Positions 1 through 64,000 of a DNA stretch of 64,000 nucleotides are shown in pieces. The notes beneath the pieces are model-generated. The model had not been told where the DNA came from. It did not search any database and saw nothing but the letters and a program-made list of their open reading frames with translations. The position numbers and the translations under genes are program-made. Origin of the DNA: an uncultured Verrucomicrobiota bacterium. Its GTDB lineage: Bacteria; Verrucomicrobiota; Verrucomicrobiia; Opitutales; Opitutaceae. Where the stretch lies: positions 1 to 64,000 of the forward strand of contig CAIRBK010000051.1 in assembly GCA_903876795.1 (NCBI GenBank), read 5' to 3'. The stretch's first letter is position 1; every line of letters begins with the position of its first letter.

Positions 1-114
1 AACCGTGGCATCGGCCGGGTTCGTAACGAATATCAAATCGGTATGATGAACCTGTGCTACAACCTGTGCCGTTGCGTGCAACTGGTCACCGGTCGGGCTC
101 AATGCGCTGCTTGA
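1..114 (+). pseudogene. C-terminal end of an IS5-like transposase (cut by window edge)
   Basis: Frame 1 is open from the first base to a TGA at 112-114 and encodes 37 residues that include RGIGRVRNEYQIGMMNLCYN. This resembles the C-terminal helix of DDE transposases of the IS5/IS1182 type, which often end in an R-x-x-x-R-V-R-N-E-Y-like stretch followed by a YNL-containing segment. The N-terminal part lies outside the window, so it cannot be said whether the transposase is intact. Its right edge lies close to a GH10 gene that has lost its front half, which suggests that the insertion or a later deletion truncated that gene. The family call is from motif memory only. Confidence 0.6.
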
Positions 115-247
115 CCCACGCCTTCCCGCACTCAAACCACTTGAAATCATCATATTAAACACCTGTTAACCCACGCTTTTTGCGAGTGCACTCACGCTGG
201 CCTCAGCAGGATGATTTAAAATCACATCTGGAAATGAAATTAGGACC

Positions 248-763
248 TCCCTAAAGAAACTCCTGGCGCAGGGGGTGCCGTTAAACGGCGTAGGTATTCA
301 GGCGCACATCGGAGGCGCTCCCATAAGCCCGGCAGAGGTACTTGTAGAATTGGATCGCGTGGCCGCAATCGGGCTGCCCATCAAGATTACAGAATTTGAT
401 ATTAATACGCCTGATGAAGCCATGCAGGCGGATTACACCAGGGATTTTTATATCGCCGCTTTCAGCCACCCGGCGGTAAACGGCATTACAATGTGGGGCT
501 TCTGGGAAGGCAGACATTGGATACCCAAGGCGGCACTAATGACCAAAAACTGGAGCCCCAAACCCAATTACGAGGCCTACCTCAATTTGGTCCGAAAAGA
601 ATGGTGGACGCGTGAAACCGGCGCAACCGATCAAGCAGGCAAGTGGTCGGGACGAGGTTTTAAAGGAGACTATTCAATTACGGTTCAGGTCGGAGACAAG
701 AACAGGAGTTTTCAAACAAGTATATCCGACAGCCAGGAGTCGATCACGCTGAAGCTTGATTGA
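248..763 (+). pseudogene. 3' fragment of a GH10 endo-beta-1,4-xylanase
   Basis: A GTG at 275 opens a 162-codon frame, but GH10-like sequence (SLKKLLAQGVPLNGVGIQAH) already begins near 248, so the frame is the back end of a longer gene. The GH10 nucleophile motif is present as ITEFDIN, about residue 40 counted from the GTG. The family's late motif is seen as GITMWGFWEG, followed by the usual W-x-P-K-P-N-Y-E-A-Y segment. A C-terminal extension of about 55 residues follows the barrel. The first two thirds of the (beta/alpha)8 barrel, including the acid/base Glu, and any signal peptide are missing, so the product should be inactive. The break coincides with the insertion-sequence end upstream. 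Confidence 0.75.
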
Positions 764-1017
764 CCTAATATAATGCGATTTTTGAAAGCTGACGTTCCAC
801 TCCCAAAACTCAGGCATACCCTGAATGGCCTGTATGCAACCATTACACATACAGCTATGTTGCCTGCAAACGACCTCCCTTCTGCCGCTTCTTATTGAGC
901 ACACGATGTTACCCCAGCAGAACTCGACCAATGCTAGCCACCATTTCTGTTTAAAGGAAATGACGCAGCCTGCCCCCTCCGGGCGAAGCCGAAAAGTTCA
1001 TTATAATATCTACCCAC
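764..1017. other. Intergenic region between GH10 fragment and GH28-like gene
   Basis: No coding sequence is supported here; the short frames on both strands have no recognisable content. A perfect TATAAT lies at 1002-1007, only 10 bases before the ATG at 1018. I see no matching -35 box at the usual spacing, and a start from this box would leave an almost leaderless transcript. It is a possible but weak promoter. Confidence 0.3.
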
Positions 1018-4000
1018 ATGAGAATTCCATTTACGCCGCCTTTCAATGAACCCTCTAAAACCTCGAACAAGGTTTGTTTTGGGTTTATCTGCCGTATTCT
1101 CGCTTTTTTCCTATTCCCCGCTTTTTCAATCCCCGGGAATTGCGCGGACGAACTCCTCATCCACCCAACCTATCCGTTGGCTTCCAACGCCGAGGCCTTC
1201 GGCACCTCCAGCGATTATACAGTCACGATCAACGGCCAGACGGCTCCGGTTTACTCCACTACGGTCAAACAACTTCGCTGGAGCTCCAGCAAGATTCGCC
1301 CCACCACGACCGCATCCTTCGTCCCTTTCGATTTCACCGGATCAGTCACCGTCACGATCACGGCTCAGGTTACGATCAATCGTCTTACGATCCGGCCGCT
1401 TTCGGCGGGCATCACCCCGACGATCAGCGGAAACCAGGCCACCTTCACCTTAACCAAGGCTCAGTCACTGCTCATCGAGGTCAACGATTCCTTGGCTCCC
1501 AGTGTCACGACGATCCCCGAAGACACGGTGTCGCCGCCCAAGCCTCTTTTCCTCTTCGCCAGTCCACCACAAGACACGCCCGTCGCCACCACCACCTTCA
1601 CGCCCACCACATTTTCAAGTTCCCCCTGGCCCACGACCGCCGGCACCTACGTTTTTGGGCCCGGTCTTTATACAAGGGCCTCGCTCCAACTCTACAGCGG
1701 CCAGCGCATCCACCTTTTGCCGGGAGCGCTGCTCCAGACCACGATTGATTCGACCGACACCGACGGCGTCTCCATCACCGGCACCGGCATCATCGACGGA
1801 TCTACAACCGCCCACAAGACCGACTTGTTGATGGACTTTAATCGCTGCAGAAATGTCACCCTGGACGGACCGCTTTTATATAATTCTCCGCACTGGACCG
1901 TGACATTGTGGAACTGTCAGGACGTTGCCATTTCACGCATCAAAGTGCTCAACACCCATCGTGAAGAAGGCGCGAACGGCGATGGCACCGACATCTGTAA
2001 TTCGCAGGGCGTCACCATTTCCGACAGTTTTTATTTTACAACCGACGACTGCATCTCCCCCAAGGGGGCCACTTGGTTTGAAAACGACAACGCCAATCTG
2101 CAGAACCTAGAAGATATTACAATCACCAACTGCACGTTGATTACTATGACCGGCTATGCTGTGCGCATCGGTGATGAAAGCCGGGCACCGTTTATGCGAA
2201 ATATTACGGTGAGCGACTGCGACACCTATACTTCCGGCTCGGCCCTCGGTGTCCAAGTCGTGGACAGCGCAACCGTGCGCGACATCACCTTTGAAAACCT
2301 GCGGATTGAACGTTATGGTGGTTACCCTATTGACGTAAGAATCTTTAAAAACGAATATGCGAGTGATACCGCTTACGGAAAAATCCAAAACCTGCTGTTT
2401 AAAGACATCTCGGTTCTGACTAGATGGGGCGCCGGGGCGTCCAAGATTTATGGACATGATTCCACCGCCTCGATTGATGGCCTGACTTTCGAAAATTTTC
2501 GCATGAGGGGCACCGAGATAAAGACCTTCACCTTGGGGCAAATCTACGGGGAAACCGTCACTTCGATGGTCACGCCGGCCGATGACTTTATCTACAACCT
2601 CGTTTACCGAACCGGACGGCCTAGATTCAATGTCACCCGCATACCCAATACCAATTTGCGGACGATAAGTTTAACCAGCCCCTCCTCTGGAGCTGCGATT
2701 TATTATACGACGAACGGCACCGAACCCTCCATTTCCAACGGCACACTCTACAACGGGACGGCGTTCAACATCACCGTCAGTCCCACCCCCATCCTGCTGC
2801 GCGCCGTGGCGATCGCCAGTGGTCTCGCAACGAGCGCCATCACGGAAACCACCCTAAGGTCCACCACGCCTTATGTTTTTACCGGCACGGGCAGCAACAG
2901 CTATTCATGGGTGACCGCAGGCAATTGGGATACCCTGTATATTCCCAACATGGTCGGGGCCGATGCGAAGGTGACTCCCAATATTACCGCCAGCACCACC
3001 CTATCGCTGAATCAATCCGTCGCCCTAAGCGTTCTCAGAATCGGAGACAGTGCGGCAACGACTTCGGGCAGTAATGATTTTAACACGATTTCAATCGTCC
3101 CGGGCTCGGGCGGCTCCTTGCGCTTTGATACGGATGGCGGCTCCGCGCTCTTGGAACGCCCCGATGTCGGCACCAGCGCCGGCACTTATAATAATCAAAT
3201 CGATCAGATCACCGCCGACCTGCAATTGGACGAAAACCTGGAAGTCCGCATCGGGAACAGCAGCCAATCCGGCGGAATCACGCTCAGTGGCGTTATTTCA
3301 GGAAGCGGTGGCATGCAAAGAACATTTCATACCACCGGCACCCCGTCCGTGGCGTCGGTAAATAGCTCACTCCGGCTTACCAATGCGGCCAATAGCTACA
3401 CGGGGCCAACCATCATATCAGGCGGGCGTTTGGAAGTTTATGGCTCGGTTACGACCGGAGCTAACGGTCCCTTGGGCAATGCGACCGGCTCCATCACGGT
3501 TTCGGACGCCACCACCTCGGGAACCACCAATAATGTCGCAGCGGAGCTAGCATTGTTATCCACCGACTCCACCTCCAGCCACACCTTCTCCCGCGGCCTC
3601 GATTTCTCCCAAGGCACGGGCAGTGCGAACTGGCGAAGCGCGTTTGTATTTAATAGCAACACCACCTCCGCCGCTAACGCCACCAACACCCTCGCTCTCT
3701 CAGGTGACATCGCCCTCGGTTCCCGTTTTACCCAGATCAACGTGCAACGACGCGGCATGACCCTGAATCTTTCCGGCGACATCACGGGCGGTTCCAGCGG
3801 CACGCTTTACTGGAATTCCATAAATGCGGGATTTTCCGCCAACGGCGGTGCCAACGCCGGTGTGATTCGCCTGAGTAATCGTCAACGCACCTACTCTAAG
3901 ACTCAGTTCCTCACCAACGGCGTGCTCATCATTGAAGGCAGCGTTCCGGCCTCCGCCAGCAGCAGCCCGATAGGCACTCAAACCCTTTCACTGTCCGACG

Positions 4001-5307
4001 GTAACGGGGGTAATATCGCCAGTGCCAACGGGCAATATGGCATCCGCTCGCTCTTTCTGGATAACGACGGCACTCATTTTGCCCGCAGTCTCTCGCTGGG
4101 TGGCGGCGCCACTAACACCACCTACAACGGAGGCAGCTTCAATGTGTATAATGGCTACCAGCTCGGCGGCGTGAACACCACGGGAACGGTCACCTTTAGC
4201 GGAGCCATCTCCAGCGCCAACCCGAACATCGGAGCAAACACCTCCAACCAGACCATCACCCTCGGCCAGAACCTCGCCCTGCTTGCCGCCACCGGCGGCA
4301 CGGTGCAGTTCAGCGGCGTGATCAACGACACCCCTAACGACACCCCTCCGACCAATCACACCACACGCGTCACCATTAACCAGTTCCGCAACCACCCCCA
4401 GCTCGACACCAACGCCAACAGCACGCCCGACACCGGCGGCGCGGCGGGGGACAACGCCAACGACGCCATCGGCACGCCCACCGGCGGCACCGTCGTACTC
4501 TCCGCCGCCAACGAATACATCGGCGGCACCGAAGTCCTCGGGGGCACCTTACTGGCCAACAATACGTCCGGCTCCGCCACAGGAACAGGCTCCGTCACCG
4601 TGCAAAGCGGCGCCCGCCTCGGCGGCACCGGCACGATTACGGGCAACGTCACCCTCAACACCGGCGGCGGCCTGGCCTTCGCCCTGAGCACGGTGCCCGG
4701 CGACCACGACAAACTCGATCTCGGCGGTAGCCTCACCTTCGCCGGCTCCTCCACTCTGACTATCACCACCAGCGGCTCCGCGCCCACCCCAGGCACTTAC
4801 ACACTGCTAACCGCCGCCGCCGGCACCGGTTCCGGTACCCTGCCCACGCTCACCCTGCCCTCCGGCTGGTCCGGCACCCTCGAACGCAGCGGCAACAACC
4901 TCAACCTCCTCATCACCGGTCGCACCCCGCTGGAAACGTGGCGCACCACCCACTTCGCCACCTGGCAGGCCACCGGCACTGCCGCCGACACCGCTGATCC
5001 CGACGGCGATGGCCTAAACAACCTCCTCGAATACGCCCTCAACGGCACGCCGACCAACGCCGCCTCCGCCCCGCTCCCCACCGCCGCGCTGGTCCCTTCA
5101 ACTTCAACTTTGACCTTAACCTTCTATCGCGCCCGCCCCGCCGCCGAACTCACTTACACCGTCCAGGCCAGCAGCGACCTCGCAACCTGGACCGACCTCG
5201 CCACCAACCCCGGCACCGTCGGTCAAAACGTCACCGTCACCGACACCCCGCCTCCGGGTGCGACCAAGCGGTTCCTGCGTCTGCGGGTGCAGTCCACTTT
5301 GCCCTAG
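1018..5307 (+). CDS. Secreted multidomain GH28/GH49-like beta-helix protein with beta-strand repeats
   Basis: The 1429-residue product starts with a likely signal peptide (hydrophobic run about residues 26-43). A small beta-sandwich-like region follows to about 160, then a right-handed beta-helix to about 550. The helix carries the polygalacturonase-type aspartates NGDGTDI (about 320-326) and TTDDCISPKG (about 341-350). The G-H-G motif of classical GH28 enzymes is not seen, so a clan relative such as GH49 is possible. Residues about 550-625 resemble a chitobiase/hexosaminidase C-terminal domain. Autotransporter-associated beta-strand repeats run to about 1290, for example near 791 and 1164. 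The last 130 residues are a D-x-D-x-D-G module shared with the protein at 27897-32147. The TAG stop lies inside the terminal repeat of a hairpin element. Substrate unknown; a pectin-like or dextran-like polymer is the natural guess. Confidence 0.75.
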   Translation: MRIPFTPPFNEPSKTSNKVCFGFICRILAFFLFPAFSIPGNCADELLIHPTYPLASNAEAFGTSSDYTVTINGQTAPVYSTTVKQLRWSSSKIRPTTTASFVPFDFTGSVTVTITAQVTINRLTIRPLSAGITPTISGNQATFTLTKAQSLLIEVNDSLAPSVTTIPEDTVSPPKPLFLFASPPQDTPVATTTFTPTTFSSSPWPTTAGTYVFGPGLYTRASLQLYSGQRIHLLPGALLQTTIDSTDTDGVSITGTGIIDGSTTAHKTDLLMDFNRCRNVTLDGPLLYNSPHWTVTLWNCQDVAISRIKVLNTHREEGANGDGTDICNSQGVTISDSFYFTTDDCISPKGATWFENDNANLQNLEDITITNCTLITMTGYAVRIGDESRAPFMRNITVSDCDTYTSGSALGVQVVDSATVRDITFENLRIERYGGYPIDVRIFKNEYASDTAYGKIQNLLFKDISVLTRWGAGASKIYGHDSTASIDGLTFENFRMRGTEIKTFTLGQIYGETVTSMVTPADDFIYNLVYRTGRPRFNVTRIPNTNLRTISLTSPSSGAAIYYTTNGTEPSISNGTLYNGTAFNITVSPTPILLRAVAIASGLATSAITETTLRSTTPYVFTGTGSNSYSWVTAGNWDTLYIPNMVGADAKVTPNITASTTLSLNQSVALSVLRIGDSAATTSGSNDFNTISIVPGSGGSLRFDTDGGSALLERPDVGTSAGTYNNQIDQITADLQLDENLEVRIGNSSQSGGITLSGVISGSGGMQRTFHTTGTPSVASVNSSLRLTNAANSYTGPTIISGGRLEVYGSVTTGANGPLGNATGSITVSDATTSGTTNNVAAELALLSTDSTSSHTFSRGLDFSQGTGSANWRSAFVFNSNTTSAANATNTLALSGDIALGSRFTQINVQRRGMTLNLSGDITGGSSGTLYWNSINAGFSANGGANAGVIRLSNRQRTYSKTQFLTNGVLIIEGSVPASASSSPIGTQTLSLSDGNGGNIASANGQYGIRSLFLDNDGTHFARSLSLGGGATNTTYNGGSFNVYNGYQLGGVNTTGTVTFSGAISSANPNIGANTSNQTITLGQNLALLAATGGTVQFSGVINDTPNDTPPTNHTTRVTINQFRNHPQLDTNANSTPDTGGAAGDNANDAIGTPTGGTVVLSAANEYIGGTEVLGGTLLANNTSGSATGTGSVTVQSGARLGGTGTITGNVTLNTGGGLAFALSTVPGDHDKLDLGGSLTFAGSSTLTITTSGSAPTPGTYTLLTAAAGTGSGTLPTLTLPSGWSGTLERSGNNLNLLITGRTPLETWRTTHFATWQATGTAADTADPDGDGLNNLLEYALNGTPTNAASAPLPTAALVPSTSTLTLTFYRARPAAELTYTVQASSDLATWTDLATNPGTVGQNVTVTDTPPPGATKRFLRLRVQSTLP

Positions 5308-5452
5308 GAGCTGTTTTCAAAAACACCCCGACGCTTTGCTTACGCCCTGCGCGTGAGAGGGAAACCAGGCTGGGCCGGCGTTGCCCTCGGCGGCATGGCC
5401 GAGGATGGTTTCCCTCTCACGAAGCATCGGTTTACTTTGCAGACAGCTCCTA
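5305..5452. repeat. 148-bp hairpin element with 10-bp terminal inverted repeats
   Basis: The element begins TAGGAGCTGT (5305-5314) and ends with the exact reverse complement ACAGCTCCTA (5443-5452). Inside, 5352-5367 is perfectly complementary to 5406-5421 (16 bp), and the remaining flanks pair imperfectly, so most of the element can fold into one long hairpin. Its first three bases are the stop codon of the upstream gene. It resembles a MITE or REP-type element without coding capacity; it could also act as a transcription terminator, although no T-run follows. A lone copy of the terminal sequence is found at 45467-45476. Confidence 0.7.
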
Positions 5453-5602
5453 ACGAAGTTTCGACTCAATTGGCGACAAGCTCCCCTTTTCTTTTACTCG
5501 CGAGTGTGCTCGTTCGATGAATACTGAGAGTACGAAAATGGGAATCAGAACGACGGCGAGTCTCCCATTAAACAGAAACAAACTCTGAAGCAAAAATGCG
5601 GT

Positions 5603-6181
5603 TTAAGGATGGTCCGCCGAGGTGATTTTTAGGTCCGCCAGATCGACCTGCCCCGGCACCGAGCCAAAGGCGATCACCAGGCGGGTTCCCAAGCGTTCAA
5701 ATTCTCGCGGGGCGACGGCGATGAATTCGTATTGTTTCCATTCCGGGGTCACAACAAACGAGGTTTTGCCCTTGGTGAGGGCGGCATAGGGAGGGACAGA
5801 CTCCAAAATATCTCCCGTGATGCTCAGCGACTGCGGGCTGCGCGCCCAAAAGCGAATCGTGAGGATTTCTCCTTCATTTAAAGGACGGCGGATCGCGTTA
5901 ACGATTTGGGCGCTGTAAGGTTTATCCCCGCTCTTCGGGGTGACGACATTGCGGAGAATTTTCTTGGGGAATTTATCGGAATTAACCGGTATCTCCGTGG
6001 TAGGTAGAACGGTCATCGCGACGGTCGGGCTCGAGTTCCAGCCGTTCAGCTCCTGGCTGAAGTCGCCATTGAGCAGATAGACCATCGGCTTTTCTTGAGC
6101 GTGGGTCGTAGTGGCTGCTCCGAAGACGAGAACGGCGGTCAACGCGAGGAGGAGGGAGGAGAGCGGAGTCTTTGATTTCAT
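5603..6181 (-). CDS. Secreted carbohydrate-binding-like (CBM4/9-type) protein
   Basis: The 192-residue product has a clear signal peptide ending in THA-QE (about residue 28). The mature part begins with LLNGDFSQELNGWNS, the usual opening of galactose-binding-like CBM4/9 folds, and ends with a beta-rich segment typical of these jelly rolls. No catalytic domain is present. I chose the ATG at 6181 because it starts the signal peptide and overlaps the stop of the upstream gene as ATGA, implying translational coupling. The open frame extends further upstream to 6601 but that part is a shadow of the neighbouring gene. It is the last gene of the long minus-strand cluster and probably binds the polysaccharide attacked by the beta-helix proteins. 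Confidence 0.65.
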   Translation of the reverse strand: MKSKTPLSSLLLALTAVLVFGAATTTHAQEKPMVYLLNGDFSQELNGWNSSPTVAMTVLPTTEIPVNSDKFPKKILRNVVTPKSGDKPYSAQIVNAIRRPLNEGEILTIRFWARSPQSLSITGDILESVPPYAALTKGKTSFVVTPEWKQYEFIAVAPREFERLGTRLVIAFGSVPGQVDLADLKITSADHP

Positions 6182-8763
6182 GGTTTGGAGGGTGGATTGG
6201 GTTGGGTGGTGGAAAAAGCGGGTTCGTCGTATTCGAGCCAACTGCCGTAGATGAAGTTGCGCAGTGCGGTGATTTGCCGGGGTGTGAGGACCACCTGAGG
6301 GTAGCGTGCGGCCTCGGAGGCGAGCGGGCTTTCCGGCGTGAAGCGGAAATCGTAATCGCCCGGAGCCACCAAGCCGGGGTCGGCGATGCGGGAGCCGGAT
6401 TCGCGGGCGTCGATCCAGCCCTGCAACGTGGTGGCTGTTCCGCCTTCGTCGATTTGGTTGGAGCCGTCGTTGGTGGCTACGCCTTTCTTGATGTTGTAGG
6501 TCACCGGCTGGCGGCTGGCGGGCGCCCAGAAGGTGTTCCCGCTGCCGGTGTAGGTGTAGGGGTGGTAGGTTTCTTTGTCGGGATCGCGCACGTCCGTCCA
6601 TTCGATCAGACCGCGTGAAAAAGGCGGCTGGACGGCGAGGACGGTATTACGGATTTCCACCCGCGGTTTAAAAAACGCTGCTTGGCTCGTGATGGCATGA
6701 GCATCGGTGCGGTCGTTGCCGCCGAAGCGGAAGGCTTGCTCAAAATTGGGCAGCGAATGTTGCCCCGCCGTGGTGATGATGGAGTACTCCAAACGGGAGT
6801 GCCCCGTGTTGAATACGTAGAAGCTGCGATCCGCGTTGGCCAGGAGGAGACGACGTCCGTGAAAGGGACCGGCGGCGAGTTCCCAATGCAGGGTGCCGTG
6901 GTTGAGGTTATCGACAAGGGTGACGTCCTGCATGTAGATATTCTTGCAGTCGATGTCATACCAGAACCCGTGGTCGGCGTTGCCGATGGAGGTGTGGCCG
7001 AGGACGAGGTGACCGTCGGTGCGGTGGGCTTTGACTGCGGCGGAAGCGAAGCCGGTGTCGCCGCCCCAGTGGCCGCGCCAGTTATTGAAGTTGGTGGTGT
7101 TGTTTATCCAGAGGGCGTCCTTCAGGCCGTCGGTGTTGAGGCCGCTGCGGCCGTTGTAGGAGGATTCGGTGTCGCGCACCGTCCATTTTTCACCGGCGAT
7201 TTGCATGCCGGTGTTGGCGTTCCAAAGGAAGCGGCAGCGGTCAATGAGCACGTTGGTGGAGAGCGGGCCGCCGAACGCAGCGAAGTGGATTGCTCGTCTG
7301 TGCGGTTCGTTGGCGACGCGGAGCACGGTGAGGTTACGCAGGACAAGGTTATGTTTGTCCACGAAACGGATCAGGTTTCGACGCACGCTGACTTCGATGC
7401 TGTCCTCCTTGAGAACCTCGCCGGCGGGCACGCGTATCCAGATTTTTTGGCCGTTTTCAGCGCGTTCGATCACGCCGAATTCACCGGGGCGCAGGATGGT
7501 TTTCGCATCGCGAAAGTTGGAGTAGGTATGGGTGATTTTCTCCCCCTTGGGAGTGCGCAGCCCAACGCCCGTCGTGGCGTAGGTTTCGAGGATGCGAGGC
7601 TTGAGCGGGCGGTCGTTCAGGAAAGCCATCTCGCTACGCTGGCTGACGAGCGCGCGGTTGGAATCCCAGCGCCAGGCGTAGTTGCCGAACTGGTGCGGCC
7701 ACGGATGGGAATACAGGCCGTCGCCTTCGTTTTTCCATTTGGAGAGGGGGAAAACATCCGCGCCGGTCCATTGCACTTCGCCTTCGCCCTCGACCACGAA
7801 CATGGTGCTGCGGGCGGGTTCGGCAGTCCAATCAAGCGCGGGGGCGGATTCGCGATAGATGCCAGGGGCGAGGACGAGCTTGGTCGGCACGCCCCGCATC
7901 AGACTGTCGTAGGCTTTTTGAAAGCCGTCGGCGAGCGAGGTCGTGTCGGCTTTTTTACCGGAGGCATCGACGCGGATGATTTTCTGGACCGTGTTTTCAT
8001 CAATCTGCGCGCCGGTGATGGCGGTGGTATCGAACAGGTCGGAGAGACTCGTTTTCGACGTGAGCGCAGCTTCGATGGCGGCAGTGCGCAGGGCCTCGGC
8101 TTGAGCGGCGCTGACGACGGCAGCGGCAGTTGATTGTTTAGTCGGCGGTTCTGCGGACCATGTGATCGAGGCGATCTCGACCTGCCCACTTTGGCGCAAC
8201 GCCAGAACCAATTGCGCGGCGGGATCGGCGTAAACGGGATGAAGGTTCAGTTCGTAGTCGGCCCAGTTTTGGGTTAACGAGAGGTTATGGCCAGCAATCC
8301 AGCGCGGGAGCTGGGTGTGGGCGGATTCCTGCACCCAACCTCTGTCCGGGTTTTTCTGATACAAGTCGATGCGGGCGAGCGACTGGCGCAATCCGATCAG
8401 CAGCGGAGTGGCGGAGGTGCTGCGGGCGCGGAGTTTGATGCGGAGAACTTTAGCGGGAGTGACGGCGATGTCCGGGCGCACGACTTGCGCCTGGCCGCGG
8501 TCGATGGAGCGGGCGTCGATCTGCAAAAAGGGCGTTGAGGCTGCTGAGTCTTGGGCGCGGGAGTAATGAACCGCGACCTTGGCGCTGCGGTAGGAGGAAT
8601 CGTCGATCCACCCCGGCGGCAGTTGGCCGGAGATTTCCGAGGGGGAATCGGCATTGGCCTGGGTGACGGGAACGAACTTGTTGGCAAAAGAATCGGCCAG
8701 TGCCGGCCGGGCGAGGGAGGTAATTAAAACAAGGGCGTAAACGAGTGAACGAGGGGTAAACAT
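6178..8763 (-). CDS. Secreted right-handed beta-helix protein, 861 aa
   Basis: A signal peptide (cleavage near PALA-DS, about residue 23) precedes a jelly-roll-like N-terminal domain of about 200 residues, then a linker and a right-handed parallel beta-helix from about residue 260. At the entry to the helix is the element WTGADVFPLSKW followed by G-L-Y-S-H-P-W-P, which recurs in variant form in the other beta-helix proteins of this window. The central helix carries NFNNWR, then VKAH, then GFWYDIDCKN. The Lys and the Trp-x-Asp are kept in all five family members and may form an active site. Polysaccharide hydrolase or lyase activity is inferred from fold and context, not proven. Its stop overlaps the next start. 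Confidence 0.7.
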   Translation of the reverse strand: MFTPRSLVYALVLITSLARPALADSFANKFVPVTQANADSPSEISGQLPPGWIDDSSYRSAKVAVHYSRAQDSAASTPFLQIDARSIDRGQAQVVRPDIAVTPAKVLRIKLRARSTSATPLLIGLRQSLARIDLYQKNPDRGWVQESAHTQLPRWIAGHNLSLTQNWADYELNLHPVYADPAAQLVLALRQSGQVEIASITWSAEPPTKQSTAAAVVSAAQAEALRTAAIEAALTSKTSLSDLFDTTAITGAQIDENTVQKIIRVDASGKKADTTSLADGFQKAYDSLMRGVPTKLVLAPGIYRESAPALDWTAEPARSTMFVVEGEGEVQWTGADVFPLSKWKNEGDGLYSHPWPHQFGNYAWRWDSNRALVSQRSEMAFLNDRPLKPRILETYATTGVGLRTPKGEKITHTYSNFRDAKTILRPGEFGVIERAENGQKIWIRVPAGEVLKEDSIEVSVRRNLIRFVDKHNLVLRNLTVLRVANEPHRRAIHFAAFGGPLSTNVLIDRCRFLWNANTGMQIAGEKWTVRDTESSYNGRSGLNTDGLKDALWINNTTNFNNWRGHWGGDTGFASAAVKAHRTDGHLVLGHTSIGNADHGFWYDIDCKNIYMQDVTLVDNLNHGTLHWELAAGPFHGRRLLLANADRSFYVFNTGHSRLEYSIITTAGQHSLPNFEQAFRFGGNDRTDAHAITSQAAFFKPRVEIRNTVLAVQPPFSRGLIEWTDVRDPDKETYHPYTYTGSGNTFWAPASRQPVTYNIKKGVATNDGSNQIDEGGTATTLQGWIDARESGSRIADPGLVAPGDYDFRFTPESPLASEAARYPQVVLTPRQITALRNFIYGSWLEYDEPAFSTTQPNPPSKP

Positions 8764-8868
8764 AAGGGGTAAGCTAAAGTGGCAGACGAACGCCGGAATT
8801 CGATCCAGGCCGGTGCGGTTTCGTTGTCGCCAAGTTACGGTTCGTTGCGGGCGGGTGGTGGCTGCGGA

Positions 8869-10452
8869 TCAGCTGGTCAGTTGCCAAATACCAAACGAAA
8901 ACGGGGCGGCGAGAATGAGCTGGTTTTTGCCGGTGATGCGATCGACGTAAACCGGCTCGGCGGAGATCAGAACGGGCAGATCGATGGTGGCACGGCGTCT
9001 GGTTGGGTTTACGGCCACGAGGTAACGGGTATCTCCGAGGCGACGCTCGAAGACAAAGAGCGGGTGGTCTTTGGCCGCATGGATGACGTCGAGACTGCCG
9101 GTGTTGCCGAGGGCCGGGTGGTCGCGGCGCAGCGCCAGCAACCGGCGGGTGTGGTGGAGCGGCGAAGCGGAGTCGGCTTCCTGGGAGGCGACGCTGACGC
9201 GGGCAGGCGATTTGTCCACGGGGAGGTAGAGCTGGCGGGCGGGGGCGGTGGAGAAGCCGGCGTTGCGCCCGCGCGTCCATTGCATGGGCGTGCGCGTGCC
9301 CGTGCGGGTGTAGCCGCCTTCTTTGTCGGGGACCTGGTCGTTGAAATCCATGCCGATCTCGTCGCCGTAGTAGAGGAAGGGCACGCCGGGCAGGGTGAAG
9401 AGCAGGGCGTGGAAGACGCGTTGCTCGGCCTCGCTGCGCCCGTAGCGGAAGCGGGCGAAGTCATGGTTGCCGGTCGGCAGGGCGATAAAGCCGCGGTCCC
9501 GCGTGGCCTCGAGGTGGGCGAGGTAGTTTTCCAAGAAGGCGGTGATGTCGCCCCGGCTTTCGCGGTCGAAGTAGCCGCGTTTTTCCTGCGGCCAGTTGAA
9601 CGGATCGACGCGCGGGGCGCAGAGGTGTTGGTAGGCGGGTTCGCCGAAGTGGAGCAGGAAATCGATGTGGAAACCGGAGCCGATGGCGGCCCGGGGGTTG
9701 CCCCATTCGGACACGAGCACGGCCTCGGGGTAATGCTTCGCGAGCCAGCCGCGATAGTCGTCCCAGAGCGCGCGGAGGCCCTGGCCGTCGGGGTCGCCTT
9801 TGACGAGGGAGGCGGCCATGTCCACGCGGAAGCCGTCGCAGCCGAGGTCGAGCCAGAAGGCCATGATGCGGCGGAGTTCCTCGCGCACGGCGCGGGGGCC
9901 GGGCGCGGTGACGGGGAGTTGCCAGGGCTTGGCGGGGTCGGGTTGGGCGTGGCCGTAGTTGAGGGCGGGTTGGTGGTAGAAAAAGTTCGGCTGATAACAT
10001 GCGGCGCGTTCCGTGGCTCCGCGCACCATGTTCGCATCGCCTTCGAGCCAGTGGCCGCTTCAGATATACCAATCGGAGTAGGTGTTGGCTGCGGGGCTGG
10101 CGGATTTTTTGAACCACGGGTGCTGGTCGGAGGTGTGGCCGGCGACGAGATCAAGGACGACGCGCATCCCGCGTTTTTTTGCCTCGCGAAAGAGGCGTCT
10201 GGCGTCGGCGTTGGTGCCGTAGCGCGGGGCGACTTGGCAAAAATCCGCCACATCGTAGCCGGCATCGCGCATGGGCGAGACGAAAATGGGGTTGAGCCAG
10301 AGGGCGTCGCAGCCCAGCGAGCGGATGTAATCGAGGCGGGCGATCACGCCGGGCAGATCGCCGATGCCGTCGCCGTTGGTGTCCTGAAAACTCTGCGGGT
10401 AAACTTGATAAAATGCGGCGGTGTCGAGCCAGGCGGGGAGATGGTGCTTCAT
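8869..10452 (-). pseudogene. GH13 alpha-glucosidase/amylase interrupted by one in-frame TGA
   Basis: Read through, the frame gives 527 residues, normal for oligo-1,6-glucosidase-type GH13 enzymes. All four GH13 motifs are present: DLVAGHTSDQHPWF (101-114), GFRVDMAAS with nucleophile D211, VLVSEW with acid/base E249, and LPTGNHD ending at D331. Codon 131 (10060-10062) is TGA. It sits between YSDWYI and SGHWLEGDAN in one continuous frame, where Trp (TGG) is the expected residue. No frameshift is involved. A product starting at ATG 10029 would lack the first third of the barrel. There is no signal peptide, so the parent enzyme was cytoplasmic. The start overlaps the LamG gene stop as ATGA. Options are a recent nonsense mutation, a sequencing error, or readthrough. 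Confidence 0.8.
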
Positions 10453-11258
10453 GAGGCGAGGGTGCGTTGATGAAGAGTGCGCAGTTCGGTGTCGGCCAAG
10501 GCGCGGTCAAAGACGGCGAGGCCACCGATGAGCCCGGCGAAGGTGTTACCCATGGTCGTCACCGGATCGAAGCGCGGGTGGCCGAGGCGGAAGTCGGGCA
10601 GCGATACCGCCCCAACGGTGAAGGCACTGGCCCCGGCGTCGCCTCCGCAGTGGATGCCCGCCGAGTAGGGATACGGGCTGCGTTGCGGGTGAGGGTCGAG
10701 GTGGTCGTTGAGGTAGGAACGGATGGCGGTGCCGTCGTAGGTCATGGCGACGAGCGACCATACGTCGTCGAGCACGGGCGTGGAACCGGAGGAGGCGTCG
10801 TCGCAGTGTTTTAACCCGACCGAGTGCCCGCCGGTGGCGGAGACATGGCCGCAGACCTGGCGGTTGGACTTCACACCCGAGAGACCGAGGCCGAGGAAGA
10901 GTCCGTATTGGCGGCGCATGGCGCGCTCATCCCAAAGCCCGGCGATGAAGTCGCACCACGGCGGGTCCTGGCGGCGGGGTTTGATCCAGGCGACGACGCT
11001 AACCTGGGCGGCGGGGCCGTGGAGGTTGAGTGCCGGACATTCGGCGGGCGGACAGGTGAGCCAGCGCCCGGCGGCGAGATCGGCGGAGTGCGGTCCGAAG
11101 ACGCCTTCGTCGGCGCGGGGCACGGGCGCGCCGCACTCGCGCAACGGGCTGGGTTGCGGGCCGAGGGCGAGGCGCGGGTCGCCGGCGGGTTCTTGGAAAG
11201 TCCAGAACGCGCGTAGGCCGGGTAAGGTTGAAACGAGGGACGGAGAGGCCGGGGTCAT
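10449..11258 (-). CDS. LamG / concanavalin A-like domain protein
   Basis: The 269-residue product is essentially one concanavalin A-like (LamG) jelly-roll domain. Typical features are the opening LRAFWTFQEP, the internal strand VSVVAWIKP, the segment WSLVAMTYDGTAIRSYLN, and the end IGGLAVFDRALADTELRTLH. Such domains often bind glycans but are found in many contexts. No signal peptide or membrane segment is visible, unlike the beta-helix neighbours, so it is predicted to stay in the cytoplasm. Both ends overlap neighbours as ATGA: its start overlaps the stop of the 936-residue beta-helix gene and its stop overlaps the GH13 start. This means three genes are translationally coupled. The specific ligand is unknown. 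Confidence 0.7.
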   Translation of the reverse strand: MTPASPSLVSTLPGLRAFWTFQEPAGDPRLALGPQPSPLRECGAPVPRADEGVFGPHSADLAAGRWLTCPPAECPALNLHGPAAQVSVVAWIKPRRQDPPWCDFIAGLWDERAMRRQYGLFLGLGLSGVKSNRQVCGHVSATGGHSVGLKHCDDASSGSTPVLDDVWSLVAMTYDGTAIRSYLNDHLDPHPQRSPYPYSAGIHCGGDAGASAFTVGAVSLPDFRLGHPRFDPVTTMGNTFAGLIGGLAVFDRALADTELRTLHQRTLAS

Positions 11259-14065
11259 TTGACGATGAAGGGCAGGTAGTTGGCGGTGGAGGCGTTGCCG
11301 TCTCCTTCGCCGATGAGGGTGAGGCGTTTGATGGTGGCCACGTTGTCGCCTTCGCCGTCGCGGTCCGTGATGTTGAGGTTAAGGGCGATGCTGCCGCCTG
11401 CGGCTAGAGTAGGTTGCCCGTGGAGTTCCGATAGCGGGACGGCCATTTCCAGCACCCAGCCGTCCGCCGTGCGTTTGGCGAAGGAGCGGATGGCCTCGGC
11501 CTTCACCTGCCCTCTCGGTTGCATCCAGTCTTTGGATGGGATGGCACCATCCGCGGCAGGCCAGGCGACGATGAATTGTCCGGTGCCGGATGCGTGTTCT
11601 GCGTTGCGCTGGTCTTGCGGGCGGGTGTCCCAGAAGATTTCCAGCGCGTCTTGCTCCCAACGGGGGCCCTCGGTGACTGAGCGGATGTCGTCCTGCACGG
11701 TGATGGCGAGGAACAGGGAGGTGCCGTCGGTGGCGGCTTGGAACTTGGCGCGTAAATCCACCGGGGTTCCCCAGTCTTTGAGCAGTCCTTTACCGGCAAA
11801 CACTTGCGCGGGACGGCGAATTTCTTGCGCGGGGAGTTTGGCCCATTCCGTTAAATCGCCATCAAGCGTGGCGGCGGCGAGCAATGACATGTGCCCCGGT
11901 TGGACGATGTCGATGATCCCGTTGGCGGTTTGGGGTTCCAGACCCTCTCCTTTGGCGGCGAGTTTGAGGGCGAGGCTGCTCGCGGTGATGTTTCCGCGCG
12001 GTTTCAGGGCGATTTGCACAAGGCCCGTGCGTCCCGGAGGAATCGTCGAGGCTTTCGTCTGGGCTTCCCAACTGCCGGAGCCAAGGGAGCCTTCCACCGT
12101 CAACTCACGGGTGGTGGGGTTGCGGACTATGAGGCTCAGGGTGCCGCCTTGGGCGGGGATGCGGAGGTTGGCGAGGGCGTGCTTGATGGAGGTTTTGAGC
12201 AGGACGAGTCGTTCCGCGTCGGTGGCGAGGGGCAGGGCGGCAAGGTTGAGGGGTTTGCCCTCCAGCGGGTTCAGGGCTTCGAGGGCGGCATCACTGATGG
12301 GTGCCCAAGTGGACGAAGGGTCGATCTGCGCAAGAGCGGAGTCAGGCGCGTAGGTAATGTTCAGACGTCCCGCGCCTTCTTGATCCGCCGCTGGAGCGAG
12401 GAAGCCATCTTGTGCGCCAGCCTGAAAGAAGCGGTTGCGTTCACTCGTGAAGGTCTTGGAAAATTCAGTGGCTGGGTTGAAACCGATCTCCGCGGCTTTA
12501 CCCCAATACCGCGCCCAGAAGAGGCGTCCGTTACCGGTGGTCGATTGCACGATGCTATCGCGGATGGTCCAGCGCACGGTGCGGTAGTGTTCGGCGGGCG
12601 GCACATCGGGTGTTTGCCCATCATGGGAAAAACGTTTAATGGAGGCTCGCGTTTCGTTGCGTGTATCACCCGCCACACTAATCAGTCCTTCTCCCCGCCA
12701 CGGACCTGAAATAGGGGTGGAAAGCTGCCCGTTAATGGCATCCACCAGCACGCTGCGTTCAATCGTTACGTCCGGGGAATTGACACCGTAGATGGCGCCG
12801 CCGCCGTTGCGGCGAATGACGGAATCTCGAATAACCACCGGCCCGATATTAATCTCCACTTGAACGCCCGTGCTGTTGTCTTCGATAAGACAGTTTTCCA
12901 GAGTCACGTTCTTGGGTCCCCAATCCGTCCAGAAACCGCCCGCCGCATTGCGTTGAAAGGCGCAACGCCGAAAAGTGCGATTCTCACTGCGTCCGGTGAA
13001 GTTGTTGTCCTTGGACGCACCATCGTAAAGTTTCATTCCTGCAGCATCCCAGTTAGCCATCCATTGCCTGAAGCGCCAATTGTTGTCGGAAATCGTGCAA
13101 TCCTCATAGAGCACATTGTCGCTGCGGTTAAAGGCTCCGCCGCCGCTGCCGTTGCGGGAGAATTCGGATTTACGCACGACCACATCAATCCAGTGGTTGG
13201 CATTGATGCCTCGTCCACTGGTCTCAATGAATTGGCAACGGTTAATGGTCAAATTGCGCAGACGTTGCTCAAACGTCTCGCGGGTAATCTTGATGGCGTC
13301 CAATTCAACGGCTGCGAACATGTTGTGGTTTGCTCCCCGACGGAAAATCAAACCATCAAGGGTGAGATGCGCGATGCCGTTGGCTCTCAGCAAGGGAACC
13401 GACTCCAAACCAGGACGAGAAGAAGGACGCGCGCCCCGGCGGCTGACTTCCACCTGGTCTTTTTTTGGGGTAAACGTTTCGAAAGGCTTAAACCGGATGA
13501 CTTTCTCAGTCTCATCCACCGTAAACTGCCCGGGTTTAAGGTCTTCGGAGGGTAATGCTTTGATCCCATCTAGAGCCATGACCTGCTCCACGCGACCATC
13601 ATTGATGAACATCATTTCGCGGCGGAAATAGATCGGCTTTTCATATTGGGCCGCCCCGGGTTCACGCCATGTGTTCGGCCCCCAGCCCTCGGTCCAAGGG
13701 AATTCCCAGACTCCATTGGCATCCGGGCCACTCAACTGCTCGACCGGGTCGGAGCCGTCGATGATGGCCTTGCCTGCGTTAACCGCCTTGATGGTCAGCG
13801 GCGGGGCGGAGTTGTCGTTGTTGCGGGAGGGGACGGTGTATTCCTTACGGTAATGACCGTCGGCCAGAAGCACGGTAATCGGCCCGGCAGGGTTGCGGGT
13901 GGCGTCGAAGGCCGCTTGGAGTTCAAGGGCGTGGGCGGGCGAGGAGCCGTCGGCTTTGCCCGCGGCGGCAGGGGCGGCGTGGAGGATGCGTTCTTGCGCC
14001 TTGGCGGGCGGCGTGAGCGCGAGCAGCGGCAGGAGTAAGCCGAACAGGAGGTGGGGTAGTTTCAT
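11255..14065 (-). CDS. Secreted beta-helix protein with C-terminal CBM9-like domain (copy A, 936 aa)
   Basis: A signal peptide (MKLPHLLFGLLLPLLALTPP, cleavage near AKA-QE, residue 24) precedes a right-handed beta-helix. The entry element reads IIDGSDPVEQ, then G-V-W-E-F-P-W. In the helix are DNNWRFRQW, GMKLYDG and GFWTDWGPKN, matching the Lys and Trp-x-Asp signature of the other family members. After about residue 700 comes a domain with LDGDLTEWAKLP, DALEIFWD and GWVLEMAVPLSEL, characteristic of CBM9-like carbohydrate-binding domains attached to bacterial glycoside-active enzymes. The neighbouring gene at 14154 encodes a paralogue of exactly the same length, so the pair is a tandem duplication. 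Catalytic role is inferred. Confidence 0.72.
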   Translation of the reverse strand: MKLPHLLFGLLLPLLALTPPAKAQERILHAAPAAAGKADGSSPAHALELQAAFDATRNPAGPITVLLADGHYRKEYTVPSRNNDNSAPPLTIKAVNAGKAIIDGSDPVEQLSGPDANGVWEFPWTEGWGPNTWREPGAAQYEKPIYFRREMMFINDGRVEQVMALDGIKALPSEDLKPGQFTVDETEKVIRFKPFETFTPKKDQVEVSRRGARPSSRPGLESVPLLRANGIAHLTLDGLIFRRGANHNMFAAVELDAIKITRETFEQRLRNLTINRCQFIETSGRGINANHWIDVVVRKSEFSRNGSGGGAFNRSDNVLYEDCTISDNNWRFRQWMANWDAAGMKLYDGASKDNNFTGRSENRTFRRCAFQRNAAGGFWTDWGPKNVTLENCLIEDNSTGVQVEINIGPVVIRDSVIRRNGGGAIYGVNSPDVTIERSVLVDAINGQLSTPISGPWRGEGLISVAGDTRNETRASIKRFSHDGQTPDVPPAEHYRTVRWTIRDSIVQSTTGNGRLFWARYWGKAAEIGFNPATEFSKTFTSERNRFFQAGAQDGFLAPAADQEGAGRLNITYAPDSALAQIDPSSTWAPISDAALEALNPLEGKPLNLAALPLATDAERLVLLKTSIKHALANLRIPAQGGTLSLIVRNPTTRELTVEGSLGSGSWEAQTKASTIPPGRTGLVQIALKPRGNITASSLALKLAAKGEGLEPQTANGIIDIVQPGHMSLLAAATLDGDLTEWAKLPAQEIRRPAQVFAGKGLLKDWGTPVDLRAKFQAATDGTSLFLAITVQDDIRSVTEGPRWEQDALEIFWDTRPQDQRNAEHASGTGQFIVAWPAADGAIPSKDWMQPRGQVKAEAIRSFAKRTADGWVLEMAVPLSELHGQPTLAAGGSIALNLNITDRDGEGDNVATIKRLTLIGEGDGNASTANYLPFIVK

Positions 14066-14083
14066 GGGTATATGGAGAGGAAG

Positions 14084-14150
14084 TTATCTCTTGGCGGCAG
14101 GAACGCCTAAGATAACGAGGGCGACGATTGAACGCGGGATGGGGAGGCCG
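14084..14150 (-). pseudogene. Remnant of the 3' end of a DUF6259-like gene
   Basis: Read on the minus strand, this short stretch encodes GLPIPRSIVALVILGVPAAKR followed by a stop. It aligns with the last residues of the DUF6259 protein in this window, LPRHAVALVVFSLPAVKP. The stop lies 18 bases before the ATG of the 936-residue beta-helix gene, nearly the same spacing (17 bases) as between the intact DUF6259 gene and its downstream beta-helix gene at 19671. It therefore looks like a leftover of a DUF6259/beta-helix pair. A similar but weaker tail (ending TFAPSAANP) occurs at 16983-17056, before the second copy. Confidence 0.5.
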
Positions 14151-14153
14151 GGC

Positions 14154-16964
14154 TCATTTGACGATGAAGGGCAGGTAGTCGGCGGTGGAGGCGTTGCCTT
14201 CGCCTTTGCCGGTGAGGGTGAGGCGTTTGAAGGTGGCCAAGTTTGCGTCTTCGCCGTCGCGGTCGCTGAGGTTGAGGTTGAGCGCGATGGAGCCTCCGGT
14301 CGCGAGCGCGGTTTGGCCACCGAGTTCGGATAGCGGGAGTGCCAACTCCAGCACCCAGCCATCTGGAGTGCGTTTGGCGAAGGAGCGGATCGCCTCCGCG
14401 TGGAGCTGGGTGTTGAGAACCTGCCAATCCTTGGCGGGGATCGGGCCATCCGTCGCCGGCCAAGTTACGATGAGCTGGCCGGTGCCGGTGCCGTGCTCGC
14501 CGTTGCGTGCGACGGGGGCGCGGTTGTCCCAGAATATTTCCAACGCGTCTTGCTCATAAAGAGCACCCGGGGTGACCGAGCGGGTGTCGTCCTGCACGGT
14601 GATGGCGAGGAGAAGGTTTTTGCCGTCGGTCGCGGCTTGGAGCTTGGTGCGGGCGTCCACGGGTTTCCCCCAGGTTTTCAACAAGCCTTTGCCAACGAAG
14701 ACTTGGTTGGGATTTTTGATTTCCTGGGCGGGAACCTTGGCCCATTCGGTTACATCGCCGTCGAGCGTGGCGGCGGCGAGCAGGGACATTTGCCCCGGCT
14801 GGATGAGTTCGATGATGCCGCTTGCGGATAGAGTTTCAAAACCCTCTGCTCTGGCGGCGAGTTTGAGGGCGAGGCTGCTCGCGTTGATGTTGCCGCCCGG
14901 TTTCAGGGCGATTTGCACAAGGCCCGTGCGTCCCGGAAGAATCGTCGGGGCTTTCGTCACGGCTTCCCAACTGCTGGAGCCAAGGGAGCCCTCAACCGTC
15001 AACTCACGAGTGGTGGGGTTGCGGACTTCGAGGCTCAGGGTGCCGCCTTGGGCGGGTAGGCGGAGGTTGGCGAGGGCGTTCTTGATGGAGGCTTTCAGGA
15101 GCGCGAGCCGTTCCTGTTCGGAAGCGAGGGGTAAACCTGCGATATCCAGCGGCTTGCCCTCCAGCGGGTCCAGGGCGGCGAGGGCGGCATCGCTCGTCGG
15201 TTCCCATTTTGCACTTGGGTCGATCTTGGCCAGCGCGGTATCGGGCGCGTAGTTGAGGACGAATTTGCCCACGCCCGTTTCGTCTGCACCGCCGGCAATG
15301 AAGGCGTTGCCGGGTTGGAGCTGAAAGTAGCGGTTGCGTTCACTCTTAAACGTGGGGGCAAATTCGTTGGCGGGGTTGAAGCCGATCTTCGCCGCCGCGC
15401 CCCAGTAGCGGGCTTCGAAGAGGCGTCCGTTTTCGCCGGTGGATTGGATGATGCTTTCGCGGATTGTGAGGCGTTTCGACCGGTAATGCGTGGCGGGTGG
15501 ATAGCTGCCCGGCTCGATTTTTTTATCCGTCTGGCTGTGCATGTCGGATTCAATGTTGTCCTCGTTACGCACATCCCCGGCCACGGTGATGATGGCATCG
15601 GACTTCCATGGCCCGGCTACCGGGGTGGACATTTTGCCGTTAATGGCGTCCACCAAAACGCAGCGCTCAAAGGTGATGTCGGGCGAGTTCACGGCGTGAA
15701 GCACGCCGCCGCCGTTGCCGCGAATCACCGTGTCGCGGATGAGCGCGGGGCCTTGTTCGATCTCGAAGCCCAGACCGTTGCTGTTGTCGGCGATGAGGCA
15801 GTTTTCAACAATGATGCGCCTGGGACCCCAGTCGAACCAGACCCCGGCTGCGGCATTGCGTTGGAAAGAGCAGCGGCGAAAGGTCAGGTCTTCGCTGCGT
15901 CCCTTGAATCGCTTGTTCTGAATGGAACCGTCGATGTTCTTGGATCCTGCCGCGTTCCAAGTCGCGCCCCAGGTGCCGTATTTCCAGTTGTTGTCGTCGA
16001 AGCGGCAGTCTTCAAAAAGCGCATTGGTGGTGGAGACGATGCCGCCACCGCCTACTCCGTTGCGACTGAAACTGGAGCGGCGGACCGTGAGGTTGTCGGT
16101 CATGCCCTGCCACCACCCGGAGCCGTTGTTTTCGATGAACTGGCAGTCCGTCACGGTGATGTCTTTGACCCTGCGTTTTTGTCCGCCCAGCCACAAGGGC
16201 GGGCCATAAATCGAGGCCGCAGAACGCCGGAAGACGATGCCATCCAGGGTGAGGTTGCCCACATCGAGGGCGGTCATTAGCATCACTTTTTCGTTATGCA
16301 TGTTTTCATCCGGTTTCACCGCCTTGGTGCCACGGCGGCTGATTTCGATCAACGCGGTCTGCGGATCGACACCGGCGGGCGGTTTGATGCGGAGCACCTG
16401 CGCGGCTTCGTCCACGGTGAATTGGCCGGGCTTGAGGGCACTGGCAGCTGTCGGCGCGATGGCATCCGGCTGCATGACTAACTCCTGGCGTTCGCCGTTT
16501 ATGAAGATCAGTTCGCGGCGCACCATGATGGGTTTAAACGCCCACATCAGCCCGGACGAGGGCCGATCCCGCGAAAGCCCCCAGCCCTCTGTCCACGGGG
16601 TCGTCCAAGTGCCATCCGCATCTGGCCCGGTCCAGTCCGTGACGACATCCGAGCCGTCGATGATGGCTTTGCCCTTGTTCACGGCGCGCAGGGTCAGCGC
16701 TTTGTCGGTATCGTCGTCGGTGCGAGCCGGAATGACGTAGATATTTCGATAACTGCCATCAGCCAGCAGAAGGGTGATGGCTTGGGTCGGATTCTTGGTC
16801 GTATTGAGCGCGGCCTGGAGTTCTAGGGCGTCGGCGGGTGAGGAGCCGTCGGCTTTGCCAATGGCGAAGGGAGCGACGTGGAGGATGTGTTCTTGGGCCT
16901 TGGCGGGCGGCGTGAGCGCGAGCAGAGGCAGGATTAAACCGAACAGGAAGTGGGGTAGTTTCAT
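14154..16964 (-). CDS. Secreted beta-helix protein with C-terminal CBM9-like domain (copy B, 936 aa)
   Basis: This is the paralogue of the gene at 11255-14065, with the same length and order: signal peptide MKLPHFLFGLILPLLALTPP, right-handed beta-helix, CBM9-like C-terminus with LDGDVTEWAKVP and DALEIFWD. The family signature is present as DNNWKYGTW, GSKNIDG and GVWFDWGPRR. The C-terminal third and the signal peptide are far more alike between the copies than the beta-helix core. This fits duplication followed by divergence of the glycan-contacting part, or continuing gene conversion at the ends. There is no ATGA coupling to a gene upstream; 208 bases separate it from the 832-residue protein gene, with a TATAAT on the minus strand at 17115-17120 that could be an internal promoter. 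Confidence 0.72.
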   Translation of the reverse strand: MKLPHFLFGLILPLLALTPPAKAQEHILHVAPFAIGKADGSSPADALELQAALNTTKNPTQAITLLLADGSYRNIYVIPARTDDDTDKALTLRAVNKGKAIIDGSDVVTDWTGPDADGTWTTPWTEGWGLSRDRPSSGLMWAFKPIMVRRELIFINGERQELVMQPDAIAPTAASALKPGQFTVDEAAQVLRIKPPAGVDPQTALIEISRRGTKAVKPDENMHNEKVMLMTALDVGNLTLDGIVFRRSAASIYGPPLWLGGQKRRVKDITVTDCQFIENNGSGWWQGMTDNLTVRRSSFSRNGVGGGGIVSTTNALFEDCRFDDNNWKYGTWGATWNAAGSKNIDGSIQNKRFKGRSEDLTFRRCSFQRNAAAGVWFDWGPRRIIVENCLIADNSNGLGFEIEQGPALIRDTVIRGNGGGVLHAVNSPDITFERCVLVDAINGKMSTPVAGPWKSDAIITVAGDVRNEDNIESDMHSQTDKKIEPGSYPPATHYRSKRLTIRESIIQSTGENGRLFEARYWGAAAKIGFNPANEFAPTFKSERNRYFQLQPGNAFIAGGADETGVGKFVLNYAPDTALAKIDPSAKWEPTSDAALAALDPLEGKPLDIAGLPLASEQERLALLKASIKNALANLRLPAQGGTLSLEVRNPTTRELTVEGSLGSSSWEAVTKAPTILPGRTGLVQIALKPGGNINASSLALKLAARAEGFETLSASGIIELIQPGQMSLLAAATLDGDVTEWAKVPAQEIKNPNQVFVGKGLLKTWGKPVDARTKLQAATDGKNLLLAITVQDDTRSVTPGALYEQDALEIFWDNRAPVARNGEHGTGTGQLIVTWPATDGPIPAKDWQVLNTQLHAEAIRSFAKRTPDGWVLELALPLSELGGQTALATGGSIALNLNLSDRDGEDANLATFKRLTLTGKGEGNASTADYLPFIVK

Positions 16965-17172
16965 GGGTATAGGGAGAGGGAATCAGGGATTCGCGGCAGA
17001 AGGTGCGAAGGTGACCCGCACGACGGCGGTGAAGACTAACGTGTGGATTTCACGCGGAAGTCTGACCGCTTGGGGTGGGTATGGCTAAGATCTGAGAATA
17101 GTAGCAACGATAGGATTATAAGGTAGGGGGCGTCCGCGTGGGTGCGGGATTTTCTGAGAAGATTTTATAACC

Positions 17173-19671
17173 TTATTCCCAATCGTTGAGTTCGGTGGTC
17201 ACCGTCGGGGAGTAGCCCACCCACTGGAAGAAAGCTCTCATCTTCTCCTGAGTTTCGGACTGGATGACCCACTGCGGGAGCTCTTTGCGGTCTTTCAATG
17301 GCGAATCTTCGCGGAAGCGAAAGTCGCCGTTCTGTGGGTCTCGCAGGCCCGGATCTCGCCAGACTGAATCGGTCTCTTCGCCGCTGGCGATGGTTTGCGC
17401 CAGAGTGTATGTCTCGCCGATATTACGATCCTGAGGACTGCGACTAAGCCACAGTGCACGCTCCGAGTCGGGCGACCAGAAGGTGTTGCGGAAACCACGA
17501 TACGTCAGGGTGTTCATTCCCGGCGCGCGATTCACCAGCCAGTGGGTTTGGATGGCTTGGTTCTTCCCGAGCGCAACCACGACGCTATCCCGAATCATAT
17601 GCAGTCCCATGACGAGCGACTCGACAGTTCCGTGCACGTCCTTACGCCAGTCGGCGATTCCAAACAACACGGATGCGGAAGACGGACCGTCGCCATTACC
17701 AACCAAGAGGCTGTTTTCGATGATCGCCGAGCCGGTCTGCCACCAGTTGACCTCCGTCGATTCGTTCATGGCGATGAGCGTGCGACGTGCGACGAAGGGG
17801 CCTTGAGAAATTTCCCACTGAATACCGCCGCGGTTAAAGGCGAGGACACTATCTTCGACCAGCGCGCGTTTGCAGTTGATGTCCCACCAGAGAGCGGGGC
17901 CTGCGCAGACATTTCCGATAGCGGTATGGCCGCGCACGACTACGCCGACGGTGTTGTGGAATTTTACCCCACCGTACGCAAAGCCGGAATCTCCCGCACG
18001 CAGGGCACGCCAGCCGTTGAAGTTGGTGGTCACTTTCTCAAACAGGAGATCGATATTGTCGCCTGTGCTGATACCGCCTTTGCCGTTGTAGGCGGCTTCG
18101 ATGTTGCGGAGCGTCCAGTTCTGGCTTTTGGGGATGTTTAGTCCCACGGCGTTGTTCCAGAGGAAGCGGCAGTTTTCGATCAGCACGTTGCGGACGTTGT
18201 CCGGCGCCCAACGAATCACGCCTTCGTCCCAGCGCGAGGCGGTGTTGCAACGCTGGAAGGTGATGCCGCGAATGACGAGATTGCTCTTGCCGCCAAAGTT
18301 GACCAGCGACGGTCGCACGGTGTATTCGATATCGTCTGACGGCTTCTGGCCGACGGGAAGCCGGAGATAGACGCGCGGACCCTCCGGTGGCTGCGCGGAT
18401 ACGCCAAAAGTGAACGGGGCGGTCAGGGACATGGCGGGATCGCGGCGCTCCTTGAAAGTGAAGACCGGCTTTTGACTTGAGCGCGGCCAGGGCTTGGCGT
18501 CGTAAACGTCGAGGATGACCTGACGAGCTGGACGACTACCGATAAACAGTTGTTCGCTCTGCCAGCCGATGCGCCGGGTCATGCCCCAGGGATAATCCAC
18601 GGGCGGGCGCACTTCTTTCAAGGGGTGAGACCACAGCCCCCGACCCTCATCTTTCCATTGATTTGCTGGCAGCGGATCGGCTCCGCTCCAGATGACCTCG
18701 CCACCGGGTGCGGCTTCCAGGACCAAGAGCGCATCGCGCGTCGGGAAGCCCTGCCAGTTCACATCGGTCACCGCTTCGCGATAGGTTCCCGGCGAGATGA
18801 GAAGTTTGGTCGGGATGGCCTTGGACAATGCATCGCGGGCGGCGGCGAGGCCGGCTCGCAAGGTGCGGTAGTTGGTCGCTGTTTCGGGTGCTTCTGGGTT
18901 TATGGTGAGGGTTTGGCGGATTTCGGTCTCATCGATGGTTGCGCCGGTTACTTTGGAATAATGCACTTTGGGGTCCCAGGGTTTAACCTCCTCGGCGCTC
19001 AGAGGAGCCGGTGGTTTCGTGGTGACAGGCAGTGCCGCTAATTCAACCGAGGGCTCAAGACCCACGACACGAAAGTCCGCAACTTCCACCGTTTGATCGG
19101 CCGTTCGGTTGAATTGCAGGTAAAGTTCCAAGCCGCCGGGTTCTGCGCTGGATGCGACTTTCGCGGCCACTGCTTGCCGCACCCACCCTTGTTCCAGGGT
19201 GGACTTCATGTTTTCAGTCAAAATGATTCCCGCAGGACTGCTCGTCGTGCGAACGCCCACGGTCAGATAGCCAGTCTTTTTTTCATCGGAAGTAGTGCGG
19301 GTGCGCATCCAGAACTCCACATAGAGCACCGTTCCAGAACCGACGGGTGTCGCATTCAAGGCCTTCACCTGCACCGTCCAGAAGTTCACGCTGATTCCAG
19401 CGGAGGAAGCCAGGCTGTGCACTTTTTTAAGCGCGTCAGGGTGATCAATAACCGGATTAAACGAGGTGTTTTTTGTGGGTTTAAAGCCAGACAAGAGATC
19501 GGCGCCCCAAGGCTGGGTGCCCACGGAGGGGAGCACGCCGGGAGGTTCAATTGTTCTGAAAACTTCAACGGCTCCCAAATTGAGGGATAGGAGCAAAGGC
19601 AGCAGGAGCAGAACGGTGGAAAATGCGTGGAGCGGGCTGCGGCGTAATGTTTTTTGGGGGGATTTTTTCAT
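17173..19671 (-). CDS. Secreted right-handed beta-helix protein, 832 aa
   Basis: The product has an N-terminal membrane-directed segment (VLLLLPLLLSLNLGA, residues about 20-34) preceded by several Lys/Arg, consistent with a signal peptide. An N-terminal jelly-roll-like domain (to about 230) and a beta-helix follow, the same plan as the 861-residue protein at 6178-8763. The entry element is WSGADPLPANQWKDEG, then G-L-W-S-H-P. The helix carries NFNGWR, GVKFHN and ALWWDINCKR, the conserved Lys and Trp-x-Asp. Unlike the 936-residue copies there is no CBM9-like tail. It starts 17 bases after the DUF6259 gene stop. Substrate unknown. Confidence 0.7.
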   Translation of the reverse strand: MKKSPQKTLRRSPLHAFSTVLLLLPLLLSLNLGAVEVFRTIEPPGVLPSVGTQPWGADLLSGFKPTKNTSFNPVIDHPDALKKVHSLASSAGISVNFWTVQVKALNATPVGSGTVLYVEFWMRTRTTSDEKKTGYLTVGVRTTSSPAGIILTENMKSTLEQGWVRQAVAAKVASSAEPGGLELYLQFNRTADQTVEVADFRVVGLEPSVELAALPVTTKPPAPLSAEEVKPWDPKVHYSKVTGATIDETEIRQTLTINPEAPETATNYRTLRAGLAAARDALSKAIPTKLLISPGTYREAVTDVNWQGFPTRDALLVLEAAPGGEVIWSGADPLPANQWKDEGRGLWSHPLKEVRPPVDYPWGMTRRIGWQSEQLFIGSRPARQVILDVYDAKPWPRSSQKPVFTFKERRDPAMSLTAPFTFGVSAQPPEGPRVYLRLPVGQKPSDDIEYTVRPSLVNFGGKSNLVIRGITFQRCNTASRWDEGVIRWAPDNVRNVLIENCRFLWNNAVGLNIPKSQNWTLRNIEAAYNGKGGISTGDNIDLLFEKVTTNFNGWRALRAGDSGFAYGGVKFHNTVGVVVRGHTAIGNVCAGPALWWDINCKRALVEDSVLAFNRGGIQWEISQGPFVARRTLIAMNESTEVNWWQTGSAIIENSLLVGNGDGPSSASVLFGIADWRKDVHGTVESLVMGLHMIRDSVVVALGKNQAIQTHWLVNRAPGMNTLTYRGFRNTFWSPDSERALWLSRSPQDRNIGETYTLAQTIASGEETDSVWRDPGLRDPQNGDFRFREDSPLKDRKELPQWVIQSETQEKMRAFFQWVGYSPTVTTELNDWE

Positions 19672-19688
19672 GGGAAATCAAGAGGGAG

Positions 19689-21788
19689 TCAGGGCTTCAC
19701 GGCGGGCAGGCTGAAGACAACGAGCGCGACGGCGTGGCGTGGGAGGACTACGGTGGCGGGGTGCCCAGGCGTGATGGTCGCGCCGCCGATGCTGTCGTGG
19801 GCGGCGTAGGTGCCGTTTACCTGCAAGCCCACGGTGACGGTCATTTCAGGCAAATGGCTTTGGGAAAGCAGCACGCCGATGCGGTTGCCGTGGACGAAGG
19901 CGCGGGCCTCGACTTCGGGGTTGTCCACGGTGAAGCCGAGGGTGTCGCGGTAGTTTTCCGGCGCGAGGAGCTCAGGGTGGCGGGCGCGGAGGGCGTTTAC
20001 CTCACCGAGCCAGGCTTGGTAGTGCGGGACCTCGGCGATGGTTTTGCGGCAGCGGTAGATTTCGACGTCGCTGAGCAGGCCGAGCAGGAGGGCGAGGTTG
20101 ACGCGGCGTTCGACGTCGGTGCCGTCGCGGATGTCGCGGTCGGAGATCTGCACGCCGGGGAAGGTGTAGCGCGTCCATTCGACAAAGGCCGGATACTGCG
20201 GGCGCTCGCCCTTGGCCTGATAGTCGGCGTTGCGGGCGATGTAGCCCTGGCCATACCAGCCGTGGACAAAGTCGAACTGGTCGCCGACGGCATCGGCGAA
20301 GACCTCGACGCCGACGGCTAGTTGCGGATCTCGGGCGCGTGCATAGTCGCGGAGTTCTCCGCAGATGCGGCGTTTTGTAGCCCACGAGGTAAGATGTGGC
20401 ACGGGGTGGCCGTGGTCGGGGTCGTGGCAAGGATGTTCGCTAAGGCCGAGTTGATCGAAGAAGACGCCGTGGCAACCGAGGTCGGCGGCTTGGTCGATCA
20501 CGCCTTTGAGCACGTCGATCCATTCGGCGCAGTCGAGGCACATGGGGCTGAGTTCGACCGTGCCGTGGGTGCGGGTGTAGGTGGAGGCGTTGCCAAAGTT
20601 GTAGTATTCGCGGCGGATTTCGCCTGAGCGGGTCTTGATGGCGAGGCGGCGGCCTTTGGCCTTGTAGAAGGCCGATTCCATGTCCACGAGCCGACCGCTG
20701 GAGTAGAGGATGACGTGGCCGCCGAGTTCGTCTTGGAAGCGTCGGATGTTGACGCGCATGGCCTGCTCTCCGCCGAGTTCGGGGTCGGGGCGGTAGTCGG
20801 GGTATTGGCGATCCATCCCGCCGGGCCACCAGCCAAACATGAAGAGGCCTTTGACGCCGGCCTTGGCGCCGTCGGCGAAAATCTGCGGGAAGGAATCGTA
20901 GGGGAACTGGAGGGTTCCGTCTTGGTGCTTGAGGATGAGGCGTTGCCAACCGTTGAAGCCGCGCAGCCAGTCGGGACGGGGTGCGGGTTTGAACCAGGTC
21001 TCGGCCCAGGCGCGGTATTTGTCGGCGGCGATGTGCCAGGTGCCCGCGTAGGCGGAGAGGACGTAACCATCAAGGCGGATGGATTCACCGGGGCGGAGGG
21101 CGAGGTGTTTGGCGAAGCCGGCCTCGAAGTCCTCCTTGGCTGGGCCGTCGAGCCGCCAGAGGTGGATGGTGTCGCGGAAGGTGGTGTCGTGGCTGCCGAA
21201 GTAGAGGCCGGAGTCGGCGGTGGGCAGGGTGAAGCAGTTGGCGGCGGCGCTAAGCCCAGGGTAGCTAAGTTGCGCCTGCCAAACCTCGTGATCGTTGGTG
21301 ACGTAGTGGTGGTGGGTGAGCGGATAATGGCCACGGACAAACTGCTTCGCGTCGGGATGACGCTGGCCGCCCGCGAAAGTGGTGATGAGTCCTTGGCCCG
21401 GCTTTAGGCGCATTGTCCCGATCAGGGGGAACTGAAAGTCCTTGAGCGTGACGTCGTCGGTGTCGTTGCGCAATTCGGCCCACCAGTGGGCTTCGTCGCC
21501 GATGAGCCGCACGCCGAAGCTCAGCCGGATGGGAATCGCGCCGTAAGTTTTGGAGACCAGCTCGTCGTAATCAAAGCGCAGCTCCGTGGCCGAAATCCGG
21601 GCGATCGTGGCACTCGATCCACGGGCGAAAACCTCTTCCTGATAACGTTGGCCACGCTCGACGAAGAGCCGCCAGACGGGGCGTCCGCCGGCGTAGTCGT
21701 GGCCGGTGGCGGTTTCGGTAAAGGAGATGAGGGTTGCCGCGTCGCAGAACGTGAGACGCAGGGAAGCGGTGGCGATGAGGTGAGGCAT
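19689..21788 (-). CDS. DUF6259-type TIM-barrel protein, putative glycosidase
   Basis: The 699-residue protein has an N-terminal beta-sandwich of about 260 residues, a central barrel-like part and a small C-terminal beta domain. I recognise it as a DUF6259-domain protein. Features of retaining glycosidase-like barrels include GLFMFGWWPGGMD, CAEWIDVLKGVI, GVFFDQLGL and VGVEVFADAVGD, with Asp/Glu at strand ends that could be catalytic. No signal peptide is seen, so it should act in the cytoplasm. The gene lies between the dehydratase gene (45 bases) and the 832-residue beta-helix gene (17 bases). Decayed tails of related genes before two other beta-helix genes suggest a recurring DUF6259/beta-helix pairing. 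Biochemical function is unknown to me. Confidence 0.65.
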   Translation of the reverse strand: MPHLIATASLRLTFCDAATLISFTETATGHDYAGGRPVWRLFVERGQRYQEEVFARGSSATIARISATELRFDYDELVSKTYGAIPIRLSFGVRLIGDEAHWWAELRNDTDDVTLKDFQFPLIGTMRLKPGQGLITTFAGGQRHPDAKQFVRGHYPLTHHHYVTNDHEVWQAQLSYPGLSAAANCFTLPTADSGLYFGSHDTTFRDTIHLWRLDGPAKEDFEAGFAKHLALRPGESIRLDGYVLSAYAGTWHIAADKYRAWAETWFKPAPRPDWLRGFNGWQRLILKHQDGTLQFPYDSFPQIFADGAKAGVKGLFMFGWWPGGMDRQYPDYRPDPELGGEQAMRVNIRRFQDELGGHVILYSSGRLVDMESAFYKAKGRRLAIKTRSGEIRREYYNFGNASTYTRTHGTVELSPMCLDCAEWIDVLKGVIDQAADLGCHGVFFDQLGLSEHPCHDPDHGHPVPHLTSWATKRRICGELRDYARARDPQLAVGVEVFADAVGDQFDFVHGWYGQGYIARNADYQAKGERPQYPAFVEWTRYTFPGVQISDRDIRDGTDVERRVNLALLLGLLSDVEIYRCRKTIAEVPHYQAWLGEVNALRARHPELLAPENYRDTLGFTVDNPEVEARAFVHGNRIGVLLSQSHLPEMTVTVGLQVNGTYAAHDSIGGATITPGHPATVVLPRHAVALVVFSLPAVKP

Positions 21789-21833
21789 TGGGGGTAATCG
21801 GCGAGAGGCGATGGGAGGGGGAGGCGTAGGGGT

Positions 21834-23000
21834 TTAGGCCTTGAAGTAGCTCGTGGCGTCGGGGGGGCGGATGGCGGTGAGGGTGCCGTTGTAGTGGCGC
21901 AGGTCGCGCGGCTCGTAGGGATGTTTCGCGATGGCTTCCTCGTTGAGCTCGATGCCGAGGCCGGGGGCGTCGGGGATGGTCATGCGGCCATTGGCGAAGC
22001 GCATCTGCTCGTTGCAGATTTCGCGACGCCAGGGCACGTCCACGGCCATGGTTTCGTGGATGAAGAAATTCGGCGTGCAGGCGGCGAGCTGGAGGGTGGC
22101 GGCGTTGGCGACGGGGCCGCTGGGGTTGTGCGGGCAGACGGCGAGGTGGCGGGCCTCGGCCATGGCGGCGATTTTTTTGAGTTCGCCGATGCCGCCGCAG
22201 TGGGAGACGTCGGGCTGGATGAAGTCGGCGCAGCTCATTTCGAGAAAGCGCGAGGCTTCCCAACGGCTGTAAAGGCGTTCGCCGGCGGCGATGGGCACGC
22301 GGGTGCGTTGCTTGACCTCCTTGAGCGCGTCGAGGTTGTCGGGCGGGACGGGTTCCTCGAACCAGAGGATGTCGAACTTTTCCAACTCGCGGGCGATGCG
22401 CACGGCGGTGGCGACGTTGAAACGACCGTGGCCTTCGATGAGCAGATCGACCTGGTCGCCGACGGCTTCTTTCACCGCGCTGATGATGTCGAGCGCGAGG
22501 CGGAGGTCGGCCTTGGCGATGTCGAGGTAGGCGGAGCCGAAGGGGTCCCACTTGAGTCCGGCGAAGCCGGCGGCGACGGCCTCCTTGGCCTTGGCGGCGA
22601 ATTCGTCGGGGGTCTTGGCGGGGGCGAACCAGCCGTTGGCGTAGCAGGGCACGGAGTCGCGGACCTTGCCTCCAAGCAGTTGATACACGGGGACGCCGAG
22701 GGCTTTGCCCTTGATGTCCCAGAGGGCCATTTCGACGGCGGAAAGCGCGCTCATGTAAACCGGGCCGCCGCGAAAGTAGGTGCTCCGGTAGGCCTCGTGC
22801 CAGAGGGCTTCGATCTGGTGCGGGTCGCGTCCAACGAAGAGGCGGCCCAGTTCGCGGATGGCCTCGGCGACGGTGGTCTCGCGGTATTCGAGGGTGGCCT
22901 CGCCGATGCCGTGCAGTCCGTCGTCGGTGGTGACTTTGACAAAGACCCAGTTGGTGCGGTAGGCGTGGCAAATAAGAGGGGTGATGGCGGTGATTTTCAT
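21834..23000 (-). CDS. Enolase-superfamily acid-sugar dehydratase (DgoD-like)
   Basis: The 388-residue product belongs to the mandelate racemase/muconate lactonizing group and is closest in layout to D-galactonate dehydratase. Candidate metal ligands are E189 (in LIEGHGRF), E215 (WFEEPV) and E241 (AAGERLYSRWE). Candidate acid/base histidines are H191 and H291 (PHNPSGPV). These positions are offset by a constant +6 from the E. coli DgoD residues as I recall them (183, 185, 209, 235, 285). The first ligand, normally Asp, is Glu here. Family members dehydrate aldonates to 2-keto-3-deoxy acids. The start overlaps the MBL gene stop as ATGA. The substrate could be galactonate, fuconate or another aldonate. 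Confidence 0.8.
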   Translation of the reverse strand: MKITAITPLICHAYRTNWVFVKVTTDDGLHGIGEATLEYRETTVAEAIRELGRLFVGRDPHQIEALWHEAYRSTYFRGGPVYMSALSAVEMALWDIKGKALGVPVYQLLGGKVRDSVPCYANGWFAPAKTPDEFAAKAKEAVAAGFAGLKWDPFGSAYLDIAKADLRLALDIISAVKEAVGDQVDLLIEGHGRFNVATAVRIARELEKFDILWFEEPVPPDNLDALKEVKQRTRVPIAAGERLYSRWEASRFLEMSCADFIQPDVSHCGGIGELKKIAAMAEARHLAVCPHNPSGPVANAATLQLAACTPNFFIHETMAVDVPWRREICNEQMRFANGRMTIPDAPGLGIELNEEAIAKHPYEPRDLRHYNGTLTAIRPPDATSYFKA

Positions 23001-23725
23001 GCGAGATCCACAAGGGAAATGGGTTGGCCGACGACGAGGGTGCGGGCGGGGAGGCCGAGGACGGCGCAGCGTTCGAGGAAGGGCGCGGGGTCGGCCTGGT
23101 TTTCGGCGAAGAGGTCGTAGTGGTTGGGCACGGTGAGGCGCGGACGGAGGGTCTCGGCCAGCAGGGCGGCTTCGCGCCAGGTCATGTTGCCGAGGCGTCC
23201 ATTGATGCAGAGCAGCGCGAGGTCGAGACGCGGAGCGATTGTGGCGAGGCGGGCGGCTAGGTCTTTGGCCAAGGCGGTGGTGTATTCGGTATCGCCGCTG
23301 TGGTAGATCGTGAGTTCACCCACGCGGATGAGCAGACCGACGCCGCGCGGATCGCTGTGCAGCGTCGGCAGCGCGGTGACGGTGAACGGGCCGGTGGTGA
23401 CGGTTTCCCCCACGTCCAGTGATCGGATGCGGTCGTCGGAAACTCCCGAGGCCCGCGCCAGCGGGCGCACGCTGGCCGGGCCCAGCAGGCGGCAACGCGG
23501 ATGCGTGCGCAGAATCTCCGGCGCGCCGACGGGATCCCAGTGATCGACGTGGTTATGGGTGATGACCAGCAGGTCGGGCGCGAGCGCCGCCGCGTCCAGC
23601 GGGGCGGCGACGACGCGGGTGGCGCCCTTGGCCGTGGCGGCATCGCTGAGGTAAGGGTCAACGACAAGTCGCGCCGCGTCGTGCGCGAGCAGATAGCCGC
23701 TCTGCGAGAGCCAGGTGAGCTGCAT
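22997..23725 (-). CDS. MBL-fold metallo-hydrolase (UlaG-like), putative sugar lactonase
   Basis: The 242-residue protein shows the metallo-beta-lactamase metal-binding motif THNHVDHWD at about residues 56-64, a further conserved segment LPTLHSDPRGVG with a candidate His ligand, and HSGDTEY (ligand Asp). It is most like the UlaG group, which includes L-ascorbate-6-phosphate lactonase. It is translationally coupled to the dehydratase (ATGA) and lies 10 bases after the SDR gene. That order, dehydrogenase then hydrolase then dehydratase, suggests that it opens a sugar lactone. This role is inferred from neighbours; many MBL proteins of this type have other functions. Confidence 0.7.
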   Translation of the reverse strand: MQLTWLSQSGYLLAHDAARLVVDPYLSDAATAKGATRVVAAPLDAAALAPDLLVITHNHVDHWDPVGAPEILRTHPRCRLLGPASVRPLARASGVSDDRIRSLDVGETVTTGPFTVTALPTLHSDPRGVGLLIRVGELTIYHSGDTEYTTALAKDLAARLATIAPRLDLALLCINGRLGNMTWREAALLAETLRPRLTVPNHYDLFAENQADPAPFLERCAVLGLPARTLVVGQPISLVDLA

Positions 23726-23735
23726 GGTCGGCGGG

Positions 23736-24512
23736 TTAATGGATGTGCGCGCCGCCGTTCACATCGAGCACGGCCCCGGTGATGTAGCGGCCGCCTTCGC
23801 CGCACAGGAAGGCGACGGCTAGGCCGACGTCGCGCGGGTTGCCGATGCCGAGGGGCACGGAGGTGGCGATGTTGGAAATCTCCTCGGCGCTGTGGACGGT
23901 GCGCAGCAGCTCGGTATCAATGATGCCGGGAGCGACGGCGTTGACGCGGATGCCGACGGGCGCTCCGGTGCGGGCGAGGGTGCGGGTGAGGCCGAGCAGT
24001 CCGGCCTTGCTGGCGGAGTAGTGGGCGTGGCCCAGCAAAGCACCCCGTTCGGCGGCTACGGAACTGATGTTTACGATGCAACCGCCCCGCCGTTGCTCCA
24101 TCCGGGCGAAGGCTTCTTTGCTGCAAAGAAAGGCGCTGGTCAGATTGATGCGCAGCAGGTCGTTCCAATCGTTAAGCGTAGTATCCCGGATGGTTTGCGG
24201 CCGGGAGGTGCCGGCGTTGTTTACGAGAACATCGATCACCCGGCCATCTGCGTCGAGGTCGGCGAACAAGCGGCGGACGGCTGGCTCGTCGGACACGTCG
24301 ATTTGATGATAACCGGCGAACTTTTCCTTGGCCCTGAGGGCATGGATGGCCTCGGACGCATCTTTTTCGGCCGTGATGTCGGCTATGGCGATTTGGAATC
24401 CTTGATCCGCCAGGGTTTCAGCAATTCCACGACCAAGGCCGCGCGCAGCTCCGGTGATCAAGGCCAGGCGCGATGGCAACTGTGAGGAGGGGGAGAGGGT
24501 TGTCGAAAGCAT
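23736..24512 (-). CDS. SDR-family NAD(P)-dependent oxidoreductase
   Basis: A classical short-chain dehydrogenase of 258 residues. The Rossmann dinucleotide motif is TGAARGLG (20-27), the structural NNAG lies at 98-101, the catalytic Ser is near 150, and Y165-x-x-x-K169 is in HYSASKAG. The C-terminus (GAVLDVNGGAHIH) is of the common sugar or ketoacyl-reductase type. It is the first gene of the minus-strand cluster and lies next to the MBL-fold hydrolase and dehydratase genes. An aldose dehydrogenase role is therefore attractive, for example oxidation of L-fucose or D-galactose to the lactone. The sequence alone cannot tell this from a ketoreductase such as a 2-keto-3-deoxy-sugar-acid reductase. 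Start chosen at ATG 24512. Confidence 0.8.
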   Translation of the reverse strand: MLSTTLSPSSQLPSRLALITGAARGLGRGIAETLADQGFQIAIADITAEKDASEAIHALRAKEKFAGYHQIDVSDEPAVRRLFADLDADGRVIDVLVNNAGTSRPQTIRDTTLNDWNDLLRINLTSAFLCSKEAFARMEQRRGGCIVNISSVAAERGALLGHAHYSASKAGLLGLTRTLARTGAPVGIRVNAVAPGIIDTELLRTVHSAEEISNIATSVPLGIGNPRDVGLAVAFLCGEGGRYITGAVLDVNGGAHIH

Positions 24513-24524
24513 TCCCGAATATGC

Positions 24525-25511
24525 ATGGGTGCAGAGGAAATCCGCGACACTATGGCGTTATGTTTCAGAACGGAAAACTTACGTTTCTTTACCAAGGGGC
24601 TTGCTGATCGATTCCGGTATGTGCAGGACGTTTTTATGTCTCCCACGACTTTATTGACGGTGGCTCGTCTCCGGGCCAGCTCGGCGACGCTTTACCGGGT
24701 CTATGATGGTCCCGGTTTTGATCTCGGTGAATGGGTCAGGCTTATGCCCTCGACCGAGGCCTTCTGGATCGTGCGGGAAGGCCATGTGATAATCCGGATG
24801 GAAGGCGAAGAGTGGACGGCGCTTCCCGGGGATATCATGTGCCTGGGGATGGCCCCGCGGGAGCAATTCTTCTCAAGGGACCTGCGCTTGCTCTCCATCA
24901 ATCACGTTTGGAAAGATGCCGATGGCCGGCCCCACTTTTCGATCATTAAGCCGCTGCTTTTCCGCGCCAGCGAAGCGGTGGAGCTGGTGCGGGCGGCCGA
25001 GCGATTTCAACGTGAAACGGCTGGCTATATTGGAAATCCCGGTCTGCTGATGCCTTCCGTGGAGATTGACGCGAACAGCTATCAATCGATCAAGGGATGG
25101 CTGCACCTGTGGCTGGCGAGCTACGGCAGATTTCTCGACGAAAAGAAAGTCCAGTCGGCCGGCTGCACGCCCGTCGATGAAAGATTAAACCAAGCGCGGT
25201 CCATCTTGGATGGGGCGCCGCTGGATACCGAGCTTGATTACGCCGAGGTGGCTGCCAGCGCGGGCATAAGCCGCACCCAGCTGGAGCGTTTGTTTCGTTT
25301 GCAATATGGGACGACTCCCCACGCCTATTTCCAACGCCGGCGCGCGGAATACGCCTGCCATGCGCTTCTCGGTGGCGAGCTCTCCATCAAGGTGATCGCC
25401 CTTAATCTGGGGTTCCGGCACCTCTCGCGATTCTCCGGATGGTTTTCGGCCCGCGAGCATCACTCTCCGCGGGATTACCGGCGGGTGATGGGCGTTCAGG
25501 ACCCCAAGTAA
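24525..25511 (+). CDS. AraC-family transcriptional regulator, divergent to the SDR operon
   Basis: The C-terminal 100 residues form an AraC double helix-turn-helix: YAEVAASAGISRTQLERLFR, then IKVIALNLGFRHLSRFSGWF and SPRDYRR. The N-terminal part is a cupin-like sensor (FWIVREGHVIIRMEGEEW, LPGDIMCLG). From the first ATG the product has 328 residues, but this leaves only 12 bases to the divergent SDR start. The in-frame ATG at 24636 (MSPTTLLTVARL) would give 291 residues, a typical AraC size, and leave 123 bases for two promoters, so it is the more likely start. It probably controls the SDR/MBL/dehydratase cluster in response to a sugar. The ligand is unknown. Confidence 0.8.
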   Translation: MGAEEIRDTMALCFRTENLRFFTKGLADRFRYVQDVFMSPTTLLTVARLRASSATLYRVYDGPGFDLGEWVRLMPSTEAFWIVREGHVIIRMEGEEWTALPGDIMCLGMAPREQFFSRDLRLLSINHVWKDADGRPHFSIIKPLLFRASEAVELVRAAERFQRETAGYIGNPGLLMPSVEIDANSYQSIKGWLHLWLASYGRFLDEKKVQSAGCTPVDERLNQARSILDGAPLDTELDYAEVAASAGISRTQLERLFRLQYGTTPHAYFQRRRAEYACHALLGGELSIKVIALNLGFRHLSRFSGWFSAREHHSPRDYRRVMGVQDPK

Positions 25512-25684
25512 CTTCATTGGGTGCATAAATGTAAGGGATGGGAGTAGTAACGTGATTCCAGAGCCGGGAACGCGGAGGCCGGTTGGGCAAGGATCCGTAA
25601 CAACATGGCGCCCTGCCGTAAGTGGCGGGGGTTTACTAACAGGACCTTTTATAGGTTTTTCGGTTGTGTCTCCGATAACCTCTA

Positions 25685-27580
25685 ATGCACATCATGAATT
25701 ATAACAAAAATAAATCTTCAATTCCCGCCCAGCGGCTGCTCACGCTCCTGCTTTCCGTCGGTCTGTTTGCTCCCTCCATTTCCCGGGCCCAATGGAACGG
25801 TATCGGCATCTCCGGTGGCACCGGGAGCAACATCATCGATGATGCAGCAAACTGGAATCCTTTGATCAACGGTGCCTTCAGCACGGCGGGGGCGCAGACG
25901 CTTATCTTCGGCACGGATGGTGGCTCGCTTGGAACGAGCGGCGCCCCGCTCACCTTCACGCTTAGCGCAGCTCCCTCTACGCAGACTTTCACGATCAATG
26001 GGGTGGCCGGCGGCAGTGCTGAAACCGTCTTCCTTGGCGGCATCACGACCGCAGCAGGCTCGCAGCAGAATCTGACCTTCGGCTCCGACGTGACGGTCAA
26101 CCTTGGCAGTGCTGTGCGCGTCTTAGATTTGGGCAACAGCGCCTCCTTGGTTACGATCAATGGCCCTGTGACAGGGACCGGTGGTGGCTTCATCTTGGGA
26201 GGAGCTGCAACCGGCAGACTTTCGCTTACCAATGCCGCAAACTCCTTTACCGGTGCTATAACCGTGAATTCTGGAGGCGAATTGCTTTTCAACTCCATCG
26301 GGGACTACGGTGCGAACTCGTCGTTGGGAACCGGTGGCACCAACGCTGTGGTGGCGCTTATCCGTAACAGCACGGCTACCTTCACAGGGGCAGGCTCAGC
26401 TCAATCGAGCAACCGTAACTTCACCCTCAGTGCGGGAACGCTGACAACGGAATCCAACTCGACGATCACCAATACAAATTCGACGGCCAATCGTGGTCTC
26501 ACGCTCACCGGCAACATCACGGCCACGCCTTCAACCGTCGTAGGCGCACTCCCTTCTTTTCTACGCCTCAGCGGAGGAGCCACCGCTCAGACCAATACCT
26601 TCTCCGGGGTCTTCTCCGACGGAGACAATGCCAACGGTAACATCTATGGTCTAAAGAAGGAGGGCGCCAATGCCACGTGGATCGTTTCCAATGTGGCCAA
26701 TACCTACAGCGGCGCGACCATCGTGACCGCAGGTGTCCTCCAAATCACCAAGCTTTCCAATGGCGGGATCGCGAGCAGCATCGGTGATTCGAGCAACGCC
26801 GCGACCAATCTTCAGCTCGGTGGAGGCACCTTGCGCTATGCAGGATCTGGCGACTCCACGAACCGTCTTTTTGACCTGACCGCATCTTCCACCCTGCAAT
26901 CCTCCGGAACCGGTGCGGTTAACTTCACCAATTCGGGCTCCTACACGGCAAGCGGGACCGCCTCCGCGCGGACGCTTACCCTCGGCGGAACCAACACCGG
27001 TAACAACACACTCGGTGGCGTGATCGTGGACAGTGGCACCGGTGCAAACATCACCAGCGTGACCAAAGTCGATGCCGGCAAGTGGATACTGACCGGCATC
27101 AGCACCTACACGGGTGCCACCACGGTATCCGGCGGCACCTTGGTGGTAGATGGCACACTGGGTGCGACCAACATTTCCGTGGGCAGCGGGGCCAGCTTTG
27201 GCGGCGACGGCAGCGTCGGCGGGGCGATCTCGTTCAGCGGTACATCCAACCTGCTGTTTAGCACCACGGCCACGCTGGATGTTGCCGGCACGGTTTCATT
27301 CACCGGCAGCTTTGGCATCGCCAACCTCTCCGGGCTCACCAATGCAGTTTCGGACGGCACATATACACTACTTGGAGGTTCCGGCAGCGTCAGCGCCTCT
27401 TTGCTTAATAATATCGGTGTCGGGAATGCCTTTGATCTGGGTTTGGGCAAGAGAGCCTACTTTGATCTCGGTGGTGACAACCTCAACGTGGTGGTCTCGG
27501 CCATCCCCGAGCCCTCCAGCTTTGCGGCCTTGGCGGGTTTAAGCGTATTGGCGTTGGTCGCAGCCCGTCGGCGACGCTAA
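25685..27580 (+). CDS. PEP-CTERM protein of autotransporter-associated beta-strand repeats
   Basis: The 631-residue product has a signal peptide (about residues 17-36, ending SRA-QW). A long Gly/Ser/Thr/Asn-rich body contains repeated units of the type NSFTGAITVNSGGELLF, NTYSGATIVTAGVLQI and STYTGATTVSGGTLVV, which is the autotransporter-associated beta-strand repeat. It ends in a PEP-CTERM tripartite signal: IPEPSS, a hydrophobic segment (FAALAGLSVLALVAA) and RRRR. PEP-CTERM tails are recognised by exosortase, so the protein should be processed at the membrane and displayed or released. No autotransporter beta-barrel is present. It is probably monocistronic, with a hairpin 60 bases downstream. 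Role unknown; surface or matrix protein is likely. Confidence 0.8.
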   Translation: MHIMNYNKNKSSIPAQRLLTLLLSVGLFAPSISRAQWNGIGISGGTGSNIIDDAANWNPLINGAFSTAGAQTLIFGTDGGSLGTSGAPLTFTLSAAPSTQTFTINGVAGGSAETVFLGGITTAAGSQQNLTFGSDVTVNLGSAVRVLDLGNSASLVTINGPVTGTGGGFILGGAATGRLSLTNAANSFTGAITVNSGGELLFNSIGDYGANSSLGTGGTNAVVALIRNSTATFTGAGSAQSSNRNFTLSAGTLTTESNSTITNTNSTANRGLTLTGNITATPSTVVGALPSFLRLSGGATAQTNTFSGVFSDGDNANGNIYGLKKEGANATWIVSNVANTYSGATIVTAGVLQITKLSNGGIASSIGDSSNAATNLQLGGGTLRYAGSGDSTNRLFDLTASSTLQSSGTGAVNFTNSGSYTASGTASARTLTLGGTNTGNNTLGGVIVDSGTGANITSVTKVDAGKWILTGISTYTGATTVSGGTLVVDGTLGATNISVGSGASFGGDGSVGGAISFSGTSNLLFSTTATLDVAGTVSFTGSFGIANLSGLTNAVSDGTYTLLGGSGSVSASLLNNIGVGNAFDLGLGKRAYFDLGGDNLNVVVSAIPEPSSFAALAGLSVLALVAARRRR

Positions 27581-27896
27581 ATGGCATCCTCGTTCACTAT
27601 CCTGAAACGATGGTGAACGAGGTCATCTCTATATTTTCATCAAGCCGGGTTGAGAAACCCGGCTTTGATGCGGTTGGAGTTATCGGTGCACGATGTGGAC
27701 GGACTCTCCCCAATCACGAAAATCACCAATCGATCCAACGGTTGGTTTTCGCTTTCTACGGTAGTGCTCGCCTCGTCGGCACCACCCTTGCCACGTCATC
27801 TGCAAGTACCTGATTTTCACATTCTAAAAAGAATCGGTCACGCTTTCGCACCGCTACGCTAAGGTATCCCAAGACCGATTCCCCCTACCTATTCGG
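27581..27896. other. Intergenic region with hairpin, no gene
   Basis: This 316-base gap contains a strong hairpin at 27642-27665 and, further on, AT-richer sequence just before the next gene, which may hold its promoter. The frames at 27610-27813 and 27650-27862 have no recognisable protein features and are probably not genes. Confidence 0.5.
27642..27665 (+). terminator. Hairpin downstream of the PEP-CTERM gene
   Basis: A perfect 10-bp stem (27642-27651 with 27656-27665) closes a GAGA tetraloop, 62 bases after the PEP-CTERM stop. No long T-run follows, so it is a good hairpin but a weak intrinsic terminator; it may also stabilise the mRNA 3' end. Confidence 0.55.
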
Positions 27897-30800
27897 ATGA
27901 AATCAAGCGCCGCCCCGCGCCTAAAAATCCCCGTCTGGAATCCACTCCTGCTCGTCTTGGCCGCGCTGCTCTCGTTGCTTTTTAATCACGCATCCGCCGC
28001 CACTGGAGCGACCGATATCGACGCCATCTATAATTCGTGGCCCGGCACTAAACTAACCTATTATGTGCGCCTCCCCTCCGGCGCCCCGGGTGCTGTCGCA
28101 CCCTTTGGCAATGACAGCAATGCAGGCACCTCTAACTCAACGGCCTTCGCCACCATTCAGAAGGGTCTCGATATGGCGATGGCTCAGAAAAAGCTGGGTA
28201 ACGCCGTTAAGCTCATCATCGGTCCCGGAACTTACCGGCCCGGCACTGCCAACGATACCTATGCTTTTGCGCTGACTTTCAACACCGACCTGGCCAGCGC
28301 CAATTCAGCCCCGCTCATCATAGAAGGAGCAGGCTGGTCCTCCATCTCGCCCGGCAACACTGGCGATGTCATTATCACCGGTTCCGAGGTCTGGACCGGC
28401 ACGCAGGGGCCTTCATCCATTTCGGGTGCCGGCTGGACCAACAACGGCAATGGCACTTGGTCAAAACCCTGGCCCTATGCCTTCGGCGTGCCCAGCAAGA
28501 GCACGTTTCAAGGCGTGCCCGACAACTACGGCCTGTCCGACGCCTTGCTCCGGGGCGAACTCGTTCATGTCAACGGCCAGACCTACTACTGCATCAACCC
28601 GCCGACTGATTATACCAACACCAACAGCGTCAACAATTCCCTAGGCAATCCCAGGATCGGTCCCAGCTACTTCAGTTTTCCGGCCAATGACTCCACTTCC
28701 ACGAACAACGTGAATGGCGGCCGCCTGACCACCACCAGCGAGGGCCGCTTCTGGATTCGCGATGCGGTGCTCGATTTCAGTCTGAACATCGTCACCATGG
28801 GTAGTATCACCGTGCGCCCGCCCGATGGATTTGATTTCGGCGCGGCTGGAAACAGCGTAGAAGTGACGACCAAGCGCGGGCTGATGCAGATATATCTTCC
28901 TTCCGTGCCGGCCCAGGCCACGAACATCGTGTTGCGCAACCTCACATTTCAACATGCGGGCAGCCGGCCCGCAGTGACCGTGCAAAATCAAAACAACCTG
29001 CTGATCGAGGATTGCCGCTTCATCAACTCCAAGCGATCCGGCATCGTGGTCGCTCCAGGTGGCAAAAACATTACCCTCCGGCGGATTGAGGCCTCCGGCA
29101 ACGGTGTCAATGGCGCCGGAGTCAGCGATGTCACCAACGCCCTGCTCGACCAATGCGCGTTCAACCAAAACGCCCGCCAGGCAGAAATTCTTGGCTATGT
29201 GGATTGGTCCAGCGGCGGCATCAAACTCATGGATACGACAGACGCCACCCTTCTCCAATCGGAAGCTAAGAACAACCGGGGCGACGCCGGTTTCTGGTGG
29301 GATGAAAGCAACAAAAACGGAAAGGTGGTGGAGTGTGTCTCATTAAATAACTCTGGAATAGGTGTTTATATCGAAGCGAACACCTCGGTCGGCAACAACT
29401 ACTCCCGTTCCACCTCCGATGGTGTCGGGACGGAAGGCCTTGCCGATCTGGGCACCACGCCGACCGTCACCGTGCTTCGTAGTGTCATCGCCGACAACGC
29501 CGCAGTCGCGGGCACCGAGAACTTCTATTCCACGAAATCCGGCCAGGGTTTTTGGATCAAGGAGAGCGAGAACGCCGTGATCGACGGCAATCTCATCGTG
29601 AACAACAGCATTCAGATTTCCACCAACGACGCCTCGCGCGGTGAGGTGCGCAACAACGTGATCCGCAACAACGTGATCGCCGCCGGCACGGGTCAGCGGC
29701 TCTATGCCTATGGCAACAAGGGCAGCTCGAGCATCACCATCGCCCTCAAGCAATTGCTGGTCGATTCCAACGGAAACGCTGTGCTCGATTCCGACGGCAA
29801 CAAGCAATACGTGGACAAGACCAGCGCCCCCCAAACCCTCAAAGGTTCCTGGTATGCCCTCTTCGACAGCCTCAGTGACTCGACCAACGACAATCTTTAT
29901 TACTATCCCTCCCAAACCGCCTTTCCCTCGCGTGCGCAGCGTGACGGCACCAACACCTCTCCGGCTCCTGCGCTGACACTTTCGGGGTGGAAAACGGCGG
30001 ACCGTTATGATGCCAACAATGCGTTGTTGACGGATAAAAATGTCGATTCCCGTTCGCTTGTGATTTGGGACACCTCCTATGATCGCAGCCGTCCCTTGGT
30101 TGCCGTTACGCCTTTGGTCGATAGCATATTGGAGACGAATTCCGACACCGCCGTTTTTCAGGTGACCCGCGTGGCGATGCCGGAAACCGGCTACGCTAGC
30201 CCGCTGACCGTAAACTATTCCCTGCGGAGCAATACCGGCGACGCCATCAATGGCACGGATTTCCAACTGCTTTCCGGCACGGTAACGATCCCGGCCAATC
30301 AGCGCTCGGTAAACATTACGGTCACCCCCACGGCCGATGCTCCTTCCGAAGACAACGAGACCATCGCGCTGGTCCTGGGTTCGGGTAGCTATGTGGTCGC
30401 AAAAACCACCGCCACCGTCCTGCTCTTAAACGTTCCGGCCGCCCCTACCGGACTAACTGCCACCGTCGCGTCCGACACGCAGGTCAACCTCGCCTGGACC
30501 GCCGTCCCCACCGCCACCGGCTACACCGTCAAACGCGCCACCACCAGTGGCGGCCCTTACACGACCGTCGCCTCCGGCCTCACCACCACCAACCATCCCG
30601 ACAGCGGCCTGAGTGCAGGCACCACCTATTACTACATCGTCATCGCCGCCAACTCGGGCGCAGAAGGCGCGGCCAGCAGCGAACAATCCGCCACCACCTG
30701 GACCGCCCAGCAAGCTTGGCGTTATCAATACTTCGGCACCATCGCCAACACCGGCACTGCCGCCAACACCGCCGACCCCGATGCCGACGGGCTCACCAAC

Positions 30801-32147
30801 GCCACCGAATATGCCGCCGGCACCGATCCCAAGGTATTCACGCCCCTCGACCCGATTTCGCTCAGCACGTCCACGCTCAGCTACACACAAACCTTCGATA
30901 TCCTGGCCACCTCCGGCACGCCTTTCTGGTTGAACGGCTTCACCCTTCCCGGCTGGTATGGCTGGACCGGCGGAGCCGCTCCCACCACCTACAGCGCCGC
31001 CGACGGCTCCAGCGCCAACGCCAATAGGGTGCTCAGCGTCGGCTCGGCGACGGTGAACCCCACCGACCGCGCCCTCGGTGCCCAAACTGGCGGCAGCCCC
31101 GCCCCGGCGCTTTACCTCGGCCTCGCCCTCAAAAACGCCACCGGCGCGACGCAGACCGCCCTGCGGATCACCTATGACGCCGAGGTCTGGCGCTCCAACG
31201 GCCAAGCTGGCGATGGCTACACCGTGCAATACCAGATTTTCACCGCCGGGGGCGGCTCCATTAACGCCGCCTCGGGCTGGACTACGGTTCCAGCCCTCGC
31301 GTTCACCAATACTCGGAACGGCGGTGCGGTCGCGCTTAATGGTAACTCCTCCGCAAATCGCACCGCCGACATCGCGGCCAACCTCACCGGCCTCACTTGG
31401 GCCAATGGACAGGAACTTTGGATTCGCTGGTCTGACAACACCGCCCTTGCCCAGATCATGGCCTTGGACAACGTCCGCGCCCGGCTCCTGATTCCCGCCA
31501 CGCCCGCGGGCCTCACCGCCACCGCGTCCGCCGCCGGTGCGCTTACCCTCGCTTGGACGGCCGGAGACGCCGCCCAGACCGGCTACCTCCTCGAATACCG
31601 CGTCAACGGTGGCGGTAGTTGGACGACGCTCACCCCCGCGCCCGCGTCCTCAGCCACCAGCTATACGCACACCGGCCTCGCGGCGGGCACCACCTACGAT
31701 TACCGTCTGAGTGCCACCAACACTTACGGCTCCTCCGGCTCCGTGACGGCCAGCGCGACGACGTGGACCGCCCTCCAAGCCTGGCGCGCGAACAACAGTC
31801 TTGCCTTCGACGGCTCCGGCACCGCCGCCAACACCGCCGACCCCGATGGCGACGGCCTCAACAACCTGCTCGAATACGCCCTCAACGGCACGCCGACCAA
31901 CGCCGCCTCCGCCCCGTTCCCCACCGCCTCCCTGCTCCCCTCTCCCAGCTCCACGCTCCAGATCACCTTCCACCGCGCCCGCCCCGCCACCGAACTCACT
32001 TACACCGTCCAGGCTAGCAGCGACCTCGTCACCTGGACCGACCTCGCCACCAACCCCGGCACCGTCGGCCAGGACGTCACCGTCACCGACTCCCCTCCCA
32101 CCGGCACCACCCGCCGTTTCATGCGGCTCAAAATTTCCATTCCATGA
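27897..32147 (+). CDS. Secreted beta-helix protein with Calx-beta, two FN3 and shared C-terminal domain
   Basis: The 1416-residue product has a signal peptide (ends ASA-AT, about residue 35). A right-handed beta-helix runs to about 740, with the entry element ITGSEVWTG and later G-T-W-S-K-P-W-P. It carries GIKLMDT and GFWWDESNKN, the Lys and Trp-x-Asp signature of the other beta-helix proteins here. Then come a Calx-beta domain (about 741-845), an FN3 domain (848-936), a D-x-D-x-D-G repeat (about 955-965), a jelly-roll-like domain (985-1200), a second FN3 (1200-1288) and the 128-residue C-terminal module shared with the GH28-like protein at 1018-5307. It is on the opposite strand from its relatives. 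It probably acts on a polysaccharide at the cell surface; the enzyme class is unproven. Confidence 0.75.
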   Translation: MKSSAAPRLKIPVWNPLLLVLAALLSLLFNHASAATGATDIDAIYNSWPGTKLTYYVRLPSGAPGAVAPFGNDSNAGTSNSTAFATIQKGLDMAMAQKKLGNAVKLIIGPGTYRPGTANDTYAFALTFNTDLASANSAPLIIEGAGWSSISPGNTGDVIITGSEVWTGTQGPSSISGAGWTNNGNGTWSKPWPYAFGVPSKSTFQGVPDNYGLSDALLRGELVHVNGQTYYCINPPTDYTNTNSVNNSLGNPRIGPSYFSFPANDSTSTNNVNGGRLTTTSEGRFWIRDAVLDFSLNIVTMGSITVRPPDGFDFGAAGNSVEVTTKRGLMQIYLPSVPAQATNIVLRNLTFQHAGSRPAVTVQNQNNLLIEDCRFINSKRSGIVVAPGGKNITLRRIEASGNGVNGAGVSDVTNALLDQCAFNQNARQAEILGYVDWSSGGIKLMDTTDATLLQSEAKNNRGDAGFWWDESNKNGKVVECVSLNNSGIGVYIEANTSVGNNYSRSTSDGVGTEGLADLGTTPTVTVLRSVIADNAAVAGTENFYSTKSGQGFWIKESENAVIDGNLIVNNSIQISTNDASRGEVRNNVIRNNVIAAGTGQRLYAYGNKGSSSITIALKQLLVDSNGNAVLDSDGNKQYVDKTSAPQTLKGSWYALFDSLSDSTNDNLYYYPSQTAFPSRAQRDGTNTSPAPALTLSGWKTADRYDANNALLTDKNVDSRSLVIWDTSYDRSRPLVAVTPLVDSILETNSDTAVFQVTRVAMPETGYASPLTVNYSLRSNTGDAINGTDFQLLSGTVTIPANQRSVNITVTPTADAPSEDNETIALVLGSGSYVVAKTTATVLLLNVPAAPTGLTATVASDTQVNLAWTAVPTATGYTVKRATTSGGPYTTVASGLTTTNHPDSGLSAGTTYYYIVIAANSGAEGAASSEQSATTWTAQQAWRYQYFGTIANTGTAANTADPDADGLTNATEYAAGTDPKVFTPLDPISLSTSTLSYTQTFDILATSGTPFWLNGFTLPGWYGWTGGAAPTTYSAADGSSANANRVLSVGSATVNPTDRALGAQTGGSPAPALYLGLALKNATGATQTALRITYDAEVWRSNGQAGDGYTVQYQIFTAGGGSINAASGWTTVPALAFTNTRNGGAVALNGNSSANRTADIAANLTGLTWANGQELWIRWSDNTALAQIMALDNVRARLLIPATPAGLTATASAAGALTLAWTAGDAAQTGYLLEYRVNGGGSWTTLTPAPASSATSYTHTGLAAGTTYDYRLSATNTYGSSGSVTASATTWTALQAWRANNSLAFDGSGTAANTADPDGDGLNNLLEYALNGTPTNAASAPFPTASLLPSPSSTLQITFHRARPATELTYTVQASSDLVTWTDLATNPGTVGQDVTVTDSPPTGTTRRFMRLKISIP

Positions 32148-32240
32148 TGCACACGCTTTCTATCCCTTTTCGACTGACCTGACGCAGGACAACTGGGCCG
32201 ATACGGATGAGAGTTTGGGCAATGGAAAGGAAACCCAGAA

Positions 32241-32513
32241 ATGCCCAACGGAAAGAAGCACACACCGGAGCAGGTCGTCGCAATCTTGCGCCGGGTAGAA
32301 AAAGGGGAGGCGGCGGAGGCCGTCTGCCGCAACGCGAACATCAGCGAGGCGACGCTCTACCGCTGGAAGCAGCAGTATGGCGCGATGGAGTTGGGTCAGG
32401 GGGAGGAGCTTCTCCCCTCCCCCTCACATAAATCACCATATCCACCGAACCACCAATCCACTTTGGCAGAACTTGACGGACACAACTGCAGTTGTGGAGG
32501 AAATACCCGGTAA
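32241..32513 (+). pseudogene. Truncated IS3-family OrfA (transposase DNA-binding subunit)
   Basis: The frame starts MPNGKKHTPEQVVAILRRVE and contains AVCRNANISEATLYRWKQQY, the helix-turn-helix of IS3-family OrfA. Homology stops near YGAMELGQ (about 32400), and the following 35 residues look random. No OrfB with a DDE domain follows before the GH92 gene. This is the stub of an insertion sequence that lost most of its length. It lies between the 3' ends of two convergent carbohydrate genes. Confidence 0.75.
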
Positions 32514-32566
32514 CACGGTTCGGATCAGGCTACAGACCGTATTGCCAAGGCACTTCGCTTCACAAA

Positions 32567-34819
32567 TCAGAGAGCCTTGCCCAAGTCCGATGGCGGCGGG
32601 GTTTGCGTGCCCCAGGCAGTGGGCGTCTCGCTCATGGTGAAGACCAGGATCGTGTCGTTTTTGATCTCAGTGTGGCGGATCCAGGCCCGATCCAAGGGAC
32701 GACCGTTAAGGGTGACGCCGGCGATATAGCAGCCCTCGCCGGATCGGGTGATCTCCAAGCGGCCTTCTTCGGGGCGGTCGATCACAATGCGGTCCAAGCG
32801 CGGACCTGTCAGATAGTAGAGGTCTTGTCCGGCGTTGGGGAAGAAGCCGAGGGTGGCGAAGACGTAGTAGGACGCCATCGCGCCGCTGTCGTCGTCTCCC
32901 GGGTAGCCGCCGGGATAGCCCGGCTCGGTGTAGCGCGTGCGAATGAGCGTGTCCACGTGCTTGGCCGTGAGGTCGGGGCGGCCGGCGTGGATGAACAGCA
33001 TGGGCGCGAGGAACGCGGGTTCGTTGCCGAAATCGATCAAGGGCAAGCCTCGCGAATCTTTCCGATCGGGGGTCAGGCCGAAATCGAGGCGGCGGGCGAA
33101 GAGCTCCGGGCCGCCCATCAACTCGATCAAGCGAGCCGCTTCGTGCGGCACAAAGAAGCTGTAGTTCCACGCGGGAGCCTCGTAGTAAAAGTCCTTCCAG
33201 GAGCCGGGGTTATTTTTGGGGTCGCACTCGACCCAGCCGCCGTCCTGGCGGCGCGGCATGAGGAAGCCTTTGAAGCCGTCGCTCTCCGTGTCGGGGTTGA
33301 AGAGATGCCGCCATTGGCGGGAGCGCTCGAAGTATTTGTCGGCTTCGCCCGAGTGTCCGAGTCCCCGGGCGACTTGGGCGGCGCAGAAATCGTTGTAGGA
33401 GTATTCGAGGGTGTTGGAGACCGACATGATGCCGGCGGGAATCCATCCTTGGGTGCGGTAGGAGGGGACGTCGTGGAGGGGTTCGCCCGGCCCGGCTTCA
33501 TGGGCGCCGGAGGTTCCCCTGCGCTCGTGCTCGGCGTTGAATGTGAGGAGGCTGTAGGCGGCCGGCCAGTCCACGCCGGAAAGGCCTTTGACGAAGGCGT
33601 CGGCGAGGAGGTTGTCGAGGTCGTTACCGCCTTGGTCGGCGATGCCGCCGGGTCCGTTGGTGCCGGCGGTAAAAGAATCACGGACACGTCCATCCACACG
33701 CAGGCGCTCGACGAAGGAGGCGATGGTGCCGCGCACGAGGTGCGGCTGGAGGAGCAGCATGAGGGGATATTTGGTGCGCCAGGTGTCCCAGATGGCGTAG
33801 TGGTCGTCCCACATGGGGACGTCGGGCGCGAAGCGCGCGAATTCGCCGGTGCGGTCGCGGGGCATGATCTGGGCGTGATAGAGCGCGGTGTAGATCTGGG
33901 TGCGCGCGTTCGGTGTGCTGCCGCTGATCTCGACGCGGCCGAGAGTTTCGTTCCAGGCGGCGCGGGCCGAGGCGGCGGTGGCATCAAAATCCCAGCCGGG
34001 GATTTCATCGCGCAGGTGGGCGCGGGCTTTTTCGATGCTGTGGAAAGAAACGCCGATCTTGAGGAGCAGGACCGGGTTTTCGCGGGCATCGATCTGCCAC
34101 CAGCCGCCGACGCGGTCTCCCGGCGCGCTCCAGCGTTCGATTAGCAGGCTCGGGGTGACGGAGGTGTTTTTAAACGTGCCGCAAGCGACCGGAGCCCGGT
34201 CCAGTTCGGCATGGAAATACACGGTGTAGGGCCCCGCGCCCCAACCGCCGTCGTAGCGACTGGAGCCGCTCACGGCACGGCCGTCGGGGGAGAGCGCGAG
34301 GGTGCTTTCGGTGACGCCGAGGTCGGCTACTTTGATGGGTTTGCTGATCTGGCCGGGGATCTGATGGGCGAGATCGAGCAGCAGGTGGGCGTCGGCCCGC
34401 GCGGGATAGGTGAACCGATAGAATGCGGAATGTCTGGCGGGCGTGAGTTCGGCGAGGAGGTCGTAGCGGTCGAGGCGCACCCGATAAAGATGGGCCAGGG
34501 CCCGCTCCTCGCTGTGGGGGGAGTCGTGTCCTTCGGGAGTGACGTCGATGCCGATTTGCGGCGAGAGCAGGAGGTTGCCGTAGCGCCCCCAGCCGGTGCC
34601 GCTGGCGTGGAGTTGGCTGAACCCGCGGATGGGTTGGGCGGGGTGATAGCCGGCGTGGCCGCCGTCGGCCGTGTCCGGGCTCGGGTGGATGGAACCGTGC
34701 GGCACGGTGGGGCCGATGACGGTGCCGCCGCGTCCGAAACGGGCGGTGCCGATGCGGAGGTCCACGTAATCGGCGGGAGAGAGAGAGGAAGAGTAAATGA
34801 TGGGGCGGGAGTGATTCAT
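32567..34819 (-). CDS. GH92 family alpha-mannosidase
   Basis: The 750-residue protein has hallmarks of GH92 calcium-dependent exo-alpha-mannosidases: GHAGYHPAQPIRGFSQLH near the start, WDTWRTKYPL, a Glu in NTLEYSYNDF (E472, candidate acid), and GYPGDDDSGAMASYYVF (D642-D644, candidate base), then LGFFPNAGQDLYYLTGP. Length fits the family. Most characterised GH92 enzymes have a signal peptide; none is visible here, so this one may act in the cytoplasm on imported mannosides. It stands alone on the minus strand, divergent from an AraC gene 75 bases away that probably controls it. Linkage specificity cannot be read from the sequence. Confidence 0.87.
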   Translation of the reverse strand: MNHSRPIIYSSSLSPADYVDLRIGTARFGRGGTVIGPTVPHGSIHPSPDTADGGHAGYHPAQPIRGFSQLHASGTGWGRYGNLLLSPQIGIDVTPEGHDSPHSEERALAHLYRVRLDRYDLLAELTPARHSAFYRFTYPARADAHLLLDLAHQIPGQISKPIKVADLGVTESTLALSPDGRAVSGSSRYDGGWGAGPYTVYFHAELDRAPVACGTFKNTSVTPSLLIERWSAPGDRVGGWWQIDARENPVLLLKIGVSFHSIEKARAHLRDEIPGWDFDATAASARAAWNETLGRVEISGSTPNARTQIYTALYHAQIMPRDRTGEFARFAPDVPMWDDHYAIWDTWRTKYPLMLLLQPHLVRGTIASFVERLRVDGRVRDSFTAGTNGPGGIADQGGNDLDNLLADAFVKGLSGVDWPAAYSLLTFNAEHERRGTSGAHEAGPGEPLHDVPSYRTQGWIPAGIMSVSNTLEYSYNDFCAAQVARGLGHSGEADKYFERSRQWRHLFNPDTESDGFKGFLMPRRQDGGWVECDPKNNPGSWKDFYYEAPAWNYSFFVPHEAARLIELMGGPELFARRLDFGLTPDRKDSRGLPLIDFGNEPAFLAPMLFIHAGRPDLTAKHVDTLIRTRYTEPGYPGGYPGDDDSGAMASYYVFATLGFFPNAGQDLYYLTGPRLDRIVIDRPEEGRLEITRSGEGCYIAGVTLNGRPLDRAWIRHTEIKNDTILVFTMSETPTAWGTQTPPPSDLGKAL

Positions 34820-34894
34820 TGCAGTACGATCCTACCGCAAAGGTCTCGTTAGCCGCCTTGATTTGATCACATAATCTTAGCACGATCTCACTTT

Positions 34895-35764
34895 ATGCGT
34901 CGCTTTCGACTGCAAGGTCTTTCCGTGCCGGGCCTACCGATTCGGGTGGAGGTGCAGGATAACATGCCGTGGGAAAACGTGGGCGAGCATGACCACGAGT
35001 TTCTGGAGATTGTCATCTTCCTGCGCGGGCGCACGCGCCATGTGACCCGGCGCGGACGGGACGAGGTGGGGCCGGGCGATGTCCTGGTGCTGCGTCCGGG
35101 CGAGGCGCACGGCTATGAGGGCTTCAGGAACCTGCGCCTGGCCAACGTGCATGTTGATCCGGCGTTTTTGCTGGAAGTGGCAGGGGAGTTACGGGGCGAT
35201 CCGGTTTTCCAAGCGTGGTTCCAAGTGAGGCCACAACTGGCGGGTGCGGAGCCGGATAAACAACGACCGACCCGCCTGGGTTTGTCTGCCCCGGGTTTGG
35301 TCGAGGCGGAGCGGTTGGTGCTGCGGTTGGTCGAAGAATTAAAGACGAACCGTCCGGGGCGGATGTTGCTGGCGCGCGCCTTGATGCTGGAGTTGATCGT
35401 GCTGCTTGTGAGGGAGGGCGAGGCGCAAGGCGGCGTGATCGATGAGAAAATCAGACGGCTGGCGGAGGCTTGCGCCCATGTGGAAAGGCACTTCCGCGAG
35501 CCGCTGAGACTCGGGGATTTGGCGTCGAAAGCGGGAATGTCGGTAAACGGATTTCTGCGGGTTTTTCGTCGGTTGCACGGCATTTCGCCGATCGCGTATG
35601 CGCAGCGGCTGCGGCTGAGCCACGCCCGCAAGCTGCTGCGAGAAGGCGGGCTCTCGGTGACCGAGGTCGCACTGGAAAGTGGCTTTGGCGACTCGAACTA
35701 CTTTTCCCGCTGCTATCGCAAAGGCTATGGCGAGGCTCCCACGGCCACCCGGCGGCGAGGTTAG
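34895..35764 (+). CDS. AraC-family regulator divergent to GH92
   Basis: The 289-residue protein has an N-terminal cupin sensor (HDHEFLEIVIFLRGRTRHV, GPGDVLVLRPGEAHGYE) and a C-terminal AraC domain (LGDLASKAGMSVNGFLRVFR, then VTEVALESGFGDSNYFSRCY). The cupin pattern is typical of sugar-responsive members. It is divergent from the GH92 alpha-mannosidase gene with 75 bases between the starts, the usual layout for a local activator. Its 3' end converges with the GH36-like gene with only 5 bases between the stops. The effector is unknown, perhaps mannose or a manno-oligosaccharide. Confidence 0.85.
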   Translation: MRRFRLQGLSVPGLPIRVEVQDNMPWENVGEHDHEFLEIVIFLRGRTRHVTRRGRDEVGPGDVLVLRPGEAHGYEGFRNLRLANVHVDPAFLLEVAGELRGDPVFQAWFQVRPQLAGAEPDKQRPTRLGLSAPGLVEAERLVLRLVEELKTNRPGRMLLARALMLELIVLLVREGEAQGGVIDEKIRRLAEACAHVERHFREPLRLGDLASKAGMSVNGFLRVFRRLHGISPIAYAQRLRLSHARKLLREGGLSVTEVALESGFGDSNYFSRCYRKGYGEAPTATRRRG

Positions 35765-35769
35765 TGCCG

Positions 35770-38607
35770 TCAGCCATTACAGGTGATGCGCAGGGTGAGG
35801 GTTTGCGCCTCATGCCGGGAGCGCTGGGTGATGGTGAGCCGCCAGAGCGGGCCGGCTTGCGTCAGGCTGGCTTGCAGGCCCGCCGCGCTTTCGAGGGCGA
35901 GGGGTTTGGGGCTGGCGAGGTAGAGGTCGCCGCTTTGCGAGCCGGCGCCGTGCAGCTCGATGACGAGGCGTTCCGGCCCGACGTTCCAAGCGGCGATTTC
36001 CGCCGCGCCTTGGGCGTAGTGCAGGGTGGAGCCGACCAGCACCGGGCCGTTGGATTCGGGTGCAGCGGCGGGGGTGAGGCGCAGGAGCACGGGGGAATGG
36101 GCATCGAGGGTGAACTTCAGGTCGGCCGAGTTGACCACGCCGAGGTAGCGTTGATCCCAGAAGCTCCAGGCGTGGACGGCTGCGCCGAGGGACTCTAGGC
36201 CGTTCGTGGCAAGGCGTCGCTCGGCGGCGACATCCGCCGGGTTGTGCAACTGCACCACGGCCCACTGGCCCCATGGACGGCGGGCGATGAAGCCGATCTG
36301 GCTGCCCTCTCGGTCCCAGCCGCCGTGCCACGGGCGGGCCTTTTCCGGGGCGGGCGGCACCATGCGGGCAAAGGTGTCCTCGGTGCCGGCGTAGCCGACG
36401 GAGATGGCCGCGCCGGAGAGGGTTTCGCCATCGGCCAGGGGGCGGTAAAGCGCGGTGCCGGCATGTGACCCGCCTGTGGTGAACACATAGCCGTCGGTGT
36501 GCCCGGCGGCGGTGCTGCCCGCCCTCATCTGGCGCTGGCAGTTGATCTTGGCGTCCACGGCGAAGGCCGGGTGATGGGCCACGTCTTTGAAAAGTGCCAC
36601 TATGATCCAGCCGCCGGGAGTAACGATGGCAGTGGTGATCTGCACGTGCTCGGCGATGGGATTGTCCCGCTGTCCGCGAAAACTGTGGCTGGCGCAGGCG
36701 GGCTGGGTTCCCAAGGGAGGCACGAGGTAATGTTGATGCACGGAGCCGTCCGGGTGGTTGGTGAAGACTTCGAGGCACGAACCCAGCCACGGGCGGAAAT
36801 GGCCGGTCGGCTGGTCGTCCAACACTTCGGCCCGCACCAGGAGGTCGCCTCCCCGCCGGGTCAGGGTCACGGTGCCCAGCGTCAGCGAAGGAGTGTGGAA
36901 CGGTTCGCTGGTCAGCGCTAAGCCGCCGAGCAACGCCACCTGCCCCAACCAGGTGCGGTTCTCGCCTTCGCTGAGCACGGATCGCGGTTTAACGTAAGCG
37001 ACGTCGGGATCGTTGAGCCAGAGGATGCCATTGGCCAGCGAGGTGGCGGTGGTGGCGCGGATGCAGTCTTCGATGTTGCAGGGATTGGCCGACCGCCAGA
37101 TCGCACTTGAGTCCGGTCCGATGCGCGCGGCATCCACCAGACCGCAAACGGCGCGCTTCATGCCGATGCAGCCGAGCAGGTAGGTTTCCTCGCCCAAGGC
37201 CTCGCGGTAAAGGGCGTAGAGGTCGCGTAGCACTTGGAACGCGGTGCGTTTGGGGTCGTGGAAACGCACGCCGTCTTCGATGGTGTTGAAGTCGATTTTG
37301 ACGTAGGTGAAGCCCTGCGCCCGCACGTCGCGCATGAGGGCCGAGAGCCACGCTTTGACCGCTGGATTCGAGGGATCGAGTCGCCGCGAGACGCCGCCCC
37401 AGTTGCCCATTTGGCCGACCAGTCCGCCAGCGGCATCGCGTTGGAACCAGTCGGGATGATCGCGGTAAACCTCGGTGGATTCATGCACCATCGTAGGGGC
37501 CAGCCAGATGCCGGGAGTGGCGCGCGCTTGACGAATGGCCGCCACCACGGGCTCCCAGCCTTCGGCAAACCGCTCATTGGTGCGCCAGTCGCCCACCTGC
37601 CGTTGCCAGCCATCGTCCACCTGGATCACCGGTGATGGCAGGCGCTCCTGATCCACCGGTTCGGCCAAACCAAGCACATCCGCCGCCGAAACGCTCTTGC
37701 TGTAATGATACCAACTGCACCAACCCGCCGCCGTTCCGCGATGGGTGCGCGCGCCGTGACTGATGGCCACCGCGCGGAAGAGCGCTTCCACGCAGTAATC
37801 GTGCGGCCCCCACAGCACGGCCAGTTCCTGGCCCGGACGAGTCTCGCCGGAGTCAACCCGCACCTCGCTCATCTCGCTGGCAAAGGTGGTGCGCACGGTT
37901 CCGCCCTCGACACGGAAGGCCAGGTCCAAATCCGCCAGCGGTTCACCCGTCGCGCCGATGGCCAGACCGCGTGCGCCCTGGTCGGTGTAGAGCGTGGCCC
38001 AATCACGATAGGCCCGCCAGCGGCCGTCCGCATCGCGCTCGTCCAGGCCCAGCTTGCCGGAGACGGGCATGTTAAAGGCCGCCCAAATGCGGCGGGTCAC
38101 GTCATCGGCGGAAGGCAGATTCGTAGCCAAGTCCGCCACCCGCTGGCTGGAGGCCAAGGTATTCAAAAACCACTCCTTCGGTTCCCCCGCCACCACGAGC
38201 GCGTCGTCGGCGCCGTCCACCAAGATGAGGCTGCGCAGGCGTATCGGCTCGCTGCTGCCGTTGGTGAAGCTGGCCTGCACCGTGAAACCGGGGCGCTCCA
38301 GCAGGCGGGAGACCGCCCAGCGAAGGCGATGTCCCGTGGCGTCGTCGGTCCAGACCCAAGTGCGCCGCTCGATGCGACCCAGCGGGCTGTTCGCTCGCTC
38401 CAGTGGGCGTTCTGCCGGCGTGCCGCTGGGGGCCAGGCGCACGAGACGTTCGTCTTTGCCGACCAGAATTTCCGCCGCCGGGCCAAAGCCGCGCCAACGC
38501 AGGCCGGGTGCGTCAAAGGCAAAGGTGCCGGAATCCATGGAGAGAGTGACGCAGCCGTGCGGCTCGGTAGCCGATGCGGAAGTTAAGGGCGTTGAAACGG
38601 TGTTCAT
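35770..38607 (-). CDS. GH36-like (clan GH-D) glycosidase, long form
   Basis: The product is 945 residues from ATG 38607; the frame extends to a TTG at 38634, which I consider a less likely start. A beta-supersandwich precedes a TIM barrel with GWCSWYHYSKSVS, SPVIQVDDGWQRQVGDW and YVKIDFNTIEDG (D439, candidate nucleophile). RIGPDSSAIWR supplies D499 as candidate acid/base. This pattern is that of clan GH-D (GH27/GH36) alpha-galactosidases. It differs from the 729-residue GH36 at 45484 and has about 300 extra C-terminal residues of beta structure. No signal peptide is seen. It is divergent from its own AraC gene. Substrate could be alpha-galactoside or another alpha-linked sugar. Confidence 0.75.
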   Translation of the reverse strand: MNTVSTPLTSASATEPHGCVTLSMDSGTFAFDAPGLRWRGFGPAAEILVGKDERLVRLAPSGTPAERPLERANSPLGRIERRTWVWTDDATGHRLRWAVSRLLERPGFTVQASFTNGSSEPIRLRSLILVDGADDALVVAGEPKEWFLNTLASSQRVADLATNLPSADDVTRRIWAAFNMPVSGKLGLDERDADGRWRAYRDWATLYTDQGARGLAIGATGEPLADLDLAFRVEGGTVRTTFASEMSEVRVDSGETRPGQELAVLWGPHDYCVEALFRAVAISHGARTHRGTAAGWCSWYHYSKSVSAADVLGLAEPVDQERLPSPVIQVDDGWQRQVGDWRTNERFAEGWEPVVAAIRQARATPGIWLAPTMVHESTEVYRDHPDWFQRDAAGGLVGQMGNWGGVSRRLDPSNPAVKAWLSALMRDVRAQGFTYVKIDFNTIEDGVRFHDPKRTAFQVLRDLYALYREALGEETYLLGCIGMKRAVCGLVDAARIGPDSSAIWRSANPCNIEDCIRATTATSLANGILWLNDPDVAYVKPRSVLSEGENRTWLGQVALLGGLALTSEPFHTPSLTLGTVTLTRRGGDLLVRAEVLDDQPTGHFRPWLGSCLEVFTNHPDGSVHQHYLVPPLGTQPACASHSFRGQRDNPIAEHVQITTAIVTPGGWIIVALFKDVAHHPAFAVDAKINCQRQMRAGSTAAGHTDGYVFTTGGSHAGTALYRPLADGETLSGAAISVGYAGTEDTFARMVPPAPEKARPWHGGWDREGSQIGFIARRPWGQWAVVQLHNPADVAAERRLATNGLESLGAAVHAWSFWDQRYLGVVNSADLKFTLDAHSPVLLRLTPAAAPESNGPVLVGSTLHYAQGAAEIAAWNVGPERLVIELHGAGSQSGDLYLASPKPLALESAAGLQASLTQAGPLWRLTITQRSRHEAQTLTLRITCNG

Positions 38608-38701
38608 GGGTTTAGGGGCGTTAGCTTCTCTCAAAAAATTTCAGGAGGATCGTTCCAAACAACTTCCGGTCGGATCGAGTTTTGATAAAGAATCTTTGTC
38701 T

Positions 38702-38730
38702 GGATGTTTTTGGGAAAAATAGCATTTTTC
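38702..38730. promoter_or_regulatory. AT-rich palindrome in the GH36-like/AraC divergent promoter
   Basis: GAAAAAT (38714-38720) and ATTTTTC (38724-38730) form a perfect 7-bp inverted repeat around AGC, ending two bases before the AraC start. The overlapping stretch GGATGTTTTTGGGAAAAAT (38702-38720) recurs as GGATGTTTTTGTG followed by six A and T at 53177-53197, directly before another AraC start. An operator or promoter element is plausible; no protein can be assigned to it. Confidence 0.4.
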
Positions 38731-38731
38731 G

Positions 38732-39658
38732 ATGATGCGATTTCGCGATGCCAGCCACCTGACTTCCAATGAAGACGCGCGGGCGTTTGTGGTGGAGGAA
38801 TTGGCGGACTGGATCACCGCCATGCAGTCGGGCCAGGTGCGGGTGCGCATTCCCCGGCTGAGGGGATTGATGCGCCTGATACCGCATTACCCGTTTCATT
38901 TTCACGCGGAGCTTTTTTTTCACTCCAGCGGGCGGAAGCGTTACCTTTTCCCGGAAGAGGAGATCGAAGTCGGGGCGGGAGAGATTTGTTTGGTGCCCCG
39001 CCACATGCCTCATGCTGAGCGAGTGCAGCCGTGGGCGGGTAAACCGTTCCAGGGACTGTTGTTTTGCCCGCTGCCCAAGTGGATTGTCTTCCACATCGCC
39101 AAAGAGCGAGGAGGCCGCCCGAAGGGTCATTTTATCACAAAAATCGAGGTGCCACTGCCACGTCTCGCCCTGCTGCTTGACGAAGCGGTGGAGCTTTCCG
39201 AACACGGTGGCGAGTTTGCGGAGGCAGGCATCAACGCCCTCGTTCTTGCGCACTTGGTGCTTTTGCACAAAGCCCTAACTGGCTGGGAGCCGCCACCTCC
39301 GCGCGAGCCTTTGAAGGTCTCGCAAACCCGCCTGCTGATCGAGCGCGGGCTGCAAAACCCGGAAATTTCCGTGGCCTCGCTGGCCGATGAACTTAACTGC
39401 ACGCCCGGCCACCTTTCGCAGATTTTCCGCCAAAGCACCGGCACGCCGCTCCTGGCCTATCTCAACGAGCAACGTCACCAGCGTGCGCTGCACCTGCTGA
39501 CGCATACCGCGCTCCAAATCGCCGAAGTGAGCGCCGCCTGCGGGTTCAGTGATCCCAATTATTTCACGCGCGCATTCAGCCGCCGCGAAGGAGCGACCCC
39601 GCGCGAGTGGCGCAAACAGGCAACCGCAGCCTTGAACATTGGGCATCCGACCCGGTGA
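38732..39658 (+). CDS. AraC-family regulator divergent to the GH36-like gene
   Basis: The 308-residue product has a cupin-like N-terminus (YPFHFHAELFFHSSGRKRYLF, GAGEICLVPRHMPHAE) and an AraC C-terminus (VASLADELNCTPGHLSQIFR, then IAEVSAACGFSDPNYFTRAF and ATPREWRK). Two adjacent ATG codons (38732, 38735) are both possible starts. The divergent partner begins 124 bases away, and the gap contains a palindrome. The gene probably regulates the GH36-like enzyme in response to an alpha-galactoside or related sugar. The effector is not known. Confidence 0.85.
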   Translation: MMRFRDASHLTSNEDARAFVVEELADWITAMQSGQVRVRIPRLRGLMRLIPHYPFHFHAELFFHSSGRKRYLFPEEEIEVGAGEICLVPRHMPHAERVQPWAGKPFQGLLFCPLPKWIVFHIAKERGGRPKGHFITKIEVPLPRLALLLDEAVELSEHGGEFAEAGINALVLAHLVLLHKALTGWEPPPPREPLKVSQTRLLIERGLQNPEISVASLADELNCTPGHLSQIFRQSTGTPLLAYLNEQRHQRALHLLTHTALQIAEVSAACGFSDPNYFTRAFSRREGATPREWRKQATAALNIGHPTR

Positions 39659-39702
39659 CAACAAGGGAGGCCGAGCTAGGAAGTGCGTCGCTCACTTTAA
39701 AC

Positions 39703-40296
39703 TTACTTCGCAAACTGCTGAGCACTCTCCTCATGGCGTTTATCCGCCCCCGGCCAAGGCCCTAACGGTGCCGCTGGCATTTCCTTGGGGATGGTTTCCG
39801 TGCGGTAGAGACGAAAGCCTCGCGCTTGATAGTTGGGGATTGCGCGGGGGTGATCGAATGAACAGGTGTGCAGCCACACCCGCTTCGCTGGTTTTGCCCA
39901 AGCCTCCTGCACCGCTTGGGTAAGCAATGTGCCGCCCCAGCCACGATTTGTGAACTGCGGCAGCAGTCCAAAGAAGGCCAATTCCACCTCACCTCCCGCT
40001 TCCCCATCTAGCTCAAAGTAGCCCACCGGGGTGTCCGAAACGTAGGCGATCCATAAACCATAGCCGGGACGCGTGACCCACGTCTGCCATTGGGAGTATG
40101 TCCATTTCAGCCGATCCACCCACCGCCAGTCGCCGCCCACCGTGGTGTAAAAAAAGCGGCTTAGTTCCGGGGAGGGGAGCAAAGACTGGCGCACATCCAA
40201 AGGGCAATCCGCCTTCTGCTTGGCGACCAAATGCCCCGGTTGAAGCATCTCCAAGTAGTAGATGGTTTCCGTGGTTTGGATTGTGTTCATGAGCAT
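39703..40296 (-). CDS. GNAT-family N-acetyltransferase
   Basis: From ATG 40296 the product has 197 residues. I chose this start because a GAGGAAAGG ribosome site lies just upstream; the frame extends to a TTG at 40347. The GNAT core is visible: GLWIAYVSDTPVGYFELD and VELAFFGLLPQFTNRGWGGTLLTQAVQEA, where QFTNRGWGG fits the acetyl-CoA loop (Q/R-x-x-G-x-G/A), then VWLHTCSFDHPRAIPNYQARGF. The family transfers acetyl groups to amines; the acceptor cannot be predicted. It is separate from the carbohydrate genes in function and lies between the AraC gene and the end of the 40.5-53 kb operon. Confidence 0.75.
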   Translation of the reverse strand: MLMNTIQTTETIYYLEMLQPGHLVAKQKADCPLDVRQSLLPSPELSRFFYTTVGGDWRWVDRLKWTYSQWQTWVTRPGYGLWIAYVSDTPVGYFELDGEAGGEVELAFFGLLPQFTNRGWGGTLLTQAVQEAWAKPAKRVWLHTCSFDHPRAIPNYQARGFRLYRTETIPKEMPAAPLGPWPGADKRHEESAQQFAK

Positions 40297-40491
40297 TCGC
40301 CTTTCCTCAACACAGAACGTTTTCCAGTTTTCAAGGCTGTGAGCCAAATCCTTTTTCTATTCGGATAACACGGCTGATTCTATCGCGACTTCTTGTCTAT
40401 CATGCTATTGGAAAACCAATGTTTTAGTTTTGCAGGCTGATACCTAAGAGACCTGTTGATAACCAAAGGCGCTGCGTGGGCAGAGGCACTC

Positions 40492-42435
40492 TCAACACCA
40501 CTCCGCCAGCCGGGGCGGCGGGAGCGGGGCTGAACTCGGGCGGCTGCCAGGCACGGCGTGGACGCGGATGCGCCCCGGTTCGCCAGGGGCGGGCGGGCAG
40601 ACGATCACCAGCTTGCTCACGCCGGGGTTTTCCATGTCCCACGGGGCGGGCGGACGCGAGACGTCCTCGATCTCGATGCGCGCGCCGGACGGGGCCTCGA
40701 TGCGCAGGGCGAGGCTGTGGCCGGCTTGTCGCAGGACCACTCCGTCGGCGGTGCGCTCAATCACGACTTGGGTCAGCCATTGCCAGTGGGCGGTGAGGCT
40801 GGCGGAGCCGGGTTCCCACTCGTCTTGCAGCAAGACGCTGCCGTCGGGCAACAGGGCGACGCCGCGCCGGGCGGAGCGCACGCGGCGTTCGTAGAGCGAA
40901 GTGGTGTCGAGGAGGGTGTGCGGCCAGGGACCGTCGGCGGTGTGGCCGACGAGCGCGCCGAAGCCCCGCACGTTTTGCTGTGAGCGGTCGAAGGTGAGCA
41001 CGTTGTGGCCTTCGGCGTTGAGACGGAAAACCGTCCAGCGGTCGCCGTCCTGACGCGTTTCCCATTGGTTGACGCCGTGCTTGGTCAACAGGCCGTAGCC
41101 GAGCCCGCGGTCGGCGGGCGGGGTGGCCGTGCCGTCGGCGGCGGGCGGTGGCGTGAGCGCGGAACCGGCCGCGCCGAGGTCGAGCGCCCAGCGCACGCCA
41201 TCGGCTTCGAGGACAAAGGAGCCGACATCCATGTGGCCGTGGTTCGCTCCGGGGCTGCCACCTTTGAGGCCGACAAAGGTCGCCAGCGGATCGTCCCACG
41301 CGCTGCGGTGGACGGCCACCGGGGTGACGCCATCGCCCGCCCAGTGCAGCGGCGGACGCGGCGTGTGGCTGGAATCGGCGAGCGCGGGTTCCCACCAGAG
41401 CAGGGCGAGGGCGAAGTGGCGTTCCTGGTCGGCGGCGTGGATAAACGTATTGGCCGGTTGGTGACGCAGGCCGTCTAATTGGCCGCGCAGGAGGAAGGGA
41501 TCGCCGAGGCGGCGGGCGAACCAGAAGAGCGTGGGGATGAGTTGGATGACGGCGTCGGGATAGCTGTCGGCGTAGTTGAAATAGCGCCCGGTGGGTGTGG
41601 TCATCTGGGCGACGTAGCGGGCGCTGGCGAGGAAGCCGGGGAAATCGGCTAGTCCAAATTCGTGGCCGAGCGAGTGGCGCAGGGCGTCCACCAGCAGCAC
41701 ATGGAACCCGGTGCCGTAGCCCCAGTAGTTGAAACCCTCGGGGTAGGCGCCGTCGGGGGCGTAGGTGGCGGCGGGGATGGCGATGTTGGCCAGGGCGCGC
41801 TCGATGATCTGGCGGGCGAGGTCGGGGGCGCGTTCAGCGACGGCGAGGGCGCCGATGGCGAGCGAGGCGTGGCAGACCTGGTTCCAGTTGTTGTCGGCCC
41901 AGAGCCACCAGCGATGGCGCGGCTCGCCGTCGAACGAGGGACGCAGGCCTTTGTCCACGATAGCTTCTTCGCTCTGCGCGCGCTCGGGGGCGGACAACTC
42001 GGCGTGGAGCCAGTCGAGGCCGACGGAGAGACCGAGGATAAACTCGGCGACATCGAGGTAGTGTTTCGTCGGCCAAGTCGGCAGGGCGGCGACATGGAGC
42101 ATCTCGCGAATGGCGCGGCGGGCGTAAACGGGCTCGCCGGTGAGGCGGAAAACGAGGGCGGTGGTGAGCACGCGTTCCTGGGCGCGGCGGGCGAGGGGCA
42201 GGACGTTGCCGGCGGCGTCGGGTTGGAGGACGACGGGGGGTTCGTTAAGGATGCTGTCGGCGCGGTCGCGTAGCCGGGCGAGCAGCAGGCGGGTGGTCTC
42301 GTCGGTGGTGAGCTGGGCGCGCAGGGTGGTGAAACGGGCGTCGTCCGCGAGCAGGCGCGGATGCGGGGTGAGCGTTTCCAGCCAGTCGGCGGAGAGGCTC
42401 GGCGGAGGCGGCAAGGGGGAGGAAGATTGAGGCAT
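40492..42435 (-). CDS. Heparinase II/III-like polysaccharide lyase
   Basis: The 647-residue protein has an alpha/alpha-toroid N-terminal half (HPRLLADDARFTTLRAQL, WADNNWNQVCHASLAIGAL, YPEGFNYWGYGTGFHVLL) and the heparinase II/III-like C-terminal beta domain with GGSPGANHGHMDVGSFVLEA. The Tyr-rich PEGFNYWGYGTG segment and the NHGHMD histidines match catalytic and metal-site regions of PL12/PL21-type lyases. Such enzymes cleave uronic-acid-containing polymers by beta-elimination; alginate oligo-lyases share the fold. No signal peptide is seen, so it may act on imported oligosaccharides. It is the last gene of the operon, 51 bases after a GH29 gene. Confidence 0.78.
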   Translation of the reverse strand: MPQSSSPLPPPPSLSADWLETLTPHPRLLADDARFTTLRAQLTTDETTRLLLARLRDRADSILNEPPVVLQPDAAGNVLPLARRAQERVLTTALVFRLTGEPVYARRAIREMLHVAALPTWPTKHYLDVAEFILGLSVGLDWLHAELSAPERAQSEEAIVDKGLRPSFDGEPRHRWWLWADNNWNQVCHASLAIGALAVAERAPDLARQIIERALANIAIPAATYAPDGAYPEGFNYWGYGTGFHVLLVDALRHSLGHEFGLADFPGFLASARYVAQMTTPTGRYFNYADSYPDAVIQLIPTLFWFARRLGDPFLLRGQLDGLRHQPANTFIHAADQERHFALALLWWEPALADSSHTPRPPLHWAGDGVTPVAVHRSAWDDPLATFVGLKGGSPGANHGHMDVGSFVLEADGVRWALDLGAAGSALTPPPAADGTATPPADRGLGYGLLTKHGVNQWETRQDGDRWTVFRLNAEGHNVLTFDRSQQNVRGFGALVGHTADGPWPHTLLDTTSLYERRVRSARRGVALLPDGSVLLQDEWEPGSASLTAHWQWLTQVVIERTADGVVLRQAGHSLALRIEAPSGARIEIEDVSRPPAPWDMENPGVSKLVIVCPPAPGEPGRIRVHAVPGSRPSSAPLPPPRLAEWC

Positions 42436-42486
42436 AAGATGACGATGGGGGAACCAGCGAGCGGTGCCCCCATCGTCAGAGAAGCA

Positions 42487-43776
42487 TTAGCTGAGCTCGG
42501 CGATGCGCACGACGAGCTGGGTGCCGTAGGGATAGGGCGTGCAGTGGAGGGCGAGCAGGCCGGTTTTGGCGTCGTGGGCGAAGTCGAGGGACTCGTCGTT
42601 GTCGAGCCAGCGTGCGCGGGTGAACTTGGTTTTGAGGCCGTCGATGGCGCGGGAGAGGCCGAGGGTGGAGGCGCCGGCGATGGTGACGTGGTCGTTGCCT
42701 TTGATGGGGAGATCGAAGGCGAAGTAGTAGTGGCGGCGACCGGCCTTGAGGACGAAGTCGCGTCCGCCGCAGTGAACGCCATCCACCGGTTGCGCGGCGC
42801 GGAGGGCGGCTTCGTGAAGCGCGACCCACTCGCCGGTGCGGCGGAGAGCGGCGGCCTCGTAGTCGGGGATGCCGCCCTGGGCGGTGGGGCCGACGTTGAG
42901 CAGGTAGTTGGCCCCGGCGCGTCGGGAGAGGGCGAGGTTTTGGATGATCTGGGCGGGGGAAAGGTAGTTGAAATCGCGCGCGCCGAGGCCCCAGTGGGCG
43001 TTGAGGGTCTGGCACATTTCGCCGGCGAGATACTTGGGCCAGCCGCGACGGTCGGGGCGGGTGGGCAGGCCTTGCTCGAAGGTGGTGCTGTCGATCTCGG
43101 CGTGGCCGCGCGCGCCGCCGGCGTGGATTCCGGTGTTATTGATGATCATGGCTTCCGGCTGGTGCTTGCGGATGAGCGCGTAGAGGCGGTCTTCTTTCCA
43201 GTCGGCGTCGGGGTGGGCCCAGTTGCCGTCGAACCAGAGGCCGCCGATTTTCCCGTAGTGTTTGCAGAGGATTTCCACGGAGGCGTGGAAGTAGTCGAGG
43301 TATTCGGCGAAGCGCGGGCCGCCGTCACGGGCCGGAGGCCAGTCGATCTTGTCCCACCACTGCCAGTCGATGGTGGTGTGATAGAAGAAAGGGATGATCC
43401 CTTCGGCGCGGCAGCCCTCGACGAACTCGGCGACGAGGTCGCGGCCGGCGGGAGTGTGGGGAGCGTCAAAGGAGGAGAGGCCGCGCGTGTCGTAGAGGGA
43501 AAAGCCTTCGTGGTGGCGGGTGGTGAGCGTGATGTATTTCATGCCGGCGGCCTTGGCGAGCCGGGCCCAGGCGCGGGCGTCGAAGTCGGCGGCGGTGAAG
43601 GTGGCGGCGAGTTTGTTATACTGTTTGGCGGGGGTCTTGCGGTGCATCAGGGTCCACTCGCCGGTGCCGAGTTGGGAGTAGAGGCCCCAATGAATGAACA
43701 GGCCGTAGCCGAGCTGTTCAAAGCGTGCGACGCGGGCGGAGGGTTTGGGGATCGAGTTGGCAGCGTTTTGTTTCAT
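42487..43776 (-). CDS. GH29 alpha-L-fucosidase (short form)
   Basis: The 429-residue product has GH29 motifs: YGLFIHWGLYSQLGTGEW, YITLTTRHHEGFSLYDT, PFFYHTTIDWQWWD and GGLWFDGNW with D183 as the nucleophile, followed by NYLLNVGPTAQGGIP. The acid/base residue varies in GH29 and is not assigned. There is no signal peptide and only a short C-terminal beta domain, so the enzyme is probably cytoplasmic. It lies 58 bases after the GPH-type symporter gene and 51 before the lyase gene. A second GH29 gene heads the same operon. Confidence 0.85.
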   Translation of the reverse strand: MKQNAANSIPKPSARVARFEQLGYGLFIHWGLYSQLGTGEWTLMHRKTPAKQYNKLAATFTAADFDARAWARLAKAAGMKYITLTTRHHEGFSLYDTRGLSSFDAPHTPAGRDLVAEFVEGCRAEGIIPFFYHTTIDWQWWDKIDWPPARDGGPRFAEYLDYFHASVEILCKHYGKIGGLWFDGNWAHPDADWKEDRLYALIRKHQPEAMIINNTGIHAGGARGHAEIDSTTFEQGLPTRPDRRGWPKYLAGEMCQTLNAHWGLGARDFNYLSPAQIIQNLALSRRAGANYLLNVGPTAQGGIPDYEAAALRRTGEWVALHEAALRAAQPVDGVHCGGRDFVLKAGRRHYYFAFDLPIKGNDHVTIAGASTLGLSRAIDGLKTKFTRARWLDNDESLDFAHDAKTGLLALHCTPYPYGTQLVVRIAELS

Positions 43777-43834
43777 GGTGGATTGCAGGAAAGGTTGGTC
43801 AGGTGTGGGTGCGTTGCAGGGCGGTCATGCGCGT

Positions 43835-45322
43835 TCAGGCGGTGGGGTTCGCTTCGATGGCGCGGCGTTGATCGAGTTCGGACTTCATCTCGGCGATTCG
43901 TTGCGAGGTGAGGGGGTATTTGTGGATGATCCAGATCGCCAGGCCCATGATGAGTGCCGGGGCGATGGCCAGGACGATACGCATGTTTTGGATGACCGGC
44001 TCGGGTTGCAGGGCGCCTTTGAGGTTGGCGTCGTAGCCGACGAGAACGACCAGCGGGCCTGAGATCAGGGTGGCAAGGGAGACGGATAACCGCAGGGTCC
44101 AAGAGAAGGTGGATTCAAAGGAGCCGGAGCGGCGGCGACCGGTGAGGAGGAGGTCTTCATCGACGCAGTCGCCCTTCATGGAAGGGATTATCACCCAAAT
44201 GGCATTCATGCCGGGCACGACGAGCAAGCTGGGGATCAGACTCAGGAACGGATAACTGGGTGTGTAGAGGACTATGGTGCTGATCGAGGACAGAAAGCCG
44301 CTGGCCATGATTACCTTCACGGCGAAAATTTTTCCGTAACGATTGGCCAAATACTGGAACAGGGGGATGCCGGCGAGACCGATGCAGGTGGACAAAGTGC
44401 CGCCGATGCCGGTGTAGGTTGCGGCGAGCTGGGTATCGCCACGAAACACGTAGTTGAGCCGAGTGTAGAATTCGAGGCCGCCTTTGACCGCGGTCGCGAG
44501 CATCAGGAGGAACGTGAAAACGATGAGGATGACAAAGGCGCGGCTTTGGAAAGTCAGCTTGAGGTTTTCGCGCAGGGTCAGCTCGGTGGCGGGTTCGTTT
44601 TTGCTGCTGACGCTGGTGCGCTCCTTGACGAAGAGAGGCATGAGCCCGAAACCCAGCACGATCACGCCAAGGCCGACAAAAACCCAGAAAGCTCCCCGGA
44701 TAACGTCGGGTTGCCCGCTAACGTCATTGAAAATGGGACGTTGGGTGAGCCACCAGAGCCAGGACATGCCGAGGCCGGCGAGGGTGCCGGTGTAGGCCCG
44801 CCAGGTGGCGACATTGGTGCGTTCGGTGCTGTTGGTGGTGCACTCCAAAAGCACGCATTGGTAGGGAATGTTCCAGATGGCGAAAAAAACGAGCGCCACG
44901 GCGCTGGCACCCACCATCCAAGCGATGATCCACGAGGTGGGCCAAGATTGGTCGAACAGGAAGAGCACCGGGCCCCAAGCCGCCATGAGAAAAGCCCCGG
45001 CGAACATATAGGGCTTCCGCCGCCCCCAGCGGGTGCGGGTTTTGTCGGATAGGTAGCCCATGATCATGTCGCAGACGCCGCTCCAAACGGAGAGGATGAC
45101 GGCACACGCACTCATGATCGCCGGAGATATACCGCACGTGACGACAAAGATGGGATTGAGGATGAATTTTTCCGCGTGGGCATCGATGCCTCCGGCAAGG
45201 CCGCCGAAGCCGTAGGCGAGCTTCTCTTTAAAGGGGACCTTTTCGTTTTCGGGTATGACTTCGCGCACAACGGCGGCTGGAGCACGGGATGGCGGGGAGT
45301 GTTGGCTGGTGGGATTCGACAT
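43835..45322 (-). CDS. GPH-family (MelB-type) sugar:cation symporter
   Basis: The 495-residue protein has about 12 hydrophobic segments, starting near residue 55. It carries the GPH/MelB loop motif DMIMGYLSDKTRTRWGRRKPYM between helices 2 and 3 and a cytoplasmic NIPYQCVLLECTTNSTERTN segment resembling the conserved P-Y-x-A-L-x-x-E-x-T region. GPH transporters move di- and oligosaccharides or glycosides with Na+ or H+. It is the only transporter in the operon and lies between GH36 and GH29 genes, so it probably imports a galactose- or fucose-containing oligosaccharide. The start overlaps nothing; 161 bases separate it from the GH36 stop. Confidence 0.85.
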   Translation of the reverse strand: MSNPTSQHSPPSRAPAAVVREVIPENEKVPFKEKLAYGFGGLAGGIDAHAEKFILNPIFVVTCGISPAIMSACAVILSVWSGVCDMIMGYLSDKTRTRWGRRKPYMFAGAFLMAAWGPVLFLFDQSWPTSWIIAWMVGASAVALVFFAIWNIPYQCVLLECTTNSTERTNVATWRAYTGTLAGLGMSWLWWLTQRPIFNDVSGQPDVIRGAFWVFVGLGVIVLGFGLMPLFVKERTSVSSKNEPATELTLRENLKLTFQSRAFVILIVFTFLLMLATAVKGGLEFYTRLNYVFRGDTQLAATYTGIGGTLSTCIGLAGIPLFQYLANRYGKIFAVKVIMASGFLSSISTIVLYTPSYPFLSLIPSLLVVPGMNAIWVIIPSMKGDCVDEDLLLTGRRRSGSFESTFSWTLRLSVSLATLISGPLVVLVGYDANLKGALQPEPVIQNMRIVLAIAPALIMGLAIWIIHKYPLTSQRIAEMKSELDQRRAIEANPTA

Positions 45323-45466
45323 GTAGAGTTGCCTAAAAAAAGCTTACTTGGCTGAGCAGATGACTGGCGCGTGAACCCGCGTCCTCTGCCGGTGCCGATT
45401 TTTTCAAAGCAAGCGACGCGGGCGGAAGTGGATTACGAATGAGGGCAGCGGGCTTTTTAATGGAAG

Positions 45467-45476
45467 ACAGCTCCTA
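45467..45476. repeat. Solo copy of the terminal repeat of the 148-bp hairpin element
   Basis: ACAGCTCCTA here is identical to the right end of the element at 5305-5452; the match extends to GACAGCTCCTA. It lies 7 bases before the stop of the GH36 gene (which is on the minus strand), so, as at the first site, it directly follows a stop codon. No matching opposite end is seen nearby. It may be a decayed or single-ended copy, or chance at this length. Confidence 0.35.
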
Positions 45477-45483
45477 GGTCGGT

Positions 45484-47673
45484 TCAGACGCGGCGCAGGT
45501 GGATGAGGCGGGATGAGAAATCGTCCGTGGCGCGCAAGACGAGTTGGGAGAGGGGGGCGGAGGTGTCGGCATTGTCGCAGGCGAGGCCGATGCCGCTGGT
45601 CTCGACGATGCGCCATTCGCCTTCGGGCAAGGGGACGGTAAAGGTCGTGCCAGTCGTCGATCCGAAGGCGTGGACGACGACCAGGGCCTCGTCGGCGGCG
45701 GGGCGGGCGGTGCGCACCACGGCCTGCCAGCCGCGCGGGTGGCGCCAGCTTTTACCCAAAGCGAGGTGCAGGCGGGATTGGCCGTCGGCGATGAGGTGTT
45801 TCACGCGGTCGTAGAACTCGAGTTGCGCGACCACCTGCCGCCACGAGGCTTCGGGCAGGGTGGCGATTTCGCCCGAGAGGCAGAGGCGTCCGAGGAAGCC
45901 GGCGGCCAGCGACCAATGCAGGCGCGCCGGGGTGTCGGTCGGGTGAAGCACGGCCCAAATTTGGTTTTGGCGGGGTTGGATGAGCCGATGGAGACTGGCG
46001 GCGATGATCGGGATGTCGCGGCCCTCGTGGGCGTCGCTGAACGAGGCCATCGAGCCAAGGGCGAGGAAGGACGGTTCGAGTCGGTGTCCGCCGGAGGAAC
46101 AGATTTCGATCACGAGGTCGGGGATTTCCTCGCGCAGTTTGCGGTAGAACCGTTGCACGCCTTCAAGGTGCAGGCGCAGGCCTTCGCCCAGCGAATCGGG
46201 GTGGTCCACGCCGAGGCCGATGGTCTCGTTGTAGTCCACCTTCAGATACCCGAAGCCGTCGTCGTGCAGGCGGCGGATGACTTTTTCGGTGAGGTAATCA
46301 AAGGTCCACGGATCGGTGAAATCCCAGAAGTGGCGGGTGCCGACACGCAGGGTGCGACCGTCGCGGCGGAGCTGGTGGTCGGACAGGGCGAAGGCCTTCG
46401 TGCCCTCCGTGCTGACCTCGAATTCAAACCATAAACCCGGCACGAAACCATGCTGGCGGAGGTGGGCGGCGACGGGCGCGAGGCCGTCGGGGAAGCGGTC
46501 GCGGGCGACGTTCCAGTCGCCGTTGAACTGGAAGGAGCCGGGCGGTTTTTCGGCCCAGCCGTCGTCGATCACGAAGTATTTGACCGGCGTGCCGACGAGC
46601 CGGGCGGCGGTGCGGGCGATGAACTCGGGGGTGGGTTTGCCCCAAGTCGAGCACCACTCGTTGAACATCACGGGAAGGGCGGCCTCGGAGGCGGGCGGCG
46701 GGAGGGCGTCGCGACCGTGCAGGCGCGTGAGGCGCTGACAAAGCCCGTCAAACGAATCGGCGGCGGTGGCCAGCAGGGCGGCGGGCGTGACGAGAGTTTC
46801 ACCGGGTGCGACGGTTTTCATCCAGTGGCCAAACTCGCGGTCGGCCAGCCCGCCCGAGAGCGAGACGCGGTCGTCACGGCGGAAAACTTCGATCTGCCAG
46901 GAGCCGGGCGCGGCGAGTTGCGCGCCCCAGAAAACACCGGCGGCGGTGTCTTCCACGGCGGCGAAGGGGAACCAGCCGCGCACGGGCATGGAGCCGATTT
47001 GGCCAAAGCGTTCGACGTTGATCGCGTAATGGGTCCAGCTCGGTTCGAGGTGGAGGTCTTCGAGGAGGGCGACGTCGTGGCGGCCCTCGCCGGCCCAAAC
47101 CGAACGGAAGCGATGCAGCCGCAGGTGCTCGGCGGCCGCCCCGGCGTCGAACGGGGTGATGCCGCCGAGGCAGAAGCTGGAAAGGAGCTCCAAGGTGAGC
47201 GGCGTATCGCCGGTGTTGGTGAACTCGGTGTGGACGCGCACGCCGTCGTCGCCCACGTGCCAGACGAGAACGTGGCGACACACGAAGGCGCGCGCGCCGA
47301 CGAGTTCGGTGACGACGCGCCAGCCGCCGCCGGGGAGGTGTTCGGCGGTTTGCACACGAAGGCGCAGACCCTCGACGGTGGGATTGAGGCGCAGGGAACG
47401 TCCGCCGCCGAAGGCCACGCCCTGGTCGTCCTCAAGGAGTTTAAGTTGCACCAGCGAGGTCTCGCCGTGCGAGGCCGGGATGTGGTGGTCGCCGGGCAGC
47501 AAGTTGACCTCAAACGAATCAATCCGGGTGCGCGGAGTGACCACGGCGGCGAGCTTGGAAGCGGGCAGCAAATGCAGGCCGATTTGGTGGGTTTTGGCGT
47601 CGAGCCGGTAGATGACGACAAAATCGCCACAGGGATAGGTGACTTCGGGGGTGTTGGCGGAGAGAGGGTTCAT
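45484..47673 (-). CDS. GH36 alpha-galactosidase
   Basis: The 729-residue product has the full GH36 plan: an N-terminal beta-supersandwich, a TIM barrel and a C-terminal beta domain. Key motifs are MFNEWCSTWGKPT, YFVIDDGWAEKPPGSFQ, PGLWFEFEVSTEG, YLKVDYNETIGLG (nucleophile D480), EICSSGGHRLEPS and SFSDAHEG (acid/base D547). No signal peptide is seen, so it hydrolyses alpha-galactosides in the cytoplasm. Its start lies 9 bases after a decayed GH29 C-terminal tail, and an 81-bp copy of its own 5' end lies at 51081-51161 beyond the GH38 gene, evidence that this junction was once duplicated. Confidence 0.87.
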   Translation of the reverse strand: MNPLSANTPEVTYPCGDFVVIYRLDAKTHQIGLHLLPASKLAAVVTPRTRIDSFEVNLLPGDHHIPASHGETSLVQLKLLEDDQGVAFGGGRSLRLNPTVEGLRLRVQTAEHLPGGGWRVVTELVGARAFVCRHVLVWHVGDDGVRVHTEFTNTGDTPLTLELLSSFCLGGITPFDAGAAAEHLRLHRFRSVWAGEGRHDVALLEDLHLEPSWTHYAINVERFGQIGSMPVRGWFPFAAVEDTAAGVFWGAQLAAPGSWQIEVFRRDDRVSLSGGLADREFGHWMKTVAPGETLVTPAALLATAADSFDGLCQRLTRLHGRDALPPPASEAALPVMFNEWCSTWGKPTPEFIARTAARLVGTPVKYFVIDDGWAEKPPGSFQFNGDWNVARDRFPDGLAPVAAHLRQHGFVPGLWFEFEVSTEGTKAFALSDHQLRRDGRTLRVGTRHFWDFTDPWTFDYLTEKVIRRLHDDGFGYLKVDYNETIGLGVDHPDSLGEGLRLHLEGVQRFYRKLREEIPDLVIEICSSGGHRLEPSFLALGSMASFSDAHEGRDIPIIAASLHRLIQPRQNQIWAVLHPTDTPARLHWSLAAGFLGRLCLSGEIATLPEASWRQVVAQLEFYDRVKHLIADGQSRLHLALGKSWRHPRGWQAVVRTARPAADEALVVVHAFGSTTGTTFTVPLPEGEWRIVETSGIGLACDNADTSAPLSQLVLRATDDFSSRLIHLRRV

Positions 47674-47674
47674 G
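47594..47674. repeat. 81-bp direct repeat, copy 1 (5' end of GH36)
   Basis: Bases 47594-47674 and 51081-51161 are the same in 80 of 81 positions and have the same orientation. Copy 1 is the beginning of the intact GH36 gene. The two copies bracket the GH38 gene and about 3.5 kb of DNA, so homologous recombination between them could delete GH38. Confidence 0.9.
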
Positions 47675-47682
47675 TGCGAAAT

Positions 47683-47766
47683 TCAGTGATTAAGAGTGGA
47701 GCGTCGAAAAATGATTTCTGTAAACTCGTGGTGGTCTTGGTCGCCCGAGCCGGGAGCGGTAAGTGA
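47683..47766 (-). pseudogene. Remnant of a GH29 C-terminal tail
   Basis: On the minus strand this encodes LTAPGSGDQDHHEFTEIIFR (plus a short rest) and a TGA at 47683-47685. It aligns with the last residues of the GH29 protein at 51170-53086 (LAPGPGDQAHLGFKEVIFRR). The stop is 9 bases before the GH36 start, the same spacing as between the GH29 stop and the GH36 remnant at 51160. No open frame upstream continues the homology. Confidence 0.7.
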
Positions 47767-47806
47767 TTTTGAAGCAGGCGGGGCGTCCTTAGGAATTACA
47801 GGCGCG

Positions 47807-50800
47807 TTATTGCGAGAATCGGATGCTGACCAAGTCGTAGGGGCGGAATTTGAGTTCGTTGTTCACGAGGGGTTCATAATGTTTCCCGCTAAGATCGGTG
47901 CGGGATAGGTTCCAGCCGGGTGTGGTCATGATCCGCACACAGCCGTGTTCGCCCAAGGTTTCGTGCAGGCGCAAAATCCATCGTCCCGACGGTTCGGGAA
48001 CAACCCAGCAGGGAACCAGGCTCTCACCGCCGATCAATCCCTCGAAACCGGAAGTGCCCGACAAGGGATTCGCCAAGCCGATGGCCGGTGTGAACAGCGT
48101 ATCCGCCAGGGCGGCCGGTTGCGATTCCCGCGGGGCTTGCCGATCAAAAAAGCCCACGGCGAGTCGGATGACCTGGCTTCCGAGGTCGGTGAGCGGCCGT
48201 TGCCAAGTATCCTCTGCAAGCGGGGTCGTATAGGTTTTATGCCAGTCATGTGTGCTGGTATCTAGGTCGCTCGCGGTTCCGGGGGGAGCGGGACTACGCA
48301 AGAGGCTCAGGGCGAGATTGCCGTCGCGGCAACTGAATCCGTATTTTGATTCGGTCACGAGAAACAACCCTTGGCGTTCGCCCTCGTCGGCGACGCAGGC
48401 CCAGCGCGAGCCCGGGGCTTCCCAGATGGCTTCAGCGGCTTCCATGCCGGGACGCTGCGGGCGAAGGATGCTCCCGAAAGGACCGCCAAATCTTGCCGAG
48501 GGAGCCTGGTAGGCCGTCGGGAAATGAAGCTTTAGGAGGGCGTGGGGATCACGCCAGTCCACCTCCAGTTCGATGAGCAAGACCGGCGCGATCGGCGAGA
48601 GGCGGTAGCGCGTGGTGATGCGACTGAAACATCCCACGCTCCGAGTGAAGGTAAGCGCTCCGTCGTTCTCCACGGCGGCCGTGGCGGCGGTCGTGACCCA
48701 GGAGCCATTCGCCAAAGACTGACGATCGATATCCCACGAGCCAAAGTTGGCGGGATGCTCCGGGTAGATCGCCAACCTGGCAGCCGGACCTTTTAGCAGC
48801 AGTGATCGCCCGTTGATCGCGCAGGCCGTGATCTGGCCGTTTTCATCAAAATCGACCACCATGCCAAGCCCTCCTATCTGATGAACCGATGCGCGGACGG
48901 GCTCCGGTATGCGGGCCAGGGAAACGGGGGCATAACCCAAGGGCGGAAGGTCGAGGATGCGGGGGAACCCGGTTTCCGCAGTCAATTCCACCGATCTTGC
49001 CAGCGCGAGCGGGTTAAAATAACCAGCCGTGCCGGCTCCTCCGAGGGTTTCCGCTGCGGCCGCAAGGGAATTTCGCGCCAGATCGGTGACCTCGGGTTCC
49101 GAAAGTCGGTAAACTTCGTTGATGGAACTGCCGGGTAACCAGTCGTGGAATTGGTGGAAGACCAAGCGTTCCCAATATTTCCGCGGAATGGGGCCCGAGG
49201 CGGCGAGCATGTGGGCCGCCTCCAGGGTTTGCAGGGCGGTCTCGGCCCGGCGGTAAACCGCCTTGATGCGCGACTGGTTCGTGTAACACCCCCGATGATA
49301 TTCCAGATAAAGTTCTCCGGCGAATTCGGGTAGATCGGCGGCGACCTTTTCCAGGCGATCAAAAAATCCTGCGATGGTTCCCCACGTTGTGCGGGGGACG
49401 CCATGCATGTCGGCCAGTCGTCGCATCCGCTCGCATTGCGCATACGAGACACCGCCGCCGCCGTCTCCGTGGCCGACGCAGGCCAGGGATTCGTCATGGA
49501 CGGTGGCCTGACGATAAACCTCCTCGATGTTGCGCATCTCTTTCACCCGCGCGTCGAGGGTGTAGCCCATCTGATGCTGAGACAGATGAGCCAGAACCTG
49601 CGAACCATCGGCGCCGATCCAGGTGAAGCTGCTGTGCGGGAAATGCGAGATGGGGTTCCAGTGCATTTTCGTGGAGTAGAACCGATCCACGCCCGCCTGG
49701 CGCATGATGGTGGGCAGGCAGGCGGGGAACCCAAAAGCATCCGGCAACCAAAGCACCCGCGAGGTGTTCCCGGTCAGCCGGCGGGTGTCCTCCTGGCCGA
49801 GCAAGAAACTGCGCGCCAAGGCTTCCCCGCACGGCAGCAGGCAGTCGCTCTCCACATACATGGCGCCCTCCGCTTCCCAACGTTGATCTGCAATGAGTTT
49901 TCGGGTGGACTGATGGAGCGCGGGAGCCAGCCGTTCCACCGCCGCGTAGCTGGCGGGTTGGCTGTATCCGAAGCGCAACTCCGGATACTCATCGAGCAGT
50001 CGGTGCATGGAGGAAAACGTGTGGACGGCTTTGAACTCGCCCGCGTGTTCCGGCCAGAGCCAAACCAAATCCAGATGGGAATGCCCCGTGGCGCAGATGT
50101 CGAGGAAGCGCCGTTCGGAACGGAACTCCGATTTGATGACTTGCAACACGCCGAGGGCTCCCTTGGCTCCGTCACGATCAAAGGCATCGCAGGCATCTTC
50201 GAGGCGTCGCAGCAGCCTGCGAAACCATGCCGGCGCCGAGTCCAGCGGGGCATGGTAGCAAAAACCCTGGCTGAGATTTACTTGGCTACCGCCCCGTGCG
50301 CCCAGGGTTTTCGCTTCCAGGTCCAGCAGCTCCGACCACACCTCAAAATCATAAAAAGCGTTCCACGCGTCGTCGTCGCGTTGATACAGGCCGCACTCCA
50401 CGAGCTTCTTGCCGGGATTGCTCGCCATGACATCAAGGACGAGAGAAGTGACGCCTTGCGGAAGCGGGTGAAAAAAATGCTCGCGATCAAATCCGGCCCA
50501 TGGGGTGGTTCCCAGAAAAACCGTGGATTCTCCTTGGTGGTTCCACTTCAACCAAGTCCTGGCTCCGGCTGTGGCCGGCTCGTCCCAGGCGAGTTTGAAT
50601 CGCGTGTAGTCGAACACACTTTGTCCGCAAGCCGCGCCTGGCTCGATTGGGGAGAAGGTTTCGTCGTCGGCTTCGCTCAAGGGCTGGAATCGCTCGCGCG
50701 TGGAACCCATTGCAACTTGCACGGTGCCGACGTGGCGCCAGCACAGTTTCGACAGGTGATCACGAACGGAGACAATCCGGGCGAGGGAAAGACGCTGAAG

Positions 50801-50818
50801 AGGATTTTTCGGCAGCAT
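47807..50818 (-). CDS. GH38 alpha-mannosidase
   Basis: From ATG 50818 the product has 1003 residues; the frame extends to a TTG at 50887, considered less likely. GH38 features: an N-terminal Ig-like domain, the zinc-binding ATGHSHLDLVWLWPEH (H248, D250), VESDCLLPCGEALARSF, the nucleophile motif WLPDAFGFPACLP (D360), VGHGDGGGGVS and HQFHDWLPGSSINEVY near the end of the helical domain, then beta-sandwich domains. Family members hydrolyse alpha-mannosides in bacterial cytoplasm. No signal peptide is seen. The gene sits between two fragments of a duplicated GH29/GH36 junction, so it seems to have been inserted into, or retained within, a rearranged operon. Confidence 0.87.
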   Translation of the reverse strand: MLPKNPLQRLSLARIVSVRDHLSKLCWRHVGTVQVAMGSTRERFQPLSEADDETFSPIEPGAACGQSVFDYTRFKLAWDEPATAGARTWLKWNHQGESTVFLGTTPWAGFDREHFFHPLPQGVTSLVLDVMASNPGKKLVECGLYQRDDDAWNAFYDFEVWSELLDLEAKTLGARGGSQVNLSQGFCYHAPLDSAPAWFRRLLRRLEDACDAFDRDGAKGALGVLQVIKSEFRSERRFLDICATGHSHLDLVWLWPEHAGEFKAVHTFSSMHRLLDEYPELRFGYSQPASYAAVERLAPALHQSTRKLIADQRWEAEGAMYVESDCLLPCGEALARSFLLGQEDTRRLTGNTSRVLWLPDAFGFPACLPTIMRQAGVDRFYSTKMHWNPISHFPHSSFTWIGADGSQVLAHLSQHQMGYTLDARVKEMRNIEEVYRQATVHDESLACVGHGDGGGGVSYAQCERMRRLADMHGVPRTTWGTIAGFFDRLEKVAADLPEFAGELYLEYHRGCYTNQSRIKAVYRRAETALQTLEAAHMLAASGPIPRKYWERLVFHQFHDWLPGSSINEVYRLSEPEVTDLARNSLAAAAETLGGAGTAGYFNPLALARSVELTAETGFPRILDLPPLGYAPVSLARIPEPVRASVHQIGGLGMVVDFDENGQITACAINGRSLLLKGPAARLAIYPEHPANFGSWDIDRQSLANGSWVTTAATAAVENDGALTFTRSVGCFSRITTRYRLSPIAPVLLIELEVDWRDPHALLKLHFPTAYQAPSARFGGPFGSILRPQRPGMEAAEAIWEAPGSRWACVADEGERQGLFLVTESKYGFSCRDGNLALSLLRSPAPPGTASDLDTSTHDWHKTYTTPLAEDTWQRPLTDLGSQVIRLAVGFFDRQAPRESQPAALADTLFTPAIGLANPLSGTSGFEGLIGGESLVPCWVVPEPSGRWILRLHETLGEHGCVRIMTTPGWNLSRTDLSGKHYEPLVNNELKFRPYDLVSIRFSQ

Positions 50819-51044
50819 AGTCGATGGAACTAATGACTTAGAGTGACGGAGATAATGGCTTGGATTGAAGATAGTCAGGTTCCTCAAGCGGGAACGAGGG
50901 CGTGCGTGTCGTCAGCGATCACAGCCAGTGGCGTGGACGTGGGGGCGGCGGCGAGGTCCTGGCGGTCGCCGATGGTTTCCCTGGCTCGGCGGGCACTAAG
51001 CGGCAGGCGGCTAGCAACTCAAGTAGGGCCACGGCGGCTTTTTT

Positions 51045-51160
51045 CAGGTGGGCAGCAGGTGAAGGCCGACTTAGAGGGTCTTGGCGTCGAGCCGGTAGAT
51101 GACGACAAAATCGCCACAGGGATAGGTGACTTCGGGGGTGTTGGCGGAGAGCGGGTTCAT
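51045..51160 (-). pseudogene. Remnant of the 5' end of a second GH36 gene
   Basis: ATG at 51160 opens MNPLSANTPEVTYPCGDF and continues to YRLDAKTL, identical to GH36 until a TAA at 51071-51073. Beyond the stop the frame still reads VGLHLLPT, matching IGLHLLPA of GH36, and then decays. It is a broken copy of the GH36 5' end, 9 bases after the GH29 stop codon. Up to 50819 nothing further is recognisable. Confidence 0.85.
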
Positions 51161-51161
51161 G
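51081..51161. repeat. 81-bp direct repeat, copy 2
   Basis: This is the partner of 47594-47674; see there. It differs by one base and lies at the beginning of the GH36 remnant. The high identity against the decay just beyond it suggests a short recent copy or gene conversion. Confidence 0.9.
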
Positions 51162-51169
51162 GAGTGAAA

Positions 51170-53086
51170 TTAGCGGGTGGAGTTGATCCGGCGGAAAATG
51201 ACTTCCTTGAAACCGAGGTGGGCCTGGTCGCCCGGGCCGGGGGCAAGCACGCGGAAATCCACGGTAATTTCGCCGCCGTGCGCGACCGTGATCGTGCCGG
51301 CGGGCGAGTGGCCTTCGGCGAAACACTTCGAATCGGCGGAGGGCGAGAGCGTGCCGCGCAGGCGGGTCTCCAACGTGGTGGCGTCGGCCGGTGAGGCGTT
51401 GGCGGGGGTGACCGTCAGGCGGATGGTTTGCTCGTCGGACCAGGGCGCGCCGTGCTGGCGGGAAACACTGATGATCTCGACCGCATACTCCCCGGGCTCG
51501 GGCAGCCAGGCATGCCAGGCGAGCGCGGCCCCGCCGAGGTGACCGTCGAGCCAAAGACCGTTTTCCAGCTTGGCGGTGGCTCCGCCGTAATCGAGTTCGC
51601 CGGCGGCACCGACGCCGACGAGACGGGCATCGCGCGACGCTGCGGGCGTGCCGGGACACACGGTGGCGCGGGCGGCGAGCAGGCGAAGCGAGCCGTTTTG
51701 CGGGATCAGGCGGAGGTCGATCAGTGGTTCGCCGGAGGTCGCCAACTCGGCAACGATGACGCGCGGCAGAGCTTCGGCGTGGAGGGGCGGCGTGGGGTTG
51801 GTCGTCGGCTCGTCCGGCGACAGGTGCAGGGTGAGCGCGCCGCCGAGGTCGGCGGGCGCTTGCTGGAAAGGCAGGTCGTCGTCTGGTCGGGCGAGATCGT
51901 AGACGCGGCGCACGCGTTCGCCGAGTCCGTTCAAGGTGAAGGCGGCGGCGAAGGGCGGTTTCAGAATGAGGTGGAGGCGGGTGGGTTGGTTTTCGGAACC
52001 ACGCCGGACGGTGAGCCAACCCCAGTCAAAATCGGCGGGGAACGGGTTGCCTTCGGTGCCTTGGATGGCGGAGGCGTGCAGGCGCATCCAGTCTCCAACT
52101 ACACCGAGGATGCGGGTGGTCTCGGCGGGGAAAGTGCCGTCGGGGCGCGGGCCGACGTTGAGGAGGTAATTGGCGTCGCGGGCGGCGAGAGAGACGAGCA
52201 AGGCGATGATTTCGGCGGGGGATTTCCAGGCGTGGTCGGTCCACTTGAAGCCCCAGGTGTCGTTGAGCGTGCCGGGGCATTCCCAGGCGCCCTCGCGGCG
52301 GGCGGCGGGTGTTTGGTTGTCGCCGAGGCTGCCGTAATCGCCGAGGCCGTGGCCGACGCGGGAGTTGACCAGACAACGCGGCTGAAGCTCCTTGACGCGA
52401 TGGACGAGGCGACGGCTCAGCTCGGGCGGGATGCTGACCGGGCAGTCGAACCAGAGCACGGCGATGTCGCCGTAGCGGGTGAGCAGTTCCTCGACTTGCG
52501 GGAGGACTTTGCCCTCGAAATAGCGCGCGAAACGTTTGGCGGCGAGGTTGGGGAAGTCCCAGCTGTTGCCCCAGGGCATGCCTTTGTTGGTGTAGAAATC
52601 CGGGCCGGGATCGCCGCCGTCGGGGTGGTTCCAGTCGAGGTCTTGCGAGTAGTAGAGACCGAGGCTCAGGCCCTGTTCGCGGCAGGCGCGGGCCAACTCA
52701 GCCAGCGGATCGCGACCAAAGGGCGTGCGGTCGAAGATGTTATAGGGCGAAACCCGCGAATGATACATGGCGAAACCGTCGTGGTGCTTGGCGGTGAAAA
52801 CGATGTAGCGCATCCCGGCCTCGCGAGCGGCGCGCACCCAGGCATCGGCATCGAACGCGGCCGGGCAGAAATCTTCGGCCAGCCGGGCGTATTCGCGGTT
52901 AGGTATGCGAAAGCGGGCCTGGAGCCATTCGCCGACATACTCGGCTTCCTGCCCGCGCCAAATACCGCCGGGCAAGGCGTAGAGGCCCCAGTGGATAAAC
53001 ATCCCGAAACGGGCGTCGCGAAACCGGTCGAGCGGAGCGCGGGCGGGCGCGGGTGCGTGGGCGGTGGAGGGGGAGGAGTCGGGCAT
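51170..53086 (-). CDS. GH29 alpha-L-fucosidase (long form)
   Basis: From ATG 53086 the product has 638 residues; the open frame extends to 53254, but that would overlap the divergent AraC gene. GH29 motifs: FGMFIHWGLYALPGGIW, YIVFTAKHHDGFAMYHS, LGLYYSQDLDW and IAVLWFDCPVS with D214 as candidate nucleophile, then NYLLNVGPRPDGTFP. After the barrel come two beta domains of about 260 residues, including a likely carbohydrate-binding part (LPEPGEYAVEIISVSRQHGAPWSDEQ). No signal peptide is seen. It is the first gene of the minus-strand operon. The product probably removes fucose from imported oligosaccharides. Confidence 0.83.
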   Translation of the reverse strand: MPDSSPSTAHAPAPARAPLDRFRDARFGMFIHWGLYALPGGIWRGQEAEYVGEWLQARFRIPNREYARLAEDFCPAAFDADAWVRAAREAGMRYIVFTAKHHDGFAMYHSRVSPYNIFDRTPFGRDPLAELARACREQGLSLGLYYSQDLDWNHPDGGDPGPDFYTNKGMPWGNSWDFPNLAAKRFARYFEGKVLPQVEELLTRYGDIAVLWFDCPVSIPPELSRRLVHRVKELQPRCLVNSRVGHGLGDYGSLGDNQTPAARREGAWECPGTLNDTWGFKWTDHAWKSPAEIIALLVSLAARDANYLLNVGPRPDGTFPAETTRILGVVGDWMRLHASAIQGTEGNPFPADFDWGWLTVRRGSENQPTRLHLILKPPFAAAFTLNGLGERVRRVYDLARPDDDLPFQQAPADLGGALTLHLSPDEPTTNPTPPLHAEALPRVIVAELATSGEPLIDLRLIPQNGSLRLLAARATVCPGTPAASRDARLVGVGAAGELDYGGATAKLENGLWLDGHLGGAALAWHAWLPEPGEYAVEIISVSRQHGAPWSDEQTIRLTVTPANASPADATTLETRLRGTLSPSADSKCFAEGHSPAGTITVAHGGEITVDFRVLAPGPGDQAHLGFKEVIFRRINSTR

Positions 53087-53176
53087 GACGGGGGGGGGAC
53101 GGGGAGGAACGTGGAGGACCAAATCACGGCGAGAAAAGAATAACGGGCCGGCGCGCGCTTGACCATGCATCGGATG

Positions 53177-53197
53177 GGATGTTTTTGTGTAAAAAAT
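53177..53197. promoter_or_regulatory. Shared motif before the AraC gene
   Basis: GGATGTTTTTGTG followed by TAAAAAAT lies 4 bases before the AraC start and closely matches 38702-38720 in front of another AraC gene. It may be a promoter or operator in the GH29/AraC intergenic region (53087-53201). I do not see a confident -35/-10 pair. Confidence 0.35.
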
Positions 53198-53201
53198 CGA
53201 C

Positions 53202-54077
53202 ATGCCACGGGAATTTGAGCTGCCGGGACTGGGGTTTACACGGGATTGGGCCACGAGCGGGCCGGAGTTGGAAATTCTGCTGGCGCGCGAGTCGGATCTG
53301 CCGGTATGGACGGATATAAGTCCGCGGGTCTTCGCCGCACCCTTTGCGCGAATCTACTGGAACGAAGGAGCGGCAATACACCTGGAGTTGGCAGAAGGGA
53401 TGCGCGAGTTGCCTGCCGAGTGTTTCGCGGTGATCGGGCCGGAGACGCCCTACATCCCGCGCCTGGGCGGGAGTCCGGTGCGCCATGTGCATCTGCACGT
53501 GGGCGTGTTGTGGCCGTGGACGTTGCGTTCGGGGGTAAGGTTTTTGCCGGAGTCGGACACGCGGGAGGCCCGGAGCGTGTTGGACGCGATGCGGCGCAGC
53601 CGCACGGTGGCGGCGGAGGGGTTGCGAGTGCGCGCGCTGGCAGAAACCGTGCTGGCGGCCTTGCCGCCGGAGGAGTGGAGCGCGGCCAACGCAGATACGG
53701 GCATCACCCGGGCGGTCGAGCAAATCCAGGGTGACTTGCGTAACCCGCCGGACAACGCGGCGCTGGCGGCGCGGCTGGGGCTGTCGGTGGATGCGTTTAT
53801 CCGCCGGTTTCGCCGGGCGACCGGGAGCACGCCGCAGGCGTTTTCGTTGCACCTGCGCCTCGGCGAGGCGGCGCGCCTGCTGGCCCACGGCGAGGCGTCG
53901 ATCGACCAGGTTGCGGAGGCGGTCGGTTTTTTTGACCGGTACCACTTCACCAAGGCGTTTCACCTCGTGCGCGGCGTGCCGCCGGGGGTGTGGCGGCGGT
54001 ATGTGCGCGGACACGGGGCAAACGGCGCGGATACGGGGGACGAGGGCGACGGACGGCGATCCAGATCACTGAGGTGA
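53202..54077 (+). CDS. AraC-family regulator divergent to the GH29 operon
   Basis: The 291-residue protein has an unusual N-terminal sensor part without a clear cupin (YIPRLGGSPVRHVHLHVG) and a C-terminal AraC domain (LAARLGLSVDAFIRRFRRAT, then IDQVAEAVGFFDRYHFTKAF, and P-P-G-V-W-R-R-Y). It is divergent from the GH29/GH38/GH36/symporter/GH29/lyase operon and probably controls it. A hairpin terminator follows. The C-terminus beyond the HTH is low-complexity, Gly/Asp/Arg-rich. Confidence 0.82.
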   Translation: MPREFELPGLGFTRDWATSGPELEILLARESDLPVWTDISPRVFAAPFARIYWNEGAAIHLELAEGMRELPAECFAVIGPETPYIPRLGGSPVRHVHLHVGVLWPWTLRSGVRFLPESDTREARSVLDAMRRSRTVAAEGLRVRALAETVLAALPPEEWSAANADTGITRAVEQIQGDLRNPPDNAALAARLGLSVDAFIRRFRRATGSTPQAFSLHLRLGEAARLLAHGEASIDQVAEAVGFFDRYHFTKAFHLVRGVPPGVWRRYVRGHGANGADTGDEGDGRRSRSLR

Positions 54078-54121
54078 TGCAGTGAGAAACACCGGATAAC
54101 CGGCTATCCCTTCAGTATCGG

Positions 54122-54155
54122 GGGAGGAGATTCAGGCCGCCTATCCTCCCTTCTT
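54122..54155 (+). terminator. Intrinsic terminator after the AraC gene
   Basis: GGGAGGA (54122-54128) pairs with TCCTCCC (54144-54150) around a 15-base loop, and a T-rich tail follows. A second small hairpin, GCCGCC/GGCGGC around AAG (54159-54173), lies next to it. It is placed between the convergent AraC and tRNA genes. Confidence 0.6.
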
Positions 54156-54182
54156 TCTGCCGCCAAGGGCGGCGTTTGAGAG

Positions 54183-54258
54183 TGGTGGCAAGACCCGGAA
54201 TCGAACCGGGGACACGCGCATTTTCAGTGCGCTGCTCTACCAACTGAGCTATCTTGCC
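54183..54258 (-). tRNA. tRNA-Phe (GAA)
   Basis: On the minus strand the sequence starts GGCAAGA and ends TCTTGCC with discriminator A and an encoded CCA (54186-54183). It has the D-arm AGCTCAGTTGGTAGAGC, an anticodon stem GCGCA/TGCGC around a CTGAAAA loop with anticodon GAA, and the T-arm with GGTTCGATTCC. All paired regions are complementary. It separates the carbohydrate-degradation region on the left from housekeeping genes on the right. Confidence 0.95.
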
Positions 54259-54348
54259 GTGACTGAGGGGTCAGAGAAAAAGCTCCCTCAGTGTGGCGTC
54301 AACGGGAAACTCTGGGCCGACCTGAAAATCCACCGGCGGCTCCACGGT

Positions 54349-54999
54349 TCAGCTGCGGTTTGACAGCGTGGCGGCCAGGGCCCGCAACTTGGAGTGATCC
54401 TTGAGCCCGGGAGCGGATTCCACGCCACTGTTCACGTCCACCCGGCGGGTGCCGCTGCGCATCATCGCTTCGGCGATGTTTTCCGGCGAGAGCCCGCCGG
54501 CCAGAATCCAGGCGTGCCCGGGGTGGGCGGCCTGGTGGCGGGCAAACTTCGCCCAATCGCCCGTCTTGCCCGAGCCGCCGAAACCGCCGGCGTGAAACGT
54601 GTCCACCATAACGGTGTCCGCCAGCGGGAGCCAATCCGCAGGCACGTCGAGGTCGGGAGGCAGCTTGGGCGCGAGCCAGAGACGCCGGGGCCCGAGCTGC
54701 GCGGACCACTCCCGCAAGGTCGCCGGCGGCGTCGTGTGCGCGAAATGGATCTGGAAAAAATCAAAGCCCGCCGCGACCGCCGCCGCGAGGGCCTCCGTCG
54801 TTGGCTCGACCATCACGGCGACGCGCCCGGGGCCGGGCGGCAGCGCGGGAGCGAGCCCGACGTAACGCTCCAGCGGCAGGTGGCGGGGCGACTTGGGATA
54901 GAGGATGAACCCCAGGTAATCCGCCCCGGTATCGGCCGCGACGACGGCGTCCTCGACACGGGTCAATCCGCAGACCTTGATCTGGACTCCGTTGATCAT
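54349..54999 (-). CDS. trpF: Phosphoribosylanthranilate isomerase
   Basis: From ATG 54999 the product has 216 residues, normal for TrpF. Motifs: VQIKVCGLTRVEDA with the catalytic Cys at residue 10, ADYLGFILYPKSPRHL, DTVMVDTFHAGGFGGSGKTGDW with the candidate general acid Asp, WILAGGLSPENIAEAM and RVDVNSGVESAPGLKDHSKL. The enzyme converts phosphoribosylanthranilate to CdRP in tryptophan synthesis. The alternative TTG start at 55011 would overlap the aminotransferase stop; ATG is preferred and follows that stop by one base. No other trp gene lies nearby. Confidence 0.93.
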   Translation of the reverse strand: MINGVQIKVCGLTRVEDAVVAADTGADYLGFILYPKSPRHLPLERYVGLAPALPPGPGRVAVMVEPTTEALAAAVAAGFDFFQIHFAHTTPPATLREWSAQLGPRRLWLAPKLPPDLDVPADWLPLADTVMVDTFHAGGFGGSGKTGDWAKFARHQAAHPGHAWILAGGLSPENIAEAMMRSGTRRVDVNSGVESAPGLKDHSKLRALAATLSNRS

Positions 55000-55000
55000 T

Positions 55001-56101
55001 TCAGCCGGCAAACGAGTTGATCGCAGCGATCACGTGATCGACCTGGGCATCGGCAAGCTCGGGGAAAATGGGCAGGCTGACGCATGTCGCGGCGGCTTTT
55101 TCCGCCACGGGCAAGGAGCCCTCCGGGTAACCGAGCGAGGCGTAGCAGGCCTGGCGGTGCAGCGGAACCGGGTAGATGAGATCGGTGCCGATCTCATGTT
55201 TCGCGAGGTGCTCGCGCAGGGCGTCGCGTCGGGGGTGGCGGATCGTAAACTGGTGAAACACGCTGGCTCCGTAGTCCTGGACGGACGGCAGGATCGCCTC
55301 GGCCAGCTTGATGCCCGCGACATATTTCGCGGCGATGGCCTGGCGGCGGGCGGTCCACGCGGCGAGGTGCGGGAGCTTAACGTTGAGCAGCGCGCCTTGG
55401 AAGCCGTCCATGCGGAAGTTGAAGCCCACGTGGTCGTGGTAATAGCGGCGGCCCATGCCGTGTACGCGGAGGAGCTTGGCGCGGTCGAAAAGGGCGTTGT
55501 TTTTGGAGACGAGCGCGCCGCCCTCCCCGCAGCCGCCGAGGTTCTTGGTCGGGTAAAAGCTAAACGTGCCCACGTCACCCAGCAGACCGACCGGGGTGCC
55601 CCGGTATTTGGCCTCGACCGCCTGCGCGCAGTCCTCGACCACAAACAAGTTGTGCTGCCGGGCGATGGCCAGCAGCTCGTCCATCGGGGCGGGCTGGCCG
55701 AAGAGGTGGACGATCACGATGCCCTTGGTGCGGGGTGTGATGGCCGCCGCGACCGCCGACGGATCGAGGTTGAAGGTCTTGGCGTCGATATCGACAAACC
55801 GGGGGGTCGCGCCGACGTAGCTCACGCCCCAGGCCGAGGAGATGAAGGTGAAGGCGGGCACGATGACCTCGTCGCCCGGGCCCCAGCCGGCGAGCACGGC
55901 GGCGAGATGGAGGGGCGAGGTGCCGCTGTTCAGGCCGAGGGTGCGCGGATAGCCGAGGGTTTTGGAAAAATTGTCCTCAAAGGTCTCCACGTCCTTGCCG
56001 AGGCAGAAACGGGTGGCGTCATAGGTCGCCGCGAGCGCGGCAAGCGCCTGCTCGCGAAGGGCCTGGTGCTGGAGCGACAGATCAAGGAAGGGGACTTTCA
56101 T
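55001..56101 (-). CDS. DegT/DnrJ/EryC1/StrS-family PLP-dependent aminotransferase
   Basis: From ATG 56101 the product has 366 residues; a TTG at 56119 is less likely. Motifs of sugar aminotransferases of this family: MKVPFLDL, NSGTSPLHLAA, EVIVPAFTFISSA, FVVEDCAQAV (D157 contacts the pyridine nitrogen) and GTFSFYPTKNLGGCGEGG with the PLP Lys at K186. Substrates are usually nucleotide-linked keto sugars for surface polysaccharide or antibiotic sugars. Here it is followed directly by trpF, with no other sugar-nucleotide genes, so its pathway is not apparent. Confidence 0.88.
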   Translation of the reverse strand: MKVPFLDLSLQHQALREQALAALAATYDATRFCLGKDVETFEDNFSKTLGYPRTLGLNSGTSPLHLAAVLAGWGPGDEVIVPAFTFISSAWGVSYVGATPRFVDIDAKTFNLDPSAVAAAITPRTKGIVIVHLFGQPAPMDELLAIARQHNLFVVEDCAQAVEAKYRGTPVGLLGDVGTFSFYPTKNLGGCGEGGALVSKNNALFDRAKLLRVHGMGRRYYHDHVGFNFRMDGFQGALLNVKLPHLAAWTARRQAIAAKYVAGIKLAEAILPSVQDYGASVFHQFTIRHPRRDALREHLAKHEIGTDLIYPVPLHRQACYASLGYPEGSLPVAEKAAATCVSLPIFPELADAQVDHVIAAINSFAG

Positions 56102-56183
56102 GGGTGCAGTGTCGGACAAAAACCCAGAAACCCCCGAAAACCAAACCTGTTTTGAGCAGGTCGACAGGAAGGCGGGCGGGCTC

Positions 56184-56363
56184 TCAACGACCGGCGTGTT
56201 GCCGGCTGGCGGCGAAAAGGATGGCGGCGGCGATCAGGTCGGTCGCCGCCACCGCGAGGCGCAGCGGCCAGGGCAGTCGGAAAATGCAGAGCACGACGAC
56301 GCCGGCAATGAGCAGGGCGACGACGGTGATCATCATGACGGGACGTTTCTCGGGCGGGGTCAT
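56184..56363 (-). CDS. Small two-helix membrane protein (59 aa)
   Basis: An ATG at 56363 opens 59 codons ending in TGA at 56184-56186. The product begins MTPPEKRPVM and has two hydrophobic segments, ITVVALLIAGVVVLCIF (12-28) and LAVAATDLIAAAILFAA (36-52), with charged ends RLPWPLR between them and SRQHAGR at the C-terminus. It starts 8 bases after the histidine kinase stop, on the same strand, so it is probably co-transcribed. No homologue is recognised. Codon use is like its neighbours and the two-helix pattern is convincing, so I believe it is real. Confidence 0.6.
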   Translation of the reverse strand: MTPPEKRPVMMITVVALLIAGVVVLCIFRLPWPLRLAVAATDLIAAAILFAASRQHAGR

Positions 56364-56371
56364 GGCAAAAC

Positions 56372-58078
56372 TTAAGCGACGAGGGGCAGGGCGATGCGCA
56401 TGGTGGTGCCGCCGGGGCCGGAATCCAGCAGGTTGATGTCTCCGTGGTGGGAGAGCATGATGCGCTTGGCGATGGCCAGCCCGAGGCCTGTGCCGTCGGA
56501 ACGGCCCGAGAGGAAGGAGTCGAAAATGTGCGCCCGCAGCCCTTCGGGGATGCCCCGGCCGTTGTCGGTCACGTCGATGAGCGCAAAGCGCGACCCGCCC
56601 CGGTCCTCGGTGGAGCAGCGGATGGTGATGACGCCGCCGTCGTTCATGGCCTGGGTGGAATTGATCAGGAGGTTGAGCAGGACCTGTTGGATCTGGCCCT
56701 TGTGCACATCGACGACCAGCGGGCGCGGCGGCGGGTCGAAACGGAGCTGGATCTTGTGCTGGGCGAGCTTGAGGCGGATGAGCACGATGGTGTCGCTGAC
56801 CATGTCGGCGAGCGTCCAGCGGGAATGCAGGCTGGACGGGGCTTTGGCGAAATTGAGCACGCGGGAGACGATGGCCTCGAGTTGGTCGAGTTTTTCGCTG
56901 ATCACGCGCACGTCGGTGCGGCGGGGATCGTCGGCAGGAAAATCGAGGTCGAGGTAACCGAAGAGGAGCTTGATCACCGTGAGGGGATTGCGGATCTCGT
57001 GGGCGATCTCGGCGGCGAGCAGTCCGAGGGTGGTGAGCTGTTCATTTTTACGCAGCGACTCCTCGCTCTGGAAAACGCGCGAATAGAGCCGGGAGTTTTG
57101 CAGGGCCACGGCGCCGAGGGAGGCGAGCGCGGCGACCAGGCGCTTCTCGTCGTTGTTGAAGCGGTGGACCCGGTCGGTGAAAACCGCCAGCACGCCGATG
57201 ACCTCGTTTTCGTAGAGGACGGGTGCGGCCAGCATGGAGCGGAGCGCGGGGTCGCGCGGCAAGTCCACGACGTCGAGAAACTCGGGTGATTGGATGTTGA
57301 TGAACTCGACCTGCTTGCGGGTGTGGATGGTGGCGGCGACCAGGCAGGAGGCCGCCGGGAGATCGGGTTCGGGCAGCGGGATGATCACGCTGTTGGTGAG
57401 CGAGATCAGGCGCAGCGTTTGGCGGGACGCGTCGTAGAGATAAAAGGCGCAGGCCCGGGTGTTGGTGATGACGCGGGCATCGCGGGTGATGGTGTCGAAG
57501 AGCCCCTGCTGCTCCAGCTTGCCGACGAGGGACTGGCCGATGGTGATGAGCGACTCGAGCTGGCGGGCCTTGCCGCTGAGATGACGCAGCTGCCAGAGCC
57601 GCCGCATCACGGCGGTGGCCTCGTCGCAGATGCGGATCAAGAGGGCGAGATCGGCGTCGTTGAAGGCGCCGATGCGGTCGCCGTCGAGGTTGATGACGCC
57701 AAGTATCTGGCCGCCCGCCTCGACCATGGGCGCGGCCATTTCGCTGCGCACCTCCTTGCGGATGGAGATGTACCGGGCGTCGTCGGCAACGTCCCGGACC
57801 AGTTGGGGCCGCCCGTGAAACGCCACCCAGCCGGTGATGCCCTGGCCGAGACGGAGGCTGACCTCGTCGGTGTCGTTAAAAAGACCCTGATGAACGTCGA
57901 TCTCGAGCTTGCCGGTATCGGGGTTGAGCAGGGAGATCGATCCGGAGAAGGCTCCGAGGGTCTCGATCGCGACGGTGAGGATCGCCTTGAGGGCCTCGCG
58001 GGGGTCGTCGATGCGGCCGGTGAGAGTGCAGATGCGGTAGAGCGCGCGATCGGCGCGGGGGTCGGTGACGGCGTCCAT
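56372..58078 (-). CDS. GAF-domain sensor histidine kinase
   Basis: From ATG 58078 the product has 568 residues; the frame further upstream is a shadow of glnD. Two GAF domains (about 20-175 and 190-345) precede a HisKA domain with AAEIAHEIRNPLTVIK, phospho-acceptor H360. An HATPase_c domain follows with the N box LLNLLINSTQAM, G1 DVTDNGRGIP and G2 SDGTGLGLAIAK. No membrane segments are seen, so it is a cytoplasmic sensor; GAF ligands cannot be predicted. The partner response regulator is not in the window. It starts 41 bases after glnD. It may respond to a nitrogen or second-messenger signal, but this is only context. Confidence 0.87.
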   Translation of the reverse strand: MDAVTDPRADRALYRICTLTGRIDDPREALKAILTVAIETLGAFSGSISLLNPDTGKLEIDVHQGLFNDTDEVSLRLGQGITGWVAFHGRPQLVRDVADDARYISIRKEVRSEMAAPMVEAGGQILGVINLDGDRIGAFNDADLALLIRICDEATAVMRRLWQLRHLSGKARQLESLITIGQSLVGKLEQQGLFDTITRDARVITNTRACAFYLYDASRQTLRLISLTNSVIIPLPEPDLPAASCLVAATIHTRKQVEFINIQSPEFLDVVDLPRDPALRSMLAAPVLYENEVIGVLAVFTDRVHRFNNDEKRLVAALASLGAVALQNSRLYSRVFQSEESLRKNEQLTTLGLLAAEIAHEIRNPLTVIKLLFGYLDLDFPADDPRRTDVRVISEKLDQLEAIVSRVLNFAKAPSSLHSRWTLADMVSDTIVLIRLKLAQHKIQLRFDPPPRPLVVDVHKGQIQQVLLNLLINSTQAMNDGGVITIRCSTEDRGGSRFALIDVTDNGRGIPEGLRAHIFDSFLSGRSDGTGLGLAIAKRIMLSHHGDINLLDSGPGGTTMRIALPLVA

Positions 58079-58119
58079 GTTTCGCCGGAAGTATCGCGGC
58101 GGACGCGCGGCGGGCAAAC

Positions 58120-60921
58120 TCAGATCGCGGCGGCGGTGACGGTGGCGGGAGCAATGATCGCGGACAGGGCGTCGCGGAGGGCGTGCAGGCGGGCGTTGTC
58201 CGTGGTGGTCTCCGCGCGATCGTCCTCGATGTAGAAGGTGTCGATGGCGATGCCGCGTTCGGTGCCGATGCGGGCGAAGGTGATGTCGTAACCGTGGTCG
58301 CTGATGGTCTTGGCGAGCCGGAAAAGGAGGCCGATCTCGTCGCGGGCCTGCACCTCGACAATGGTGCGCTGCATGGAAAGCTCGTGATAAACCTCCACGG
58401 TGGGCGGGAAGGAGGCGTGGATGATCTCGCCGTGGGACGGCGCTGCGTAGCGGGGAGGAGCGAGCTTGCGGGCCTGGGCCACGATGTCGGGGTAGAGGTC
58501 CTTGTTGGTGATGAGCGCTTCCTCGACGTTGCGGGCAAATATCTCCTGGGCCTTGGCATTCTGCACCACGCCGCGGTTGGGCTCGACGACGTAGAACGTG
58601 TCGATGGCGATGTGGTCGGACCGCGAAATGACCTTGGCTCCGAGGATGGAAAGACCCGCCACGCTGAAGGCGCCGGCGAGCTTGTAAAACAGCCCGGCGC
58701 GGTCCCAAGTGACGATATTGACCACGGTCAGGGACCGATTGAGGTCGTCCTTCCACTCGATCACGGGGCGGAGGGTCCCGAGGGAATCGGCCTGGGTGAT
58801 CGATTTCAGCAGGCGGTTGACCATGCCGATGTGAAGGGAGATCTCCGACGTATCGGTATGGATGAAATACCGTTCGGGGAGGAGGTTAAAATGCGCGGTG
58901 ATCTCGTCCTGGCTGATGCCGGGGATGGTCTTGGCGACGAGTTCCTGGTAGGTCATTTGCAGGCGTTCCGAATTGCGGGTATCGAGGGTCGCGCCATGGA
59001 TCAGTTGCTCAAGGGTAGCGCGGTAGAGGCTGCTGTGGAGGGCATCCTTGTAGCCGTTCCATAGACCCGCAGCGGTGCCCCGTGCATCGCAGAACGTGTG
59101 GACATAGAGATACCGAAGTTTGTCGGCATTCTGGACCAGATCAGCGAAAGCGGCGGCGGTGTTGGGATCATCTACATCCCGCTTCTGCCAAAAGCGTGCC
59201 ATGATGAGATGATTTTTGATAACAAAAGTGACGAGTTCGCGATTCTCGGGGCTGACGCCAAGCCGTTTGAGGATCGGTTCGGCGATGATGACCCCGCTTT
59301 CGGCGTGCCCCTGGATGCCGCGCGCCTTGCCGATGTCGTGCAGTAACAATATCAAATACAACAACGTAGGTTCGGGCGTCTCGTGCAGAGTGCCGCGATA
59401 CTTGAGCGTGATCGGCTCGGCCTCGGTGAAAATCTGATCCAGCTCGCGGATGGCGTTAAGCGTATGAATATCGGCCGTGTAACGATGATAATATTCGTGC
59501 TGGACGAGGCAGGTGAGGCCGTCGAATTCCGGGATAAACCGCCCCAGGACGCCGAGTTCATGCATCAGCGCAAGCGTCGGGTAGACGTTACCCGCTTCGT
59601 CCAGGATGGCCTTGAAACTGGTGTTCGTGTCGGGCGACTCGGATATTTTTCGAGTGATGAGCGGAATCGATTCCCGGACAAGGCCCTGGAGATTGAGATC
59701 CATCCGCGCGTCAAGACTTTGGCAATGCCGGAAGACGCGGATCAAGCGGGCGGGATCATCGCGGAAAACACCCGGTGTCTCCGCGCTGAGCTCGCGGTTG
59801 CGCAGCACAAAGCCGTCGATGATTTTGGGCTTTTCGAAGCGGCGGGCGCGCACGGCATCGCGGAAAGACTGGAATCGGCTGGGTTTTTCCAAGTTTATCG
59901 CGAGCCGCCCCTCAACCAGCCTGGAAATGCGGAAAATCGTCTGCGCAGAGCGGTAATAATCGCGCATAAACTGCTCGACCCGGCCGAGCATGTCGCGATT
60001 GGCGTAACCAAGTCCTAACGCGATGCGAGGCTGGACCTCCAGGTCCAGCACATCGGTGGGGCGTTTTTTCTGAAAATGAAGCTCGTTGCGCACCCGGTGC
60101 AGAAATTCGTAGGCGCGCTGGAAGTCGCGGAGTTCATTGCGCCGCAGGAAACTTTGCTCGGCCAGCTCCTTCACGTCGAGGATGCCGAGCTTCACCCGGG
60201 CCATCCAGATCGTGTTCTGGTAGTCGCGCAGGCTGCCGACACCACTCTTGATATCAGGCTCCTGCAGGAACACCGAGTCGCCATGCTTGGATCGCCGCAC
60301 CCGTTGGTCCTCCAGCCGGGCCGCGATGTAGCCCTTGGTATCCTCCACCGTGTAGAAGGCGCGGAAAGAGAGGGTAAACCCCTCGAAGAGGGCGGTCGAA
60401 CCCGCGACCAGACGGGCCTCGAGTAGCGCGGTCTTGTTCTGGATGTCCTTGCGGGCCTCGGCAAACACCTCGTCGATCATGCGCGTGGAATGGCCGACCT
60501 TCAGACCGCAATCCCAGAGAATATAGAGGATCTCGTTGGTGAGGTGCGCCTGCAGGGGTTTCACCATGGATTCCCGCATCCTCGATGGGAAAAGGAACAT
60601 GATGTCGATGTCGCTATGCGGGCTCAGCTCGGCGCGGCCATAGCCGCCCAGCGCCAGAAGCGATACTTGCGCGTGGAGCTTGCCGTTGATGCGCTCGTAA
60701 GAGGCGATGGCATAGTCGAACAGATGCGTCAGCATCACGTCGATCATGGCACTCCGCGCGCGGGTGACCGTCAGACCGGATTCCCCCGCGTCGTGGCGCA
60801 TCCGAATCATCGCGCTTTCGAGCCGGAGAAAAGTCTTGCAGGCCGACAGACGCTTGCTCGTGGGGACATCGCCGACGAAGTGAAGGCGTTCGCGGGCGTG
60901 TTTATGGATGCGGCCGATCAC
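58120..60921 (-). CDS. glnD: [Protein-PII] uridylyltransferase / uridylyl-removing enzyme
   Basis: The open frame runs up to 62424 on the opposite strand of valS, but only the part below about 60921 is real. I chose GTG 60921 (MIGRIHKHARERL), preceded by GGTGGGGA, giving 933 residues, close to the usual GlnD size. Domains: nucleotidyltransferase with GGYGRAELSPHSDID (92-106), PII-UTase domain, HD domain with LLHDIGKARGIQGHAE (about 525-540), and two ACT domains (about 735 and 857, VTWDRAGLFYKLAGAFS and ARDEIGLLFRLAKTI). GlnD uridylylates and deuridylylates PII in response to glutamine. The start is divergent from valS (147 bases). Confidence 0.9.
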   Translation of the reverse strand: MIGRIHKHARERLHFVGDVPTSKRLSACKTFLRLESAMIRMRHDAGESGLTVTRARSAMIDVMLTHLFDYAIASYERINGKLHAQVSLLALGGYGRAELSPHSDIDIMFLFPSRMRESMVKPLQAHLTNEILYILWDCGLKVGHSTRMIDEVFAEARKDIQNKTALLEARLVAGSTALFEGFTLSFRAFYTVEDTKGYIAARLEDQRVRRSKHGDSVFLQEPDIKSGVGSLRDYQNTIWMARVKLGILDVKELAEQSFLRRNELRDFQRAYEFLHRVRNELHFQKKRPTDVLDLEVQPRIALGLGYANRDMLGRVEQFMRDYYRSAQTIFRISRLVEGRLAINLEKPSRFQSFRDAVRARRFEKPKIIDGFVLRNRELSAETPGVFRDDPARLIRVFRHCQSLDARMDLNLQGLVRESIPLITRKISESPDTNTSFKAILDEAGNVYPTLALMHELGVLGRFIPEFDGLTCLVQHEYYHRYTADIHTLNAIRELDQIFTEAEPITLKYRGTLHETPEPTLLYLILLLHDIGKARGIQGHAESGVIIAEPILKRLGVSPENRELVTFVIKNHLIMARFWQKRDVDDPNTAAAFADLVQNADKLRYLYVHTFCDARGTAAGLWNGYKDALHSSLYRATLEQLIHGATLDTRNSERLQMTYQELVAKTIPGISQDEITAHFNLLPERYFIHTDTSEISLHIGMVNRLLKSITQADSLGTLRPVIEWKDDLNRSLTVVNIVTWDRAGLFYKLAGAFSVAGLSILGAKVISRSDHIAIDTFYVVEPNRGVVQNAKAQEIFARNVEEALITNKDLYPDIVAQARKLAPPRYAAPSHGEIIHASFPPTVEVYHELSMQRTIVEVQARDEIGLLFRLAKTISDHGYDITFARIGTERGIAIDTFYIEDDRAETTTDNARLHALRDALSAIIAPATVTAAAI

Positions 60922-61068
60922 GTTGATAAGGTCCCCACCATCAGTTGCCTCGTGGCATGATGGCAAGCAGCGCTTCACGGCGAAGGTCTGCGCAACCGGC
61001 GGACCTGCGATTCCGACGCTTGCCAGCGGACGCGGCGGACGGTTGGCTGGAGGTTTATTTCCATCACC

Positions 61069-63837
61069 ATGCCCGAGATCACCAAGAGCTACGAAGCCCG
61101 CGACGTTGAAGCCAAATGGTATGCAGCCTGGCAGGAGGCCGGATGCTTCGCCGGCAAGGCCGCTCCGGGCCGGGAGACCTACACGATCGTCATCCCGCCG
61201 CCCAACGTCACCGGTATCCTCCACATGGGTCATGTGCTCAACAACACCCTTCAGGACGCCCTCATCCGCCGCGCCCGCCTCGACGGCAAGGCCGCCTGCT
61301 GGATCCCCGGCACCGACCACGCCGGCATCGCCACCCAGACGATGGTGGAAAAGCACCTCAAGAAAACCGAGGGCAAGGGCCGCCGCGACCTCGGCCGCGA
61401 GGAGTTCCTCAAGCGCGTCTGGACGTGGCGCGACGAAAAGGGCGACCACATCCTCAAACAACTCCGCGAGCTGGGCTGTTCCTGCGACTGGGACCGCACC
61501 CACTTCACCATGGACCCCGGCTACAGCCGCGCCGTCCTGACCTCCTTCATCAAACTGTTCGGGCAGGGCCATATCTATCGCGGCAAACGCATGGTCAACT
61601 GGTGCCCCGTCTCCCTCACCGCCCTCTCCGACGAGGAGGTCGAGATGAAACCCACCAAGGGCCACATCTACCGCCTGCGTTACGAACTCGTCGAACCGAC
61701 GACCACCACGGATGCCGGCGGCAACGTCGTTCCCCTCACCCACCTCGTCCTGGAGACAACCCGCCCTGAGACCATCGCCGCCGACGTCGCCGTCGCCGTG
61801 CATCCCGACGATGCCCGCTACACCCGCCTTGTCGGCACGAAGGTCTGGCGCCCCCTCGGCGAGCGTATCCAGATTCCCATTATCGCAGACAAGGCCGTCG
61901 ATCCCGCCTTCGCCGCCGGCGCGCTCAAGGTCACGCCCGCCCACGACAAGGTCGACTTCGAGATCGGCCAGCGCCACGGCCTGCCCGTCATCGATTCCAT
62001 CAACGCCGACGGCACCATGAACGAACTCGCCGGCCCCGAGCTCGCCGGCATGGAGCGTTTCGCCGCCCGTAAAAAAGCCGCCGAGATCCTCGAACAGCGC
62101 GGAAACCTCATCGAGGCCAAGCCCTACGAGAACAACGTCGGCTACTCCCAGCGCGCCGGCGTGCCCATCGAGCCGCGCCTCACCCAGCAGTGGTGGCTGC
62201 GCTACCCCCGCGTCGAGGAGGCCAAGGCGGTCGTGCGCGACGGCCTCATCCAGATGCACCCCGAGCGCTGGTCCAAGGTTTACCTCAACTGGCTCGACAA
62301 CATCCAGGACTGGTGCATCTCCCGCCAGCTCTGGTGGGGCCACCGCATCCCCGTCTGGTACGCCAAGGGCGTGGACCGCGAGAAACTCACCGAGGCCGAC
62401 CTGCGGGACCCGGCTAAAATCCACGTCTCACTCGAAGGCCCCGCCGACCCCGAGAACTGGACGCAGGAGGACGACGTGCTCGACACCTGGGCCTCCTCCT
62501 GGCTCTGGCCGTTCGCCACGCTGGGCTGGCCCGACGCCGAGGCGCAGGCCAAGGCCGGATTCTCGCACTTCTACCCGACCACCACACTGGCCACCGGCGC
62601 AGACATCATCTTCTTCTGGGTCGCCCGCATGATCATGGCCGGCCTCGAATTCGCCAAACCCGGCGCTCCGGTCGAGGAACGCATACCCTTCAAACACGTT
62701 TATTTCAACGGCATCGTGCGCGACAAGCAGGGCCGCAAGATGTCGAAGACTCTGGGCAACTCGCCCGACCCGCTCGACCTCATCCAGAAATACGGCGCCG
62801 ACGGCCTGCGCTTCGGCCTGCTTCAGATCGCCCCGCTCGGCCAGGACGTGAAGTTCGACGAGGACCGCATCGAGGCCGGAAAAAACTTCTGCAACAAGCT
62901 CTGGAACGCCTGCAGGTTCCGCCAGATGAGCGGTCCCATGAGCGAAAACTCGTCGCTCGACACCATCCTCTCACGCCTCGAAGCCCGGCAGCTCGACGAC
63001 GACGACCACGCCCTCCTCGCCGCTCTCCTCGACCTCCAGGCGTTGCTCGAAAAATGTTTCGCCGACTTCGAATTCGCGGCCGCCACCAAGGGCCTCTACG
63101 AGTTTTTCTACTCCGACTTTTGCGACTGGTATGTCGAGGTCGCCAAGGCCCGCCTCCAGGACGCCGGCGCCCGCGACCACGTGCTCGCCGTGCAGGACCT
63201 CGTGATCCGCCAGTTCCTGCTTCTCTTCGAACCCTTCGCACCCTTCATCGCCGAGGAACTCTGGGCGCTCCTTGGCTACGCCTCCGCCGAAAAACGTTTC
63301 GTGCAGGACAACCGCATCGGCACCGCCGGGGATCTGCGCGGCACGCTCGCCGCCCGTAGTATCAATGTCGATACCGCCGCCGCCGTCCGCGTCGCCAGGC
63401 TCAAGGCTGCGGTCACCCTCGCCCGCCAACTCAAGACAGACAAAGCCGTCGGCCAAAAACGCGACGTGCTCTTCTCCGTCGTCGCCGACGACGCCACTTG
63501 GCCCGCGCTCGAGTCCGCCTCCGCCAAGTTCATCCGTCTGGCCGGCGCCGCCTCGCTCTCGCGCGTCGCCAGCGAACCCGCCTTGCCCGCCATCGTCACC
63601 CCGCTAGGCACGCTCTACCTCGATACCGGCGTGAAGATCGACGCCGCAGCCGAACGCACGCGCCTCACCAAGGAGCTGGAACAAGTCACCAAGCACATCG
63701 CGGGCACCGAGGCACGGCTCATCAACGAGGCCTTCACCAGCAAGGCCCCGCCGGCCGTCCTTGAAGGAGCACGCAAACAGCTCGCCGACCAACTAGCCAA
63801 ACGCGACGAACTCACACGCCTCATCAAGGCCCTTTGA
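61069..63837 (+). CDS. valS: Valyl-tRNA synthetase
   Basis: The 922-residue product has the full class I layout. The HIGH motif is HMGH at 52-55 in PPPNVTGILHMGHVLNNT; the CP1 editing domain lies around 200-350; the KMSKS-type sequence is GRKMSKTLGNS (about 555-565). An anticodon-binding helical domain follows, and a C-terminal coiled-coil arm (about 860-922, RTRLTKELEQVTKHIAGTEA) is typical of ValS. Length and order match the family; the start is MPEITKSYEARDVEAKWY. It is divergent from glnD. Confidence 0.96.
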   Translation: MPEITKSYEARDVEAKWYAAWQEAGCFAGKAAPGRETYTIVIPPPNVTGILHMGHVLNNTLQDALIRRARLDGKAACWIPGTDHAGIATQTMVEKHLKKTEGKGRRDLGREEFLKRVWTWRDEKGDHILKQLRELGCSCDWDRTHFTMDPGYSRAVLTSFIKLFGQGHIYRGKRMVNWCPVSLTALSDEEVEMKPTKGHIYRLRYELVEPTTTTDAGGNVVPLTHLVLETTRPETIAADVAVAVHPDDARYTRLVGTKVWRPLGERIQIPIIADKAVDPAFAAGALKVTPAHDKVDFEIGQRHGLPVIDSINADGTMNELAGPELAGMERFAARKKAAEILEQRGNLIEAKPYENNVGYSQRAGVPIEPRLTQQWWLRYPRVEEAKAVVRDGLIQMHPERWSKVYLNWLDNIQDWCISRQLWWGHRIPVWYAKGVDREKLTEADLRDPAKIHVSLEGPADPENWTQEDDVLDTWASSWLWPFATLGWPDAEAQAKAGFSHFYPTTTLATGADIIFFWVARMIMAGLEFAKPGAPVEERIPFKHVYFNGIVRDKQGRKMSKTLGNSPDPLDLIQKYGADGLRFGLLQIAPLGQDVKFDEDRIEAGKNFCNKLWNACRFRQMSGPMSENSSLDTILSRLEARQLDDDDHALLAALLDLQALLEKCFADFEFAAATKGLYEFFYSDFCDWYVEVAKARLQDAGARDHVLAVQDLVIRQFLLLFEPFAPFIAEELWALLGYASAEKRFVQDNRIGTAGDLRGTLAARSINVDTAAAVRVARLKAAVTLARQLKTDKAVGQKRDVLFSVVADDATWPALESASAKFIRLAGAASLSRVASEPALPAIVTPLGTLYLDTGVKIDAAAERTRLTKELEQVTKHIAGTEARLINEAFTSKAPPAVLEGARKQLADQLAKRDELTRLIKAL

Positions 63838-64000
63838 TCCAAAGGTGGGAGCCCTTCGATGGGCAATGGCCCTTGTTACGCAAACGTAACTTCCGGGAAT
63901 CATTAACAAATTTCCGCCTTATTTTACCTTAATAATAGGCGAATTTAACCATCTGATTTACATACGCTTAAATTCATATTCAATCCATATCTTTACTTAG
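63838..64000. other. AT-rich intergenic region at window end
   Basis: This 163-base stretch is clearly richer in A+T than the rest of the window and contains no supported gene. A small GCCC/GGGC hairpin follows the valS stop, but no T-run is attached, so a terminator is not claimed. Confidence 0.5.

Follow-up and report, generated by a model that had tools for sequence, protein, structure and literature searches.

Five putatively secreted beta-helix proteins of an uncultured Opitutaceae bacterium probably share a GH120-like active site

A stretch of 64,000 nucleotides from an uncultured Verrucomicrobiota bacterium (contig CAIRBK010000051.1; hereafter, the window) encodes five large beta-helix proteins with differing added domains, raising the question of whether they share one active site and to which known enzymes such a site would be related. 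The initial annotation had proposed a common site containing a Lys and a W-x-D, in a possibly undescribed polysaccharide-active family with several substrates. All five ORFs were found where that annotation had placed them, at 6178, 11255, 14154, 17173 and 27897, and their products (proteins 1 to 5) and putative active-site segments are as follows.

6178..8763, reverse strand: protein 1, 861 aa; signal-like N terminus (by eye), N-terminal region without a Pfam match and predicted GH120-like beta-helix catalytic module; Lys578, W601-Y-D603, Glu628
6865..7035, reverse strand: active-site segment of protein 1 (VKAHR ... WYD ... WELAAGP), from residue positions and alignment with GH120
11255..14065, reverse strand: protein 2, 936 aa; putative catalytic module and C-terminal CBM9-like domain; model m6f77bb51c588; Lys345, W379-T-D381, Glu404
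12839..13057, reverse strand: active-site segment of protein 2 (W-x-x-A-G-M-K ... WTD ... VEINIGP), from mapping to 3vst through the family profile
14154..16964, reverse strand: protein 3, 936 aa; CBM9-like domain; near relative of protein 2 (56% identity); Lys342, W376-F-D378, Glu401
15747..15965, reverse strand: active-site segment of protein 3, from residue positions
17173..19671, reverse strand: protein 4, 832 aa; N-terminal module, then putative catalytic module; model m1094723ef733; Lys570, W595-W-D597, Glu620
17797..17988, reverse strand: active-site segment of protein 4, from residue positions
27897..32147, forward strand: protein 5, 1416 aa; putative catalytic module, weak Calx-beta, two fn3 stretches and C-terminal module; Lys443, W467-W-D469, Glu493
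29199..29393, forward strand: active-site segment of protein 5, with the Glu within IEANTSVG and G-N in place of G-P

The added domains were borne out in part. Pfam recognised CBM9_1 in proteins 2 (E 3.1e-15) and 3 (E 9.4e-10) and fn3 in protein 5 (E 5.8e-16), and the Calx-beta match of the latter was weak and under the Pfam cut-off (E 4.8e-4, 20.6 vs 27 bits); the N-terminal regions of proteins 1 and 4, previously read as jelly rolls, gave no Pfam match. The N-terminal module of protein 4 is similar to the N termini found in two GH10 proteins from the same genome, and the C-terminal module of protein 5 recurs in the protein at 1018. Signal-like N termini, seen by eye, suggest that all five proteins are secreted.

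The entry element G-(S/A)-(D/E), followed by G-x-(W/Y)-x-x-P (GLYSHP, GVWEFP, GTWTTP, GLWSHP and GTWSKP), is kept in all five proteins in our alignments, as are the Lys and the W-x-D. To these we add a Glu that had been overlooked, lying 25, 23, 23, 23 and 24 residues after the W-x-D Asp in proteins 1 to 5, respectively, and followed by G-P in four of them and by G-N in protein 5. Its column is invariant in two alignments and not in two others, where protein 5 stands in a shifted register. Alignment A2 has 26 invariant columns among these five relatives, and three conserved residues in so few proteins mean little alone. The bare pattern K-x(22-45)-WxD-x(20-26)-E, found in 32 of 37 family ORFs and in 25 of 370 ORFs outside the family with a length of 300 aa or more (a background that includes GH120 proteins), was too loose and was rejected as evidence. 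Conservation beyond chance is indicated instead by position-specific conservation in 32 non-window rows, together with the match to known catalytic residues described below. With three gap rows per column, these rows as aligned keep the Lys in 27/29, the Trp in 28/29, the Asp in 29/29 and the Glu in 26/29 cases, the last count rising to 28/29 once two rows (L065 and L070) that carry the Glu in the shifted register of protein 5 are corrected, with the qualification that the rows were chosen by a profile containing the motif and include several paralogues, and are thus not fully independent. An R-x-E in the inserted domain is likewise conserved (Arg in 31/31 and Glu in 29/31 non-window rows), with Gln replacing the Arg in protein 4.

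Residue homology, fold and conservation were all established computationally. A profile (A4) made from the five window proteins and one homologue, from a metagenome-assembled genome labelled Nitrospiraceae, and holding no GH120 rows, had as its top match among all PDB sequences the GH120 beta-xylosidase XylC (3vst_A, E 1.8e-12), with one aligned stretch over 3vst 8-228 and a second that pairs W-x-D with WLD. Counting residues along the aligned rows, W-x-D falls on W380-L-D382, the Glu on E405 (VEVSHGP) and the Lys on K358. In an excerpt of PMC8954004, Asp382 of Ts-XOS is the nucleophile and Glu405 the acid/base, and activity was lost when the corresponding residues of three homologous enzymes were changed to Ala; the two residues are 23 apart in XylC and 23-25 apart in the five proteins. 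Six residues N-terminal of K358 lies H352, and an excerpt of PMC6887791 describes this position, His in TsXylC and Trp in BaXylB, as the only one in the active site at which the two enzymes differ; Trp occupies it in 27/29 non-window rows.

Comparison of the family (31 rows) with GH120 (5 rows) in hhalign gave a probability of 99.6 (E 1.2e-23) and paired the Lys, Asp and Glu of the two groups; six of the 37 family rows (L080, a frame-broken copy at L064 and four short ones) were left out of this comparison and of the tree. In the reciprocal search with a GH120 profile, the seven ORFs next below the GH120 rows were family members, from 1.9e-13. The window proteins themselves scored 1.2e-7 (protein 3), 4.8e-6 (protein 4), 9.1e-4 (protein 2), 0.29 (protein 1) and 0.63 (protein 5), and some non-family beta-helix ORFs outscored all of them, for instance the GH141 protein L057 (2.1e-10). 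Single-sequence phmmer searches of the PDB at E 1 did not reach 3vst with proteins 2 and 4 (2 and 11 matches, respectively), nor was it among the best 60 of 68 matches of protein 5.

The predicted structures of proteins 2 and 4, whose alignments held none and two GH120 rows, respectively, agree with this assignment. For both models Foldseek ranked 3vst first, at E 3.8e-13 for protein 2 (next match 1.3e-9) and 5.1e-14 for protein 4, with modest TM-scores (0.49-0.54) and a high rmsd (8-10 A); GH110, GH136 and GH87 structures appear further down the lists. As in GH120, the right-handed beta-helix that models and profile alike present has its inserted domain behind the entry coils. In model numbering, K336, D363 and E386 of protein 4 lie in strands 335-338, 358-363 and 381-386 (blocks at pLDDT 83-88), and K326, D362 and E385 of protein 2 in strands 323-328, 357-362 and 380-385 (pLDDT 72-80). 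The three residues thus take the corresponding strand in each of three consecutive coils, and from their register these strands would form one sheet; the placement on opposite faces that the initial annotation had named as contrary evidence was not seen. In VIA-align, other beta-helices, including the GH141 structure 5mqp, had Z values above that of 3vst. For protein 2, 5mqp_C reached Z 22.9 (rmsd 2.9, 375 aligned) and 3vst Z 21.4 (rmsd 3.6, 443 aligned), the latter with the most aligned residues among the best 50 rows; for protein 4, 5mqp_C reached Z 26.9 and 3vst was not among the best 50 rows.

The five proteins are, most probably, secreted multidomain retaining glycoside hydrolases from an uncharacterised branch related to the GH120 beta-xylosidases, working by a GH120-like mechanism. 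Their catalytic module would be the right-handed beta-helix, interrupted behind its entry element, after the first coils, by an inserted domain. Hydrolysis would proceed with retention, through double displacement; the nucleophile would be the W-x-D Asp and the acid/base the Glu of the following coil, while the Lys one coil earlier and the surrounding Trp would line the sugar-binding pocket.

GH141 is one alternative to this assignment, and BT_1002 (5mqp) was among the next Foldseek matches of both models and surpassed 3vst in VIA-align Z. If the proteins were divergent GH141-type enzymes (alpha-L-fucosidase, xylanase or endo-fucanase) with the Asp pair of BT_1002, the 99.0 hhalign probability between family and GH141 and the two GH29-type alpha-L-fucosidase genes in the window would be in keeping, as would the alignment of the W-x-D Asp with a GH141 Asp (D-W-G) kept in 9/9 GH141 rows (one of ten loci, L060, was left out by the motif filter). 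However, the essential pair given for BT_1002 in an excerpt of PMC12786026 is D523/D564, 41 residues apart, which by this spacing probably corresponds, in chain numbering, to Asp 528 (in Y-D-V-A-G) and Asp 569 (in Y-T-D-E-G), some 60 residues and more past the D-W-G Asp, whereas the family pair is 23-25 apart and its Glu aligns with a GH141 Gly. The GH141_M model matched neither the five proteins nor anything in their own genome, 3vst precedes 5mqp by Foldseek E-value in both models, and profile A4, which had nine matches among PDB sequences, did not match 5mqp. GH141 was rejected as the home family, despite the W-x-D Asp falling on a conserved GH141 Asp, and we consider this origin very improbable.

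An equally improbable reading places the proteins with the AlgE / PL6 type, as polysaccharide lyases or C5-epimerases whose base would be the conserved Lys; such a Lys is typical of several lyases. AlgE4 and AlgE6 did have the top VIA-align Z values (26-30, best 50 rows) and matched profile A4 at 2.3e-9 and 5.3e-9, but the printed profile matches stop by position 332 and the segment with Lys, W-x-D and Glu starts at about 334; moreover, a W-x-D Asp followed by a Glu in the next coil is what characterises GH120. With high Z alone in its favour, this type was considered unlikely. Stacked conserved residues are frequent in beta-helices, and the site residues could belong to structural ladders in non-catalytic binding or surface proteins; sites do vary, with Leu in place of the Lys and Ser in place of the Glu in L080, and with Arg for the Lys and Tyr for the Trp in the C13 copy. 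Yet that copy is also frame-interrupted, and the Asp (29/29) and register-corrected Glu (28/29) coincide with the proven GH120 pair, leaving this explanation hardly more credible than the previous two.

The single common active site proposed at the outset is supported. It is not an undescribed site, since the W-x-D and the overlooked Glu coincide with the GH120 nucleophile and acid/base; judged from the aligned residues it is the site of GH120, carried by a distantly related sister branch. The initial annotation would have taken against its proposal a clean match to a described family with other catalytic residues; a described family was matched, but with the same catalytic Asp. The family remains undescribed in a limited sense, because its shared module matched only generic beta-helix models in Pfam and no specific NCBIfam model above cut-off, and because it stands apart from GH120 in the tree. 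Titles and abstract beginnings among the matches listed in open-licence literature on GH120, GH141, XylC and beta-helices contained no description of this branch, which is weak evidence of absence; in an excerpt of PMC12125979, 'XylC' denotes an unrelated binding protein.

The distribution of the branch is patchy, and this genome holds 11 family genes, three with interrupted frames. Three separate supported clades in the tree and the differing added domains make several substrates plausible. All six GH10 matches in this genome (one below the curated cut-off) lie on family-bearing contigs, and a module is common to the family and two GH10 proteins; in seven other genomes, with some short contigs, 1 of the 29 GH10 matches has a family match within 20 kb, and the association was rejected as a general rule. 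Characterised GH120 enzymes cut xylo-oligosaccharides. Given this activity, and the GH10 genes and GH10-shared module alongside the family here, a beta-xyloside or xylan-derived substrate for some members is our first guess, a tentative one that we rate slightly below even. It is also quite possible, if short of probable, that the branch constitutes a glycoside hydrolase family of its own next to GH120, secreted and diversified towards several substrates that are not xylo-oligosaccharides, the pocket being reshaped by the inserted domain with its R-x-E; examples would be endo-acting members, or fucose-, mannose- or galactose-rich glycans apparently handled by the rest of the cluster. The GH120-related assignment replaces 'hypothetical beta-helix protein', for a group of secreted putative enzymes, with a testable mechanism and named residues, and would carry GH120-type catalytic residues past the beta-xylosidases described so far, to multidomain proteins that are expanded in a few genomes of the phylum, probably Verrucomicrobiota.

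Among known systems, the mannuronan C5-epimerases AlgE4 and AlgE6 have the beta-helix core in common with the five proteins, with the profile similarity in the printed matches preceding the active-site segment, and GH141 (BT_1002, Xyn141E and the Wf141 endo-fucanases) has a similar layout of entry region, inserted domain and beta-helix. In 5/5 members of a beta-helix group from four genomes of the same family and one of the same order (L025-L029), a Lys precedes the W-x-D and a Glu follows it at a distance of 23 residues. The hhalign probability of this group with the family (99.8) is above that of GH120, but it forms its own clade, with full tree support, separate from the family. A scan of genome contigs gave three loci, two of them GH120 proper. 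The GH120 enzymes (XylC 3vst/3vsu of Thermoanaerobacterium saccharolyticum, Lr-XylC and Bp-XylX) differ from the five proteins, which begin with signal-like N termini and bear CBM9, fn3 or further additional regions, and in which, as in their whole genome, the Pfam GH120 insertion domain PF21258 had no match (E 1 for the five), whereas it matches P0002 (1e-34) and P0003 (1e-32). Protein 4 is 17-18% identical to two GH120 rows, and the R-x-E of the family insertion is missing from the two aligned GH120 rows. Both groups nonetheless combine a right-handed beta-helix, an inserted domain and an entry element with a Lys, a W-x-D and a Glu at the same places, the latter two being nucleophile and acid/base in GH120 and, putatively, in the five proteins.

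Open reading frames for five predicted secreted beta-helix proteins were found where the initial annotation had placed them:
Protein 1, starting at 6178, minus strand
Protein 2, starting at 11255, minus strand
Protein 3, starting at 14154, minus strand
Protein 4, starting at 17173, minus strand
Protein 5, 27897-32147, plus strand

Alignments bore out the elements proposed as common to all five, namely an entry element (G-(S/A)-(D/E) with G-x-W/Y-x-x-P), a Lys and a W-x-D motif, and revealed a previously unlisted Glu 25, 23, 23, 23 and 24 residues downstream of the W-x-D Asp in proteins 1 to 5, respectively. Among the added domains that had been described, CBM9-like and FN3 were confirmed and Calx-beta was weak, whereas the N-terminal regions of proteins 4 and 1 gave no Pfam match. 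On the shared module, Pfam returned only generic beta-helix models (Beta_helix, and NosD above cut-off in protein 5), no NCBIfam model reached its cut-off, and searches of PDB sequences with proteins 2, 4 and 5 singly (one each; best 60 of 68 matches for protein 5) returned no relevant glycosidase.

Scanning for relatives yielded three loci: P0001, a homologue from a MAG labelled Nitrospiraceae, and the GH120 proteins P0002 and P0003, which contain the GH120 insertion domain (GH120_ins, PF21258) at 1e-34 and 1e-32. Their joint alignment with the window proteins (eight rows) held 13 invariant columns, including the Lys, Trp, Asp and Glu (K336, W361, D363 and E386, protein 4 module numbering). 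Against circularity, we left the GH120 rows out of a profile, A4, for which just P0001 and the window's five proteins were used. The top match of A4 among PDB sequences was the GH120 beta-xylosidase XylC (3vst, 1.8e-12), in two stretches covering the entry/insertion region and the Lys / W-x-D / Glu segment; the mannuronan C5-epimerases AlgE4 (2.3e-9) and AlgE6 (5.3e-9) came next, both ending before that segment among the matches listed. Counted along the aligned 3vst rows, the family Glu, W-x-D Asp and Lys correspond to E405, D382 and K358. In GH120, Asp382 is the nucleophile and Glu405 the acid/base, and Ala at the corresponding residues of three homologues led to a loss of activity (PMC8954004). 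We found no published role for K358 of XylC in the open-licence literature.

To evaluate conservation, we assembled 37 family rows from ORFs of fetched loci (E 1e-20 or better, duplicates removed), five of them from the window. As aligned, the other 32 rows, with three gap rows per column, kept Lys in 27/29, Trp in 28/29, Asp in 29/29 and Glu in 26/29, counts that are not fully independent, since rows were chosen with a motif-bearing profile and include paralogues. Because two of these proteins (L065 and L070) have the Glu in a shifted register, as in protein 5, the Glu count becomes 28/29. Locus L080 deviates in two columns, with Leu for the Lys and Ser for the Glu, as does the copy on contig C13, with Arg for the Lys and Tyr for the Trp. 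Six residues ahead of the Lys, 27/29 non-window rows have Trp; the equivalent H352 of XylC is, according to PMC6887791, the sole active-site position differing from BaXylB, where it is Trp.

We then modelled two modules with AlphaFold2, that of protein 2 without GH120 rows (mean pLDDT 69.6, pTM 0.77) and that of protein 4 from an eight-row alignment in which two rows were GH120 (79.2, 0.86). Foldseek ranked 3vst first for both (3.8e-13 and 5.1e-14, respectively), with low TM-scores of 0.49-0.54. By VIA-align Z, AlgE4 and 5mqp (BT_1002, GH141), among other helices, stood above 3vst, which for protein 2 ranked 23 (Z 21.4, rmsd 3.6) with 443 aligned residues, the maximum among the best 50 rows, and for protein 4 was absent from the best 50. 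The initial annotation had predicted that the Lys and W-x-D would meet in one groove, and had named a placement on opposite faces as refuting. In both models DSSP spaced the Lys, Asp and Glu three strands apart, at matching strands of three coils in a row; these strands would form one sheet, and a placement on opposite faces was not seen. Being two residues apart on one strand, the Trp and Asp probably face the same way, outward, and the residue between them (Y, T, F, W and W in proteins 1 to 5) would point inward.

The source genome (GCA_903876795.1) gave 12 matches at 1e-15, which were merged to give 11 genes, of which the window holds five, C72 three, and C48, C13 and C56 one each. Three paralogues look interrupted (L064, 13265-15693; L067, 8409-11159; L068, 5376-8248), with frame changes in one C72 copy and the C56 copy and a stop in the C13 copy; they may point to partial decay of the gene set, or be errors of this 103-contig draft assembly. 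Counting the source genome, matches occurred in 10/94 relatives (1e-10; 3/13 within the genus) and 6/288 genomes of the phylum (1e-40). GH120_ins was found in 3/94 relatives and not in the source genome. A MAG labelled Nitrospiraceae (L017, DOFS01000187.1) carries a homologue and a second copy at the contig end, reflecting either transfer or misbinning.

GH10 matches in the source genome lie on C13, C51, C72 and C48, all contigs carrying the family, at nearest distances of 0.5, 6.1, 11 and 5 kb (both C48 matches are weak, one under cut-off). Protein 4 is similar over residues 14-235 to the N-terminal parts of two of these GH10 proteins (E 7e-21 and 7e-17). Across seven other genomes, 1/29 GH10 matches was near a family hit (G263:C106, 1.7 kb). 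A xylan-derived substrate is a tentative possibility; other glycans are just as possible, because the window also encodes GH28, GH92, GH38, two GH29-type, melibiase-type and GH13 proteins and a galactonate-dehydratase-like enzyme. Three neighbouring features are:
1018-5307, plus strand: GH28-type protein sharing a C-terminal module with protein 5 (91/123 aligned positions identical)
8869-10452, minus strand: GH13-type gene whose frame is broken by a stop codon following residue 130, which makes it a pseudogene unless this is a sequence error of the draft assembly
19689-24512: closely packed genes of DUF6259, galactonate-dehydratase-like, metallo-beta-lactamase-fold and SDR type, adjoined by an AraC-type regulator and resembling a sugar-acid pathway

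For the C-terminal module shared with the GH28-type protein, protein 5 gave a match below cut-off to the Amuc_1099 family model.

To place the family, we built a 41-row tree in which 31 of the 37 rows of the family were joined by five of GH120 and five from L025-L029, a separate beta-helix group. The family split from the ten other rows with support of 95/94, the window proteins formed three supported clades (2 and 3; 1 and 4; 5), and GH120 sat on a branch of length 1.99 (100/100). L025-L029, all five of which have the Lys and the W-x-D, with a Glu 23 residues later, are apparently another uncharacterised GH120-like branch; their joining with GH120 is unsure because long branches meet there, as the tree program warned. 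The GH120 profile scored proteins 3, 4, 2, 1 and 5 at 1.2e-7, 4.8e-6, 9.1e-4, 0.29 and 0.63, and was matched better by other family members (best 1.9e-13) and by some non-family beta-helix ORFs, including one GH141 protein (2.1e-10). With hhalign, family and GH141 gave a probability of 99.0, and GH141 is a genuine but more distant relative. In the profile alignment, the D-W-G Asp, kept in 9/9 GH141 rows (L055 and eight other loci), lies under the W-x-D Asp, which possibly marks a common ancestral site. Conversely, GH141 has Gly in place of the family Glu, and its reported essential pair, placed by its spacing of 41, lies further downstream than the D-W-G Asp. The proposal of an undescribed polysaccharide-active family holds in a limited sense for the branch, which is real, uncharacterised and apart from GH120 in the tree, but not for its catalytic machinery, which is that known from GH120. 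Given the separate branch, the GH120-profile scores and the GH141 comparison, this predicted secreted family probably works like GH120 but is not filed as GH120.
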